Origin: Bacillota bacterium
Lineage (GTDB): Bacteria; Bacillota; Clostridia; Peptostreptococcales; Anaerovoracaceae
NCBI GenBank assembly: GCA_017433375.1
Contig: JAFRHG010000026.1
Coordinates: forward strand, 1 to 47,706
Direction of reading: 5' to 3'
DNA length: 47,706 nt
Notes under the pieces: generated by a model
The model's input: the letters and a program-made list of their open reading frames with translations, nothing else
Database searches by the model: none
What the model was told of the DNA's origin: nothing
Shown: positions 1-47,706 of the stretch, one piece after another
How the letters are laid out: the number at the start of each line of letters is the position of its first letter
Numbering within the stretch: the stretch's first letter is position 1
Position numbers and translations under genes: made by a program

Positions 1-139
1 CCCGGGCCGCTGTCAGCCGGCCCCGATGTGACGGCAGCTGCTTCGGCAGTACCAAACGTGGGAGGCGGAAACGCCGTTTACCACGGGCCAGTCACAAGCT
101 CCCACCTCAGGGCCTCAGCCCAGGTGGTGAGTAGTTGAC
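1..139 (+). repeat. Terminal inverted repeat, left copy; probable right end of an IS200/IS605 (TnpB) element
   Basis: These 139 bases reappear as the reverse complement at 47566-47704 with one difference (A at 70 against G in the other copy). Read toward the unique DNA, the repeat ends in a hairpin (CCACCT...AGGTGG with inner GGGC/GCCC) followed by TGAGTAGTTGAC. From memory, that style of terminus occurs at right ends of IS605-family tnpB elements, where the transcript is the omega-RNA scaffold and the adjacent genomic bases act as the guide. No transposase gene lies inside the window. Both copies point outward, so element bodies would lie beyond the contig ends. It could instead be another dispersed structured repeat. 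Confidence 0.55.
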
Positions 140-1032
140 TACAGCAACCCCAGCTTCTGCATCTCCGCCCGCAGTACGGCGCGGTTCTTCTCTTCCATCT
201 CACAGAGGGGCAGGCGGAATCCGCCCACGCCCATGCCGGCCATGTTCATGGCTTCCTTGATGGGAATGGGATTGACCTCGATGAAGAAGTCGTTGATCAG
301 GGGCACGTATTCCAGCTGGGTCGCCGTTGCCTTTGCAGTCCGTCCCTCAATGTAGTCCCAGGTCATCTCGTGAACCTTCTCGGGCATCAGGTTGGCCCAT
401 ACGGAGATGGTGCCGGACCCGCCCAGGGACATGATGGGAATGGTGATGTCATCGTTGCCGCTCCAGATGTGGAACTCGTGGTCTTCCGTTGCCTTTGCCA
501 GTTTCGCCACATAGCCCAGGTCGCCGGAGGCCTCCTTGACGCCGACGATGTTGTCCTTTTTCGCCAGCTCGGCCATGACATCGACGGGGAAGCCGATGCC
601 CGTCCGTCCCGGGATGTTGTAGATGATCACCGGGATGTCCACGGAGTCGGCCACGTCCCAGATGTGATGGTAGAGGCCGGCCTTGTTGGCTTTATTGTAG
701 TAGGGGGAGATGCAAAGGAGGGCATCCGCCCCGGCTTTGGTGAAGCGCTCCGCCTTCTCGAAAGAGGTGCGGGTATCGTTGGAGCCGGCGTTGACAATGA
801 GCGGAATGCGGCCTTTGCAGACCTCTACAGACCGCTTGACGATCTCGAAATCCTCCTCCCAGGTGAACGTGGGGGATTCGCTGGTGGTGCCCAGAATCAG
901 AATACCGTCGGTCTTGTTGGCGATGTGGAATTCGAGAAGCTCCTCCAGCTTCTCCATGTTGATGCTACCGTCCTCGTGGAAGGGGGTGATCAGGGCTACG
1001 ATGGAGCCTTTCAGGTCAAATCGGTCAGACAT
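139..1032 (-). CDS. dapA: 4-hydroxy-tetrahydrodipicolinate synthase
   Basis: Condenses pyruvate with aspartate semialdehyde in the diaminopimelate/lysine pathway (cytosolic TIM barrel). The 297 aa from the chosen ATG match the usual DapA length. Visible active-site elements: the GTT motif (residues 48-50), PYYN (110-113), YN-P-GRTG with Tyr138 and Arg143, and the Schiff-base lysine in VGVKEA (Lys166). The start at 1032 is preferred over an upstream ATG at 1134 because AAAGGA lies about 11 nt before it and the extra N-terminus is unlike the family. The stop TAG is completed by the last C of the flanking repeat, so the mobile-element end abuts the stop codon. Two copies of the dispersed 13-mer lie in the gene (324-336, 486-498), both read as Ala-Lys-Ala-Thr. 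Confidence 0.95.
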   Translation of the reverse strand: MSDRFDLKGSIVALITPFHEDGSINMEKLEELLEFHIANKTDGILILGTTSESPTFTWEEDFEIVKRSVEVCKGRIPLIVNAGSNDTRTSFEKAERFTKAGADALLCISPYYNKANKAGLYHHIWDVADSVDIPVIIYNIPGRTGIGFPVDVMAELAKKDNIVGVKEASGDLGYVAKLAKATEDHEFHIWSGNDDITIPIMSLGGSGTISVWANLMPEKVHEMTWDYIEGRTAKATATQLEYVPLINDFFIEVNPIPIKEAMNMAGMGVGGFRLPLCEMEEKNRAVLRAEMQKLGLL

Positions 1033-1104
1033 GTAACTACCGTCCTTTCTCTGTTCGCTCCGCCCGGTCCATCGGGGGAGTGGCGGGGAATAACCGGTAT
1101 CCAT

Positions 1105-1110
1105 ATTGTA
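1105..1110 (-). promoter_or_regulatory. Candidate extended -10 for dapA
   Basis: On the minus strand TGG-TACAAT forms an extended -10 (TGN) about 70 nt upstream of the dapA start. No good -35 is visible, so this is a modest call. Confidence 0.4.
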
Positions 1111-1155
1111 CCAGATTTTTGCAGAGATATCCACCCCCGAAAGAGGAGGTCGGCG

Positions 1156-1184
1156 TTGACAATCCAGAGTCCGTACAATATAAT
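1156..1184 (+). promoter_or_regulatory. Sigma-A promoter of greA-lysS
   Basis: A perfect TTGACA (1156-1161) and a perfect TATAAT (1179-1184) are separated by 17 bp. Transcription would start near 1191, giving a leader of about 55 nt before greA. This is the strongest promoter by consensus in the window. Confidence 0.85.
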
Positions 1185-1246
1185 ATTAATCTGTATCGGC
1201 GGGTGTTTCCGGCCGGTAAAATGCTGAAAAAAAGGAGTTTTTGAAC

Positions 1247-1732
1247 ATGGTTGAATCAATCAACGAAGAAATCATTCTGACTAAAGAAGGGTATGACAAA
1301 ATCGTTGCCGAGCACGATGAGCTGGTATCCGTCCGGCGCGCTGAGGTAGCGGAAAGAATAAAGGAGGCCATCTCCTACGGAGACATCTCCGAGAACGCGG
1401 AATATGACGCGGCGAAGAACGAGCAGGCGGAGCTGGAGAACCGGATCCTGTACCTGGAGAACATGATGCGCAAGGCGAAGATCGTTCAGGACGAGGACGT
1501 CAAAGGCGACACCGCCGGCATCGGCCTGAAGGTCACCGTGAAGAACGTGGACACGGGCGAAAAACAGCAGTTCAGCATCGTAGGCGCGACGGAGTCGGAT
1601 CCCTTCGCCGGGAAGATCACCACCGAGTCCGCCGTCGGCAAGGCCCTGATCGGACACAAGAAGGGCGACACGGTGCAGGTGGAAGTGCCTGACGGCGTCA
1701 TCACCTACAAGATCGAGAAGATCGCCAAATAA
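1247..1732 (+). CDS. greA: Transcription elongation factor GreA
   Basis: Rescues backtracked RNA polymerase by stimulating transcript cleavage through the secondary channel. The 161-aa protein has the N-terminal coiled coil with the acidic tip motif GDISENAEYDAAK and the C-terminal FKBP-like domain ending in a GHKKGDTVQVEVP-type segment, at normal family length. The start is the ATG at 1247: AAAGGAG (1231-1237) lies 9 nt upstream, whereas the in-frame TTG at 1241 is too close. It precedes lysS by 53 nt on the same strand and probably shares its promoter. Confidence 0.95.
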   Translation: MVESINEEIILTKEGYDKIVAEHDELVSVRRAEVAERIKEAISYGDISENAEYDAAKNEQAELENRILYLENMMRKAKIVQDEDVKGDTAGIGLKVTVKNVDTGEKQQFSIVGATESDPFAGKITTESAVGKALIGHKKGDTVQVEVPDGVITYKIEKIAK

Positions 1733-1785
1733 AAAAGCAACGGTCGTTTAGCTAAAACAGAGAAGAAACAGTCTGGAGGAAGACA

Positions 1786-3810
1786 ATGCATTGGTCGGAT
1801 AGGATCGCGGATCGCGTAATCAGGAGAAACCCCAACAAGGAAGAGTATGTCTGCGCGGCGGGAATCAGCCCGTCGGGTTCGATTCACATCGGCAACTTCC
1901 GTGACATCGCCACGGCGCTCTTTGTGTGCCAGGCGCTGCAGCGCAAAGGCAAAAAAGCCAAGCTGCTCTTTTCCTGGGACGAATACGACCGGTTCCGCAA
2001 GGTTCCGGTAAACGTGCAGGAAGTGGATCCCGAGAACAAATTCGAGGGCTGCATCGGCCTGCCCTATAAGGATGTCCCCAACCCCTTCGACACGGAGGAG
2101 ACGGACTACGCCGACTATTTCGAGAAGGAGTTCATGCGCTCCATCGACAAGTTCGGCATCACCATGGACTACCGGTATCAGGCGGACATGTACCGCAGCG
2201 GCAAATACGTGGAGCACATCCTGACGGCGCTGAGAAAGCGGGGCGAGATCTTCGACATCCTGGACAGCTTCCGGACACAGGAAGCCCAGCCGGGCGAGCG
2301 GGAAGCCTACTACCCGGTCAGCATCTTCTGCCCCCACTGCGGCAAGGACACGACGACGATCACCAGCATAAACGATGACTGTACCGTGGCGGAATTCGAG
2401 TGCGAGTGCGGCCACAGGGGGACTTTCGATTTCACCAAAGACTTCAACTGCAAGCTGGCCTGGAAGGTGGACTGGCCCATGCGCTGGATGTACGAAGATG
2501 TTGACTTCGAGCCGGGCGGAAAGGACCACGCCAGCCCGGGAGGATCCTACGAGACCAGCAAGGTGATCTGTGAGAAGATCTATGATCACGAGGCGCCGGT
2601 CTTCGTGGGCTATGAGTTCATCGGCATCAAGGGAACCACGGGTAAGATGTCCGGTTCCTCCGGCCTGAACCTGACCCCGGAAACCCTGCTGAAACTCTAC
2701 GAACCGGAGATCATCATCTGGCTGTATTCCCGCTGCGAGCCCCAGAAGGCGTTCAACTTCTGCTTCGACGACGAGATCCTGCGCCAGTACTTCGAGTTCG
2801 ACAAGAAATACAACCAGTATGTGGACGGCACGGCCAATGACCACGACAAGACGGTCATGGAGAACGCCCTCATGTTCGGGCCCCGGATCAAGACGGTGCC
2901 TATGTCCCTGCTGGTTCAGCTGGGCTCCATCGTGGACTTCAACATCCCCATGATCGAGACGGTCTTCGAGAAGATCAACCAGCCTTATAAATATGAAGAC
3001 TTCAAGGACAGACTGGACCGGGCGAAGTTCTGGCTGGAAGAGTGCGCGCCGGAGAACGCCAACAGGCTGCGGGTGACCAGAGACTGGGAGACCTACAACA
3101 GCCTGGACGAGGACGGCAAGAAGGAGATCTCCCTGCTCTACAAATATCTGTCCGAAGAGGACTACGACATGGACGCGCTGAACGCCCAGCTCTACGCCAT
3201 TCCCAAGATCGTCTACGGCGAGGACCGGGAGGATCTGAAGAAGCTGCAGGGCGCGTTCTTCAAGACCGTGTACAAGATGCTCATCGACAAGGAGCGGGGA
3301 CCCAGGCTGTACCTCTTCCTCTACGCCATCGACAAGGAACGGTTCCTGCCTCTGCTGGACTTCTCCTATCCCCAGACCGAGGAGGAGAAGCAGGCGGATC
3401 TGGCGGCCCAGGCCCCGGCGGAAGAAGAGAAGAAGCCGGAGCGGGTCTACGGCGAGCCCGATGAGGTCGCGCCCATTACCCAGCCGGACATCAGCATCGA
3501 TGATTTCTTCCGGATGGATCTGCGGGTGTGCAAGGTGCTGAAGTGCCAGGAGATCCGCAAGGCCAGGTCCAACTTCAAGCTGACCCTCTTCGACGGGATC
3601 CGGGAACGGGTCATCGTCTCCAGCCTGAAGGGCGAGTACGAGCCGGAGGAACTGGTCGGCAAGAAGATCATCGTGGTGGCCAACCTGGAATCCGCCCGGA
3701 TGACCGGCGTCACCTCCGAGGGCATGCTGCTGGCGGGCACCAACAACGCCTGCGGCTGCAAGGTCATCTTCGTGGACGACGCGGTTCCCGAGGGGACCCG
3801 GATCTGCTGA
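1786..3810 (+). CDS. lysS: Class I lysyl-tRNA synthetase fused to a C-terminal tRNA-binding (Trbp111/EMAP-like) domain
   Basis: Charges tRNA-Lys with lysine. The 674-aa protein is the class I (archaeal-type, LysK) enzyme: signature HIGN at residues 34-37, KMSGSSG at 287-293, and a zinc knuckle with Cys182/Cys185 and Cys206/Cys208. Class I LysRS is normally about 520-550 aa. Here an acidic linker rich in Glu/Ala (about 530-565) leads to a further OB-fold tRNA-binding domain (about 568-674, with FFRMDLRV, VSSLKGEY and TSEGMLLAG) like the C-terminus of bacterial MetG or free Trbp111. The domain could raise affinity for tRNA. Start ATG follows GGAGGA. The MetG-like tail invites mis-annotation as methionyl-tRNA synthetase, but the catalytic core is LysRS-I. 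Confidence 0.88.
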   Translation: MHWSDRIADRVIRRNPNKEEYVCAAGISPSGSIHIGNFRDIATALFVCQALQRKGKKAKLLFSWDEYDRFRKVPVNVQEVDPENKFEGCIGLPYKDVPNPFDTEETDYADYFEKEFMRSIDKFGITMDYRYQADMYRSGKYVEHILTALRKRGEIFDILDSFRTQEAQPGEREAYYPVSIFCPHCGKDTTTITSINDDCTVAEFECECGHRGTFDFTKDFNCKLAWKVDWPMRWMYEDVDFEPGGKDHASPGGSYETSKVICEKIYDHEAPVFVGYEFIGIKGTTGKMSGSSGLNLTPETLLKLYEPEIIIWLYSRCEPQKAFNFCFDDEILRQYFEFDKKYNQYVDGTANDHDKTVMENALMFGPRIKTVPMSLLVQLGSIVDFNIPMIETVFEKINQPYKYEDFKDRLDRAKFWLEECAPENANRLRVTRDWETYNSLDEDGKKEISLLYKYLSEEDYDMDALNAQLYAIPKIVYGEDREDLKKLQGAFFKTVYKMLIDKERGPRLYLFLYAIDKERFLPLLDFSYPQTEEEKQADLAAQAPAEEEKKPERVYGEPDEVAPITQPDISIDDFFRMDLRVCKVLKCQEIRKARSNFKLTLFDGIRERVIVSSLKGEYEPEELVGKKIIVVANLESARMTGVTSEGMLLAGTNNACGCKVIFVDDAVPEGTRIC

Positions 3811-3826
3811 TCCGGCGCCCGGAGCT

Positions 3827-3850
3827 CCGTTGCCTTTGCAAAAGCAACGG
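3827..3850 (+). repeat. Inverted copy of the dispersed motif downstream of lysS
   Basis: The exact 13-mer CCGTTGCCTTTGC (3827-3839) is followed by AAAAGCAACGG, making a 7-bp stem (CCGTTGC/GCAACGG). It sits 16 nt after the lysS stop and upstream of the terminator. Its arrangement resembles paired uptake-sequence copies near gene ends in Neisseria and Haemophilus. Confidence 0.7.
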
Positions 3851-3866
3851 AAATACAGTGAAACAC

Positions 3867-3912
3867 AGACCGGAGACGTTTCCCCTGAAGGAGAGGCGCT
3901 CCGGTTTTTCTG
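3867..3912 (+). terminator. Rho-independent terminator after lysS
   Basis: ACCGGAG (upstream arm) pairs with CTCCGGT (downstream arm), followed directly by a T run. The loop is about 20 nt and can form a small inner stem. Confidence 0.65.
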
Positions 3913-3967
3913 TGGGCAAAATGGGGAAATAAACTGTTCACACAGAAGAATTGTCAGAAAAAATAAC

Positions 3968-3996
3968 TTGCCTACCCAAAACATATGATTTATAGT
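3968..3996 (+). promoter_or_regulatory. Promoter of the FN3/NlpC gene
   Basis: TTGCCT (3968-3973), a 17-bp spacer and TATAGT (3991-3996) predict a start near 4003. The leader to the preferred start codon (4139) would be about 135 nt. Confidence 0.5.
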
Positions 3997-4035
3997 ATAC
4001 TTAACAGGGATGTCTGGCCAGCGATCCGGTCAGGC

Positions 4036-4095
4036 GGGGAGAAGAAAACTGCCGGCATGTGGTAGAGTGTGCTTGATTGTGGGCAGTTTTTCCCC
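4036..4095 (+). other. Long imperfect hairpin in the leader of the FN3/NlpC gene
   Basis: GGGGA (4036-4040) pairs with TCCCC (4091-4095) and AAAACTGCC (4045-4053) pairs with GGCAGTTTT (4082-4090), around a 28-nt loop. The downstream arm ends in a T run, so it could act as an attenuator. I could not match it to a known riboswitch class. Confidence 0.4.
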
Positions 4096-4138
4096 ATTCC
4101 CTTGTTTTTTCTCGGCAAATATGCGAAAATGTAATGGT

Positions 4139-5614
4139 ATGATTACTTGGAAATGGAAATGGAGAACAGTACCCATCGTACTGATCATCACCGTCATCAT
4201 CCTGGCTGCCTTCATGGTCACCGCAGGATTCTTTGTGGTGAACGCCATGCAGTACGAGAAGCCGGGCCCGGTCAAGGGTGTCCGGACGACGGCTACATAT
4301 GACACGGTCACCCTGACATGGAAGCCTTCGGAGAACGCCGATTCCTACATTGTATATCGTGGGGCCGGCAGGTACGGTTTCCCCGTGAAGGTCGGCACCG
4401 TGAAGGAACCCACCTTTACGGATACGGAGCTGGAGACGGGTGAGCAGTCCTATTACCGGATCTGCGCGGTCAACGGCAAGCGGCGCGGCGGGAAGACCCC
4501 GCGGGTGTTTGCCGCGCCCACTCTGGAGACGCCGGAACTGACCCGGCCGAACATGACCGGTGAGGGTATCTACCTGGCCATCAAGGATGCCGTCCCCGGC
4601 GCGTCCGGATACCAGTTCTACCGCGACGGGAAGCTTCTGGCGGACCAGAAGGATCTGGTCTATCTGGACAGCGACGTGGAGGTGGGCAAGTCCCACTGCT
4701 ACCGGGCAGTCGCCTACCGCTTCGTGGAGAAGAAGGTGTCGGCATCCAAACTGTCCGTCAAGCGGTATGCCAGGAAGCCGTCGGTGGAAATCTCCCTCAG
4801 GGACAGCAACATCGGCGAACTGTCCCAGCTCTACGGCGAGGCACCCTTCCAGGTCACGGGAACGGTGAAGTCCAACACCACCATCCGCAAGGTTGAGGCG
4901 GGCGTCATCGACACCGCCAAGGACGAATGGATGGAAGGCGCCAAAGCCATCAGCAGCGATGTGAACGGGATGACCTGCGACATCGCCCCCCTCGGTGAAA
5001 AGATCCACATGGAGACCCTGCCTCTGGGTTCCTATGAATACCGCGTCGTCGCCACGCTGAAGAACGGCGAGCGGAAGACGGTTACCGCCCATCCCTTTGA
5101 GGTGATCGAGCCTCCCGGCAGCGTGAAGATCGTGGAAACGGCAACGCAGCTGGCCTGGCCGCAGGGCACTTCGAAGAAAGTATATTCCTACCCCAACGGC
5201 AATCCGACCGACGCCTTCAAGGAGGCCATCGACCGGGTATATCCGGGCCGGGGAAGCTGGGGCAAACAGACCCGCGCCGGCGCGTCCTGCGACGTGTTCG
5301 TGGGGACGGTCATCCGGGCCTCCGGATACGATCCCGATTTCCCCAGAGGACTTGACGGGGTGGTCAAGCACTGCGCATCCCATCCGGAGCTGTGGGAAGA
5401 CACCGGCATCACCAGCCAGTCGGATATGCAGCCCGGCGATGTGGTTTTCCACACCTACGGGGGAGGCGGTCACATCATGATCTATCTGGGAGACAATCTC
5501 CTGGCCAACGCCCATTACGTGGGCAAGACCTTCGGCGTCGTCGAGAAGGCGTCAGGCTATGTCAAAAAACGGTCGTCAACCAAGACCTACAAGGTCTACC
5601 GGCCGGTAGAATAG
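4139..5614 (+). CDS. Membrane-anchored FN3 protein with NlpC/P60-like C-terminal domain
   Basis: Likely an extracellular cell-wall peptidase. From the preferred ATG the protein has 491 aa: a short basic N-terminus and a hydrophobic anchor (about residues 8-31), two fibronectin type III modules (about 45-220), an intermediate beta-rich region, and a C-terminal NlpC/P60 or CHAP-like cysteine peptidase domain. The putative nucleophile is the Cys in GASCDVFVGTVIRASG and the general base the His in GGGGHIMIYLG. The start is uncertain: ATGs at 4010 and 4121 are also in frame and none has a clear ribosome binding site. I chose 4139 because it gives a standard signal anchor. The lipoprotein gene follows after 27 nt, so both may act at the envelope. 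Confidence 0.7.
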   Translation: MITWKWKWRTVPIVLIITVIILAAFMVTAGFFVVNAMQYEKPGPVKGVRTTATYDTVTLTWKPSENADSYIVYRGAGRYGFPVKVGTVKEPTFTDTELETGEQSYYRICAVNGKRRGGKTPRVFAAPTLETPELTRPNMTGEGIYLAIKDAVPGASGYQFYRDGKLLADQKDLVYLDSDVEVGKSHCYRAVAYRFVEKKVSASKLSVKRYARKPSVEISLRDSNIGELSQLYGEAPFQVTGTVKSNTTIRKVEAGVIDTAKDEWMEGAKAISSDVNGMTCDIAPLGEKIHMETLPLGSYEYRVVATLKNGERKTVTAHPFEVIEPPGSVKIVETATQLAWPQGTSKKVYSYPNGNPTDAFKEAIDRVYPGRGSWGKQTRAGASCDVFVGTVIRASGYDPDFPRGLDGVVKHCASHPELWEDTGITSQSDMQPGDVVFHTYGGGGHIMIYLGDNLLANAHYVGKTFGVVEKASGYVKKRSSTKTYKVYRPVE

Positions 5615-5641
5615 AATCCAGTATAACAAGGAGGTACACGC

Positions 5642-7084
5642 ATGAAGGACAAACTGAAACTGCTGATTGCGGTGCTGGTGATCGCGGCGATGACCATTCC
5701 GGTCGTCGGATGCAAGGCGACGGAAGAAACCTTTGCCGGCGAGATCACCGATGCGCTGCAGGACAAAATCATTGTTAAGAGTGATTCGGATATCCTGGAG
5801 TTTACCACCTCCGATTCGACCAGTTATCAGCTTGGCGACCATCAGGAACTGACTATCGGAGATACGGTCAATGTGGAGTATCACAAGGACGGCAGTGCGC
5901 TGATGGCGGACAGCGTCATTGTTGAGAATCAGGTGGAGAAGCCCCTCACCCTGGAGGGAGAGATCACCGACCTGAACGCCACCGACGTGACGGTGTCTTC
6001 CAAGAGTCTGACGGCAACCTTCACCTATGACCAGAATACGGAGATCAACGGCGACATGACGGAAGGCGATGAAGTCCTGGTCACCTATGAGGGAGATCTG
6101 AGCGAATCACCTCATGCCACGAAGATCGATATCCAGAAGGAAGAAAAGGATGAGGCCTCCTATGAAGCCCACGGCATCATCGGCGATGTTACCGATTCCT
6201 CCATCCTCCTGAGTGTGGATTCGGCGACGGCCTACCGCTTCATCCGCAACAGCGGCACCCAGATCGTATCTTCGGACAACAAGATCGAGATCGGCGACCG
6301 GGCGGAGATCACCTTTACCGGCGATGTCAACGAGAATCCGGTAGCCACCAAGGTGGTTGTCCATCACCAGGCCAAGAAGAACCAGAACGTCATCAACGGC
6401 ACCATCGAGAATGCCGGGGACACGGCCTTCACCCTGAACACGGGCAAGCACAAGTACAAGATGCTGGTCAACGATAAGACGAAGTTCACCGGCAAGAAGT
6501 ACAAGAACGGCGTAAAGGCAACGGTAACCTATACCGGAACCCTGAACGACAATCCGCTGGCTGTTTCCGTATACTGCTCCGGCGGCAACAAGCCGAAGCC
6601 GACGACGACCAAGCCGACGACGACGGAACCGACCACGACCACTGAGCCGACGACGGATACCACGGAACCTACCACCGAACCGCCGACTCCGCCAGAACCG
6701 GTGATCATCACCGCGGAGGGCGTGATCACGGTATGGGATACGGACAAGGGATCCTGCACCATCAAGCTGGATGATGACAGTGAGGTGACCCTGGATACTT
6801 CCGACGCGACCTGCTCGCCGGGATACTTCCCCGCAGTGGGCGACACGGTCCTCTTCACCTATGTGAAGGATACCCTGATGCTGAAGGATATCCAGCTGGA
6901 GAACCGTCCGGAGCCGGATCCGCCGGCACCGGAACCGACGACGGAGACGCCGACGACCACGGAGGAGCCGACGACGACCACGGAGGCACCGACGACCACA
7001 ACGACCACTGAAGCGCCGACCACCACGGAAGCTGCTCCGGATCCGGAGCCTGAAAGCGGTGATGACGGCGGTGATGATCAGTAG
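5642..7084 (+). CDS. Lipoprotein with five beta-rich repeats and Thr/Pro/Glu linkers
   Basis: Function unknown. The 480-aa protein has a lipoprotein signal peptide ending in the lipobox VVGC (Cys24). Five divergent modules of 60-75 aa follow, each shaped like GEITD...VTV...(I)GD.V.VTY.G (about residues 31-95, 97-165, 172-242, 247-313 and 356-424). They resemble the small beta-barrel repeats of DUF5666-type proteins. A Thr/Pro/Glu-rich linker separates modules 4 and 5, and a second such tail ends in an acidic stretch. The linkers look suited to spanning the wall. The start is supported by AAGGAGG 7 nt upstream. It is downstream of, and probably co-transcribed with, the FN3/NlpC protein. Confidence 0.7.
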   Translation: MKDKLKLLIAVLVIAAMTIPVVGCKATEETFAGEITDALQDKIIVKSDSDILEFTTSDSTSYQLGDHQELTIGDTVNVEYHKDGSALMADSVIVENQVEKPLTLEGEITDLNATDVTVSSKSLTATFTYDQNTEINGDMTEGDEVLVTYEGDLSESPHATKIDIQKEEKDEASYEAHGIIGDVTDSSILLSVDSATAYRFIRNSGTQIVSSDNKIEIGDRAEITFTGDVNENPVATKVVVHHQAKKNQNVINGTIENAGDTAFTLNTGKHKYKMLVNDKTKFTGKKYKNGVKATVTYTGTLNDNPLAVSVYCSGGNKPKPTTTKPTTTEPTTTTEPTTDTTEPTTEPPTPPEPVIITAEGVITVWDTDKGSCTIKLDDDSEVTLDTSDATCSPGYFPAVGDTVLFTYVKDTLMLKDIQLENRPEPDPPAPEPTTETPTTTEEPTTTTEAPTTTTTTEAPTTTEAAPDPEPESGDDGGDDQ

Positions 7085-7193
7085 AGCAAAGCAGTATTCC
7101 ATGGCTGAAAAACAGCGGTGAGGGAGAGGGCGTTGCCTTCGCTTACGTCCTCGTCGCAGACAGCCATAGATGCTCATTCGCAGAGAACAGAAT

Positions 7194-7239
7194 CCCAGGC
7201 AAACTCGCGGCTAAGCCGCTTAGACATGCCTGGGATTTT
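7194..7239 (+). terminator. Terminator between the lipoprotein gene and hisD-like gene
   Basis: CCCAGGCA (7194-7201) pairs with TGCCTGGG (7227-7234), and an inner stem GCGGC/GCCGC lies at 7207-7219. A short ATTTT follows, so it may also work as a roadblock between the convergent genes. Confidence 0.6.
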
Positions 7240-7343
7240 GCCGTTTCACGATAAAACACGGATTTCGGCATAAAACAGATGTGCGCGGGATGAATGAAAT
7301 TGTGAGTATGCAGAGGTGCAGTGTATAGTTACAGAAAAGCACA

Positions 7344-7377
7344 GACATACTGAGACATTCGACTGTCTCAGTATGTC
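7344..7377. repeat. Perfect 13-bp inverted repeat
   Basis: GACATACTGAGAC (7344-7356) and its exact complement (7365-7377) flank an 8-nt loop. It lies between convergent genes with no T run directly after it, so it may be a protein-binding site or a remnant of an element end. Confidence 0.7.
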
Positions 7378-7406
7378 AAAAGCAACGTTTTCTATCGTTT
7401 TCTACC

Positions 7407-7446
7407 GATTCGGCATACTGGCAAGCTACGTCCACTATGCCGAATC
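7407..7446. repeat. 11-bp inverted repeat with 18-nt spacer
   Basis: GATTCGGCATA (7407-7417) and TATGCCGAATC (7436-7446) are exact complements. Function unknown. Confidence 0.65.
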
Positions 7447-7501
7447 GCTGTCTGATGGCCAATTCGGCAAAACTGCCTCACGTTAACCGTGGCCGGGCAG
7501 G

Positions 7502-7555
7502 ATCGGGCGGGGAAGTGCCACCGGATAAATCGGGCGGGGAAGTGCCGACGGATAA
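7502..7555. repeat. 27-bp tandem direct repeat, two copies
   Basis: The unit beginning ATCGGGCGGGGAAGTGCC occurs at 7502 and again at 7529, with two substitutions. It lies just past the 3' end of the hisD-like gene. Confidence 0.7.
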
Positions 7556-7588
7556 AACCACACGGGAAAGGGCCGCGGGCAGACGAAT

Positions 7589-8848
7589 TCAGCGCCGCTT
7601 GTCTGCGGCTTTGGCGTGTGCGATCAGTCCCTCGCCTCTGGCCATACGGCTGACCAGGGGAGCGATGGCAGCGGAAGCCTCCTGGCTCATCCGCTGATGG
7701 GTGCAGGTCTTCAGGAAAGTGCCCACCCAGACGCCGCCGGTGTAGCGGGCGGCCCGGATCGTGGGAAGGGTATGATTGGTGCCGGAGGCGTAATCGCCGA
7801 AGGCCTCGGCGGTATTGCCGCCGATGAAGAGGGAACCGTAGTTGGTCAGTTTATCGATGATCTTCTCCGGTTCTTTGATATTGATCTCCAGATGCTCCGG
7901 GGCGTAGTCGTTGCAGACGGAAACCGCTTCTTCCAGATCGTCCACGACCACCACCTCGCCGTAATCCTCCCAGGAGGGGCGGGCGACGTCGGCGGTTTCC
8001 AGGTCATCGAGCTGGGACTCCACGGCGGCGATGACGCCGCGGGCAAGGGACTCGTCCGTAGCCAGCAGGAAGGCCTTCGCGTTGGGATCGTGTTCGCACT
8101 GGGCCAGAAGATCCGCCGCCAGAACCTCCGGATCGGCGTGCTCATCGGCGATGGCCAGCACCTCGCTGGGGCCGGCAATGAAATCGATGCCCACCTGTCC
8201 GTAGCACTGGCGCTTGGCCTCCGCCACGTACTGATTGCCCGGGCCGACGATGACGTCGACCGGCGCGATCTGTTCCGTTCCGTAGGAGAAGGCGGCGATG
8301 GCCTGGGCTCCCCCCAGGGCGTAGATCTCATCGGCGCCCGCCAGATCCATGGCGGCCAGGGTCCGGGGGTGGATCTTTCCGGTTCCGTGCATGACGGGAG
8401 CCGTGGCCACGACCCGGCCGACCCCGGCGACTCTGGCCGGTGTGATCAGCATGAGGGCGGTGGAAAACAGGGGGTACCTTCCCCCGGGGACATAGCAGCA
8501 GCAGGAACTGACCGGAATGATCCGGTGGCCGAGGAAGATCCCCGGTTTCGGCTCGAAGTCGCTGATCTCCGACAGGGATCCCCGCTGGGCACGGGCAAAG
8601 GCCTCGATGTTGCCTTTGGCCTCTTTAAGGTCCGCCAGATCCGCCGGATCCATGGAGGCGTAGGCCTCTTCGATCTCCTCCCGGCTGACCCGGAAAGATT
8701 CCCGCTCAAAGCCGTCAAAGCGGCGGCTGTATTCGCGCAGGGCCTCATCTCCGTGTTCACAGACATTATCGATGATGGCGGAGACGGCGTCCCGCAGCTG
8801 CCGGCGGTCTTCCGCCGTGCGTTCTTTGGATTTCTTGATGATCTTCAT
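7589..8848 (-). CDS. hisD: HisD-family dehydrogenase (histidinol dehydrogenase or a paralogue)
   Basis: A 419-aa Zn- and NAD-dependent alcohol dehydrogenase of the HisD fold. Key positions are conserved: Gln and His in the QCEHDP segment, the Glu-His pair in APEHLEI, the Asp of GDYASGTNH, and the His of IAHAKAADKR. The glycine-rich segment CCCYVPGGRYPL and the late ARYTGG motif (where classic HisD has a different sequence) recall HpsN-type sulfopropanediol dehydrogenases. No other his gene is nearby. The gene may therefore be an isolated hisD or a paralogue acting on another amino alcohol or diol. The ATG at 8848 is chosen because it starts the family-like sequence. An upstream in-frame ATG at 8938 would extend into the promoter. 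Confidence 0.75.
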   Translation of the reverse strand: MKIIKKSKERTAEDRRQLRDAVSAIIDNVCEHGDEALREYSRRFDGFERESFRVSREEIEEAYASMDPADLADLKEAKGNIEAFARAQRGSLSEISDFEPKPGIFLGHRIIPVSSCCCYVPGGRYPLFSTALMLITPARVAGVGRVVATAPVMHGTGKIHPRTLAAMDLAGADEIYALGGAQAIAAFSYGTEQIAPVDVIVGPGNQYVAEAKRQCYGQVGIDFIAGPSEVLAIADEHADPEVLAADLLAQCEHDPNAKAFLLATDESLARGVIAAVESQLDDLETADVARPSWEDYGEVVVVDDLEEAVSVCNDYAPEHLEINIKEPEKIIDKLTNYGSLFIGGNTAEAFGDYASGTNHTLPTIRAARYTGGVWVGTFLKTCTHQRMSQEASAAIAPLVSRMARGEGLIAHAKAADKRR

Positions 8849-8855
8849 ATTATGT

Positions 8856-8884
8856 ATTATCCCGGCTGGCCCGGTGCGTGTCAA
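8856..8884 (-). promoter_or_regulatory. Promoter of the hisD-like gene, predicted leaderless
   Basis: On the minus strand TTGACA (8884-8879), a 17-bp spacer and GATAAT (8861-8856) are followed by only 7 nt before the ATG. The transcript should begin at or next to the A of the start codon, and no ribosome binding site exists. Confidence 0.65.
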
Positions 8885-8895
8885 TGAAAAAGTGC

Positions 8896-8924
8896 TTGCA
8901 TTGCCTTTGCAGATATGGTAGATT
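8896..8924 (+). promoter_or_regulatory. Promoter of the infC operon
   Basis: TTGCAT (8896-8901), 17 bp, TAGATT (8919-8924). A near copy of the dispersed motif (TTGCCTTTGC, 8901-8910) lies in the spacer. Predicted start about 8931. Confidence 0.6.
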
Positions 8925-8930
8925 AATTCA

Positions 8931-9052
8931 CGTAGCAAGTAGAAGTTATCCGCTTCTCACCTTAGGGGCTGCGGCGCCTGGGTTCATACCGGTTCCCTTT
9001 TTGCGGGAGATCAGTGGGATTGACAGCGGATACTTTGTGTCCGCTTTTGTTG
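8931..9052 (+). promoter_or_regulatory. infC-rpmI-rplT leader with attenuator
   Basis: The leader starts with an AGAAG...CTTCT hairpin (8941-8957) followed by CACC and a G+C-rich stem near 8964-8979. It ends in an intrinsic terminator in which AGCGGA (9025-9030) pairs with TCCGCT (9040-9045) before TTTTGTTGT. This layout matches the L20-responsive leaders in front of infC operons in Firmicutes, where excess ribosomal protein L20 promotes termination. Assignment rests on position and layout, not on a covariance search. Confidence 0.65.
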
Positions 9053-9070
9053 TATAGGAGGTACGGAACA

Positions 9071-9586
9071 ATCGCAAGAGAATCTTATATTAACGAAGAG
9101 ATCCGCGGTCAGCAACTGCGCGTGATCGACACCGACGGAACCCAGCTGGGTATCATGAGCCGTCAGGAGGCACTGGATCTTTCCGAAGAGAAAAAACTGG
9201 ATCTCGTCTGCATCGCGCCCAAGGCCGATCCTCCGGTCTGCCGGATCCTGGATTACGGCAAGTACCGGTACGACATGCAGAAACGGGAGAAGGAAGCGAA
9301 GAAAAAGCAAAAGCAGACCCAGGTCAAGGAAATCAGGCTGTCCACGTTCATCGAGGATCATGACATCATGGTCAAGGCGAAGACCGGATCCAAGTTCCTC
9401 AGGGACGGAGACAAGCTGAAGGTAAGCCTGCGGTTTCGTGGAAGAGAACGTGATTACGTTGCGAGAGGCATGGAAGTAATGGACAAGTTTGCCGAGGCCG
9501 TCGCCGATGTCGGTGAGGTCGACCGGAAACCCAAGTTCGAAGGCAGGAGCCTGACGATGACACTTTCGCCGAAAAAAGATAAATAA
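9071..9586 (+). CDS. infC: Translation initiation factor IF-3 with AUC start codon
   Basis: Binds the 30S subunit and discriminates against non-canonical initiation. The 171-aa protein begins [11 protein letters not shown] after the start and shows the N-domain ([22 protein letters not shown]), the Lys-rich linker and the C-domain ([13 protein letters not shown]...[10 protein letters not shown]). The family-like sequence begins directly at ATC (9071), placed 9 nt after AGGAGG (9056-9061). No ATG fits: the in-frame ATG at 9014 lies upstream of the attenuator. A rare AUU/AUC start is the classic device by which IF-3 represses its own translation. First gene of infC-rpmI-rplT. Confidence 0.93.
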
Positions 9587-9606
9587 AACTACATAGGAGG
9601 AACATC

Positions 9607-9807
9607 ATGGCAAAAAACAAAATGAAGTCTCACAGAGGCGCGTGCAAGCGATTCAAGGTGACCGGTTCGGGTAAAGTGAAGAGGAATAAAGCATATAAGA
9701 GTCATATCCTTACCAAGAAGAGCCAGAAGAGAAAGAGGGGCCTGAGAAAGGCAACCACACTGACAAGCGCGGATCTGAAACGAATCAAGGCTGTACTGAG
9801 CAAGTAA
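9607..9807 (+). CDS. rpmI: 50S ribosomal protein L35
   Basis: A very basic 66-aa protein with the L35 hallmarks (N-terminal [19 protein letters not shown], then [12 protein letters not shown] and a C-terminal LKRIKAVL). Preceded by TAGGAGGA at good spacing and located between infC and rplT in the conserved operon order. Confidence 0.97.
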
Positions 9808-9819
9808 GGAGGGAGTATC

Positions 9820-10173
9820 ATGGCAAGAGTAAAGAAAGGCGTAAACGCACACAAAAGACATAAGAAAGTACTGAAGATGGCAAAGGGCTTCTACGGCTCC
9901 AAGAGCACGACTTACCGTGCCGCCAAGCCCGCCACCATGAGAGCGCTCCGCTCCGCGTACGTGGGAAGAAAGAACAAGAAGAGGGATTTCCGCAAGCTGT
10001 GGATCGCCAGAATCAACGCGGCGGCCAGAATGAACGGCCTGTCCTACAGTCGGCTGATCAACGGCCTGAAGAAGTCCGACATCGACATCAACCGGAAGAT
10101 GCTGTCCGAGATCGCCATCAACGATCCCGCCGGATTCAGCAAGCTTTGCGAAACCGCCAAGAGCGCCCTGTAA
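9820..10173 (+). CDS. rplT: 50S ribosomal protein L20
   Basis: 117 aa, the normal L20 length, with the N-terminal [18 protein letters not shown], the [13 protein letters not shown] region and the C-terminal [14 protein letters not shown]. It is needed early in 50S assembly and is the likely autoregulator acting on the operon leader. AAGGAGGG precedes the start, 12 nt after rpmI. Confidence 0.97.
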
Positions 10174-10202
10174 GCGGTTCCGACGAACGATCTGTAAAAA
10201 AC

Positions 10203-10240
10203 AAACTGAGCCGATGCGCGATGCAAAGGCTCAGTTTTTT
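10203..10240 (+). terminator. Terminator of the infC operon
   Basis: AAACTGAGCC (10203-10212) pairs with GGCTCAGTTT (10228-10237), and the T run continues to 10240. Confidence 0.85.
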
Positions 10241-10306
10241 CGTGGTTCTGTATGGCGGGCAGGGGCCCGTTCCGTTCGGGGTTCCGTCCGGTTTTGATAT
10301 TCCGCC

Positions 10307-10371
10307 TTCGCCCGGGGCTCGCTTTTCCGCGTCCGCCCGGGGCTCGCTATTCCGCGTCCTCCCGGGGCCAG
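10307..10371 (-). repeat. 25-bp tandem repeat crossing the stop codon of the 102-aa gene
   Basis: In the minus-strand sense, units beginning CCCCGGG(A/C)GGACGCGGAA occur about 2.5 times with a 25-bp period. The first unit encodes the gene's last residues (PREDAE) and its stop. The following units are noncoding. This looks like a recent local duplication. Confidence 0.6.
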
Positions 10372-10655
10372 TAGACGCAGTGGCAGGGATAGTACTCGCC
10401 CATGTAGACCCAGACGGTATCGCCCATGGGCAGCTTCTCCGACTTGTCGGCGAAATAGAGATCGGGGATGAACAGTTTCACGGTGGTGCGCTTCTTGCCT
10501 TTGAGCAGGACGCCCTCCTTCACCGGGTTGTCCCGGAACTCCTCCAGCTTCTCCCGGAAGTTCTGCACCCCGGTTTCCCGGCCGAAGTGGTCCGCAAACT
10601 CATTGATGTCGGAATACACCACATTATCTTGATTCTTGAACCATCCAAATCGCAT
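10347..10655 (-). CDS. Unknown 102-aa protein under cobalamin-riboswitch control
   Basis: Not recognised. The protein begins MRFGWFKNQDN, has a charged helical first half (FADHFGRE, FREKLEEFRDN) and a beta-like second half ending with PCHCVYWPRED, whose Cys-His-Cys could bind metal or cofactor. No signal peptide or membrane segment is seen. The start at 10655 is chosen over the adjacent ATG at 10658 because AAGGAGG then has a 7-nt spacer. The gene lies directly downstream of a cobalamin riboswitch and its terminator, so expression should depend on B12. It is the only gene in the unit: the infC terminator follows in the opposite direction. Confidence 0.65.
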   Translation of the reverse strand: MRFGWFKNQDNVVYSDINEFADHFGRETGVQNFREKLEEFRDNPVKEGVLLKGKKRTTVKLFIPDLYFADKSEKLPMGDTVWVYMGEYYPCHCVYWPREDAE

Positions 10656-10736
10656 CATCGTTCGTTCCTCCTTCCGCCGGCCTGCGCCCGCGCTGTGATC
10701 CGTTCCGCCCGGCCGGGCGGCTGTAAATGTAGGAAA

Positions 10737-10783
10737 GCAGATGCAGAAATGGACCCGTTGGTAAGGATCGATTCTGCATCTGC
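10737..10783 (-). repeat. 12-bp inverted repeat between riboswitch and its gene
   Basis: GCAGATGCAGAA (10737-10748) and TTCTGCATCTGC (10772-10783) are exact complements around 23 nt. In the transcript they form a strong hairpin between the riboswitch terminator and the ribosome binding site, with a TTTCCT following. It may be a second control hairpin. Confidence 0.55.
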
Positions 10784-10810
10784 GGATGAAAAGGCAATGC
10801 CGTCCGCGTA

Positions 10811-10843
10811 AATAAAAAACGCACACTTCCTCTGAGTGTACGT
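10811..10843 (-). terminator. Expression-platform terminator of the cobalamin riboswitch
   Basis: In the minus-strand transcript CGTACACT pairs with AGTGTGCG (10843-10821), followed by six U residues. It sits immediately after the aptamer and before the 102-aa gene, as expected for transcriptional control. Confidence 0.75.
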
Positions 10844-10877
10844 AAACCGATGCAGCAAAACCGCTGCCCTGGACCGT

Positions 10878-11075
10878 CTCACCTCAGAAGACGTAATTCC
10901 GAAGAAGTGACAGGTCTACCGACTTGATCCTCATGCCTACTTGGGCGCCTTCCCAAATCTCTGATTCAGTGGCCTGTTGCCCGTTCGTTGATCTTACGGT
11001 TGCTGAGACACAGTGCCGGATTCCCACCGGCTTCCGAAGATGTCACCCTTCCCGTATTTCATTGACGCACTCATG
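10878..11075 (-). promoter_or_regulatory. Cobalamin (B12) riboswitch
   Basis: The minus strand carries the conserved cobalamin aptamer landmarks in order: GGGAAGGGTGAC, then GGAAGCCGGTGGGAATCCGGC with ACTGTG, then CAGCAACCGTAA, CAACAGGCCACTG, a TTGGGAAGGCGCCCAA stem, and the B12-box-like AAGTCGGTAGACCTGTC. Ligand binding is expected to promote the terminator at 10821-10843. The usual P6 GC-rich GCGGTCCCGC element is replaced by a shorter variant, so subclass is uncertain. Confidence 0.82.
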
Positions 11076-11182
11076 GTATCATCTGCGCCGGCGGATGTCA
11101 AGACGCGTCGCCGTCAATTCCCGCGGTACGCGCATCCCCGCCGATCTGCCGCGGCACCCCTCTCCGGGAGACCGCTATATTG

Positions 11183-11209
11183 TTAAGAATTGTTAATATT
11201 TCGTTAAGT
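11183..11209 (+). promoter_or_regulatory. Direct-repeat operator upstream of APC permease 1
   Basis: GTTAAG (11183), GTTAAT (11193) and GTTAAG (11204) are spaced 10 and 11 bp, one helical turn each. A -10-like TAGACT (11232-11237) lies 22 bp after the last box. This fits an OmpR/PhoB-type activator site. The same pattern recurs at 14783, 16879 and 18809. Confidence 0.6.
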
Positions 11210-11284
11210 AACGGGGAAACGAGATTGGGATAGACTAACCGGTGAAATTATCTGTCATTTTGTTTTTTTGGAGAGGAGGCTGTT

Positions 11285-12976
11285 ATGGCTGATCAACGAA
11301 CGAGCGTCATGGTCGATGTCGGCGAACACGGGCTCAAAAAGCACGACATTAAAACGTCGACGGTCGTCTTCATGATCTTCTGTCTGGTCGCGGCCGGATG
11401 CTTCGGCATCGAGGAGGCGATTCCGGACTCGGGACCCGGCCTGACCATCATCATGCTCTGCATCATGCCCTTTGTCTGGGGGCTGCCCTTCGGACTGGTG
11501 GCTTCGGAACTGGGCTCCGTCCGTCCCCAGGAAGGCGGATATTACAAATGGGTGCAGGAGGCACTGGGCGAGTTCTGGGGATTCCAGGCCGGCTGGTGGA
11601 GAACGATCTCCATCTATATCGACAATGTTTCCTACGTTATCCTCGCCGGCGGCTACGCGTCGAGGTTCTGGGACTTCAACCGGCTGGAGGAATTCATCTT
11701 CAAGTTCGCGATGATCTTCATCTTCGTGTTCATCAACATCCGCGGCGTCAAGGACGTGGGTATCGTCAGCACCATTCTGGCCATCCTCGTCATGGTTGCC
11801 TTTGCCATGGTGGCCGTCTGCGGCTTCCTGAACTGGGGCGGTGACGCGGAAACCGCGTCGACCATCTCCTTCCAGCTCACGCCGGAAGCCTGTGAGGGCG
11901 CCGGGGACTGGCTGGTCTATATCGGTTCGGGAATAGCGGTCATCATGTGGATGTATTCGGGCTATGAGAGTATGTCCACCATAGCCGGGGAGATCTCCAA
12001 CCCGCAGGTCATCCCCAAGGGAACGCTGATCACCATTCCGATCATCATGGCGTCCTACATCCTGCCTACCGTGGCGGGCCTGGGTTCCCTGGGACAGTGG
12101 GAAAACTGGGGGACCAACGGGGACGGCATCGGATACGGCGAGGTGCTGACCCACTTCTGGGGAATCGGGTTCGGACTGTTCTTCACCGTCATCGCGATCC
12201 TGGCCCAGTGCTCTATCTTCAACACCTACATCGCATCGGGATCCCGGGGATTCTTCTCCCTGGCGGACGATAACCTGGCGCCGCCCATCATGGTCCGGTG
12301 CGATAAGAAGTACGGCGTGCCCTATGTGGCGGTTCTGTCCATCGGCATTTTCTCGCTGCTGCTGTGCATGTTCCCCTTTGGCCTGATCATCGTACTGGAT
12401 ATGGCCCTTCTGACCTCGTCCTATCTGCTGGTGTTCATCTCCACCATGGTTCTGCGCAAGCGCATTCCGGAGGAGGAATACCCCTTCCGGATTCCGGGAG
12501 GCGACGGACTGATGAAGGTGATCTGCATCGTGCCCATCGCACTGGCCGTATTCGCCTTCCTGATCAACGGATCCGATTATTTCATCGGCGGCATGGTCGG
12601 CTTGCTCACGGGGCCCCTGCTCTACATCATCTGGAGAAGGAGATACGGCGGCCTGTCGAAGAAGGCGCCGGACCTGTTCCCGGTCAATCCCAGGACGGGG
12701 CTGCAGTACGGAGACACGAAGAGAATCACCTTCCTGCTTCTGCTCATGACCATTATGTGTGTCGCCATGCGCCTGTTCGCGCCCTGGTATGAGGGCTGGT
12801 TCGGCGGAGCCAACGAGTGGGATCCGGACGATTATTTCGACGGCATGTTCCCCAACGCGGACCTGACGGGTCTGCAGCACATCCTGCAGTCGGGCGTCAC
12901 CATTCTGATCGCCGTCTGCGGCATCGCCTGCGTCGTTTTCTTCCTCCTGTCAAAAAAGCTGGAAGCAGAAAAGTAA
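11285..12976 (+). CDS. APC-superfamily amino acid permease
   Basis: A 563-aa polytopic membrane protein with about 12-14 hydrophobic segments. The first helix carries the APC-type unwound region (CLVAAGCFGIEEAIPDSGPG), followed by ELGSVRPQEGGYYKWVQEALGEFWGF, characteristic of the amino acid/polyamine group. The YSGYESMSTIAGEISNPQ segment is the conserved mid-protein APC signature. Substrate unknown; glutamate/GABA, arginine or polyamine transporters are near relatives by pattern. Strong GGAGAGGAGG site before the start. The gene is monocistronic: a terminator follows at 13015-13048. Probably activated by the neighbouring two-component system. Confidence 0.85.
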   Translation: MADQRTSVMVDVGEHGLKKHDIKTSTVVFMIFCLVAAGCFGIEEAIPDSGPGLTIIMLCIMPFVWGLPFGLVASELGSVRPQEGGYYKWVQEALGEFWGFQAGWWRTISIYIDNVSYVILAGGYASRFWDFNRLEEFIFKFAMIFIFVFINIRGVKDVGIVSTILAILVMVAFAMVAVCGFLNWGGDAETASTISFQLTPEACEGAGDWLVYIGSGIAVIMWMYSGYESMSTIAGEISNPQVIPKGTLITIPIIMASYILPTVAGLGSLGQWENWGTNGDGIGYGEVLTHFWGIGFGLFFTVIAILAQCSIFNTYIASGSRGFFSLADDNLAPPIMVRCDKKYGVPYVAVLSIGIFSLLLCMFPFGLIIVLDMALLTSSYLLVFISTMVLRKRIPEEEYPFRIPGGDGLMKVICIVPIALAVFAFLINGSDYFIGGMVGLLTGPLLYIIWRRRYGGLSKKAPDLFPVNPRTGLQYGDTKRITFLLLLMTIMCVAMRLFAPWYEGWFGGANEWDPDDYFDGMFPNADLTGLQHILQSGVTILIAVCGIACVVFFLLSKKLEAEK

Positions 12977-13014
12977 CAGACTGTCGACAGGATAAGGGAA
13001 GCGGAATTATGAAG

Positions 13015-13052
13015 GAGTGGTTAACTTTTGTTAATCACTCTTTCATATTTTT
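13015..13052 (+). terminator. Terminator of APC permease 1
   Basis: GAGTGGTTAAC pairs with GTTAATCACTC (one G-T pair) around TTTT, followed by TTTCATATTTTTT. Confidence 0.7.
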
Positions 13053-13090
13053 TACGGTTTCTGTTAAGAATTGCTGTTTACAATATCGCT

Positions 13091-13110
13091 TGCGAAAGTG
13101 GTGTTTCGCA
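13091..13110. promoter_or_regulatory. Palindromic operator candidate upstream of nhaC
   Basis: TGCGAAA and TTTCGCA are perfect half-sites around 6 nt, located 50 bp before the nhaC start. It differs from the TTAAT boxes of neighbouring genes, so nhaC may have its own regulator. A single GTTAAG half-site remains at 13063. Confidence 0.45.
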
Positions 13111-13159
13111 CGCATTTTTATCTAATCATCATAATCACGATTGGTAAGGAGGATTAATT

Positions 13160-14653
13160 ATGGGTAGAAAAATACCAATGTGGCAGTGTATCGTTGCCAT
13201 CCTCGGCATGGTCGTGTTCCTCTTCTGGAACGTCAAGTTCGACGAAGGCGGAGAGGCGCACGGCGGCCTGATCATGGCAGCCCTGGTCGCTGGCATCATC
13301 GGTGCGGCGAACGGCTGGAAATGGAGCTACATGGAACAGGGTATCCTGGCTGCGATCAACCGGTCCATGCAGGCCATGCTGATCCTGGCTGTAGTCGGTG
13401 CGATGATCGGCTGCTGGAAGGCAGGCGGCGTTATTCCGTCCATGATGTACTACGGCATCAAGATCATTTCACCGAAGATTTTCCTGTTCACCGCATGCAT
13501 CCTGTGCTCCGTCATTTCTCTGGCGACCGGTTCTTCCTGGTCGACGGCCGGATCCATGGGTGTTGCGCTGATCGGTATCGGAACCGCGCTGGGATTCCCC
13601 TCGGCCATGACGGCCGGCGCGATCGTCTCCGGCGCCTACTTCGGCGACAAGATGTCCCCGCTGTCCGATACGACCAACCTGGCGCCGGCTATTGCGGGCA
13701 CCAACCTGTTTGATCACATCAAGCACATGGTTTACACGGTAACCCCGTCCCTGATCATTGCGCTGATCGTCTATCTGATCCTGGGCTTCACCCACAAGGG
13801 AGGCGCGGCGAATGAAGAGCAGATCACCATGATCCTGGGATTCATCGCGGAGAACTTCAAGGTAGGCATCCTGTTCCTGATCCCGCCGATCTTCGTTATC
13901 GTGGCGGTCATCATCAAGATGCCGGCACTTCCCGCGCTGATCGTAGGCGCGCTGCTGGGCGTACCCTTCATGGCGGCCCAGGGCATCCGGATCATCCCGG
14001 GAGGCGGAGAACAGTCCAATGTATTCAACATCATCAACAACGGACTCGGCTCGCTGCCCAGCGGCTATGAGGCTCCGGAAGATGACCTGCTGATGACCAA
14101 GCTGGTGGCGCTGCTCACCGGCGGCGGCCTGCAGTCCATGATGTGGACGATCTCCCTGATCATGCTGGCGATGTGCTTCGGCGGCATCGTGGATTCCACC
14201 GGAATCATGGGCAACCTGGCCGGCGCGATCCTGAAGCTGGCGAGAGGAACCAGAGGCGGCCTGGTCATCGTTACCGAGCTGACCTGCGTATTCGTCAACG
14301 CCATCTGCTGCGACCAGTACCTGTCCATCATTCTGCCGGGCAGAATGTACAAGGAAGCATGGGAGGACAGAAGACTCAAGCCCCAGAACCTTTCCAGGGC
14401 GCTGGAGGATTCCGGAACGATTACGTCCAACTTCTTCCCCTGGAACACCTGCGGAGCGACGATGCGTTCCTTCCTGCAGGTCAACAGCGCCTATATCCCA
14501 TTCGCTGTGCTGAACTGGGTGAACCCGCTGGTATCCATGTTCTACGGCATCACCGGCATCACAATGAAGGAGATGACCGAGGAAGAATACCAGAAGGTGC
14601 TGGAAGAAAGAGAGCTCGAGAAGAAGGCGGCTCTGGAAGCGGCGGAAGCCTGA
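13160..14653 (+). CDS. nhaC: NhaC-family Na+/H+ antiporter
   Basis: A 497-aa integral membrane protein with about 11-12 hydrophobic helices. The family signature runs GSSWSTAGSMGVALIGIG (about 133-150) and then GAYFGDKMSPLSDTTNLA (about 160-177), which carries the conserved acidic and Ser/Thr residues. It exchanges Na+ for H+, or in close relatives (MleN, amino acid antiporters) couples this to organic anions. GTAAGGAGGA precedes the start. Flanked by amino acid permeases and a two-component system, it may balance Na+ or pH during amino acid uptake. Confidence 0.85.
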   Translation: MGRKIPMWQCIVAILGMVVFLFWNVKFDEGGEAHGGLIMAALVAGIIGAANGWKWSYMEQGILAAINRSMQAMLILAVVGAMIGCWKAGGVIPSMMYYGIKIISPKIFLFTACILCSVISLATGSSWSTAGSMGVALIGIGTALGFPSAMTAGAIVSGAYFGDKMSPLSDTTNLAPAIAGTNLFDHIKHMVYTVTPSLIIALIVYLILGFTHKGGAANEEQITMILGFIAENFKVGILFLIPPIFVIVAVIIKMPALPALIVGALLGVPFMAAQGIRIIPGGGEQSNVFNIINNGLGSLPSGYEAPEDDLLMTKLVALLTGGGLQSMMWTISLIMLAMCFGGIVDSTGIMGNLAGAILKLARGTRGGLVIVTELTCVFVNAICCDQYLSIILPGRMYKEAWEDRRLKPQNLSRALEDSGTITSNFFPWNTCGATMRSFLQVNSAYIPFAVLNWVNPLVSMFYGITGITMKEMTEEEYQKVLEERELEKKAALEAAEA

Positions 14654-14737
14654 TCACATTTCAATCGCGAGCAAGGGAGAGAAAACCCTTCTCAGATACA
14701 GGAAGACATTTTCTTCCGAACCAAATATGTAGCACAA

Positions 14738-14772
14738 AGACCTGGCACCACCCGGGTCTTTGTGTTTTTTGG
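14738..14772 (+). terminator. Terminator of nhaC
   Basis: CACAAAGACC and GGTCTTTGTG form a 10-bp stem around a short loop (TGGCACCACCC region), followed by a T run. Confidence 0.75.
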
Positions 14773-14782
14773 AAGGACGGGC

Positions 14783-14808
14783 GTTAATAATTCTTAATAT
14801 TTTCATCA
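14783..14808 (+). promoter_or_regulatory. Direct-repeat operator upstream of the two-component system
   Basis: GTTAAT (14783) and CTTAAT (14793), with a degenerate third box near 14803, are spaced 10 bp. The -10-like TAATAT at 14831-14836 is 22 bp after the third box. This suggests the response regulator controls its own gene. Confidence 0.55.
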
Positions 14809-14878
14809 TTTCCGCTCCACAAAGGTAGTGTAATATGATATACAGGTTAGTGTGATGGGAACCGCGGAGGGGACACGT

Positions 14879-15592
14879 ATGGAAAAGTCGACGACTATCC
14901 TTCTTATTGAAGACGATGAAGATATCCGGGAAGGCGTCCGGATACTGCTGGACAGCGAAGGCTACAGGGTGGCGGAAGCCGCGACGGGAGCGGAAGGGCT
15001 GAGCTGCCTGAATGATCAGGTGGAGCTGATTCTTTTGGACATCATGCTGCCGGATATTTCCGGGCTGAAAGTCTGTGAGGAGATCCGGAAGACATCGGTG
15101 GTCCCCATTCTCTTTCTGACGGCCCGGGCCATGGAGTCCGACAAGCTGATCGGCCTGATGGCCGGCGGGGACGATTACCTGACCAAGCCCTTTTCCTATG
15201 CGGAGCTTCTGGGACGGGTCAAGGCGCTCCTGCGGCGCTACCGGGAATACAATGAGCACGGTGCAAAGGCAACGGAGGAGGAGAATCCCTATCTGGAACT
15301 GTCGGGTATCCGGATCCATACTTCGATCAACGAAGTGTATGTGAACGGCCGGGAGGTGTCCCTGACGGAACTGGAGTATCAGATCCTCCGCCTTCTGATG
15401 CAGCACCCGAAGAAGATCTTTTCCGCCCAGAACCTCTATGAGAGCATCTGGGATGAACCCTACTTCTATAACTGCAACGGAACGGTGGTCGTTCATATTC
15501 GGAAACTCAGGGTGAAACTGGAGACGGATCCGCGTAACCCGCAGTACATCCGTACCGTATGGGGAAAGGGGTATCGCTTTGGCACAGCGTGA
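14879..15592 (+). CDS. OmpR/PhoB-family response regulator
   Basis: A 237-aa DNA-binding response regulator. The receiver domain (about 1-120) has the acidic pair in LLIEDDED, the phospho-acceptor Asp54 in LLDIMLP, the Thr of FLTARA and the Lys of YLTKPFS. The C-terminal winged helix (about 140-237) has the SLTELEYQILRLLMQHP, VVHIRKLRVKLE and RTVWGKGYRF hallmarks. The linker holds Gly-Ala-Lys-Ala-Thr-Glu, encoded by an exact dispersed 13-mer (15263-15275). The start at 14879 follows GGAGGGG. The downstream kinase overlaps by 14 nt. The helical-phase TTAAT boxes around this gene are its likely targets. Confidence 0.93.
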   Translation: MEKSTTILLIEDDEDIREGVRILLDSEGYRVAEAATGAEGLSCLNDQVELILLDIMLPDISGLKVCEEIRKTSVVPILFLTARAMESDKLIGLMAGGDDYLTKPFSYAELLGRVKALLRRYREYNEHGAKATEEENPYLELSGIRIHTSINEVYVNGREVSLTELEYQILRLLMQHPKKIFSAQNLYESIWDEPYFYNCNGTVVVHIRKLRVKLETDPRNPQYIRTVWGKGYRFGTA

Positions 15593-16883
15593 TCTGAAAC
15601 GCAATACCATTGCCCGCCAGCATACTCTGCGGCTGCTTCTGGCGCTGGCCGCCGGGGCGCTGGTTTTTTTGCTGCTTGTCCATGCCTCCGAGTTCTGCCT
15701 GGACCAGTATCTCGACCGGTCGGGCTACTATGACACCCATGACAGGCAGTATGTACAGTCCCTGCAGGATTACGCGGACAGGGAGAAGGTCAGCGCGGAG
15801 GATGCCGATGCGCTGACGGCATGGGGAGATCAGCAGAAGAATGTTTTCTTTCAGGTCTATGCCGATGACCAGCTGGTCTTCCAGTACTACAGCCGGGACT
15901 CCCGGAGTTTCCGGGAAGCTGCGGGAATGGAGTTCCTGGAGTGGATCAAGTCCTACCCCGTGCGGTTTGCGGATGGGGAATACCAGGTCATCGTCTTCGG
16001 CGATTACTATTATCAGCCGTTCCGTTATGTCATGGTGGGAAACGTCCTGATTGCCTTTGGCGTATTTCTGCTCATCTTCCTGACGGGAATCCGGAAGCGG
16101 ACCCGGTACATCCGGAAGCTGCGGGACGAGATCGAGATCCTGGGCAGCGGCGACCTGCAGTATGAGGTTACGGTCCAGGGAAATGATGAACTGACGGATC
16201 TGGCGGAGAACCTGAACCAGATGCGGCAGGCGCTGAAGCATCATATGGATGAGGAAGCCCGGCTGACGGAGGAGCGGCAGACTCTGGTGAGCCGGCTGTC
16301 CCACGATATCCGGACACCGCTTACTTCCATGAATCTTTTCGCGGATCTTATCCGGCGGGGAGATTACGCGGATGAGGCGCAGCGGGACCACTACCTTGAC
16401 CGCATTCAGGAAAACACGGCCAATCTGACCAAACTGGCGGAGGAACTGTTCCAGGTGACGAGAAGCCGGACACAGGGAAGCGCCGGAGTACCGAAGGAAA
16501 CCGTATATGTGGCCGCGGTTCTGGCTGACGCGGCGGAGGCCCTGCGTCTCAGCGGTTTTACCGTGGAAGAACAGTACGACGGGGCAGACGGAACGGTAAC
16601 GATCCACTGTCCGTCCTTTTCCCGGGTGCTGGACAATCTCACCTCCAACATCCTTCGTTACGCGGATCCCATGCAGCCGGTCCGGATTTCCTGCGAGGTC
16701 CGGGGAGGCGAGACAGTCATTTCCCTGGCCAACGGTGTCTCCCCGTCGGAGGACGCGGAAGTCAGCGGCAGCGGAATCGGCCTGCAGAATGTCCGGTCCC
16801 TGGTTCAGCAGGCGAAGGGGACCGTCCGCATCGATCAGGATCCGGAGAACTTCCGGATCAGTCTCATTTTTCCACTCTCTTAA
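15579..16883 (+). CDS. Sensor histidine kinase
   Basis: Partner of the upstream regulator (14-nt overlap). The 434-aa protein has TM helix 1 (about 17-36), an extracytoplasmic sensor region of about 115 residues without recognised motif, TM helix 2 (about 151-170), a HAMP segment, and the dimerisation/phosphoacceptor domain with His242 in LSHDIRTPLTS. The ATPase domain shows the N-box (DNLTSNILRY) and G-box (GSGIGLQNV). The signal is unknown. The neighbouring permeases, Na+/H+ antiporter and MATE pump suggest an amino acid, ion or toxic-compound cue. Confidence 0.92.
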   Translation: MAQRDLKRNTIARQHTLRLLLALAAGALVFLLLVHASEFCLDQYLDRSGYYDTHDRQYVQSLQDYADREKVSAEDADALTAWGDQQKNVFFQVYADDQLVFQYYSRDSRSFREAAGMEFLEWIKSYPVRFADGEYQVIVFGDYYYQPFRYVMVGNVLIAFGVFLLIFLTGIRKRTRYIRKLRDEIEILGSGDLQYEVTVQGNDELTDLAENLNQMRQALKHHMDEEARLTEERQTLVSRLSHDIRTPLTSMNLFADLIRRGDYADEAQRDHYLDRIQENTANLTKLAEELFQVTRSRTQGSAGVPKETVYVAAVLADAAEALRLSGFTVEEQYDGADGTVTIHCPSFSRVLDNLTSNILRYADPMQPVRISCEVRGGETVISLANGVSPSEDAEVSGSGIGLQNVRSLVQQAKGTVRIDQDPENFRISLIFPLS

Positions 16884-16906
16884 TATTTCTTAATAATATC
16901 ATTAAG
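16879..16906 (+). promoter_or_regulatory. Direct-repeat operator upstream of APC permease 2
   Basis: CTTAAT (16879), CTTAAT (16889) and ATTAAG (16901) are spaced one helical turn apart. A -10-like CATAAT is at 16931. The first box overlaps the stop codon of the kinase gene. Confidence 0.6.
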
Positions 16907-16979
16907 GTTTTGTTTAGATTTGTAAACTACCATAATGGTGAATTTTTATGTACTCATTATTATCGGGAGGTGAACAATT

Positions 16980-18581
16980 ATGGAAGGGAATCAACATGCT
17001 TCTCAGGATCAGGACCTGAAGCGGGGCATAGCTGAATGGCAGGTCGCCTTTATCGGGCTTGGCGGCGTCATCGGATCCTGCTACTTCCTGGGCGTGGGCT
17101 GGGACATCGAGGTTATGGGCCCCGGTGTGTTCTGGGCGTTCCTGCTCGTAGGCGTCATCGTTTTCGGACTGATGATCTCCTACGCGGAACTGCTGGTCAA
17201 CCTGCCCCGTTCCGGATCATTTATCGCCTACACCAATGAATTCCTCGGGCCAACGGTCTCCACGGGATTCGGCTGGGCGTTCTGGTTCAACTGGGTATGC
17301 TATGTACCGTCCGAAGCCATCGCGGTATCGGCGGCACTGCAGGCCATTACCGGCATTACCAGCACGGTAGCCTACATCGCCTTCGCGGTAGGCACCATGA
17401 TGGCGCTGACACTGATCAACTGCTTCGCGGTGGATATCTTCGCGAAGATCGAGTCGGGTCTGGCCATCACGAAAGTTATCATCATCATCGTATTTATCCT
17501 GCTGGGCCTGGGAATCTGGGTCGGCTTCTGGGGCAGCCCCACGGGCGAGCTGACGGCGTACAACATCACCGAAGGATTCAAGGGTGTTGGCGTCAACTTC
17601 AAGCCCGATGTCAGCCTGTTTGACAACTGGTTCCCACACGGCATCCTGATCATCTCGGTCATGATGGTCGTCGTACTGGTCACCATGCAGGGCACGGAGA
17701 TCGTCGGTCTGGCGGCGGCGGAGTCAAAGAATCCGGAAGTCGCGGTACCGAAAGCCTGCCGGAGCGTCGTCTACCGTATCGTCGCTCTGTACCTGGCACC
17801 GATCCTTCTGGTCATCCTGGTATATCCTACGGCGCTGGCGGACGATGCCACACCGGTATTCGCGGAGGTAGCGAGAGACTATGGTCTGACGCCATTCTTC
17901 TACATCTTCTGCGCGGTGGTTATGGTCGCGGCGTTCTCCTGTGGTAACACGGGATTCTATGGAACGGTCCGTGCCATGTACGGTCTGTCCACCGAGGGCC
18001 TGGCACCCAAGTTCCTGAGCAAACTGTCCAAGAACCAGGCGCCGAGAAACGCGGTATTCTTCACTATGGCCTTCATGTGGGTCGTGCTGATCACCGGCCT
18101 CATCGCCAATGTTACCGGCGCGCTGAATGACCTGTACGGCTCCCTGCTGTCCATGTCCGGCTTCACCGGCACGCTGGCCTGGGTAGGGATCATCGCCTCC
18201 CAGAAGAGGATGCGTGTAAGACTGAAGAAAAACGGATACGATCCGGAGAAATGCCTGAAGGCACGGGTTAAGAAGGGAATCGCCTGGGTGCCCTGGTTTG
18301 CCATGATCGCCCAGATCATCTGCCTGATCCTGCTGGCCTTCTCCAATGTGGTGGAACGCTCCTACATCGCCAAGATGGAAGCCCAGGGTCTGGAATCCGA
18401 TGTCGCGGTGGGTGACTGCGGCGGCGGCCCGGTCATCTTTGCCGTTGCCACATCGGCAGTCGTGATCCCGATGATCGTTTACTGGATCATGAACAAGATG
18501 GGTAAGGTCGGCCATGTTGTCACTTTGCACGGCGATGAGAAGACCTTCGAAGAGACCTTCCCGCCCATCAATAAGCAGTGA
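16980..18581 (+). CDS. AAT-type amino acid permease (APC superfamily)
   Basis: A 533-aa polytopic protein of the amino acid transporter (AAT) group. The first helix carries GLGGVIGSCYFLGVG and a downstream ELLVNLPRSGSFIAYTNEFLGP motif. The mid-protein QGTEIVGLAAAESKNPEVAVPKA segment is diagnostic of LysP/GabP/AroP-type permeases. About 12 helices. The substrate cannot be inferred. The C-terminal tail is longer than usual and includes a further membrane segment. Start preceded by GGGAGGTG. Flanked upstream by the shared operator and downstream by a strong terminator. Confidence 0.88.
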   Translation: MEGNQHASQDQDLKRGIAEWQVAFIGLGGVIGSCYFLGVGWDIEVMGPGVFWAFLLVGVIVFGLMISYAELLVNLPRSGSFIAYTNEFLGPTVSTGFGWAFWFNWVCYVPSEAIAVSAALQAITGITSTVAYIAFAVGTMMALTLINCFAVDIFAKIESGLAITKVIIIIVFILLGLGIWVGFWGSPTGELTAYNITEGFKGVGVNFKPDVSLFDNWFPHGILIISVMMVVVLVTMQGTEIVGLAAAESKNPEVAVPKACRSVVYRIVALYLAPILLVILVYPTALADDATPVFAEVARDYGLTPFFYIFCAVVMVAAFSCGNTGFYGTVRAMYGLSTEGLAPKFLSKLSKNQAPRNAVFFTMAFMWVVLITGLIANVTGALNDLYGSLLSMSGFTGTLAWVGIIASQKRMRVRLKKNGYDPEKCLKARVKKGIAWVPWFAMIAQIICLILLAFSNVVERSYIAKMEAQGLESDVAVGDCGGGPVIFAVATSAVVIPMIVYWIMNKMGKVGHVVTLHGDEKTFEETFPPINKQ

Positions 18582-18587
18582 CGGGCA

Positions 18588-18634
18588 TCCGGAAGCGAAA
18601 ACACCGGAAGCAGAAACACCGGAAGCAGAAAACA
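18588..18634 (+). repeat. Short tandem repeat after APC permease 2
   Basis: About three copies of a 15-bp unit (CCGGAAGC(A/G)GAAA(A)ACA) follow the stop codon directly. It is noncoding and probably arose by slippage. Confidence 0.7.
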
Positions 18635-18638
18635 GAAA

Positions 18639-18674
18639 AAACGAAAAACACCTCCGAGGAGGTGTTTTTCGTTG
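18639..18674 (+). terminator. Strong bidirectional terminator
   Basis: A near-perfect palindrome centred on CCTCC/GGAGG, with A-rich and T-rich outer arms (ACGAAAAACACCTCC and its complement), 18640-18673. It could stop transcription in both directions. Confidence 0.9.
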
Positions 18675-18808
18675 TCTGAAAACATTATTCATTCAGCAAT
18701 TCTCTGTGGACGAAGAGAAGCCTCAGAATAACTATTAGGATGATGAAGCCATGCACCTCATCGCAAACCAGTATGATTCCGGATTCTTAAAATCCAGGGG
18801 ATAATATT

Positions 18809-18856
18809 ATTAAAAAATCTTAATACCGGGCAAACTGAATCTTAATAAATCTTCCG
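18809..18856 (+). promoter_or_regulatory. Direct-repeat operator upstream of the MATE gene
   Basis: ATTAAA (18809), CTTAAT (18819) and CTTAAT (18841) lie on one helical-phase register (10 and 22 bp), with a weaker box at 18851. The TATAAT at 18879 is 22 bp beyond the last, as at the other sites. An 11-bp copy of the dispersed motif (18858-18868) sits between operator and -10. Confidence 0.55.
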
Positions 18857-18878
18857 GGTTGCCTTTGCACGGAGGCGG

Positions 18879-18884
18879 TATAAT
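18879..18884 (+). promoter_or_regulatory. -10 element of the MATE gene, predicted leaderless
   Basis: A perfect TATAAT ends 8 nt before the ATG at 18893, so the transcript would begin at about the start codon. The only -35-like word, TTGCCT, is at 14 bp, too close. Activator dependence is therefore likely. Confidence 0.5.
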
Positions 18885-18892
18885 GGAATGCG

Positions 18893-20230
18893 ATGAATAG
18901 CGAGATGTTTATTGCCCTGCCGGCGAAAAAACTGTTTGTCCAATGCGTGGTCCCCGCGGTGATTACCGCGGTATTCGGCGCGCTCTATTCCGTCATCGAC
19001 GGCATCTTTGTCGGCCGGTTTCTGGGGGAAAACGCCCTCGCCGCGGTCAACCTGATCATGCCCGTCATCATGATCGTGGAAGCGATCTCCAACATGATTG
19101 CCACGGGCGCGTCCGTCAACATTTCCCTGCTCCTCGGCCGGCAGGAGAGGGAAGCGGCCTCCCGGGTGTTTTCCTTTTCCGTGAAGTTCATCCTGGTCTT
19201 TTCCTGCGTGGTCAGCGTGCTCGGGTTTTTCTTTGCCGAGCCTTTCATCCGGCTGATCGCCCCGGGCGCCAACGGGGAGGCGATCCGCCTCAGCGCGGAG
19301 TACCTGAAGGTTTTCGCCATGTTCGGCCCCCTGGTCCCGGTGTACTTCGCCATGGACAACTTCCTGCGTGTCTGCGGGAAGCCGCGGCTCAGCATGATCA
19401 TCAATATTTCGACCCAGGTCATCAACGTGGGGCTGAATTTCGTGCTGATCGTGCTGCTGCACCAGGGTGTCCGGGCCGCCGCGGCGGCCAGCTGCATTTC
19501 CATCGTGCTCGGCTCGGTCGTGACCCTGCTTCTGTTCACGGGAAAGCGGATGGATGTCTTCTACGTCAGGGGCGGGGTCCCCTGGCCGCAGTTTTTCCGG
19601 ATCATCGCCAACGGGTCGAGCGAGTTCTTTACCAGCATCGCCACATCGGTCATGAGCGTGATCATGAACCTCTTCCTTCTTCACTACGGCGGAACGACAG
19701 CGGTGGCAGCCTTCTCCATCGTCATGTACGTGGACAGCGTGATCGGCATGATCACCTTCGAGATCAGCGATTCCCTGCAGCCGGCCATCAGTTACTGCTA
19801 CGGCGCAAAGGCAACGGAGCGGCTGAAGGAACTATTCCGGATCATCCTGACGGTTACCGCCGTCCTGTCCGCGGGAGTATTCCTGCTGATGTTTCTGGCC
19901 GGCCCGCACCTGGCCGCCCTCTTCGTCAAGCCGGGGGACACGGCATTGCTGGAGATGAGCGTGACCGCGGTGAAGATCTTTGCCTTCTCCTATCTGGTCG
20001 GATGGATCGACATGTGCGTATCCTCCCTGTTCACGGCCCTCGACCGGCCGGGCAGATCCCTTCTGGCTGCCGTCTTCGGAACCCTCGTGTTCCCGGTTGC
20101 CTTCCTCTTCATCCTTACCGCCCTCTGGGGCCTGAACGGCGTCTGGCTGATGGCCGCCGTATCCGGCGCGGCCAGCGCGGCGCTGACGCTGATTCTGGCC
20201 CGGCCGCTTCGGAAGGATCTGAATATCTGA
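18893..20230 (+). CDS. MATE-family multidrug/cation efflux protein
   Basis: A 445-aa membrane protein with 12 predicted helices in two related halves, typical of Na+- or H+-driven MATE exporters of the MepA-like group. Characteristic pieces are VFGALYSVIDGIFVGRFLG near the N-terminus, the mid-protein VYFAMDNFLRVCGKPRLSM, and LQPAISYCYGAKA in the second half. An exact dispersed 13-mer (19805-19817) encodes the GAKAT of that motif. No ribosome binding site precedes either ATG (18893 or 18905), which fits leaderless translation. Upstream boxes suggest control by the adjacent two-component system. Confidence 0.87.
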   Translation: MNSEMFIALPAKKLFVQCVVPAVITAVFGALYSVIDGIFVGRFLGENALAAVNLIMPVIMIVEAISNMIATGASVNISLLLGRQEREAASRVFSFSVKFILVFSCVVSVLGFFFAEPFIRLIAPGANGEAIRLSAEYLKVFAMFGPLVPVYFAMDNFLRVCGKPRLSMIINISTQVINVGLNFVLIVLLHQGVRAAAAASCISIVLGSVVTLLLFTGKRMDVFYVRGGVPWPQFFRIIANGSSEFFTSIATSVMSVIMNLFLLHYGGTTAVAAFSIVMYVDSVIGMITFEISDSLQPAISYCYGAKATERLKELFRIILTVTAVLSAGVFLLMFLAGPHLAALFVKPGDTALLEMSVTAVKIFAFSYLVGWIDMCVSSLFTALDRPGRSLLAAVFGTLVFPVAFLFILTALWGLNGVWLMAAVSGAASAALTLILARPLRKDLNI

Positions 20231-20280
20231 CGCGGCGTTCGGTCACCGGTCCAGATAGTCAGGGGACCGGAATCTCTCTG

Positions 20281-20309
20281 TTGTGGTAAAGGCAGGCAGC
20301 GGTTACAAT
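20281..20309 (+). promoter_or_regulatory. Promoter of the amidohydrolase operon
   Basis: TTGTGG (20281-20286), 17 bp, TACAAT (20304-20309). Start predicted near 20316, leader about 36 nt. Confidence 0.55.
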
Positions 20310-20351
20310 AGGGGAGAAAGGAGGGCGCGGCAGAGGCGCAGGTCGTATCCG

Positions 20352-22034
20352 ATGAAGCGTATCTTTATCAACGGGCATATCTTCACTTCCACTCAGGAGC
20401 AGTACGGCGCGGACGCCGGGCAAAGGCAACCCTTCGCTGATTCCATGCTGGCGGAGGACGGCGTGATCACCTGGATCGGTCGGAAAGACAGCGGGCAGAT
20501 GCCTCCCGCTGAAGGCGCGGAGGTCATCGATCTGCAGGGCAGGACGGTGATCCCCGGTTTTGTCGACGCCCATATGCATCCGGTGATGATGGCGGAGTAC
20601 AGCAGGCAGATCGCCTGCCTGCCGCCGGAGATCTGTTCCATCGAGGATCTGGTCGGAGCCATCGCGAGATGGGACGAGCAGACGCGGGCCGCCGCGGAGG
20701 GAAGCCGCGGATCCGGCCGCGGGGGACGGCAGGAGTCCTGGATCCGGGGCTGGGGATACGACGAAGGCAAGTTCGCCGAGAAGCGCAGCCCGAACCGGTA
20801 CGATCTGGACCGGGGATGCGCCGACCGGCCGGTCTTTCTCGTGCGCAGCTGCGAGCACGTCCGCTGCGTCAACTCCAAAGCGCTGGAGATCGCCGGCATC
20901 ACCCGGGATACGCCGGATCCCCCCGGCGGATCCATCGACCGGGATGAGAGGGGAGAGCCGACAGGAATCCTGCGGGAAAGCGCCCGGGACCTGATCCTTC
21001 CCCATATGCCGAAGGAGACGGAAGAGGATATGGCCGACGCCCTGGTCGAGTTGGGCCGAAAGCTTCTGGCGAAGGGCATCGTCGCCATCGGGGACATGGG
21101 CAATCTGCGCCCCGACACAAACTACGCCCTCCTTGAGCGGGCGGCGGAGAAGGGGTTCCTTCAGCGGGTGGCCATGTATGATATGTGGGATTACCTTCAG
21201 GATGATCCCGGCTACCGGATCACGCCGGAGCAGGCTGACCGCCGCGCCCGGCGCCGCATCGGTGGGATCAAGCTGATCGGCGACGGCAGCATCAGCGGCC
21301 GGACCGCCTGGCTGAGTGAGCCCTACCGGGGCAGCGAGGACTCTGGTATGCCGGTCTATTCCGATGAGAGCCTGGAGAAGGCCATCGCCTTCGCCAGAGA
21401 GAACAGATGCCAGATCGCCGTCCACGCCATGGGCGGTCGGGCCATCGACCGCATCCTGGACCGGATCGTCAGGGAGGAAGACTGGTTACCGGGGAAAACG
21501 GATAGCTTCCTCCGCCTGGAACATCTGACGGAACCGTCGGACCGCGCCATGGAGATCGCCGCGGAGAGGGGGATTGCCTTTGTAAGCCAGCCCATCTTCG
21601 CCTACTGCGAGATCGAGACCTACCTGGCCAATCTGGGGGAGGAGCGGCTGAAGGAGCTCTATCCTTACCGGACGGAGCTGGAAGCAGGCATACGCCTTGC
21701 TTTTTCATCGGACGCCCCCGCCACGTCCTGGGCGGTTCCCTACGACCCCTTCACGAACCTGAAGGCGGCGGTGACGAGACGGGCCTACGACGGGACGGAC
21801 ACCGGCCAAAAAGAGCGGATCGATATCCAGACGGCGGTCATGCTCTACACGAAAAACGCGGCGGAGGTCTGCGGCTTCGACGGCCTGGGCCAGCTGCGGG
21901 AAGGATGGGCGGCGGACTTCGCCGTGCTCAGCGATGACATCTTTGCTATTCCGCCGGAGGAGATCGATCGGGCTGTGGTCGAGGAGACCTGGATCGGCGG
22001 AGAGCGGGTTTACAAAACAGGAGGAGAAGTATGA
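20352..22034 (+). CDS. YtcJ-like metal-dependent amidohydrolase
   Basis: A 560-aa amidohydrolase of the family-3 (YtcJ/ExoenzymeS-synthesis-like) group that hydrolyses an amide or related bond with a metal-loaded TIM barrel. Metal motif GFVDAHMHP occurs near residue 75, further ligands in the AVHAMGGRAID and RLEHLT segments, and the late Asp in FSSDAPATSW. Substrate unknown. The start at 20352 is taken because the family sequence begins there; the AAAGGAGG upstream is about 27 nt away, so initiation is imperfectly explained. It overlaps the downstream PatB-like gene by 4 nt (ATGA). A core motif copy (20420-20430) encodes Gln-Arg-Gln. Confidence 0.82.
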   Translation: MKRIFINGHIFTSTQEQYGADAGQRQPFADSMLAEDGVITWIGRKDSGQMPPAEGAEVIDLQGRTVIPGFVDAHMHPVMMAEYSRQIACLPPEICSIEDLVGAIARWDEQTRAAAEGSRGSGRGGRQESWIRGWGYDEGKFAEKRSPNRYDLDRGCADRPVFLVRSCEHVRCVNSKALEIAGITRDTPDPPGGSIDRDERGEPTGILRESARDLILPHMPKETEEDMADALVELGRKLLAKGIVAIGDMGNLRPDTNYALLERAAEKGFLQRVAMYDMWDYLQDDPGYRITPEQADRRARRRIGGIKLIGDGSISGRTAWLSEPYRGSEDSGMPVYSDESLEKAIAFARENRCQIAVHAMGGRAIDRILDRIVREEDWLPGKTDSFLRLEHLTEPSDRAMEIAAERGIAFVSQPIFAYCEIETYLANLGEERLKELYPYRTELEAGIRLAFSSDAPATSWAVPYDPFTNLKAAVTRRAYDGTDTGQKERIDIQTAVMLYTKNAAEVCGFDGLGQLREGWAADFAVLSDDIFAIPPEEIDRAVVEETWIGGERVYKTGGEV

Positions 22035-23245
22035 AATACGATTTCACCAGCATTCTGGACCGAAGGGGAATGGACGCCATCGCGGTGGCGCCGGAGGAGG
22101 ATCCCTACGGCATCGCGCCCAAGGGGAAAACAAGAGAAGGCTTCGACCTGATCCCCATGTGGGTGGCAGACATGAACTTCCCCACGGCGCCGGCGATCAC
22201 CGAGGCCATCATCCGGCGGGCGGAGCATCCGGCCTTCGGCTACTTCGCGCCCAGGCAGGAGTACTACGACAGCATCATCCGCTGGCATAAGGTCCGCAAC
22301 GGCGTGGAGGGCCTGGAGAAACGCCACATCGGCTACCAGAACGGGGTGCTGGGCGGCGTCCTCAGCGCCCTGGCCGTGCTCTGCAGCCCGGGAGACAACG
22401 TGCTGGTGCACGCGCCGACCTACGTGGGTTTTCTGGATGAGGTGGGGACGGTGGGCTACCACCTGATCGGCAGCGACCTGAAAAAAGACGATGAGGGAAT
22501 CTGGCGGATGGACTATGAGGATATGGAAGAGAAGATCCGCCGGTACCGCATCCACACGATGATTTTCTGTTCGCCCCACAATCCCACGGGCCGGGTCTGG
22601 ACCATGGAGGAACTGGAAAAGGCCTTCGAGATCTTCCGGCGCAACGATGTCTACGTGATCTCCGATGAGATCTGGTCGGACCTGACGCTGGAAGGCTACC
22701 GGCACATCCCCCTGCAGTCGGTATCCGAGGATGCCCGAAGGCGGACCGTTGCCTTTTACGCTCCGTCCAAGACCTTCAACCTGGCGGGGCTGGTGGGCAG
22801 CTACCACATCATCTACAACGACTATCTGCGGGCCCGGATCAGGCGCCAGTCTTCCCTGAGCGTGTACAACGCCATGAACGTGCTGTCCCAGCACGCGCTG
22901 ATCGGCGCCTACCGGCCGGAGAGCGAAGAGTGGGTGGATGAGCTGCGGAGCGTGCTGACGAAGAACGTGACCTTCGCCTGCGATTTCATTCAGGAGCATT
23001 TCCCCGGGGTGGAGGTTTCCCGTCCCCAGGGGACCTATATGCTGCTGCTGGACTGCGGGCAGTGGCTGGCGGACCACGGAAAAACCCTGGACGAACTGCT
23101 GCTGGCCGGCGTCGAAGTCGGCATCCTGTGGCAGGACGGCCGCCAGTTCAACCGTCCGGATTCGATCCGGCTGAACCTGGCATTGCCTTTCTCCCGGGTG
23201 GAGGAAGCTTTCCGGCGGATGAAGGAGTATGTGTTCCGCGGATGA
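22031..23245 (+). CDS. patB: PatB/MalY-type PLP-dependent C-S lyase (aminotransferase fold)
   Basis: A 404-aa class I/II aminotransferase-fold enzyme most like PatB/MalY, which cleave the C-S bond of cystathionine or other cysteine S-conjugates to thiol, pyruvate and ammonia. Hallmarks: an N-terminal MWVADMNFPTAPAI segment, the cofactor-contact SPHNPTGRVW, SDEIWSDL, and the PLP-lysine in APSKTFNLAGL. The start follows GGAGGAGAAGT and overlaps the amidohydrolase stop. Context with a DsrE-like protein and an EamA transporter supports sulfur amino acid or S-conjugate handling, but an aminotransferase role is not excluded. Confidence 0.82.
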   Translation: MKYDFTSILDRRGMDAIAVAPEEDPYGIAPKGKTREGFDLIPMWVADMNFPTAPAITEAIIRRAEHPAFGYFAPRQEYYDSIIRWHKVRNGVEGLEKRHIGYQNGVLGGVLSALAVLCSPGDNVLVHAPTYVGFLDEVGTVGYHLIGSDLKKDDEGIWRMDYEDMEEKIRRYRIHTMIFCSPHNPTGRVWTMEELEKAFEIFRRNDVYVISDEIWSDLTLEGYRHIPLQSVSEDARRRTVAFYAPSKTFNLAGLVGSYHIIYNDYLRARIRRQSSLSVYNAMNVLSQHALIGAYRPESEEWVDELRSVLTKNVTFACDFIQEHFPGVEVSRPQGTYMLLLDCGQWLADHGKTLDELLLAGVEVGILWQDGRQFNRPDSIRLNLALPFSRVEEAFRRMKEYVFRG

Positions 23246-23301
23246 AGGGAAGTCCGCGGATGAAACCGGGGTCTGGGGTCAACAGCAAAGGAGGAAGAAA
23301 G

Positions 23302-23667
23302 ATGGCTTTTCAGAACATTGAGGAAGTGGGCGAGCGGCATCTGCATATTATCTGGACCAGTGCCGATCCGGTGACGGCGGAGAACATGGTCATGATGTAC
23401 GCGAAAAATTCTATGCTCAACGGCTGGTGGGACCGCGTCACCGTAGTGGTGTGGGGCGCGTCCCAGAAGCTGATCTTTGAGAATGAGGCGGTGCGTACGG
23501 AGATGGAATTCGCCCGGGATGCCGGGGTGGAGTTTTCCGCCTGCAGCAGCTGCGCGGTCAATCTTCAGCTGATCGAAGCCCTGGAGAAAGAGGGCGTCGA
23601 GGTGATCCGCTGGGGCGAGAAACTGTCCCGGCTCATGCAGGGCGGCAGGGCCGTACTGACATTCTGA
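23302..23667 (+). CDS. DsrE/DsrF-like small protein
   Basis: A 121-aa cytosolic protein with the DsrE-like alpha/beta fold pattern (VVVWGASQKLIFENEAVR, a central helix, then EVIRWGEKL). DsrE-like proteins often carry sulfur on a cysteine. Here two cysteines occur in ACSSCAVNL (about residue 76). The start at 23302 follows AAAGGAGGA. It lies 56 nt after patB and 9 nt before the transporter gene, so it is probably part of the same operon. Confidence 0.75.
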   Translation: MAFQNIEEVGERHLHIIWTSADPVTAENMVMMYAKNSMLNGWWDRVTVVVWGASQKLIFENEAVRTEMEFARDAGVEFSACSSCAVNLQLIEALEKEGVEVIRWGEKLSRLMQGGRAVLTF

Positions 23668-23676
23668 GGGGGGTTT

Positions 23677-24618
23677 ATGAACGCAAAGACAACGAAAGGA
23701 TCTTCGACCAACGGGAAGTGGGCCGGCGTGCTGGCGGTTACCGTCACTTCCGTGTGCTACGGACTTGTGCCGGCGTTCTCTTTTCTTTCCTTCCGCATGG
23801 GCGTGGAAACGGAGACGCTGCTGTTCAACAAGTTTCTGTACGCCTCCGTCATCATCTGGGTCTTTCTGCTGGTCAGGAAGATCAATGTCCGGTTCAGCCG
23901 GCGGGCGGCGCTGGCCATGGTGGTGACCTGCTTTGGATACGTCGCCATGTCGACGACCCTGTATATTTCTTTCGACTATATCTCCGGCTCTCTGGCCACC
24001 ATCGTTTCCTTCACCTTTCCGGCGATGATCGTCGCCATCGAAATGATCACCCGCAAAGAACCGGTCCGGCTGGGGAAGATCGCTGCGGTGATCCTGTCCT
24101 TTGGCGGAATGGTGCTGATCGTCTGGTCGCCGGATATCATGGGAGGCGACCTGGTCGGGATCGCCTTTGCCTTCCTGGCTGCCATCTGCTATGTGATCTA
24201 CATCTTCGGCCTGGACTTCCCCAGCGTGAAAGAGCAGAACAGTTTCGCCGTGGCCGGCTACGTCATGACCTCCGCGGCGGCGGTCAATTTCGTGCGGTGC
24301 CTGCTCAGCGGCAAGCCGATGTTCGCCGTGGAACCGGCACAGATCGGGATGATGCTCCTGCTGTCCGTGGTCTGCGTGTTCCTGGCCATCGTCTGCTATG
24401 CGATCGGCGTGCGGCTCATCGGCCCGGGCAACGCGGCCCTGGTGAATACGATGGAGCCGGTGCTCGCCTGCATCTTCAGCCATTTTCTCGTGGGAGAACT
24501 GCTGACGGGACGCATGCTGATCGGCTCGGCGCTGGTCGTGCTTGCGGTGCTGATCACGAATCTGCCGGAGAAGAGCGGGCGGCCGGCGGAAGGCACCGTT
24601 GCTCGCGGCAGTTCTTGA
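23677..24618 (+). CDS. EamA (drug/metabolite) family transporter
   Basis: A 313-aa membrane protein with ten helices and two EamA repeats. The conserved end of repeat 2 is visible in GPGNAALVNTMEPVLACIFSHFLVGELL. EamA proteins export amino acids such as cysteine or O-acetylserine, or import metabolites. Placed after a C-S lyase and a DsrE-like protein, export of a thiol or amino acid product is plausible but unproven. Start preceded by GAGGGGGG. Confidence 0.85.
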   Translation: MNAKTTKGSSTNGKWAGVLAVTVTSVCYGLVPAFSFLSFRMGVETETLLFNKFLYASVIIWVFLLVRKINVRFSRRAALAMVVTCFGYVAMSTTLYISFDYISGSLATIVSFTFPAMIVAIEMITRKEPVRLGKIAAVILSFGGMVLIVWSPDIMGGDLVGIAFAFLAAICYVIYIFGLDFPSVKEQNSFAVAGYVMTSAAAVNFVRCLLSGKPMFAVEPAQIGMMLLLSVVCVFLAIVCYAIGVRLIGPGNAALVNTMEPVLACIFSHFLVGELLTGRMLIGSALVVLAVLITNLPEKSGRPAEGTVARGSS

Positions 24619-24643
24619 ATTCCCGGCGGTAATGCGGTAAAGT
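24615..24643 (+). promoter_or_regulatory. Promoter of the frlD-gntR-gntR operon
   Basis: TTGAAT (24615-24620), 17 bp, TAAAGT (24638-24643), overlapping the end of the EamA gene. It places frlD in a new transcription unit. Confidence 0.5.
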
Positions 24644-24676
24644 GTACGTATCACAAGAGCAGAGGAGGCGACGCAT

Positions 24677-25528
24677 ATGCGTGTGATCGGAGTCGGAGAC
24701 AATGTCGTCGACAGGTACACCAATCGAAGGATCATGTTCCCCGGAGGCAATGCGGTGAACTTCGCCGTGTACGCGAAGCAGTGCGGGGCGGATTCAGCCT
24801 ATCTGGGACTGATCGCGGATGAGCCGGAGGGAAGGCTAGTCCGGGATTCCCTGGAGAAGATGGGCGTTGACGTGTCCATGTCGCCTCTGCGGGAGGGCAT
24901 GACCACGGAGCGGTGTGACGTGAAGCTGGAGGACGGCGACCGGGTGTTCATCGGAACGGAGTACGGCGAGGGCACATGGGAGCCGCTGCGCCTCACGGAG
25001 GAACACCTGGCATATCTGGAACAGTTCGACCTGGTCCACTGCGGCTGCTACGCGGAAATGGCGGATCAGATCCGGCGGCTGGCCGGTCTTGCCGGGGTGA
25101 AGACCTTTGACTTTTCGGAGGAGCCGGAGTACCGGACGGAGGAGTATCTGAACAAAGTGTGCCCCTATATCGATATCGCCCTGTTCTCCGGCGCGGAGAC
25201 GGACGAGGAGCAGCGGCAGCAGATCCGTGAAAAGGCAACGGCTCTGGGAACGGAGTTTGTGCTGATCACCGACGGAAGCCGGGGACAGACGCTCTGGGAC
25301 GGAGAGAGGATCTATCCGGGAAAGGTGAAGCGGGTCGATGCCGTGGACACCATGGGCGCCGGGGATTCGTTCTTTACGGCCTTCGTGATCGAGCTGCTGA
25401 GGCAGGGCTACCGCAGGGGCGCGAAACTGACCGCGGACCGGTACGCGGCTGCCTTTGACTACGCGGCCGGGTTCTCGGCGAAAACATGTCTGGAAGAAGG
25501 GGCTTTCGGATTCGGAACAGCTTACTGA
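24677..25528 (+). CDS. frlD: FrlD-like fructosamine (fructoselysine) kinase, PfkB family
   Basis: Predicted to phosphorylate an Amadori compound at C6, as FrlD does with fructoselysine. The 283-aa PfkB/ribokinase-fold protein resembles E. coli FrlD beyond the family motifs: an opening GVGDNVVDRY, PGGNAVNFAVYAKQCG, a DLVHCGCYAEMADQI segment, FDFSEE, and the catalytic anion-hole motif DTMGAGDSF. It is about 20 residues longer than FrlD at the C-terminus. Followed by two GntR regulators and, after a terminator, an FrlB-like deglycase. That set supports the assignment. The exact fructosamine is unknown. Confidence 0.8.
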   Translation: MRVIGVGDNVVDRYTNRRIMFPGGNAVNFAVYAKQCGADSAYLGLIADEPEGRLVRDSLEKMGVDVSMSPLREGMTTERCDVKLEDGDRVFIGTEYGEGTWEPLRLTEEHLAYLEQFDLVHCGCYAEMADQIRRLAGLAGVKTFDFSEEPEYRTEEYLNKVCPYIDIALFSGAETDEEQRQQIREKATALGTEFVLITDGSRGQTLWDGERIYPGKVKRVDAVDTMGAGDSFFTAFVIELLRQGYRRGAKLTADRYAAAFDYAAGFSAKTCLEEGAFGFGTAY

Positions 25529-25589
25529 GTCCGAACAACTTAGTGAGTTCTTACGAAAACTGCGGGGAAACTGTCCGCGGGAAAACGCC

Positions 25590-26303
25590 ATGAAGGTACT
25601 GACGCAGGATGTGATCATAGCCAAGGAGATAGAATGCCGGATCGAGTCGGGCATCTACCCGGAAAGGAGCCGCCTCCCTTCGGAGCGGACCCTCGCCGGT
25701 GAGTTCGGCGTGCAGCGGGGCACCATGCGGCGGGCCCTCAGGATCCTCGAGGACAAGGGGGCGATCCTTTCGCGGCAGCGGTCGGGCCACTATATCGCTC
25801 CGCGCAGGATCGATTTCAATCTGGATGCCTACAACTCCCGGAAGGCCGTCATCGAGCACATGGGCAGGAGCACCTACGTCAAGCTGCTGACCTTTGACCG
25901 CATGTTCATTACGGACAAGCTTTCCCACAAGATGGGACTGCCCGGCGACACCCAGCTGTTCCGGATCATGCGCCTGCGCTACGCCGAAGGGGCGCCTCTG
26001 GCGCTGGAGCGCGCCCACATCCTCTGCGACCTCGCGCCGGACATCACGGAAGAGGACGTGCACAACCGGTCCCTGTACAGCGCCCTGAGGCAGAAGCACG
26101 GCATCCACATCGACCGGGCGGTATCCAGGGTTTCGGCAGTCCATGCCAACGGCCTGGAATCCGAACTCCTCAACCTGCCGGTATCCCGGCCCGCCATGCG
26201 TTACGAAGGGCTGGTCTATGACAGCAGGGACCGGCTGATCGAATACTTCGACGACATCATACGCATCGACAGGGTCCAGTTCATTCGAAAGGATATACTC
26301 TGA
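25590..26303 (+). CDS. GntR/HutC-family regulator (UTRA domain), first of a pair
   Basis: A 237-aa transcription factor. N-terminal winged helix (about 5-72) with IAKEIECRIESGIYPERSRLPSERTLAGEFGVQRGTMRRAL-type sequence, followed by a UTRA effector domain (about 90-235). UTRA domains of this group often bind phosphosugars or sugar amines, fitting control by a fructosamine-phosphate. The start at 25590 fits the domain boundary. Its ribosome binding site is weak. The stop codon overlaps the ATG of the second regulator by one base, giving translational coupling. Confidence 0.85.
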   Translation: MKVLTQDVIIAKEIECRIESGIYPERSRLPSERTLAGEFGVQRGTMRRALRILEDKGAILSRQRSGHYIAPRRIDFNLDAYNSRKAVIEHMGRSTYVKLLTFDRMFITDKLSHKMGLPGDTQLFRIMRLRYAEGAPLALERAHILCDLAPDITEEDVHNRSLYSALRQKHGIHIDRAVSRVSAVHANGLESELLNLPVSRPAMRYEGLVYDSRDRLIEYFDDIIRIDRVQFIRKDIL

Positions 26304-27049
26304 TGGATCGGGATGGAAAAGACCGCGGACAGTCGGATTCCGCGATTCTCCAGGAGAAGATCATCGAGCAGATTCGGGTAGGGGATCTGCTGCCCGGGGA
26401 GAAGCTGCTCAGTGAGCGCGCCATGGCGGAGTTTTACGATGTTTCCCGGGGAGCGGTCCAGTATGCCATGAACCGCCTGGTCGAGCAGGGGTATCTGTAC
26501 CGGCGGCCCGGCTCGGGGACCTTCGTCAAGGAGCGGAACAGATCCGTAATGAATCTGGAATACCAGAACGAAGTGGGGAATTCCGGCGTGACCGCGATGC
26601 TGAAGAATGCCGGCGCCAGGATGTCCAACCGGGTGCTGACCTGCGGGCGGATACAGGAACCGGCCTTTGCCCGCAAGCTTCAGATGCCCGAAGGGAAAGA
26701 AGTCTACGTCCTGCATCGGGTGAGGTTCGCCAATGACGAAGCCTTTGCTGTGGAATATTCCGCCATTCCCTTTGACCTGTTCCCGGACGCGGAGGGGGTC
26801 GACTTCAGCAAGATCTCACTATACGACTATATGGATGCCAGGAAGCACATGCCTGTGGCCTTCAATCAGCGCTTCAAGATCATCGAGGCCAGCGAGCGGG
26901 AAGGGGGGCTTCTGGGACTGCGCAGGAATGAGCCGGTGTTCCACTTCGAGTTCTCCGGTTATGACAGAGACGGACGGGCGGTGGAATACACGGAGAGCTA
27001 CGTCCGCTGCGACAGGACGGAGCTCAGATTCAACACCCGGGTGAGATGA
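26303..27049 (+). CDS. GntR/HutC-family regulator (UTRA domain), second of a pair
   Basis: A 248-aa regulator with the same architecture as its upstream partner but low identity: the winged helix includes GDLLPGEKLLSERAMAEFYDVSRG, followed by YRRPGSGTFV, and a UTRA domain ends in FEFSGYDRDGRAVEYTESYVR. The pair is coupled through a TGATG junction. Two such proteins could form a heteromeric repressor, or sense two ligands. Likely operators lie at 27191-27231 before the deglycase gene. Terminator at 27108-27138. Confidence 0.87.
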   Translation: MDRDGKDRGQSDSAILQEKIIEQIRVGDLLPGEKLLSERAMAEFYDVSRGAVQYAMNRLVEQGYLYRRPGSGTFVKERNRSVMNLEYQNEVGNSGVTAMLKNAGARMSNRVLTCGRIQEPAFARKLQMPEGKEVYVLHRVRFANDEAFAVEYSAIPFDLFPDAEGVDFSKISLYDYMDARKHMPVAFNQRFKIIEASEREGGLLGLRRNEPVFHFEFSGYDRDGRAVEYTESYVRCDRTELRFNTRVR

Positions 27050-27107
27050 CTTTTTTAAAATTGGTATAGTCGGCAGATCCACGTAAATTCAATCACAAAA
27101 GCAACTG

Positions 27108-27138
27108 TAGACCAGATTTTAGCATCTGGTCTATTTAT
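27108..27138 (+). terminator. Terminator after the GntR pair
   Basis: TAGACCAGAT (27108-27117) pairs with ATCTGGTCTA (27124-27133), followed by TTTATTA. Confidence 0.85.
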
Positions 27139-27190
27139 TATCCATAATTGGCTTGCTGACAATTTCTCCAAAGAGTAGGAATCGCCAGAA

Positions 27191-27231
27191 AAAAGGGTTA
27201 CCCTTTTACTGTACCATCCGTTATCGTACAG
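27191..27231. promoter_or_regulatory. Palindromic operator candidates upstream of frlB
   Basis: AAAAGGGT-T-ACCCTTTT (27191-27207) is a perfect 8-bp palindrome. CTGTAC (27209-27214) and GTACAG (27226-27231) form a second dyad. They lie 32-72 bp before the frlB start and are good candidates for the two GntR/UTRA proteins encoded just upstream. Confidence 0.5.
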
Positions 27232-27262
27232 GATAAAACCATTGAGCGAAAGGAACACATCC

Positions 27263-28273
27263 ATGCGGAATTTTGATCTGGAAGAATACAGAAAAGAATC
27301 GGAAGCGGCCTATGCCAGGCGAAAGGATATCGAGGCCATGGCGGATGCCCTGACCAAAAGGGGGTATAGCAATATCGTCGTGATCGGGATCGGCGGGACC
27401 TGGGCGGAATGGCAGCCTGTGGTCCATGTGGCGAAGCACTACACCGACGTGCCCATCTATCTGGAGAACGCGGCGGAGTTCTGCGTCAGGACCGACCGGC
27501 GCTTTCTGACGAAAGAGTCCCTGGTGGTGACCTCATCGGAGTCGGGCAACACGAAGGAAGTGGTGGAAGCCGTGCGCCAGTGCCGGGACATGGGCATTGA
27601 CGTGGCGGTCCTGACCAAGAACGCGGATTCGGAGCTGGGAAAGCTGGGGACCTATGTAGTGCCCGACTGTACCGGCGACTGCGAGCACGCGTACATGATG
27701 GCCTTCATGTTCATGCTTCGGCTGCTCTATAACCGGGGCGAGTTCCCGGCATACGAACGGTTTGCCGATCAGATGGCGAACCTTCCGGACAACCTGATCC
27801 GGATCAGAGAGGAATTCGAACCGAGGGCGGCGGAGATCGCCCGCAGCTACGCGAAGGAACCCTACAATATCTTCGTCGGCTCGGGAACCCTGTGGGGAGA
27901 AACCTATCTGTTCTCCATGTGCATCCTGGAAGAGATGCAGTGGGTGAGGACGAAATCCGTCACGTCAGCGGACTTCTTCCACGGGACCCTGGAACTGGTG
28001 GAAAAGGATGTCCCCGTTTTCCTCTTCAAGGGAGAGGACGAGTACCGCGCCCTGGACGAACGGGTCGAACGCTTCTGCAGCGGACTGACCGACAAGCTGA
28101 CCGTGATCGACACCCGGGACTTCCGCCTGGACGGCATCGATGACGAATTCCGGGTCATCTGTTCACCCATGATCCTGACCTCGATCGTAACCGAGCGCCT
28201 GGCTGCCCACTACGAACTCAATACGGGACACAGCCTGAAATTCCGCAGATACTATCGACAGTTCGATTACTGA
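27263..28273 (+). CDS. frlB: FrlB-like SIS-domain fructosamine-6-phosphate deglycase
   Basis: Predicted to split a fructosamine 6-phosphate into amino acid and glucose 6-phosphate. The 336-aa protein has two SIS (phosphosugar isomerase) domains. The first shows VVIGIGGTWAEWQPVV and the Ser-rich phosphate loop VTSSESGNTKEVVE. The second includes SADFFHGTLELVEKDVP, matching the ExRHGPLE-type region of FrlB/GlmS. The C-terminus RRYYRQFDY resembles the RRYYxxLxxY end of E. coli FrlB. The ATG at 27263 follows AAAGGA by 9 nt. It heads an operon with potABCD (24-nt gap). Confidence 0.8.
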   Translation: MRNFDLEEYRKESEAAYARRKDIEAMADALTKRGYSNIVVIGIGGTWAEWQPVVHVAKHYTDVPIYLENAAEFCVRTDRRFLTKESLVVTSSESGNTKEVVEAVRQCRDMGIDVAVLTKNADSELGKLGTYVVPDCTGDCEHAYMMAFMFMLRLLYNRGEFPAYERFADQMANLPDNLIRIREEFEPRAAEIARSYAKEPYNIFVGSGTLWGETYLFSMCILEEMQWVRTKSVTSADFFHGTLELVEKDVPVFLFKGEDEYRALDERVERFCSGLTDKLTVIDTRDFRLDGIDDEFRVICSPMILTSIVTERLAAHYELNTGHSLKFRRYYRQFDY

Positions 28274-28297
28274 TAAAAGAACAGCGAGGAGAGTGCC

Positions 28298-29383
28298 ATG
28301 ACGGAACCGATCGTAAGACTGCAGAACGTAAACAAGTTCTTTGGAGACAACCACGTCATCAAGAATCTTGACCTGGATATTGAGGAGGGGGAATTCCTGA
28401 CTCTCCTCGGGCCCTCCGGCTGCGGCAAAACGACGATCTTACGGATGATCGCAGGGTTTGAAGATGCCACCAGCGGAGTGATCACCGTGGAAGGGGAGCA
28501 TGTGGAGGACAAGGAAGCCTTCGAGCGGGATGTCAATACGGTCTTCCAGAGCTACGCCCTCTTCCCCCATATGACCGTATACGACAACATCGCCTACGGC
28601 CTGACCGTGAAGAAGGTGCCCAAGCCGGAGATCAAGGAACGGGTCCGTGAAATGCTGGAGCTGGTCCAGCTCATGGGATTCGAGGGAAGAAGACCCGACA
28701 TGATGTCCGGCGGCCAGAAGCAGCGCGTGGCCATAGCCCGGGCGCTGATCAACAATCCCAAGGTACTTCTCCTGGATGAGCCCCTCGGCGCACTGGACCT
28801 GCAGCTGAGAAAACAGATGCAGATCGAGCTGAAGCGGCTTCAGCAGAAACTGAACATAACCTTTGTCTACGTCACCCACGATCAGGAAGAAGCCATGACC
28901 ATGAGCGACCGGATCGCCGTAATGAGGGGCGGCGTCATCGAACACCTGGCCACCCCCAAGGAGATCTACGGAAGACCAAAGACCAGGTTTGTCGCCGGAT
29001 TCATCGGCGAGTCGAACCTGTTTTCCGGAACCGTCGCCTCCGTCGAAGGGGACAGGGCGATCGTGGATACCGATGTGGGCCGGGGAATGATGCCCGCAGA
29101 GGATTTCAAGCCGGGAGATCCGGTCCACCTGTGTGTCCGTCCCGAAGTGATGCAGTACAGCACCCAGCCGGTGGACGGGTTCACCATCAGCGGGCAGGTC
29201 AAGAATATGATCTTCGTCGGTTCCCAATACAGAACCCTGCTGGAGCAGCCGGGACATCCCGATGTCAAGATCAACCGGGTCAAAGTCGACAACAGCTACC
29301 GGGAGGGAGATGTCCTGTATCTCCACTGGGCGCTGGATGATGTGACCGGTATCAGAGCGAAGGAGGATTCCGATGGCGAATGA
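28298..29383 (+). CDS. potA: PotA-type ABC transporter ATP-binding protein
   Basis: The 361-aa ATPase of a polyamine-type (spermidine/putrescine/opine) importer. Walker A GPSGCGKTT, Q-loop VFQSYALFP, signature MSGGQKQRVAIARAL, Walker B LLLDEPLGALD and the switch His in VYVTHDQEEA are present. The C-terminal TOBE regulatory domain covers about 270-345. Start supported by GAGGAG. It overlaps potB by 11 nt. Confidence 0.93.
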   Translation: MTEPIVRLQNVNKFFGDNHVIKNLDLDIEEGEFLTLLGPSGCGKTTILRMIAGFEDATSGVITVEGEHVEDKEAFERDVNTVFQSYALFPHMTVYDNIAYGLTVKKVPKPEIKERVREMLELVQLMGFEGRRPDMMSGGQKQRVAIARALINNPKVLLLDEPLGALDLQLRKQMQIELKRLQQKLNITFVYVTHDQEEAMTMSDRIAVMRGGVIEHLATPKEIYGRPKTRFVAGFIGESNLFSGTVASVEGDRAIVDTDVGRGMMPAEDFKPGDPVHLCVRPEVMQYSTQPVDGFTISGQVKNMIFVGSQYRTLLEQPGHPDVKINRVKVDNSYREGDVLYLHWALDDVTGIRAKEDSDGE

Positions 29384-30272
29384 TCAGAAATACGCACTCG
29401 CCATGAGCGGACGCAAGCCCGGCATCCGGGGAAAACTGCCTGTGCTCAGCACTACAGGCCCGATCTCCATCTGGATGATCATCTTCGTGATGCTTCCGCT
29501 GATCTACGTTCTCGTGATCAGCTTTATGACGAGAAACGTGTACGGCGGCATCGAGCCCGCCTTCACATTCGAAAACTATACCACCATGCTTCAGCCGCTG
29601 TATCTGAAGATCATCCTCAAGTCCTTCAAGCTGGCTTTCATCACGACGGTGATCTGTCTGATCGTCGGATATCCCATGGCCTACTGGATCGCCGGGAAAC
29701 CGCCCAAGACGGCCGCCAAGCTGCTGATGCTGGTCATGATCCCCTACTGGACCAGTTCTCTGGTGCGGCTCTACAGCGTCAATCTGCTGGCTATGCCCAA
29801 CGGATTCCTGAACACGGCGCTGATGAAGCTGGGGATCATCTCTGAACCGCTGGACATCCTGTACAGCGATACGGTAGTGCTCATCGGTCTTCTGGTAGCA
29901 TGCCTGCCCTTTTCCGTACTGCCGCTTTATTCGTCTATTGAAAAGCTGGATAAGTCGCTGCTGGAGGCATCCAAGGATCTGGGCGCCGGACCGGTAACCA
30001 CCTTCCGTCGCGTTACCATTCCCCAGACCAGAGGCGGCATCGTCGGCTGCATCATCCTGGTGTTCATTCCCTCTCTGGGTATGTACTACGTGACCGATGT
30101 GCTGGGCGGAGGCAAAGTCATGCTGATCGGTACGCTGATCAAAAACCAGTTCCTGGTCACCAAGAACTGGCCCTTCGGCGCGTCCATGGCGATCCTGCTG
30201 ATCCTGATCACACTGGCGATCCTGCTGATCTACTCCAAGTTCGGCAAGATGGAAGATCTGGAGGTGGTCTAG
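29373..30272 (+). CDS. potB: PotB-type ABC transporter permease
   Basis: A 299-aa inner-membrane permease with six or seven helices and the EAA loop EASKDLGAGPVTTFRRVTIP, which couples to PotA. The initiator ATG lies inside potA behind GAAGGAGG. potC begins at the base after the stop. Confidence 0.9.
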   Translation: MANDQKYALAMSGRKPGIRGKLPVLSTTGPISIWMIIFVMLPLIYVLVISFMTRNVYGGIEPAFTFENYTTMLQPLYLKIILKSFKLAFITTVICLIVGYPMAYWIAGKPPKTAAKLLMLVMIPYWTSSLVRLYSVNLLAMPNGFLNTALMKLGIISEPLDILYSDTVVLIGLLVACLPFSVLPLYSSIEKLDKSLLEASKDLGAGPVTTFRRVTIPQTRGGIVGCIILVFIPSLGMYYVTDVLGGGKVMLIGTLIKNQFLVTKNWPFGASMAILLILITLAILLIYSKFGKMEDLEVV

Positions 30273-31127
30273 ATGGAAGGAACGGTGACGAAGCAGAGAC
30301 TGAGCAAACGCCTGCGCCGCAAGCGCGCGGGAAGGATCGGCGGCAACGTGTTCGCCATCCTGGTGTACGCCTTCATCTATACGCCCATCGCGGTGATGAT
30401 CATATTCTCCTTTAACGATCAGAACAACAACTATTACTGGAAGGGCTTCACCTGGAGATGGTATGAGAAACTGTTCACCCACTCGGATCTGATGCCCTAT
30501 CTGGTGAACACGCTGATCGTTGCCTTTTTCGCCGTGCTCCTGTCCCTGGTGATCGGCGTGCTGGGCGCGGTCGGGCTGTCCCGGTTTGAATTCAAGCTGA
30601 AAAAAATGGTCAGCAACTCGCTGTACATTCCCATAGTGGTGCCGGAGGTCGTGCTGGGCATCTCCATACTGATGCTCTACGAGACGGCCCATTTCCCCTT
30701 GGGACTGCCGGCGGTCATCCTGGCCCATGTCACCTTCAGCGTGCCCTTCGTCATCATCATCATGCGGGGCAGGCTGTCGGGAATGGATATGTCGGTGGAG
30801 GAGGCATCCCAGGATCTTGGCGCGAACCGGGTGGTCACCTTTTTCAGGATCACCCTTCCCCTGCTGATCCCCGGGATCCTGTCCAGCGCGTTCATGGTGC
30901 TGACGCTGTCCATCGACGATGTCATCATCACCAATTTCGTTTCGGGACCCTATTCCACCACACTGCCGGTGAAGATCCTGTCCATGGTCAAGGTCGGGCT
31001 CAAACCCGAGGTCAATGCCCTCACCACCCTGATGGTGCTGGTGCTGGTGATCGGGATCCTGGTCAATCAGGTCGTTCAGTCCCTTCTGGCGAAGCGGGCT
31101 AAGACAAATACGAAGGTATATTTCTAG
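30273..31127 (+). CDS. potC: PotC-type ABC transporter permease
   Basis: A 284-aa second permease with about six helices and the EAA loop EEASQDLGANRVVTFFRITLP. Relatives import spermidine/putrescine or opine-like amines. The start codon follows the potB stop directly, with GGAGGTGG as the ribosome binding site inside potB. Confidence 0.9.
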   Translation: MEGTVTKQRLSKRLRRKRAGRIGGNVFAILVYAFIYTPIAVMIIFSFNDQNNNYYWKGFTWRWYEKLFTHSDLMPYLVNTLIVAFFAVLLSLVIGVLGAVGLSRFEFKLKKMVSNSLYIPIVVPEVVLGISILMLYETAHFPLGLPAVILAHVTFSVPFVIIIMRGRLSGMDMSVEEASQDLGANRVVTFFRITLPLLIPGILSSAFMVLTLSIDDVIITNFVSGPYSTTLPVKILSMVKVGLKPEVNALTTLMVLVLVIGILVNQVVQSLLAKRAKTNTKVYF

Positions 31128-31135
31128 TCAATCTC

Positions 31136-31158
31136 GCAAAGGCAACGGTTGCCTTTGC
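31136..31158. repeat. Perfect inverted pair of the dispersed motif between potC and potD
   Basis: The exact motif GCAAAGGCAACGG (31136-31148) and an inverted 11-bp core GTTGCCTTTGC (31148-31158) share one central base, giving an 11-bp perfect palindrome. It sits 8 nt after the potC stop and before the potD ribosome binding site. As RNA it can fold with a 7-nt loop and could lower or stabilise parts of the operon mRNA. Confidence 0.8.
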
Positions 31159-31176
31159 AAAACAGGGAGGAAGAAG

Positions 31177-32280
31177 ATGAAACACATGAAAAAATGGATC
31201 ATGGCCGCGGTATGTACGGCGATGATCGCGGGAATCGGCCTGGGGCTGTCCGCATGCGGCGGTTCCGGCGGCGGAGACGAATCCGCGGGAGATGTCAACA
31301 TCTACATGTGGTCGGACTATATTGCCCAGGATGTTGTCGACAAGTTCACCGAGGAGACCGGCATCAATGTCAACTTCTCCTACATGAGCACTTCAGAGGA
31401 AGCCGCAGCCAAGATAACCAGCGGAGGGGGAGACGAGTATGATCTGGTGATGCCCTGTGACGCGGATATGACGAGTCTGATCGACGGCGGATACCTGGAG
31501 GAGATCAATCTGGAGAACGTACCGAACCTGGACAATCTGGGTGACGCGTACAAGAACAGGGTCTTCGATCCGGACAACAAGTACGCCATCCCCTATCTGA
31601 TGAACTACGTTTATGTCGTCTATGACAAGTCCAAGTGCCCCATTGAGATCACGAAGTACGAGGACCTGCTGGATCCTCAGCTGAAGGGACAGATCGCTTC
31701 CGTTACCGGACAGAGAAACCTGTTCCCCATCGCCCTCGTATCGCTGGGCTATGACCCCAACAGCACCGACGACAAAGAGATCGAAGAGGCATATGAGTGG
31801 CTGAAGAAGTACGTTCCCAACGTGGCCGGATTCGATTCGGACAGCGCGGAAACCATGCTGATCAACGGCGCGGCCAGTGTCGGCTTCCTGTTCGACGGAC
31901 AGGCTTCCAAGGCCTTCTCCGAGATGGGCGATGAGAACCTGATGGTCGCCGACCTGAAGGATCCGATCCAGCTGGGTGTGGACGAACTGGTCATCCCCAA
32001 GGGCGCCAAGAACAAAGAGAACGCCGAGAAGTTCCTGAACTTCATTCTGGACGCGGACAACATGGCGCTGAATCTGCAGACCATGATGGAACAGGATGGT
32101 CAGGGCTATGCTTGCCCCAACGAGGCGGCGGTCGCCAAGATGCCGGAAGAGTACACCAAGTCACCGGCACTGAACATCCCCAAGCACATGAAGGAGAACT
32201 ACTTCCTGCAGCTGGATGTCGGCGAGGCAGCCAAGACCTATGACAAGTACTGGACGATGCTGATGTCAGACCAGGAATAG
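31177..32280 (+). CDS. potD: PotD-type substrate-binding lipoprotein
   Basis: A 367-aa extracellular solute-binding protein anchored by lipid: signal peptide with lipobox LSAC (Cys about residue 25), then a Gly/Ser linker and the PotD/SBP_bac_8 fold starting NIYMWSDYIAQDVVDKF. Usual polyamine binders contact the amine with acidic and aromatic residues (the DYDLVMPCDADMTSLIDG region here). The cluster suggests an amine-bearing sugar such as a fructosyl amino acid as ligand, though a polyamine remains possible. Preceded by GGGAGGAAG. Confidence 0.88.
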   Translation: MKHMKKWIMAAVCTAMIAGIGLGLSACGGSGGGDESAGDVNIYMWSDYIAQDVVDKFTEETGINVNFSYMSTSEEAAAKITSGGGDEYDLVMPCDADMTSLIDGGYLEEINLENVPNLDNLGDAYKNRVFDPDNKYAIPYLMNYVYVVYDKSKCPIEITKYEDLLDPQLKGQIASVTGQRNLFPIALVSLGYDPNSTDDKEIEEAYEWLKKYVPNVAGFDSDSAETMLINGAASVGFLFDGQASKAFSEMGDENLMVADLKDPIQLGVDELVIPKGAKNKENAEKFLNFILDADNMALNLQTMMEQDGQGYACPNEAAVAKMPEEYTKSPALNIPKHMKENYFLQLDVGEAAKTYDKYWTMLMSDQE

Positions 32281-32346
32281 GAGCGCGGCAGGCGAAGGCC
32301 GAAGCACGAAGGAAAACATTTCCGCGATTGCTTTTGCGGTGATACG

Positions 32347-32388
32347 CGGCAGGCTGAAGACGGCAGCGTCTCAGCCTGCCGTTTTTTG
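32347..32388 (+). terminator. Terminator after potD
   Basis: CGGCAGGCTGA (32347-32357) pairs with TCAGCCTGCCG (32371-32381), an inner AGAC/GTCT extends the stem, and six T residues follow. Confidence 0.92.
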
Positions 32389-32424
32389 TTGCCGGGAAAG
32401 GACGTGACAATCTGAAATATCCCC

Positions 32425-32453
32425 TTGATTGCTCTTTTGCCGGGTGGGATAAT
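32425..32453 (+). promoter_or_regulatory. Promoter of budA
   Basis: TTGATT (32425-32430), 17 bp, GATAAT (32448-32453). Leader about 43 nt. Confidence 0.65.
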
Positions 32454-32502
32454 AAGTATAGCCATATGCGCATTGATAAACTGACGAAGTGAGGGAAGTA
32501 TT

Positions 32503-33231
32503 ATGGAGAGCAACCCTAAGCAGAATAAGATGTATCAGGTTTCCACGCTGCAGGCCCTTGCCCTGGGATACAGCCGGGCGGTGATCACCGCGGAGGAACT
32601 CCTTCGGGAGGGGAACACCGGACTGGGAACCTTTGAAGACGTGAACGGGGAAATGATCGTCATGGACGGGCATTGCTACAGGGCGGATCAGGACGGACAG
32701 GTGACCATTGTTCCTCCGGAGACGGGCGTTCCCTTTGCCGCCGTGGCGAGGCTTTCCGGGGAGCAGGTGTTTTCCCTGGGGAGCATGCCGGATATCGAAT
32801 CCATCCGGACGGAGCTGACCAGAAAGATCGAAGAGAGGTTTGGCCTGAACAGCATGCACGTCGTGCAGATCGACGGGGTGTTTGAACAGGTGGATGCCCG
32901 GTCCGAGGCGCCCTACAGGTCCCATCACATCACCCTGAAAGAGGTCCTCGGCAAGACGCAGAAGGCGTTTCTCTTTGAGAACATCCGCGGGTCCCTGGTG
33001 GGCGTATATTTCCCGGATTATATGGACGGGATCAATATGCCCGGATGGCATCTCCATTTTCTGTCCGAGGACAGATCCCAGGGCGGCCACGTTTTCGATG
33101 TCAGTATTCAGGAGGGCACGGCAAAGGTGGACAAGATCACCAGCATCGTGATCAACCTTCCCAAAGAAGCCGCCTTTGACACTTACTCTCTCAAGCAGGA
33201 CCTGCAGGAGGAGATCAAGTCTGTAGAATAA
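32503..33231 (+). CDS. budA: Alpha-acetolactate decarboxylase
   Basis: Converts 2-acetolactate to acetoin. The 242-aa protein matches the family: the opening MYQVSTLQALALGYS, GTFEDVNGEMIVMDG, and the zinc-site segment GWHLHFLSEDRSQGGHVFD with His-X-His plus a third His. The enzyme diverts acetolactate from branched-chain amino acid synthesis to a neutral fermentation product. ilvE lies at the far end of the window. No acetolactate synthase is adjacent. It has its own promoter and a GAGGGA ribosome binding site. Confidence 0.93.
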   Translation: MESNPKQNKMYQVSTLQALALGYSRAVITAEELLREGNTGLGTFEDVNGEMIVMDGHCYRADQDGQVTIVPPETGVPFAAVARLSGEQVFSLGSMPDIESIRTELTRKIEERFGLNSMHVVQIDGVFEQVDARSEAPYRSHHITLKEVLGKTQKAFLFENIRGSLVGVYFPDYMDGINMPGWHLHFLSEDRSQGGHVFDVSIQEGTAKVDKITSIVINLPKEAAFDTYSLKQDLQEEIKSVE

Positions 33232-33289
33232 GGCAGGTATTGTTTGTTATTAGTTTAGTTTGATGGCTTATTGAGAGGGGAGAAAAGCA

Positions 33290-35032
33290 ATGAATTACAG
33301 GAAGACTAAACACTTATGGAGTCTTATGCTCATCCTTGCCATGGCTGTGGCGATGCTGATCGGCATGGCGGTGACGGTGAATGCAACGACAGGCACCCCG
33401 GTGCCTTACATGGATTGGGATGCTGAGCAGAACAAGCTGGTGGAAAAGACCGGCGACTACGCCTGCAAGGATTATACTGTGGTCACCAGTGATGTTTCAG
33501 AATGGGGCGAGACAGGCAAGGAAACCTGGTACGTCGTGAACAGTGACGTAGAGTTCGATGAAAAGAGAATCGACTTTGCTGGCAATGTTCACCTGATTCT
33601 ATGTGATAACAAAACATTAACGGCCAAGAAGGGTATCTATAATGCATCCGGCGGAAGTCTTACCGTCTACGTACAGAGCACGGGCGATAAAATGGGGAAG
33701 CTGAATGCCACTGGAACTGGCGGCGGTGCGGTTGGTAGCATTTGCATCGGCAATGATTTGACGATCAACGGTGGCGCAGTGAGCGTGAACAATGGTTCCA
33801 TAGCCATTAGTTCCCAGCACGATATTACGATCAACGGTGGAAAAGTGACCGCTGAAGGAAGAGAAACTGGAGACGGCGGCATCTATGCCTACAGGGCAGT
33901 GACGATCAACGGAGGAGACATTACGGCTTCGGGTAAATTTTACGGCATAAATGCCTTAAATGGTGATGTAACGATCAATGACGGCAGTGTCGATGCCAGC
34001 AGCCTTACTGACTTCGCCGCCTTTGGCGGCATCCGATCGGGAAATGGCAATGTAACGATCAACGGCGGTGAGGTCCAGGCCATAGCGAATACTGCGGGAG
34101 ATGATAATAATAGCGTTGGCGTCAGTCTCGGCAACGCAGAAAAAACGGTTACCATCGGAGAAAACGTCGGGTTCTTCTTTGCCGTAGGTCCGAAAGGTGC
34201 GTTCAAAAACAGCACCATCGTGAAGAACGGCATCGCGGGAACAGGTTGGGAGAATGCGGACGGAACGGGAACTACGGCGAGCATCCCAACCAGCACAGAA
34301 GGACAGACATTGAACTATAAGAGAGTGCAGTTCCCTGCCTCCGATGACGTCCAGAGGGTTGTCGATATGATCACCGCCCTGCCTGACCCGGCCAAAGTCA
34401 CGGCAAATGACGAGAAAGCGATCAGGGAAGCGCGCAAGGCCTACGACAACCTGTCTGAGCCGCAAAAACAGAACCGCAGGCTCACCCAGGCAATCAAGAA
34501 TAAGCTGAGTAATTGCGAGGCCGCCCTTGCAAAAGCGGTAGATCAGCAGGCTGCCAGCAAGGTGTCCGGGCAGATCGCAGCCATTCCAGGCGATCCTTCA
34601 CAGGCCACATCAGCCCAGGTTGCCACTGCGGCAGCGGCGTATAAAAAGCTGACCCCCAGCCAGAAGAAGCTGATCTCCGGTTCTGAACTCGCGAAGCTTC
34701 AGACGGCGCTCAACTATCCGGCGACAATGCTGAAGGTGAAACTGAAATCCGCAAAGGCAAAGAAGGGGAAGAAGGCCCTTGTCAAGTGGACGAAGAATCC
34801 CACAGCAAATGGCTACCAGCTCTACTACGCGGCCAAAGGTGTAAAGGCAAAGGAGGTCGATATCTACGATGCCAATACACTGAAGAAGACCGTCAAGAAG
34901 CTGAAAGCCAAAAAGAAATATACCTTCAGGATCCGTACCTTCACGAACATGGAAGACCTGGCCACACCGGGGGCATCCATCAGAGTATACGGTCAGTGGT
35001 CCAACGCCAAGAAGGTCAAGGCCAAGAAATAG
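33290..35032 (+). CDS. Secreted surface protein with VTINGG repeats and C-terminal FN3-like domain
   Basis: A 580-aa exported protein of unknown role. Signal peptide with hydrophobic core to about residue 31. A beta-helix-like region (about 85-290) contains at least five TINGG/TINDG turns (LTINGGAVS, ITINGGKVT, VTINGGDIT, VTINDGSVD, VTINGGEVQ), as in right-handed beta-solenoid adhesins. A helical segment (about 350-480) contains NLSEPQKQNRR and KLTPSQKKLI repeats. A Lys-rich C-terminal module with KALVKWTKNPTANGYQLYYA is FN3-like. No sortase motif or membrane anchor. Lower G+C than its neighbours. GAGGGGAG precedes the start. Confidence 0.72.
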   Translation: MNYRKTKHLWSLMLILAMAVAMLIGMAVTVNATTGTPVPYMDWDAEQNKLVEKTGDYACKDYTVVTSDVSEWGETGKETWYVVNSDVEFDEKRIDFAGNVHLILCDNKTLTAKKGIYNASGGSLTVYVQSTGDKMGKLNATGTGGGAVGSICIGNDLTINGGAVSVNNGSIAISSQHDITINGGKVTAEGRETGDGGIYAYRAVTINGGDITASGKFYGINALNGDVTINDGSVDASSLTDFAAFGGIRSGNGNVTINGGEVQAIANTAGDDNNSVGVSLGNAEKTVTIGENVGFFFAVGPKGAFKNSTIVKNGIAGTGWENADGTGTTASIPTSTEGQTLNYKRVQFPASDDVQRVVDMITALPDPAKVTANDEKAIREARKAYDNLSEPQKQNRRLTQAIKNKLSNCEAALAKAVDQQAASKVSGQIAAIPGDPSQATSAQVATAAAAYKKLTPSQKKLISGSELAKLQTALNYPATMLKVKLKSAKAKKGKKALVKWTKNPTANGYQLYYAAKGVKAKEVDIYDANTLKKTVKKLKAKKKYTFRIRTFTNMEDLATPGASIRVYGQWSNAKKVKAKK

Positions 35033-35072
35033 TCGCAGCAGCACAGTTGCAGCAGTACAGTCAAGACACCAG

Positions 35073-35103
35073 AGGCCGGAGCATACGCTCCGGCCTTATT
35101 TTT
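35073..35103 (+). terminator. Terminator after the surface protein
   Basis: AGGCCGGAGC (35073-35082) pairs with GCTCCGGCCT (35087-35096), then TATTTTTT. Confidence 0.92.
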
Positions 35104-35169
35104 TACACGACTTGACCGGCGATAAGGATCATCAAAAACATGATCGTTAAAGCAAGGTAGCTTGTGAAT

Positions 35170-35199
35170 TTACCCTTCCTTTGATTTCGTGATTATAAT
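35170..35199 (+). promoter_or_regulatory. Promoter of the ADP-ribosylglycohydrolase gene
   Basis: A perfect TATAAT (35194-35199) with a TTACCC -35 (35170-35175) at 18 bp. Confidence 0.5.
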
Positions 35200-35256
35200 A
35201 AAGGTGCAAAGAAGAGAGCAAAACAGATGCGCTGTTTGAGGAGGGAGGTCGATAAT

Positions 35257-36462
35257 ATGATGATGAAGAGAAGTGAAACAATGAAAAAAGAAGGAATGGA
35301 AAAGAAGTACAGAGACGCCATCTTCGGTCTGGCCATTGGGGACGCGCTGGGCGTGCCCTACGAGTTCAAATCACGGGGAGCATTCACGTGCGCCGGGATG
35401 ACGGGATTCGGGACACATAAACAGCCGGCGGGAACCTGGTCCGATGACACGTCCATGACCATCGCTACGGCAAAGAGCCTCCGGGACAACGAGGGAGCGG
35501 TCGACATCGGGGACATCCGGCACAACTTCCAGATGTGGGTGAACGAGGAAGGGTTTAACTGCAACGGATACCTGTTCGATATCGGCAACGCGACGTCGAC
35601 TGCACTGAGTACGGGACACGGCTGCAGGGACGAGAACAGCAACGGCAACGGCTCCCTGATGCGGATCCTGCCGCTGGCCTTCACCGACTGTACGGACGAT
35701 GAGATCAGGGAGGTTTCCGCGATCACCCATGGACACGAAATCTCCATGGAGGCCTGTGTGATTTATGTCCACGTGGCCAGGCGCCTCCTGGACGGGGAAC
35801 CGATCGGAGACATTCTTCCGACGCTGCAGTATGGAAAGCCCTTTGGCCGGCTCTGCCGGCTGGATCAGCTGACGGAGGATGAGATCCGCTCAGGCGGTTA
35901 TGTGGTCGACACTCTGGAGGCCAGCCTCTGGGTCCTCGCCCACAGCCATGATTTCCGCGAGGCTGTGCTCGCCGCCGTTAATCTGGGCGGTGATACCGAT
36001 ACTACCGGCGCCGTCTGCGGAGGCCTGGCCGGGATTGCCTTTGGTCTGGAAAGCGACTTCGCCGGGGAGTGCATGGAGCAGCTGCGGGGGAAAGAACTGA
36101 TCGAAGAGTGCCTCCCGGAGGAAAAAGATCCCCTGGTATCCTTCAGCGGGAAAAAGTGCTGCCTGTTTGCGGATGAGATCAAAAAGTGGAAGTATGCAAG
36201 CAGACTGACCCAGATCAAGGAGTATGATGAAGTCGGTGAGTCGTGGTATGCGGATCATCTTTACCACAGCCTGTGGCAGTGCTCGGAATGCGGAGCAGTC
36301 TTCCTCCTGGACGAGGTTGAGCAGACCAGTTGGAGCGGGGAGAATGACACGTTCAGAGATGATTATTATCAGGTTGAGTCGAAAGAGCACGCGGACAGGC
36401 TTGTGTCAAAATACGGCAGAATGTTCGGAGTATATGAAGGCCCCGCGCATTATGAGAAATAA
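35257..36462 (+). CDS. ADP-ribosylglycohydrolase (DraG family) with C-terminal zinc-ribbon-like extension
   Basis: A 401-aa DraG-type hydrolase expected to remove ADP-ribose from a protein, nucleic acid or small molecule. Metal-site motifs are present: GDALGVPYEF, GTWSDDTSM (about 60-68) and the late GGDTDTTGAVCGGLAG. The catalytic domain is about residues 15-275. The remaining 120 residues are unusual: they contain WQCSECGAVFLLDE, a CxxC element like half a zinc ribbon, and may bind substrate. The start at 35257 (first of three ATGs) follows GAGGGAGGT. Two tiny genes follow closely on the same strand. Confidence 0.85.
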   Translation: MMMKRSETMKKEGMEKKYRDAIFGLAIGDALGVPYEFKSRGAFTCAGMTGFGTHKQPAGTWSDDTSMTIATAKSLRDNEGAVDIGDIRHNFQMWVNEEGFNCNGYLFDIGNATSTALSTGHGCRDENSNGNGSLMRILPLAFTDCTDDEIREVSAITHGHEISMEACVIYVHVARRLLDGEPIGDILPTLQYGKPFGRLCRLDQLTEDEIRSGGYVVDTLEASLWVLAHSHDFREAVLAAVNLGGDTDTTGAVCGGLAGIAFGLESDFAGECMEQLRGKELIEECLPEEKDPLVSFSGKKCCLFADEIKKWKYASRLTQIKEYDEVGESWYADHLYHSLWQCSECGAVFLLDEVEQTSWSGENDTFRDDYYQVESKEHADRLVSKYGRMFGVYEGPAHYEK

Positions 36463-36483
36463 GCAGCAAGGAGGAAAAATAAA

Positions 36484-36624
36484 ATGGTTAAGAGAGATAT
36501 TGAATACGCTGTGCCCGATGATCCTATTACACCAGAGCTTTTGGAGGATGGCTCCTATCTGAAAAAAGCAACGGAAATCTGCAACAGGAACTGGACACAA
36601 CAGAGATGGATCGATGAAGGTTAG
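36484..36624 (+). CDS. Unknown 46-aa protein
   Basis: A short reading frame starting 22 nt after the ADP-ribosylglycohydrolase with an excellent AAGGAGG. The product (MVKRDIEYAVPDDPITPELL to RWIDEG) is acidic, with no recognisable domain. Its 3' end overlaps the next gene by 11 nt in another frame, typical of co-translated genes. Spacing and the ribosome binding site make it credible despite its size. Confidence 0.6.
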   Translation: MVKRDIEYAVPDDPITPELLEDGSYLKKATEICNRNWTQQRWIDEG

Positions 36625-36772
36625 ATGGAACGGAGAAACAAACTTCCTTGTTTTGACACACGGGAAGGTGTATGAAGTCCTTTCGATTGAGAAGGGATGG
36701 TATAGAGTAATCGATGACAGCGGCGAGGACTATCTTTACCCGCCTGATCGGTTTTTGATCGTGGAGGAGTAG
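36614..36772 (+). CDS. Unknown 52-aa SH3-like protein
   Basis: A 52-aa frame beginning MKVRWNGETNFLVLTHGKVY and ending with PPDRFLIVEE. The pattern of short beta strands (GKVYEVLSIEKGWYRVIDDSG) suggests a small SH3-like barrel. It overlaps the preceding gene and may be translationally coupled. A terminator follows at 36806. Its role with the ADP-ribosylglycohydrolase is unknown; immunity, adaptor or regulatory roles are possible. Confidence 0.6.
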   Translation: MKVRWNGETNFLVLTHGKVYEVLSIEKGWYRVIDDSGEDYLYPPDRFLIVEE

Positions 36773-36805
36773 AGGCTTGATTGGAGATCATGTAGTTGTT
36801 ATGTA

Positions 36806-36833
36806 GAATGAAGAGCCTCCGGGCTCTTTTTTC
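36806..36833 (+). terminator. Terminator of the ADP-ribosylglycohydrolase operon
   Basis: AAGAGCC pairs with GGGCTCTT around a 3-nt loop, followed by a T run. Confidence 0.8.
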
Positions 36834-36938
36834 GTTGGAGGAAACAGTGGCATTCACATTTATGCCCGCGATTTTGCCCGCGCTTACAGGTAAAATGAGG
36901 TGGAATGAGGAATTTTCATGGCTGGTTTTTAGTAATGA

Positions 36939-36973
36939 AAAACCCCTGTAATCGTTGAAATTACAAGGGTTTT
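36939..36973. repeat. Hairpin next to the distal attachment repeat
   Basis: AAAACCC-TGTAAT and ATTACA-GGGTTTT pair with one mismatch. It ends 5 nt before the tRNA-derived repeat. Hairpins of this kind are common beside attachment sites of Firmicutes integrative elements, but this is by resemblance only. Confidence 0.5.
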
Positions 36974-36977
36974 CAAA

Positions 36978-37001
36978 TGGTGGAGCATAGGGGGATCGAA
37001 C
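36978..37001 (-). repeat. Distal attachment-site-like copy of the tRNA-Ala 3' end
   Basis: These 24 bases are identical to 44079-44102, the 3' end (CCA, acceptor arm and part of the T arm) of the tRNA-Ala gene. The rest of the tRNA is missing here. A tRNA 3'-end duplication is the usual footprint of a tyrosine-integrase element inserted into a tRNA gene, so the repeats bracket a 7.1-kb island. Confidence 0.75.
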
Positions 37002-37120
37002 ACTCAAATTGAGTTTCATCGATTTCAAAAACGCGCATTTTTCAACGGTTACAGCATTTGAAAGTCCTGTGTCAAAGCAAAAAGTGTTACCAGTGTTACC
37101 TGCTGGGCACTATTTCAGAA

Positions 37121-37152
37121 AACCCAGTCCTGATTATTCGGACTGGGTTTTT
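37121..37152 (+). terminator. Terminator-like hairpin inside the island
   Basis: AACCCAGTCC (37121-37130) and GGACTGGGTT (37140-37149) with a T run. A related AACCCAGT...ACTGGGTTTT hairpin lies at 39760-39796, so similar hairpins bracket the A+T-rich block. Confidence 0.7.
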
Positions 37153-37715
37153 GTAAGCAAAAACTAAAGAGGGCACGTACCTGGTACCACTACTTGAAGA
37201 TTGCATAGAAGACAAAACACTTTTCATAACTTGAAAGCATTTTTACTCAACCCCGTATGATTATTATCATAGGGGAGAAATCATATAGGAGTGACTCTAC
37301 CTTTATGGGTACACTTCATTTCGTCTGTAAAGTAAACAGGACGGCTTTTGCCATCCTGCCTGCTTTACGGTGCAGCGGAGTGGCATCGAACTCAATCGGC
37401 TGTCTTGAAACGTCGAAATTACAAGGAAGGCTGGTACTCCGTTCCCAAAAGAATTCAATAGTATTCAAAACTCGTTATAATACGTCAATCAACATCATTC
37501 TGCAGAATACACCTATAGCATTTTTGTGTTTTGTTCGTCACTTATATTTCTTCCTTTAAAGGTAATTAATGGCATGAGTTAAACATATTCAATTATTTTG
37601 AACATGTTTAACTCAGTTTCCAGTTTTATGTCTTCTCTAACTTATTACCTTGTCATATTCATTAACTATCGATTTAGATCAGATATCATCCCCCAATTAG
37701 CTCTATGTATAATAA

Positions 37716-37910
37716 CTACTCTTCTATTTCGACAATCTTGATTGCTGATTCAACAAGAATATTAATCAATTCATTACGTGAACGATTTGTTTCCGCTGAA
37801 AGACTATCTAATTTATCGACAAGATCTGCTCTCATTCTCACGGATACTATTTTGTAACCATCATCACCTTTCTTTGTCGCTTTTTTAGTTATCGCAATCT
37901 TCTGTTCCAT
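37716..37910 (-). CDS. Ribbon-helix-helix DNA-binding protein
   Basis: A 64-aa protein. After a Lys-rich N-terminus comes an Arc/CopG-type fold: strand KIVSVRMRADLV, helix VDKLDSLSAETN, the turn RSRNEL, and helix INILVESAIKIV. Such proteins are autoregulators or antitoxins on mobile elements; no toxin partner is adjacent. A GAGGGGA ribosome binding site precedes the ATG at 37910. A+T-rich composition marks it as island DNA. Confidence 0.75.
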   Translation of the reverse strand: MEQKIAITKKATKKGDDGYKIVSVRMRADLVDKLDSLSAETNRSRNELINILVESAIKIVEIEE

Positions 37911-38044
37911 GGTATTCCCCTCGAAATTGTATATTTACTTATGGATATTTTAGGTTGCCAAAAGTGTTTTTTATATACTATAATTATGTAGTGTAATAAT
38001 AACTATTAATTTATAGTGGTACGTGATGAGAGGTGATATTAATT

Positions 38045-38917
38045 ATGAAAACATGTCCTGCTTGTGGTACTAAAACCGAAAGTAAGTTTTGCCCAGAGTG
38101 TGGAACTGATTTGTCTTTGGTGCAAGATGTAAAAGTATGTCCAAAATGCGGAACTGAATCAACAACAAAGTTCTGTCCGGAATGTGGAACTGATTTGTCA
38201 AATAATACGTCAGCCTTTGAACCAGTCAAAATAACACAAAACACTGAAGAGTCTCTATCAGAACAATTTACCGAAGAACCTGTCGTAACTCCTGAAGTCA
38301 TTCAACCAGATGAAGTTCAAGTAAATGAAACAAATCGCGGAATTCCAGTTGGTGCTGTTGCTTCGCAGATGATAAAAACTAAAAAGTCAAAGAAAAAGCT
38401 CTTTATAATTATTGGAGCGGTTGTGTTATTGTTACTTATTATCGGAATCGGTATGGGCGGCGAAGATGAAGAAACAGCTTCCACAACCGAAGACACGGAA
38501 GCATATACTGAGGCGGAAGAAGAAACTACTGAGGCAACTACTGAAGCGACTACTGAACCAACAACAACGGCACCTGTTGCCCAATTTACAAAAGAAGAAG
38601 ACTATGAAAGTATCTCTTACGATAATCTTGCTCGTAATCCGGATGACTATACAGGGAAAATGGTCAAGGGATCCGGTAATGTGCTTCAAGTGATGGACGG
38701 AGAGAATGAAGTTGATTTAAGAATAGGCACCTCTAGTGACGGATATGACGATGTTGTGCTCGCATATTATGATCCTAACATCGTTGATTCCAGAATACTT
38801 GAGGACGATCAAGTAACATATTATGGCCAGTCCCTAGGGTTATATACATATGAATCAACTATGGGCGGGGATATAACAGTTCCATTAATCGAGATTCATA
38901 AAATCACTAGAGATTAG
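38045..38917 (+). CDS. Membrane protein with double zinc ribbon and extracellular Thr/Glu linker
   Basis: A 290-aa protein. Two consecutive zinc ribbons at the N-terminus (CPACGTK...FCPECGTD, CPKCGTE...FCPECGTD, about 1-55), an acidic linker, a Lys-rich stop and one TM helix (about 117-137), a Thr/Glu-rich extracellular linker, and a C-terminal beta-rich domain (about 190-290, with DDYTGKMVKGSGNVLQVM) resembling an OB-type fold. Membrane proteins of this layout are common in Firmicutes and of unknown role. The ATG at 38045 follows AGAGGTG. A GTG at 38033 is an alternative. A+T-rich, unlike the flanking chromosome. Confidence 0.78.
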   Translation: MKTCPACGTKTESKFCPECGTDLSLVQDVKVCPKCGTESTTKFCPECGTDLSNNTSAFEPVKITQNTEESLSEQFTEEPVVTPEVIQPDEVQVNETNRGIPVGAVASQMIKTKKSKKKLFIIIGAVVLLLLIIGIGMGGEDEETASTTEDTEAYTEAEEETTEATTEATTEPTTTAPVAQFTKEEDYESISYDNLARNPDDYTGKMVKGSGNVLQVMDGENEVDLRIGTSSDGYDDVVLAYYDPNIVDSRILEDDQVTYYGQSLGLYTYESTMGGDITVPLIEIHKITRD

Positions 38918-38965
38918 TTTTCTGTTAACAAGTCTTCCCAAAGTAAGAACTATAATAGAATTCTA

Positions 38966-39475
38966 ATGAATTACAATTCGGTTCTTGGCCCAATTGATCC
39001 GCAAGTCATGAATAAAGAGGGCCGTTTCGTTCCGGCATTAGGTTATCTTGGCAAGATAAAACCACTCATAGAGAAAGCGGAAAATGACACGATATCTGAA
39101 GCGGAATTTGCTATTCTTACCAGTTTTGATTTGGCAGAATTGAGTCTTTATGAACAAGCTGTAGAATTAACAACTGATTTGTTAGAAAAATGGCTTGCAG
39201 AGTATAAGTTTAAGGATTGGGGAGGACATTCTGATGAAGAAAAGAAAACACGTGCAAATGAAATAGCGAGAGAGTTGGCAAATTATGAAAGATGGAAATC
39301 TCATGGTAGACCGTTGAGTATTGATGTGCTTCGAAGCCTACGGTTGAAGATAGATGATTTTGAAGAGATTAATAATTTGAATGTCCTTATTCCTGAGTTT
39401 CATGCAGTTTGCGAAGATTTTATGGAACTGGCTGGTATAGAAGCATTTATTTTTTCAAGGAGTGATTTATTATGA
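38966..39475 (+). pseudogene. N-terminally truncated SDH-type (ClpP-fold) serine protease
   Basis: A 169-aa frame that matches only the C-terminal half of the SDH_protease (serine dehydrogenase proteinase) family. It begins with SVLGPIDPQ, which in complete proteins lies mid-sequence after the nucleophile serine, and ends with the characteristic WKSHGRPLS...LRSLRLKIDDF. The usual length is about 280-330 aa. No missing N-terminal half is found upstream: the preceding 48 bases separate it from the zinc-ribbon gene. The remaining part lacks the catalytic serine and is probably non-functional, or retained only for binding. No ribosome binding site. Confidence 0.72.
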
Positions 39476-39660
39476 GTGATAGGCTTGTAGAACGGATTCA
39501 ATCGCAGAAAAAAAACACCAGACATGCAGATAACAAGTTTGCTCAAAAGAAATATGTACCAATTGAACGAGGTTTTAATGGACATAGTATAAGCGATAAA
39601 ACGCCACGCACTTATGGAGAATTAGAAAAGAGGTTTTCAATTGGACATATATATAGATGA
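39472..39660 (+). CDS. Unknown 62-aa protein downstream of the SDH fragment
   Basis: Starts within the previous stop (ATGA overlap), so it was probably translated with the protease gene. The very basic product (MSDRLVERIQSQKKNTRH to SIGHIYR) has no recognised domain. Coupling suggests it was a functional companion of the intact protease. Confidence 0.55.
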   Translation: MSDRLVERIQSQKKNTRHADNKFAQKKYVPIERGFNGHSISDKTPRTYGELEKRFSIGHIYR

Positions 39661-39902
39661 GATACAAACAGAGACAATAATAATTCTCGCAGAAAAAAAC
39701 ATATCATCATTATGTAAGAGCATTTTAAAGTGTGTGCAAACTTTTAGCTAATACGAAATGAAACCCAGTTATCAATAAATAATGAGACTGGGTTTTGCTT
39801 TCGGTGAGATTCTTTTTATCTATTCGGATTTCCATTCCGCCCGGTTTTTGGTGCTAACAGGCCGTATAACATTCCTGGCCATGGATCCTCCAGCAAGCTC
39901 TT
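39661..39902. other. Spacer with terminator and an orphan coding remnant
   Basis: Holds a terminator (39760-39796). On the minus strand from about 39918 to 39823 an open stretch reads STEEDIKAIEELAGGS, then ARNVIRPVSTKN, and ends EWKSE-stop. It lies just beyond the truncated transposase in another frame and looks like the tail of a lost gene I cannot identify. Confidence 0.45.
39760..39796 (+). terminator. Terminator-like hairpin
   Basis: AACCCAGT pairs with ACTGGGTT around an A+T-rich 19-nt loop, followed by TTG. Its stem resembles that at 37121-37152. Confidence 0.55.
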
Positions 39903-40718
39903 CTATGGCCTTAATATCCTCTTCTGTGCTATCGTGTAATCCAGGATCCACCCGTTCTCATCACAGGCCGTTTCGACTGCATAGGCAAACACCTCCTTGT
40001 GTTCTCCTTTGTGGAACCACCCGCTTTCCGGGTCTGTTGTGCTCTGTTTCTTCTCTTTCATGGCAGCTTCTTCAAGAGGTGTGGATCCGCTGCCGCCGGA
40101 GTTCATGTCATCGTCATCGCGGTCAACATCATCCTTGTCTTTCAGCGGTTTCTTTCCATGTGCTGCTCTGTCAGCGTCGATTTCTTCTCGGAGTTTTTCA
40201 TCATAGAATCGCGCTTCCTTCTTTGCCACGAGGATCTTCTTGGCTTTCTTCCTGTTTGCGGCCGCTTTCACATGTGTAGCATCTACGAACATAGTATCGG
40301 TGTTCACCAGATCGTTTTTCATACATTGAAGGAGAATCTGCTGGAAGATCTGTTCAAACAGATCCGTCCCTTCAAAACGCCTCTTGTAATTCTTCCCAAA
40401 TGTACTGAAGTGGGGTACCTTGTCATAGAAATCCAGCCCCAGAAACCATCTGTATGCCACGTTGACCTCGATCTCTCTGATCGTCTGTCTCATGCTTTTT
40501 ATGCCGAACATATACTGGATGATCGGGATCTTGATGAGGGTCACGGGATCGATGCTTGGCCTTCCCGTTTCCGTCGAATACTTTTCTTCAACGAGATCGT
40601 AGATGAAGTCGAAGTCGACTGCTGCGTCGATCTTCCTCAGCAGATGATCTTCCGGAACGAGTTGTTCCAGCGAGACAATCTGCATCTGTGGTTCCTTTCT
40701 TCCGTTCTTTGAGATCAT
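39903..40718 (-). pseudogene. C-terminally truncated IS1182-family transposase
   Basis: The 271-residue frame from the ATG at 40718 (after AAAGGCGG) matches the N-terminal and middle parts of IS1182-type transposases: VPEDHLLRKIDAAVDFDFIYD, RPSIDPVTLIKIPIIQY, a first catalytic Asp in FVDATHVKAAANRKKAKK, and GWFHKGEHKEVFAYAVETACDENGWILDYT. After DYT the sequence leaves the family and stops, losing the second half (later DDE residues). Full-length proteins are about 450-550 aa, so the element is dead. Its insertion or decay probably disrupted this part of the island. Confidence 0.85.
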
Positions 40719-40809
40719 TGAAAACCGCCTTTCTTTTACATTCATATTTTACCATTTATTGGGTTTAAAGACTTCGTTTTCAATGATGTTTTAAATTTTG
40801 TGCAATAGA

Positions 40810-40844
40810 AAAGGTCCGATTTCTCGTTTTGAAATCGGACCTTT
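40810..40844 (-). terminator. 14-bp hairpin downstream of the redox operon
   Basis: AAAGGTCCGATTTC (40810-40823) and its exact complement (40831-40844) flank a 7-nt loop. On the minus strand it is followed by TTTTCTATT, so it can terminate the operon that ends at 40954. Confidence 0.75.
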
Positions 40845-40856
40845 GTCTACAGTCTG

Positions 40857-40882
40857 AACGACGGGTGTCACCCGTCGTTTTC
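40857..40882 (+). terminator. 10-bp hairpin with 3-nt loop
   Basis: AACGACGGGT (40857-40866) and ACCCGTCGTT (40870-40879), then TTCG. It sits immediately before the degenerate tRNA-like repeat. Confidence 0.6.
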
Positions 40883-40886
40883 GTCC

Positions 40887-40908
40887 TGGTGGAGCGTAGG
40901 GGAATCGC
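40887..40908 (-). repeat. Degenerate third copy of the tRNA-Ala 3' end
   Basis: Matches the 24-bp attachment-like repeat at most positions (differences at the 10th and 17th bases and at the end). It divides the island into an A+T-rich half and a redox half, as expected if two elements integrated one after the other at the same tRNA. Confidence 0.5.
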
Positions 40909-40953
40909 GGCGCGAAATCAGTCGGTCTGCTTTACTAGAAAGACCACAAATCA

Positions 40954-41895
40954 CTAAGCTCTGTTAAACTTTTCTTTCCCTTGTTTGCAGCGCGGGCACT
41001 TCCAGTCGTCTGGCAGGTCCTCAAACGCAACGCCATCATGTTCCGCCGGGTCATATACATAGCTGCATATGGAGCAGACATATTTTCCGGTTCCTTCGCT
41101 TTTAGAGAAATCGACTTCTGCAAAAACTGTCGGAACAGGATTATCCAGATCCATAACGCGCTTTGCTTCCAGATTTTCATACCCTTGCGGTGTATGCGTG
41201 CCGCAGTAAACAGTCGGATGATTCCGGATAAATTCACGAACTCTGTCCTGTGTTTCGCGGGCCGCGCCCAGATCGTCAAAGACCACAGAGAGCTTATCCT
41301 CATAAAGCGCCTCATCCACATAAGTGATATCGCCATGGAGCATGTAAAACAGGCCATCATTCTCCACGATGATGATGCTGTTGCCATTCGTATGGCCTTT
41401 GGCCTTGATGAGATAGATTCCATCCTGGATCTTCTGGCTCTCAGGGAAATTGTAATATGCGCCGTCTGTGAACTCTACCGGAGCGAGGTTCGGTATGCCC
41501 TGCAGTTCATCAGCGGACATTTCATCAGCATTGACATATATTTTCGCATTTGGGAATGATTTTAATTCGCCGGAGTGATCGGCATGCTTATGGGTCAGTA
41601 GAATCTTCGTCACTTGCTCAGGCTTATATCCCAGACCGGCAAAAGCTTCCATATAGCTGCAAGTCTCTTCACCGACAAAGCCAGGGCTGTTTTCATCAGG
41701 CACCTCGACCGGCATCCCGGCAGGAAACCCGGTATCAACAAGAATCACCTCATCTCCTGTATCAATCAGATAATTCTGCAACGTGCCGCGATAACGCACA
41801 TTCTTGTCAAACTTCTCCATTTCTTCTTCTCCGCCAAAGGCGAACGGCTGTGTGTAAAATCCATTCTCTCTGAATTTGACTGCTTTGATTTCCAT
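40954..41895 (-). CDS. Metallo-beta-lactamase-fold hydrolase fused to rubredoxin
   Basis: A 313-aa fusion. The N-terminal MBL fold (about 20-255) has the ligand set [26 protein letters not shown] and CGTHTPQ. It lacks the following flavodoxin domain of flavodiiron proteins. The C-terminal rubredoxin (about 268-313) has both CxxC pairs ([21 protein letters not shown]). Electron delivery through the iron centre could support detoxification of O2, NO or peroxides, or the hydrolase may act on thioesters or lactones. Third gene after flavodoxin and OhrR-like MarR on the minus strand. AAGGAG precedes the start. Confidence 0.85.
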
Positions 41896-41914
41896 AGTTC
41901 GTCTCCTTATTTGC

Positions 41915-42373
41915 TTATGTGTGTGTTTCCATTCGAATCAGCGCCTTGTCCAGAAGCTGTTTCAGCTGTAATAGTTCCTCCTCCGGCAGATCAATACATC
42001 CTCGCATCGATTCCGGCACATCAGCCGCTTTGTCCTTGAGTTTCTCCCCCTTTTCCGTCAAAGATAGAAACAGCTTCCGCTCATTGCCGGCCGGGCGGAC
42101 GCGGCTTACCAGTCCCTGCTTTTCCAGCCGTTTTAAAAGCGGTGCGAGCGTGCCGGAATCAAGATGTACGATTTTACCCAGCTCTCCCTCTGTCATTCCG
42201 CCGTGCTCCCAGAAAACCATCATCACGACATACTGCGTATATGTGAGTCCCAGTTCCTCAAGCGGCTTTCGATATTGTCTTACAACTTCCTTTGCGCAGG
42301 CGTAGAGGGGAAAACAGAGCTGATTATCCAGCCGGATGCAATCATATTTTGTTGTTTTCTTCTCACTCGTCAT
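41915..42373 (-). CDS. OhrR-like MarR-family redox regulator
   Basis: A 152-aa winged-helix regulator. The N-terminal [21 protein letters not shown] matches OhrR, whose peroxide-sensing cysteine sits in the LCF motif (Cys20 here; a second Cys is at 26). The recognition part is [21 protein letters not shown]. Likely a repressor released by organic peroxides or hypochlorite, controlling this operon. Its ATG overlaps the flavodoxin stop (ATGA). Confidence 0.85.
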
Positions 42374-42765
42374 GATATGAATTTCTCCGCGAAAACCGCT
42401 GCGTCCTTTAGCTGCGCCTCATTGGGCTTGCTTTTGACATAGAATGTTTCCGATTCAACCGGAATACCTTTTTCCGCAAGACCTTTTTTTATCAGATCAA
42501 GGGAATGCTTCGAGATCCACGATGTGGAGAAAACGACCGCTTTCTTCACTTTATCTTTGTCGAGTGTTTCCAGATAATCCTTTAAGTGGCTGTCAAGCCC
42601 GTAGGCGTACAATGCTCCGCCGATAAACAGCACATCCACCGGCTCTGTGATGGCTGCATTTGCCTGATCCACCGAAACAGCGGAAACGTCCGCTGCTTTC
42701 GCGATTGCTTCGGCAACGGCCCTGGTGTTTCCGGAGCGGGAATAATATCTTACTGCAATGTTCAT
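42370..42765 (-). CDS. Flavodoxin-like protein
   Basis: A 131-aa short-chain flavodoxin fold. The FMN phosphate loop is SRSGNTRAVAEAI near the N-terminus, followed by DVLFIGGALYAYG and the second loop AVVFSTSWISKHS. Probably an electron carrier to the MBL-rubredoxin protein or a quinone-type reductase. GAAGGAG precedes the start. A stem (42793-42822) lies between it and the upstream ferritin-like gene. Confidence 0.85.
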   Translation of the reverse strand: MNIAVRYYSRSGNTRAVAEAIAKAADVSAVSVDQANAAITEPVDVLFIGGALYAYGLDSHLKDYLETLDKDKVKKAVVFSTSWISKHSLDLIKKGLAEKGIPVESETFYVKSKPNEAQLKDAAVFAEKFIS

Positions 42766-42844
42766 AAATCACTTTCTCCTTCCATATGCAGACAGACCGT
42801 CTCAATACTTTAAGACGGCCTGAGCATAATTATAATTTCTCTCC

Positions 42845-43294
42845 TTATTCACCGAGCATCTCGATCATGTAGTTTTCCATACCGATCTGCTCGATCAGGC
42901 ACAGGTGACCCTTGACCCAGTTGAAATGATCCTGTTCGTCAATAATGAACTCTTCGATCATGTGCCTGGTGACATAGTCATCGTCAAACATAGCAAGTGC
43001 CTGGCTCATCATCGGAAGCGCTTCGGCCGCATCCTTGCAGTCATATTCGAGCATTTCCTTGATATCGGTAATAACAGGATACTCTTCGATCACAACTGCA
43101 GGTGTTTCTCCAAGCTCGATCAGACGGGCGTTGACCTTCTTGGCCTCTTCCCATTCCTCATCGGACTCCGCCATGATCTTGTCCGCCAGCTTGTTCAGTC
43201 CGCGAGCCTTCAAAAGCTGCGCATGAATGGAATGCTGCTGAGAATTACCGAACCAACCTTTTGCCAATGCCTGCAGGAATTCAATTTTTGTCAT
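42845..43294 (-). CDS. Ferritin-like (bacterioferritin-type) diiron protein
   Basis: A 149-aa four-helix protein. Diiron-type ligands are visible as Glu-x-x-Glu-x in EEWEEAKKVNARL, and as EEFIIDEQDHFNWVKGH in the last helix pair. Likely stores iron or removes peroxide. It is first in the redox gene set on the minus strand and has a GGAGGA ribosome binding site. Direct GTGCGC words at 43333 and 43350 lie before it and may be a regulatory site. Confidence 0.8.
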   Translation of the reverse strand: MTKIEFLQALAKGWFGNSQQHSIHAQLLKARGLNKLADKIMAESDEEWEEAKKVNARLIELGETPAVVIEEYPVITDIKEMLEYDCKDAAEALPMMSQALAMFDDDYVTRHMIEEFIIDEQDHFNWVKGHLCLIEQIGMENYMIEMLGE

Positions 43295-43373
43295 TTTTCT
43301 ATCCTCCGTATATTTCTTTTTATCGTGCGCTATATTATTGTGCGCAATCAGTTTATGTCTTTATTTTACGCAT

Positions 43374-43411
43374 AAAAAAAGACAGTGCAATTCACAAAGT
43401 CCGCACCGTCT
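43374..43411 (-). terminator. Terminator of the tetR gene
   Basis: On the minus strand AGACGGTGC pairs with GCACTGTCT (one bulge), followed by a run of seven T. Confidence 0.8.
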
Positions 43412-43424
43412 CTCATAATGAGAG
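43410..43424. promoter_or_regulatory. 15-bp palindrome near the tetR stop
   Basis: CTCTCAT-A-ATGAGAG is a perfect palindrome. A further CTCTCATTAT follows at 43439. Possible operator of the TetR protein, although it is also part of the terminator region. Confidence 0.4.
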
Positions 43425-43444
43425 ATTCCATGCAAATTCTCTCA

Positions 43445-43996
43445 TTATCGTTCCAGATATTCAAGCAGCGGCTGCGGCACTGAATTCTCATACACTTCCG
43501 CGATTTCCTCCGGCGCCGCATCATATTTGCCCAGAATCCATTCACAACTCAAGTTTACAGTCCCAAGACAATAGATGCGGATATACAGATCTGTTCTGTC
43601 GTCCAGTTCTTTGATGTCATTGGTCTTCAATATGTGTTTTCGCAGCGCTTTGTAATTAACGTCTGTCATGTACCGGATAAATGCATCATGACCACTGGTA
43701 TGCAAAAGCAGGTTCGACAAATACTCTTTCTCTTTCATGAATAGCCTTGCACCATCCAGCAAGGTCTCTTTCCATGTGTACTCTTCTCCTCCAACCTGAT
43801 CCATGATGGCTGACACAGCTTCTGAATAGGCCCATGCGATCAGATCATATTTGTCCCGAAACTGCCTGTAAAAAGTCGCCGGTGAATAGCCGCAGTTTTC
43901 CACGATATCCTTTGTGGTAATCTTATCTATTTCTTTTGTCTTTGACAGCTCATAAAACGATTCTGCCAGGATCTCTTTGGATGTCTTCCTTTTCAT
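43445..43996 (-). CDS. TetR/AcrR-family regulator
   Basis: A 183-aa regulator. The N-terminal HTH is ITTKDIVENCGYSPATFYRQFRDKYDLI. The rest is the ligand-binding helix bundle, of the shorter type seen in DhaS-like regulators. Target unknown; the adjacent redox genes are candidates. The ATG at 43996 is 12 nt from AGGAGG. A GTG at 44005 is only 3 nt away and is less likely. Confidence 0.85.
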   Translation of the reverse strand: MKRKTSKEILAESFYELSKTKEIDKITTKDIVENCGYSPATFYRQFRDKYDLIAWAYSEAVSAIMDQVGGEEYTWKETLLDGARLFMKEKEYLSNLLLHTSGHDAFIRYMTDVNYKALRKHILKTNDIKELDDRTDLYIRIYCLGTVNLSCEWILGKYDAAPEEIAEVYENSVPQPLLEYLER

Positions 43997-44078
43997 GATT
44001 TGCACGCGCCTCCTATCGACAGTCCCATTATATCATTAGATAAGAAAAAGAGAAGCGTTCTCACGCTTCCCAAAGGGT

Positions 44079-44154
44079 TGGTGGAGCATAGGGGGATCGA
44101 ACCCCTGACCTCGTGATTGCGAACCACGCGCTCTCCCAGCTGAGCTAATGCCCC
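44079..44154 (-). tRNA. tRNA-Ala (CGC anticodon)
   Basis: Full cloverleaf: acceptor GGGGCAT/ATGCTCC, D arm GCTC/GAGC, anticodon stem CGTGG/TCACG with loop TTCGCAA (anticodon CGC), T arm AGGGG TTCGATC CCCCT, discriminator A and encoded CCA. Its 3' end is the 24-bp sequence repeated at 36978, so it appears to be the integration target of the island. Confidence 0.93.
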
Positions 44155-44243
44155 AGGTCACCGCTGCTTCCCGCAGTCAGCCCTTGCATTATACACCAAT
44201 GAGCGGAGAAATCAAGCGGTTTTTGGGTTTTTCCCAAGAGTGA

Positions 44244-45251
44244 TCAGTAGATAATGACCATGGTGCCTTTTTTACAGTTGGCATAGATCCAGCCGGCGTT
44301 GGTGACGCCGTTGCGGATGCATCCGTGGGAGGCCAGCCGGCCCAGGTGGGACTTCATGTTCCCGGAGACGCCGTGGAGGGCGTTCCAGCCGGAGAAGCAG
44401 TTCCAGAAACGGATGCCGTGCCGGGTGGGCACTTTCTTCTGGATGACCTTATGTCCCGTGGGTGAGGGCGTTGACGCCATGCCCATGGAGACATCCCAGT
44501 TCTTGACGGTGCTCCAGACACCGTTCTTCTTCTCGAAGACATAAAGCCGCTGGGTATAGGAACTGACCCAGATCAGATACTTCTTGTCGGTGTTGATTTT
44601 CTTCTGGCGGACGTATTCGTTGATGAAGAAGGCCGCCTCTTTCTTGGAGTAGTTGCTTTTCCGGTTGTAGTCGGCGTTCTGGTTGCTGACGGAGATCCGG
44701 GAAACCGCGTGGCGCTTGCCTTTGTAATTGAAGATGTAATAGCCGCCGCCATAGGCATCGGCTCCGATACGGGTGCCTTTTTTGACGGTGACGTCATCGT
44801 ATTTCTTCGTCTTCTTGAAGGTCACGAAGATGCGCATCTTGCTGACCGCGCTCTCCCGGATCTTCGCCGGGGCGGACTGGATCAGCTTGCCGCCTTCGTT
44901 CCTGGCCGCGATGATGCGGTAGGCAAAGTTCGTGTAGATGCCGGGAACGGGGGAGACGAGGTAGCGCTCCTTGGTGGTGGCGATCTGGGCGAACTTCATC
45001 TTGCCGGCGACGCTGCGCTGGATGATGTAGTACTGGGCGTTGGGCACCGGGTCCCAGGTCAGCTTCACACAGCCGAATCCGGACAGGGCGTGGACATTTT
45101 TCGGTACGGCGAGGGAGGTGATGGCCTTGGGCGCGGCCGGGGTTGCCGCCTTGGTTGTCGCCTTAGTTGTGGTAGGCGCTGCAAAGGCAACGGCCTGGCT
45201 CATGGTCGTCAGCATCAGTATAGTAATCAGTATGCAGATAATTCGTTTCAC
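44244..45251 (-). CDS. L,D-transpeptidase (YkuD) with FN3 module
   Basis: Exported peptidoglycan cross-linking enzyme of 335 aa. Signal peptide to about residue 25 (AVAFAAP cleavage region), a Thr/Ala/Lys/Pro linker, an FN3-like domain (about 48-130), a middle beta domain, and a C-terminal YkuD domain (about 215-335) with the catalytic SHGCIRN (Cys about 317) and a preceding His in NALHG. The start codon is GTG, after GGGGCGAG. An exact dispersed 13-mer (45181-45193) lies in the signal peptide, read as Ala-Val-Ala-Phe-Ala. Confidence 0.88.
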   Translation of the reverse strand: MKRIICILITILMLTTMSQAVAFAAPTTTKATTKAATPAAPKAITSLAVPKNVHALSGFGCVKLTWDPVPNAQYYIIQRSVAGKMKFAQIATTKERYLVSPVPGIYTNFAYRIIAARNEGGKLIQSAPAKIRESAVSKMRIFVTFKKTKKYDDVTVKKGTRIGADAYGGGYYIFNYKGKRHAVSRISVSNQNADYNRKSNYSKKEAAFFINEYVRQKKINTDKKYLIWVSSYTQRLYVFEKKNGVWSTVKNWDVSMGMASTPSPTGHKVIQKKVPTRHGIRFWNCFSGWNALHGVSGNMKSHLGRLASHGCIRNGVTNAGWIYANCKKGTMVIIY

Positions 45252-45317
45252 GTTTCTCGCCCCGCTTCTTTAGAATGACACCCCGTCAGGGGATATAGTG
45301 CGCAAAAGTTCACCGTA

Positions 45318-45346
45318 ACTATACCACTTTTTACCAAAGTAGTCAA
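45318..45346 (-). promoter_or_regulatory. Promoter of the L,D-transpeptidase gene
   Basis: On the minus strand TTGACT (45346-45341), 17 bp, TATAGT (45323-45318). Leader about 60 nt. Confidence 0.75.
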
Positions 45347-45384
45347 CGGTTGGTTATACTGACAATTCTTGAGGAGAATGGAAA

Positions 45385-45432
45385 TAAAAACAAAGGGACC
45401 GCCGCAGGCATGAAAGGCACTGCGTCGGCCCC
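45385..45432 (-). terminator. Terminator of the LUD-domain gene
   Basis: A 13-bp stem with one mismatch (45395-45407 / 45420-45432), followed on the minus strand by TTTGTTTTT. Confidence 0.85.
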
Positions 45433-45457
45433 AGAATGATCGATGAACCGCCGGGGA

Positions 45458-46102
45458 TCAGAACCCCAGGGCGTCGTCCACCAGAATCACGTGGATCCTG
45501 CCGGGGTGCTTGGAGTATCTGGTGATGAGGAACTGGCAGCAGATGGTGTCCGGCGTTTTGCAGTCCATGCAGGCGCCGGTCCTGGTGCAGGGCGTATCGA
45601 TGGGGAAGCGCTGGGCGTTGATGGGTGCGGCCACGTTCCGGGCGCGCTTCATCGCCCCGTCCAGATCATCGCAGACCTTGTTCATGCCGGCGATGAAGAC
45701 CACCTTCTTCGGCCCCTGGGCAATGGCGGATACCCGGTTGGCATTGCCGTCGATGTTGACCAGCTGACCGTCCCCGGTCATGGCGTTGGGCGAGGCCAGG
45801 AACACATCCGCGTCGTAGGCGGCCAGCATGGCGGCCCGCTTGTCCTCCATGGCGTCCCGGTCGATGAAATGATAATCCCCTTCATTCAGCGCCTTGATCA
45901 GGCCGATCTGATGGGCGCTCATGCAGCCGCCCATGGTCACCGTGCTTCCCCGGGGAATCAGTTCCAGGGCCTTCTCAAGGGCTTCCTGCCGGTTCGCGGC
46001 GTAATAGCCGCCCATGTTCCGGCTCTCCAGCCCCTTGATCACTTTCTGGGCGAGCATCTCGTTCCGTTTGGTTTCAAAAGATCTGATCGTATCGTTTTCC
46101 AT
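45458..46102 (-). CDS. LUD-domain (LutC/YkgG-like) protein
   Basis: A 214-aa LUD domain protein. Segments SRNMGGYYAANRQEALEKALELIP, GSTVTMGGCMSAHQIGL, and PRNVAAPINAQRF-like sequence followed by CTRTGACMDCKTPDTICC match the stand-alone LUD proteins of anaerobes. Relatives of this domain take part in lactate oxidation (LutBC), but isolated copies have no known role. The Cys cluster could bind metal or an iron-sulfur centre. GGAGGA precedes the start. Upstream is tRNA-Arg. Confidence 0.82.
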   Translation of the reverse strand: MENDTIRSFETKRNEMLAQKVIKGLESRNMGGYYAANRQEALEKALELIPRGSTVTMGGCMSAHQIGLIKALNEGDYHFIDRDAMEDKRAAMLAAYDADVFLASPNAMTGDGQLVNIDGNANRVSAIAQGPKKVVFIAGMNKVCDDLDGAMKRARNVAAPINAQRFPIDTPCTRTGACMDCKTPDTICCQFLITRYSKHPGRIHVILVDDALGF

Positions 46103-46181
46103 AATGCGTTTCCTCCTGTCTGAAAAAAAGGCCGCTGACCCGGCACGATGTTGTGCCTGCTCCAGTAGCCTCTTGATGTTA

Positions 46182-46258
46182 TGGCGCGCCCGATAGGACT
46201 TGAACCTACGACCTTCACATTCGGAGTGTGCTACTCTATCCGGCTGAGCTACGGGCGC
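46182..46258 (-). tRNA. tRNA-Arg (CCG anticodon)
   Basis: Acceptor GCGCCCG/CGGGCGC, D arm GCTC/GAGT, anticodon loop CTCCGAA (CCG), T arm GTAGG TTCAAGT CCTAT and encoded CCA. The 27-43 pair of the anticodon stem is G-A rather than a Watson-Crick pair. Confidence 0.9.
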
Positions 46259-46356
46259 TCGTCAACGGAAATTATTGTACCACAGAATCCGGGCGGGGGA
46301 CAATCTTTTTTTCCGCGTGCCCGATCCCGGCTCAACCCCGGGCTGCGGGCCGGGGC

Positions 46357-47385
46357 CTACTTGATCTCGTGGATCCAGCCTTCCGGACCCTCGATGGTGC
46401 CCATCTGGATTCCGGTCAGGGTGTCGTAGAGCTTCTTGATGGTGGGGCCCATCTCCTCCATGCCGCTGGGGAAGGCGATCTCCGTGCCGTGGTCGTAGAT
46501 CTTGCCCACGGGGGAGATGACCGCAGCCGTTCCGCACAGACCGCACTCGACGAACTCTTCCACTTCGTAGAAGGGAACCTCTCGATGCTCGGTTTCCATG
46601 CCCAGGATCTCCTCGGCGACGACCATCAGGCTCCGCCGGGTGACCGAGGGAAGGATGGAATCGGACTTGGATTTGGGCGTGACCACCTTGCCGTCCTTCG
46701 TGATGAAGATGAAGTTGGCGCCGCCGGTCTCCTCCACATAGGTTCGGGTCCGGGCATCCAGATACATATTCTCGGCAAAGCCCTCCTCGTGGGCGACTTC
46801 GCCGGCGTAAAGGCTCATGGCGTAGTTCAGGCCGGCCTTGATGTTGCCGGTGCCGTTGGGTGCCGCCCGGTCGTAGTCGGAAACCTTGATCACGATGGGC
46901 TTGATGCCGTCCTTAAAGTAGGGACCGACGGGCATGCACATCATGCGGAAATCGTATTCCGGGGCCGGGGCCACACCGATGATGGGGCCGCTGCCGTAGA
47001 TAAAGGGCCGCACATAGAGAGTGGCGCCGCTGCCGTAAGGGGGAATCCACTCTTCGTTGGCTTTGACCAGCATGTCCAGGGCTTCCATGAACATCTCCTC
47101 CGGCACGGCGGGAATGGCCAGCCGGTTGGCGGAGTCGATGAGCCGCTGGGCATTGAGGTCCGGACGGAAGGTGAAGATCTTCCCGTCCTCGGTCCGATAG
47201 GCCTTCAGCCCCTCGAACACGGTCTGGGCGTACTGCAGCACGCCGGCGCACTCCGAAAGGTGAACCGTGGGATCCGTGATCAGCTCCAGCTTGCTCCATT
47301 TGCCGTCCCTCCATTTGGCGGTGACCCGGTAGTCGGTCGGCTGATATACGAAGGCAAGATCTGCCCAGTTAATGTTTTTTACCAT
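46357..47385 (-). CDS. ilvE: Branched-chain amino acid aminotransferase
   Basis: A 342-aa fold-type IV PLP aminotransferase for Leu/Ile/Val, length typical of the IlvE II group. The phosphate/substrate region includes LQYAQTVFEGLKAYR, RPFIYGSGP, the PLP-Lys in NIKAGLNYAMS, EETGGANFIF, and the late ECGLCGTAAVISPV with a CxxC as in mitochondrial-type BCATs. AAAGGAGG precedes the ATG. Its product range links with the acetolactate pool handled by budA. Confidence 0.92.
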   Translation of the reverse strand: MVKNINWADLAFVYQPTDYRVTAKWRDGKWSKLELITDPTVHLSECAGVLQYAQTVFEGLKAYRTEDGKIFTFRPDLNAQRLIDSANRLAIPAVPEEMFMEALDMLVKANEEWIPPYGSGATLYVRPFIYGSGPIIGVAPAPEYDFRMMCMPVGPYFKDGIKPIVIKVSDYDRAAPNGTGNIKAGLNYAMSLYAGEVAHEEGFAENMYLDARTRTYVEETGGANFIFITKDGKVVTPKSKSDSILPSVTRRSLMVVAEEILGMETEHREVPFYEVEEFVECGLCGTAAVISPVGKIYDHGTEIAFPSGMEEMGPTIKKLYDTLTGIQMGTIEGPEGWIHEIK

Positions 47386-47486
47386 TGTGCGATGACCTCC
47401 TTTTTCGATAAATGCATTATTATTCTACCATATACAGAGAATATGCGGTCAGAAAAAATCAACAATCCGCCAAAAACTCTCCGGGC

Positions 47487-47515
47487 TTGATAAAGGGCGG
47501 CGGAATGGGTATAGT
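47487..47515 (+). promoter_or_regulatory. Orphan promoter facing the right contig end
   Basis: TTGATA (47487-47492), 17 bp, TATAGT (47510-47515) on the plus strand. Its transcript would run into the 139-bp repeat in antisense after about 45 nt, with no gene before it. The gene it served probably lies beyond the inserted element. Confidence 0.6.
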
Positions 47516-47565
47516 AGGGTAAAGGAAGAAACCGCGTCCCCCCGAGGGAGAAAGGCAATCCCGAC

Positions 47566-47704
47566 GTCAACTACTCACCACCTGGGCTGAGGCCCTGAGG
47601 TGGGAGCTTGTGACTGGCCCGTGGTAAACGGCGTCTCCGCCTCCCACGTTTGGTACTGCCGAAGCAGCTGCCGTCACATCGGGGCCGGCTGACAGCGGCC
47701 CGGG
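47566..47704 (-). repeat. Terminal inverted repeat, right copy; probable IS200/IS605 right end
   Basis: Reverse complement of 1-139 with one mismatch. In minus-strand sense it ends GGTGGTGAGTAGTTGAC, next to the unique sequence GTCGGGATTGCC. Internal hairpins GTGGGAG/CTCCCAC and CCACCT/AGGTGG are present. The high identity of the copies points to a recently mobile or still active family. Confidence 0.55.
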
Positions 47705-47706
47705 CG

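Follow-up and report, generated by a model that had tools for sequence, protein, structure and literature searches.

Several short words are over-represented genome-wide in bacteria, among them HIP1 of cyanobacteria, Chi, and KOPS. HIP1 is palindromic and common to large clades, Chi and KOPS are strand-biased, and we know of no comparable sister-clade dialects for any of the three. To our knowledge, uptake sequences with dialects have so far been known from Neisseriaceae and Pasteurellaceae, and the Pasteurellaceae USS is thought to spread via biased transformation. The Neisseriaceae DNA uptake sequence (DUS) has dialects, and its receptor is the minor pilin ComP (PMC3630211). The USS occurs as Hin and Apl dialects with PpdA/ComN proposed as the receptor (PMC12616744), and in both Neisseria and Pasteurellaceae frequent inverted pairs form transcription terminators (PMC1852404). 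A screen of Veillonella detected no word of at least 10 bp in at least 100 copies (PMC5397411). Titles, abstract openings, and text passages yielded no description of an uptake word from a member of Bacillota; the letters of GCAAAGGCAA do occur in published texts.

Here we describe a word from a clostridial genus; it is probably a DNA uptake sequence, a tag of the DUS/USS kind, and the genus naturally transformable. As the cited sources describe the DUS, the two share a 10–12-bp non-palindromic word in very many copies, related dialects among the species of a family, and transformation genes. They differ in the core (GCAAAGGC here, the GCCGTCTGAA family with its ComP receptor in the neisserial DUS proper), the monoderm Bacillota host, the density of about 0.3–0.6 strict words per kb, the small number of terminator-like pairs, and the presence of several dialects inside one GTDB genus. 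With the USS, as its sources present it, the word shares a core of about 9 bp, an extended preference, and dialects, while sequence and phylum are unrelated and terminator-like pairs are again few. The AT-rich flanking tracts of the USS are absent from the logo of our word. Like HIP1, Chi, and KOPS it is over-represented across the genome, but it is mostly non-palindromic and strand-neutral, with dialects that differ between sister clades.

Abundance and placement of the word

The window, the whole 47.7-kb stretch of DNA analyzed, had been described in a sequence-only reading as strongly enriched for a 13-bp word. All seven of its exact copies were located correctly, and none appeared in 100 dinucleotide shuffles. 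Each of the 11 positions given for the 11-bp core, GCAAAGGCAAC, was confirmed as well, and allowing up to one mismatch raised the count to 22 (0.76 expected). Of the coding regions named in that reading, Pfam bore out the dapA family (two words), a response regulator, and MatE; the genes at two more sites code for an amino-acid permease and for a protein with a YkuD domain.

Within genes, two minus-strand 13-mers (324..336 and 486..498) lie in dapA (Pfam DHDPS), both as codons AKAT. Plus-strand 13-mers lie within the response-regulator gene (15263..15275; gene 14852-15592) and the MatE gene (19805..19817; gene 18893-20230), and another (45181..45193, plus) is close to the 5' end of the YkuD-domain gene called on the opposite strand (44244-45215). 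A core copy at 11795..11805 (minus) is antisense within the permease gene (11309-12976). Single intergenic sites include the T-ended variant GCAAAGGCAAT (8900..8910, minus), a core about 25 bp ahead of the MatE gene (18858..18868, minus), and a core that is intergenic according to the gene caller used (20420..20430, plus). Two pairs of words also occur. The first is a near-perfect palindrome of 24 bp (3827-3850) that has as its left arm the 13-mer at 3827..3839 (minus), 16 bp past the end of a gene called at 1786-3810, and as its right arm the one-mismatch word GCAAAAGCAACGG (3838..3850, plus). Between two other genes, the 13-mer at 31136..31148 (plus) and the core at 31148..31158 (minus) form a 23-bp inverted repeat (31136-31158).

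Enrichment extended to the genome to which the window belongs, G000 (1.95 Mb; assembly 89% complete). The 10-mer GCAAAGGCAA occurred 517 times (260 plus, 257 minus) versus 9 for its reversed control, the 11-mer 253 times versus 4, and the 13-mer 68 times versus 2. Counts also exceeded Markov expectation, with 160 copies of the shorter core CAAAGGCAA versus 2.5 expected in a 400-kb sample. The 13-mer is denser in the window (7 in 48 kb) than genome-wide (68 in 1954 kb); the density of CAAAGGCAA (0.42/kb) falls within the 0.15–0.70/kb of 20 other stretches. The 13-mer did not hold up as the unit. Information sits in G-C-AAAGGCAA-(C/T), with little outside, and the real unit is the 8-bp core GCAAAGGC (often GCAAARGC) followed by a lineage-dependent 3' end. 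Around the words the logo is flat, with no shared sequence past 11–12 bp, contrary to what a piece of a longer copied repeat would leave.

Placement was assessed for 189 sites in 488 kb, of which 142 were coding, 45 intergenic, and 2 partial. As had been claimed, more than one reading frame is used. Coding sites (73 forward, 69 reverse) occupy all six frame-orientations, unevenly, and synonymous shuffling yielded 8 coding copies against the 142 observed, a 17-fold excess. A proposed enrichment at gene ends survived in part; spacers are about 1.8-fold enriched (24% of sites versus 13% of bases), but those between convergent genes have a lower word density than spacers of other types. A comparison with the local GC skew, made on contigs and thus not a true replichore test, placed 92 sites on the same strand and 97 on the opposite strand, and no strand bias was seen.

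Nearly all sites are single and non-palindromic. Among 238 sites there were 8 inverted pairs within 40 bp; pairs forming the palindrome TTGC(C/T)TTTGCAAA(A/G)GCAA numbered 4. Frequent terminator-forming pairs were not found; neither of the two pairs in the window is followed by a T-run, and word density in convergent spacers is low. Such pairs are a common trait of the known DUS and USS cases, not a defining one. An AT-rich island (36501..44200; GC 43%) contains no copy of CAAAGGCAA, in line with the sequence-only reading. Together, 2-kb bins below 50% GC held 3 words in 16 kb, the 7.7-kb island with its 0 words included, and word gaps of 9.5–17.7 kb also occur in G+C-normal DNA.

Dialects within one genus

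One genus, to which the MAG UBA1191 belongs ('Candidatus Colimonas', Anaerovoracaceae), is represented by 49 genomes, and in about 34 of them the core is abundant by density, with a maximum of 0.55/kb. Among other Anaerovoracaceae (273 genomes, 91 genera) it reached at most about 0.2/kb. The reversed-word control separates rich from poor genomes imperfectly, with word/control ratios of 5.0 and 4.1 in the word-poor G218 and G162, and 1.9 and 2.2 in the word-rich G206 and G232. An initial reading of the word as restricted to one species arose because the first four congeners drawn were all word-poor, and it was overturned by the count across the whole genus.

Comparison of relatives revealed related but different words, as in the known DUS and USS dialects. 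All share the core GCAAAGGC, and the 3' end is AA(C/T) in G000, TGG in G208, and A(G/A/T) in others. The G000 dialect is thus GCAAAGGCAA(C/T), the G208 dialect is TGCAAAGGCTGG (with 269 copies of CAAAGGCTG versus 5.65 expected in a Markov test of 460 kb), and the dialect of the G199, G202, and G225 group is GCAAARGCA(G/A/T). Counts of GCAAAGGCTG were 864 in G208, 556 in G238, 355 in G204, and 332 in each of G226 and G234, versus 5–89 in the remaining 44 of 49 genomes. In G200, G190, G162, and G236, no dialect was detected in the 60–131 kb searched of each.

Between species of the same dialect, 70 of 94 words were kept as words and 63 (67%) were letter-identical, compared with 59 of 185 adjacent stretches (32%; Fisher p 3e-8). 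A broader comparison across 16 overlapping pairs gave 252 of 344, versus 109 expected. Between dialects, none of 23 G000 words and none of 33 G208 words was identical in the other genome, and one word each way corresponded to the other genome's own dialect word. The G208 alignment was ungapped and non-word at 16 of the 23 G000 sites and gapped at 7, and both dapA sites have ungapped orthologues. One of these is a dialect-matched switch with an amino-acid change, reading GCAAAGGCAAC (AKAT) in G000, G224, and G231 and GCAAAGGCTGC (AKAA) in G208 and G238. Given flat flanks and these ungapped orthologues (the two dapA sites and 16 of 23 others), words arise through point substitution rather than as an inserted unit.

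Competing explanations and the proposed biased uptake

A base-composition, codon, or peptide artefact would be helped by the tolerated peptides that the word encodes (AKA, VAFA) and by its uneven frames. The 17-fold excess over synonymous shuffles, antisense copies as frequent as sense copies, and enriched spacers leave it almost no probability; shuffles, Markov expectation, and synonymous controls rule out chance and base composition. Scattering of a small mobile or copied repeat (REP- or MITE-like) as a unit would suit the high copy number and the occasional inverted pairs. Nothing is shared outside 11–12 bp, however, and the ungapped alignments (16 of 23 G000 sites and both dapA sites) refute a repeat family for the sites so compared, making this origin very improbable overall.

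A selected motif read by a motor such as AddAB or FtsK (a Chi-like recombination hot spot, KOPS, or similar) would suit a word that is dispersed, abundant, and conserved among close species, and such motifs also vary among lineages. Chi and KOPS are strand-biased, however, and our word is neutral to both GC skew (92/97) and genes (73/69), is long at 9–12 bp for a Bacillota Chi, and differs at its 3' end between sister clades, which share 0 of 23 and 0 of 33 compared words. We regard such a motif as improbable. Only slightly better placed, and still unlikely, is a binding site for a nucleoid-associated protein, a global regulator, or a self-marking defense or restriction system. Some words do form palindromes (4 pairs) and spacers are enriched, but 142 of 189 sites are intragenic in all frames and nearly all are single and non-palindromic. 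Restriction sites tend towards avoidance, and the substitution gain altering an amino acid, at one site, looks drive-like rather than regulatory.

An uptake sequence, which the sequence-only reading proposed alongside other genome signature words, is supported by over-representation, dialects, strand neutrality, and com and pilus genes. In such a system, a surface receptor would bind the double-stranded word on free DNA. This receptor would most likely be pilin-like and belong to a type IV or Com-like pilus that retracts, and the pilus would hand word-bearing DNA to ComEA and ComEC; a single strand would enter and be recombined by DprA and RecA. Because word-bearing fragments would be preferred in uptake, word-carrying alleles would be copied more often into the population, so that point substitutions would let words build up across the genome, a molecular drive, in whichever frames the encoded protein can bear. 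Were the receptor to change, so would the favored word, and a new dialect would then accumulate at new places.

We lean, less firmly, towards a broader reading of these genomes. Sequence-specific uptake ("mate recognition") may have arisen independently in monoderm Clostridia and its dialects diversified within one genus, one clade's change accompanying exchange of a pilus operon. In each genome, biased uptake may have altered hundreds of sites, some of them with changes of amino acids, and transformation would thereby act among uncultured gut bacteria as a species barrier that can be measured. If true, tag-guided uptake arose in Gram-positive bacteria too, a third independent origin which would make it independent of an outer membrane, and sexual isolation would be demonstrated in uncultured bacteria. 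With 49 related genomes and several dialects, a receptor could be sought by co-variation, and adding the word to DNA is suggested for attempts at transforming these bacteria.

Transformation genes and a PilT-like operon

The genus carries com and pilus genes. Among the 49 genomes, ComEC was present in 40, ComEA over the cut-off in 43, DprA in 45, and T2SSE ATPases over the cut-off in 44. G000 itself has ComEC, DprA, and pilus ATPases; its ComEA match was below the cut-off in an assembly that is 89% complete. Gene presence does not predict words, since 11 of 15 word-poor congeners have ComEC, ComEA over the cut-off, and DprA.

A PilT-like operon comprises GspF, four small membrane proteins with no pilin-family Pfam match over the cut-off, and an ATPase. 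Candidates for a word-binding protein are these four, an N_methyl pilin, and the ComEA of congeners. Of the 34 genomes rich in words 20 have this ATPase (at least 50% identity), as do 7 of the 15 poor in words, and the word-rich G210 (98% complete) is without it. ATPase type as the determinant of dialect was rejected; it fits the TG clade only, and the 52–55% type spans word-rich and word-poor species.

The operon seems to have been exchanged, because the ATPase tree conflicts with the topA tree on G000. By topA, the group of G000 is sister to the TG-dialect clade. In the ATPase tree, where G000 is a long branch and 3 of 5 TG genomes are included, G000 groups with other species (100/99), and constraining it to the TG rows was rejected (AU p 0.004, for a group named after a first tree). 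The link between dialect and operon rests on this one switch. The TG genome G204 also has an ATPase copy of the other type, nearly identical to that of G203 and perhaps a contamination.

Abundance and placement of the word in G000

The window's own genome, G000 (1,953,975 bases in 38 contigs, 89% complete), contained 68 copies of the 13-mer, 253 of the 11-mer, and 517 of the 10-mer GCAAAGGCAA, versus 2, 4, and 9 for the respective backward-read controls. Within the window, every position given by the sequence-only reading was confirmed exactly, for seven copies of the 13-mer and eleven of the 11-bp core, and their excess over chance was reproduced: dinucleotide shuffles of the window yielded no 13-mers, and cores with at most one mismatch numbered 22 (0.76 after shuffling). 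In a 400-kb sample (20 stretches of G000 on a grid), the top over-represented 9-mer was CAAAGGCAA, with 160 copies where an order-2 Markov chain predicts 2.5. The logo in G000 read G-C-AAAGGCAA-(C over T); beyond that, preference was weak and the flanks were flat. Judged by this shape, the 13-mer, whose copies are real, extends a shorter unit and is not the unit itself. GATC-containing 8-mers (GATCAGCA, CCGGATCC, and GATCCGGA) were also frequent in the window (16-17 copies, both strands).

Gene positions were assigned across 488 kb of G000 with a simple custom gene caller (87% coding). Of 189 CAAAGGCAA sites, 142 were genic (73 forward, 69 backward), 45 intergenic, and 2 at borders. Genic sites occupied all six frame-orientation states in uneven numbers, as expected if protein limits word positions. 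Shuffling synonymous codons within genes left 8 copies versus these 142. Strand bias, tested by local GC skew on contigs, was absent (92 words on the same strand, 97 on the other), and spacing looked random (coefficient of variation 1.03). Enrichment at gene ends was borne out in part: spacers held 24% of sites versus 13% of bases, but convergent-gene spacers were poorer, with 4 words in 11.8 kb, whereas forward tandem spacers held 25 in 23.5 kb. Inverted pairs no more than 40 bp apart numbered just 8 among 238 CAAARGCAA sites, and no T-run lay 3' of the two inverted pairs in the window.

The word was also said to be missing from the 37-44 kb island. Indeed, the AT-rich positions 36501-44200 (GC 43% versus ~58% in the genome) held 0 copies, although numbers are small and G+C-normal gaps reach 17.7 kb elsewhere. 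Pfam assigns redox functions (ferritin, flavodoxin, MBL-fold + rubredoxin) and regulators (MarR and TetR) to the island's genes.

Distribution and dialects across the genus

A dapA search of named genomes returned 23 loci, all from uncultured Clostridia or Bacillota MAGs, many with rumen or gut sample titles. Among them, MAG UBA1191 (locus L190) matches G199 in the contig coordinates of dapA, which makes the genus that of UBA1191, named 'Candidatus Colimonas' (Anaerovoracaceae) in PMC8957277. The density of the core GCAAAGGC, calculated from rounded genome sizes, was 0.19-0.55/kb in 34 of 49 congeners (word-rich) and 0.04-0.13/kb in 15 (word-poor), with similar forward and reverse counts. The word-poor set included near-complete genomes (G200, 100%; G162, 99%; G190, 99%). 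A backward-word control shifted with base composition, and the two sets overlapped in word/control ratio (5.0 and 4.1 in word-poor G218 and G162; 1.9 and 2.2 in word-rich G206 and G232). The low ratios of G206 and G232 make their word-rich status doubtful.

A family draw of 296 genomes comprised 23 of this genus and 273 from 91 other genera. The densest of these 273 (G018 and G147) reached ~0.2/kb, with controls half as high; this meets the lowest word-rich congener (G215, 0.19/kb) and lies below the bulk. In the first family draw, whose 4 congeners were all word-poor, the 11-mer occurred 0-8 times in each of 196 other genomes.

Congeners carry related yet different words. De novo counts in stretches of congeners gave GCAAAGGCAG and GCAAAAGCA-like words in G199 and G202, TGCAAAGGCA in G201, and TGCAAAGGCTGG in G208. 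Across 460 kb of G208, CAAAGGCTG occurred 269 times (5.65 expected) and the 12-mer 102 times (0.11 expected). GCAAAGGCTG was high in five of 49 genomes (G208, 864; G238, 556; G204, 355; G226, 332; G234, 332), with 5-89 copies in the remaining 44. In a table of 3' letters where many genomes are represented by <26 kb, CAAARGC was followed by AA in G000 and G224, TG in G208, TG with AG in G238 and G226, and A then G/A/T in the G199/G202/G225/G228 group. G222, G230, G206, and G207, all among the densest in core, showed little 3' preference. No dialect word was found by de novo counts in 60-131 kb samples of G200, G190, G162, and G236. Weak enrichment of GCAAAGGGC in G127 (12 versus 0.62 expected in 136 kb; stretches L056-L060, L071, L072, and L133) is possibly a further dialect.

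Evolution of individual sites

We compared dapA at 30 loci, out of 45 genomes with a match. At window positions 486-498, GCAAAGGCAAC was present in G000, G224, G231, and G233, and the core form in 13 more distant congeners; G226, G238, and G208 encode the same AKAT by other codons. At 324-336, G000, G224, and G231 carry the AA word (AKAT), with GCAAAGGCTGC in G208 and G238 and GCAAAGGCAGC in G226, both encoding AKAA. This second site follows the dialect, with an amino-acid change and without insertion.

Alignments of G000 with G208 covering 64 kb held no G000 word (of 23) and no G208 word (of 33) that was identical in the partner; one of each set was the partner's own word, and 16 of the 23 G000 sites were ungapped. 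Between same-dialect species (7 pairs), 70 of 94 words were kept, 63 letter for letter (67%), versus 59 of 185 adjacent equal-length stretches (32%; Fisher p 3e-8). Pairs were unequal, and word per-base identity for G000-G224 (4 sites) was not above flanks. Across 16 overlapping pairs, with sites counted from both sides, 252 of 344 words were kept versus 109 expected. By these kept-site and alignment comparisons, words arise through substitution and persist inside a dialect; across dialects they were either lost or never acquired.

Transformation machinery and the uptake reading

The search for com/pil genes, likewise proposed from the sequence alone, recovered ComEC, DprA, and a type IV pilus locus in G000; ComEA had no match above cut-off in this 89% complete assembly. 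Genus-wide, 40 of 49 congeners had ComEC and 45 had DprA; matches above cut-off were obtained for ComEA in 43 and for a T2SSE-family ATPase in 44. The pilus locus (L031:10763-18990, contig C3) encodes an N_methyl pilin, PilB and PilT (by T2SSE), T2SSF, an A24 peptidase, PilM, and a weak T2SSM match. A further T2SSE ATPase, at C8:110910, is perhaps of Tad type. An operon on contig C7 (L131:4150-7913) encodes GspF, four small proteins (one DUF4860), and a PilT-like ATPase, without PilB. Full-length PilB matches (>400 bits) occurred in just four of 49 genomes, which makes this operon the more broadly applicable candidate. The operon's ATPase (at least 50% identity) was found in 27 of 49 genomes, but presence failed to discriminate word-rich (20 of 34) from word-poor (7 of 15).

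The measured pattern is what biased transformation would leave. Signals in RNA or codons are disfavored by antisense and spacer copies, and strand-reading motors by strand neutrality. A longer copied repeat, the alternative raised by the sequence-only reading, is disfavored by flat flanks and ungapped orthologues. Against uptake, word-poor congeners hold the same genes (ComEC, ComEA, and DprA together in 11 of 15), word-rich G210 (98% complete) lacks the PilT-like ATPase, and terminator-like pairs are scarce. Lost selectivity could account for the word-poor species; alternatively, their words may be too weak for 60-131 kb samples.

Passages of PMC12616744 (2025) name Neisseriaceae and Pasteurellaceae as the only families with known uptake words, and those of PMC12040237 describe nearly all other competent species as taking up DNA regardless of sequence. 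Titles, abstract openings, and some passages of the open literature yielded no uptake word in Bacillota; most subscription papers and all preprints lay outside this scope. PMC3630211 reports dialects in Neisseriaceae, and related words differ between lineages of this genus as well.

The PilT-like operon may have its own history. In a tree of topA (Pfam-checked), the G000 group (G000, G231, and G233) joined the five TG-dialect genomes with support 98/97. In the ATPase tree (27 rows), G000 instead grouped with ten other word-rich rows (support 100/99), apart from three TG genomes. Forcing G000 with the TG rows cost 17 log units (AU p 0.004), for a grouping named after a first tree and with G000 a long branch. 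GspF of G208 was 40% identical to that of G000, versus 67-72% for five more distant congeners. Both this conflict and the GspF identities would follow from an exchange of the operon when the dialect switched; as one event, it is a lead rather than proof. G208 gave two equal-score matches to the ATPase (C14:1346 and C34:335848), from duplication or assembly redundancy. G204, also of TG dialect, carried two ATPase types (C27:1278 and C194:749), one nearly the same as that of G203, from either a second operon or contamination.
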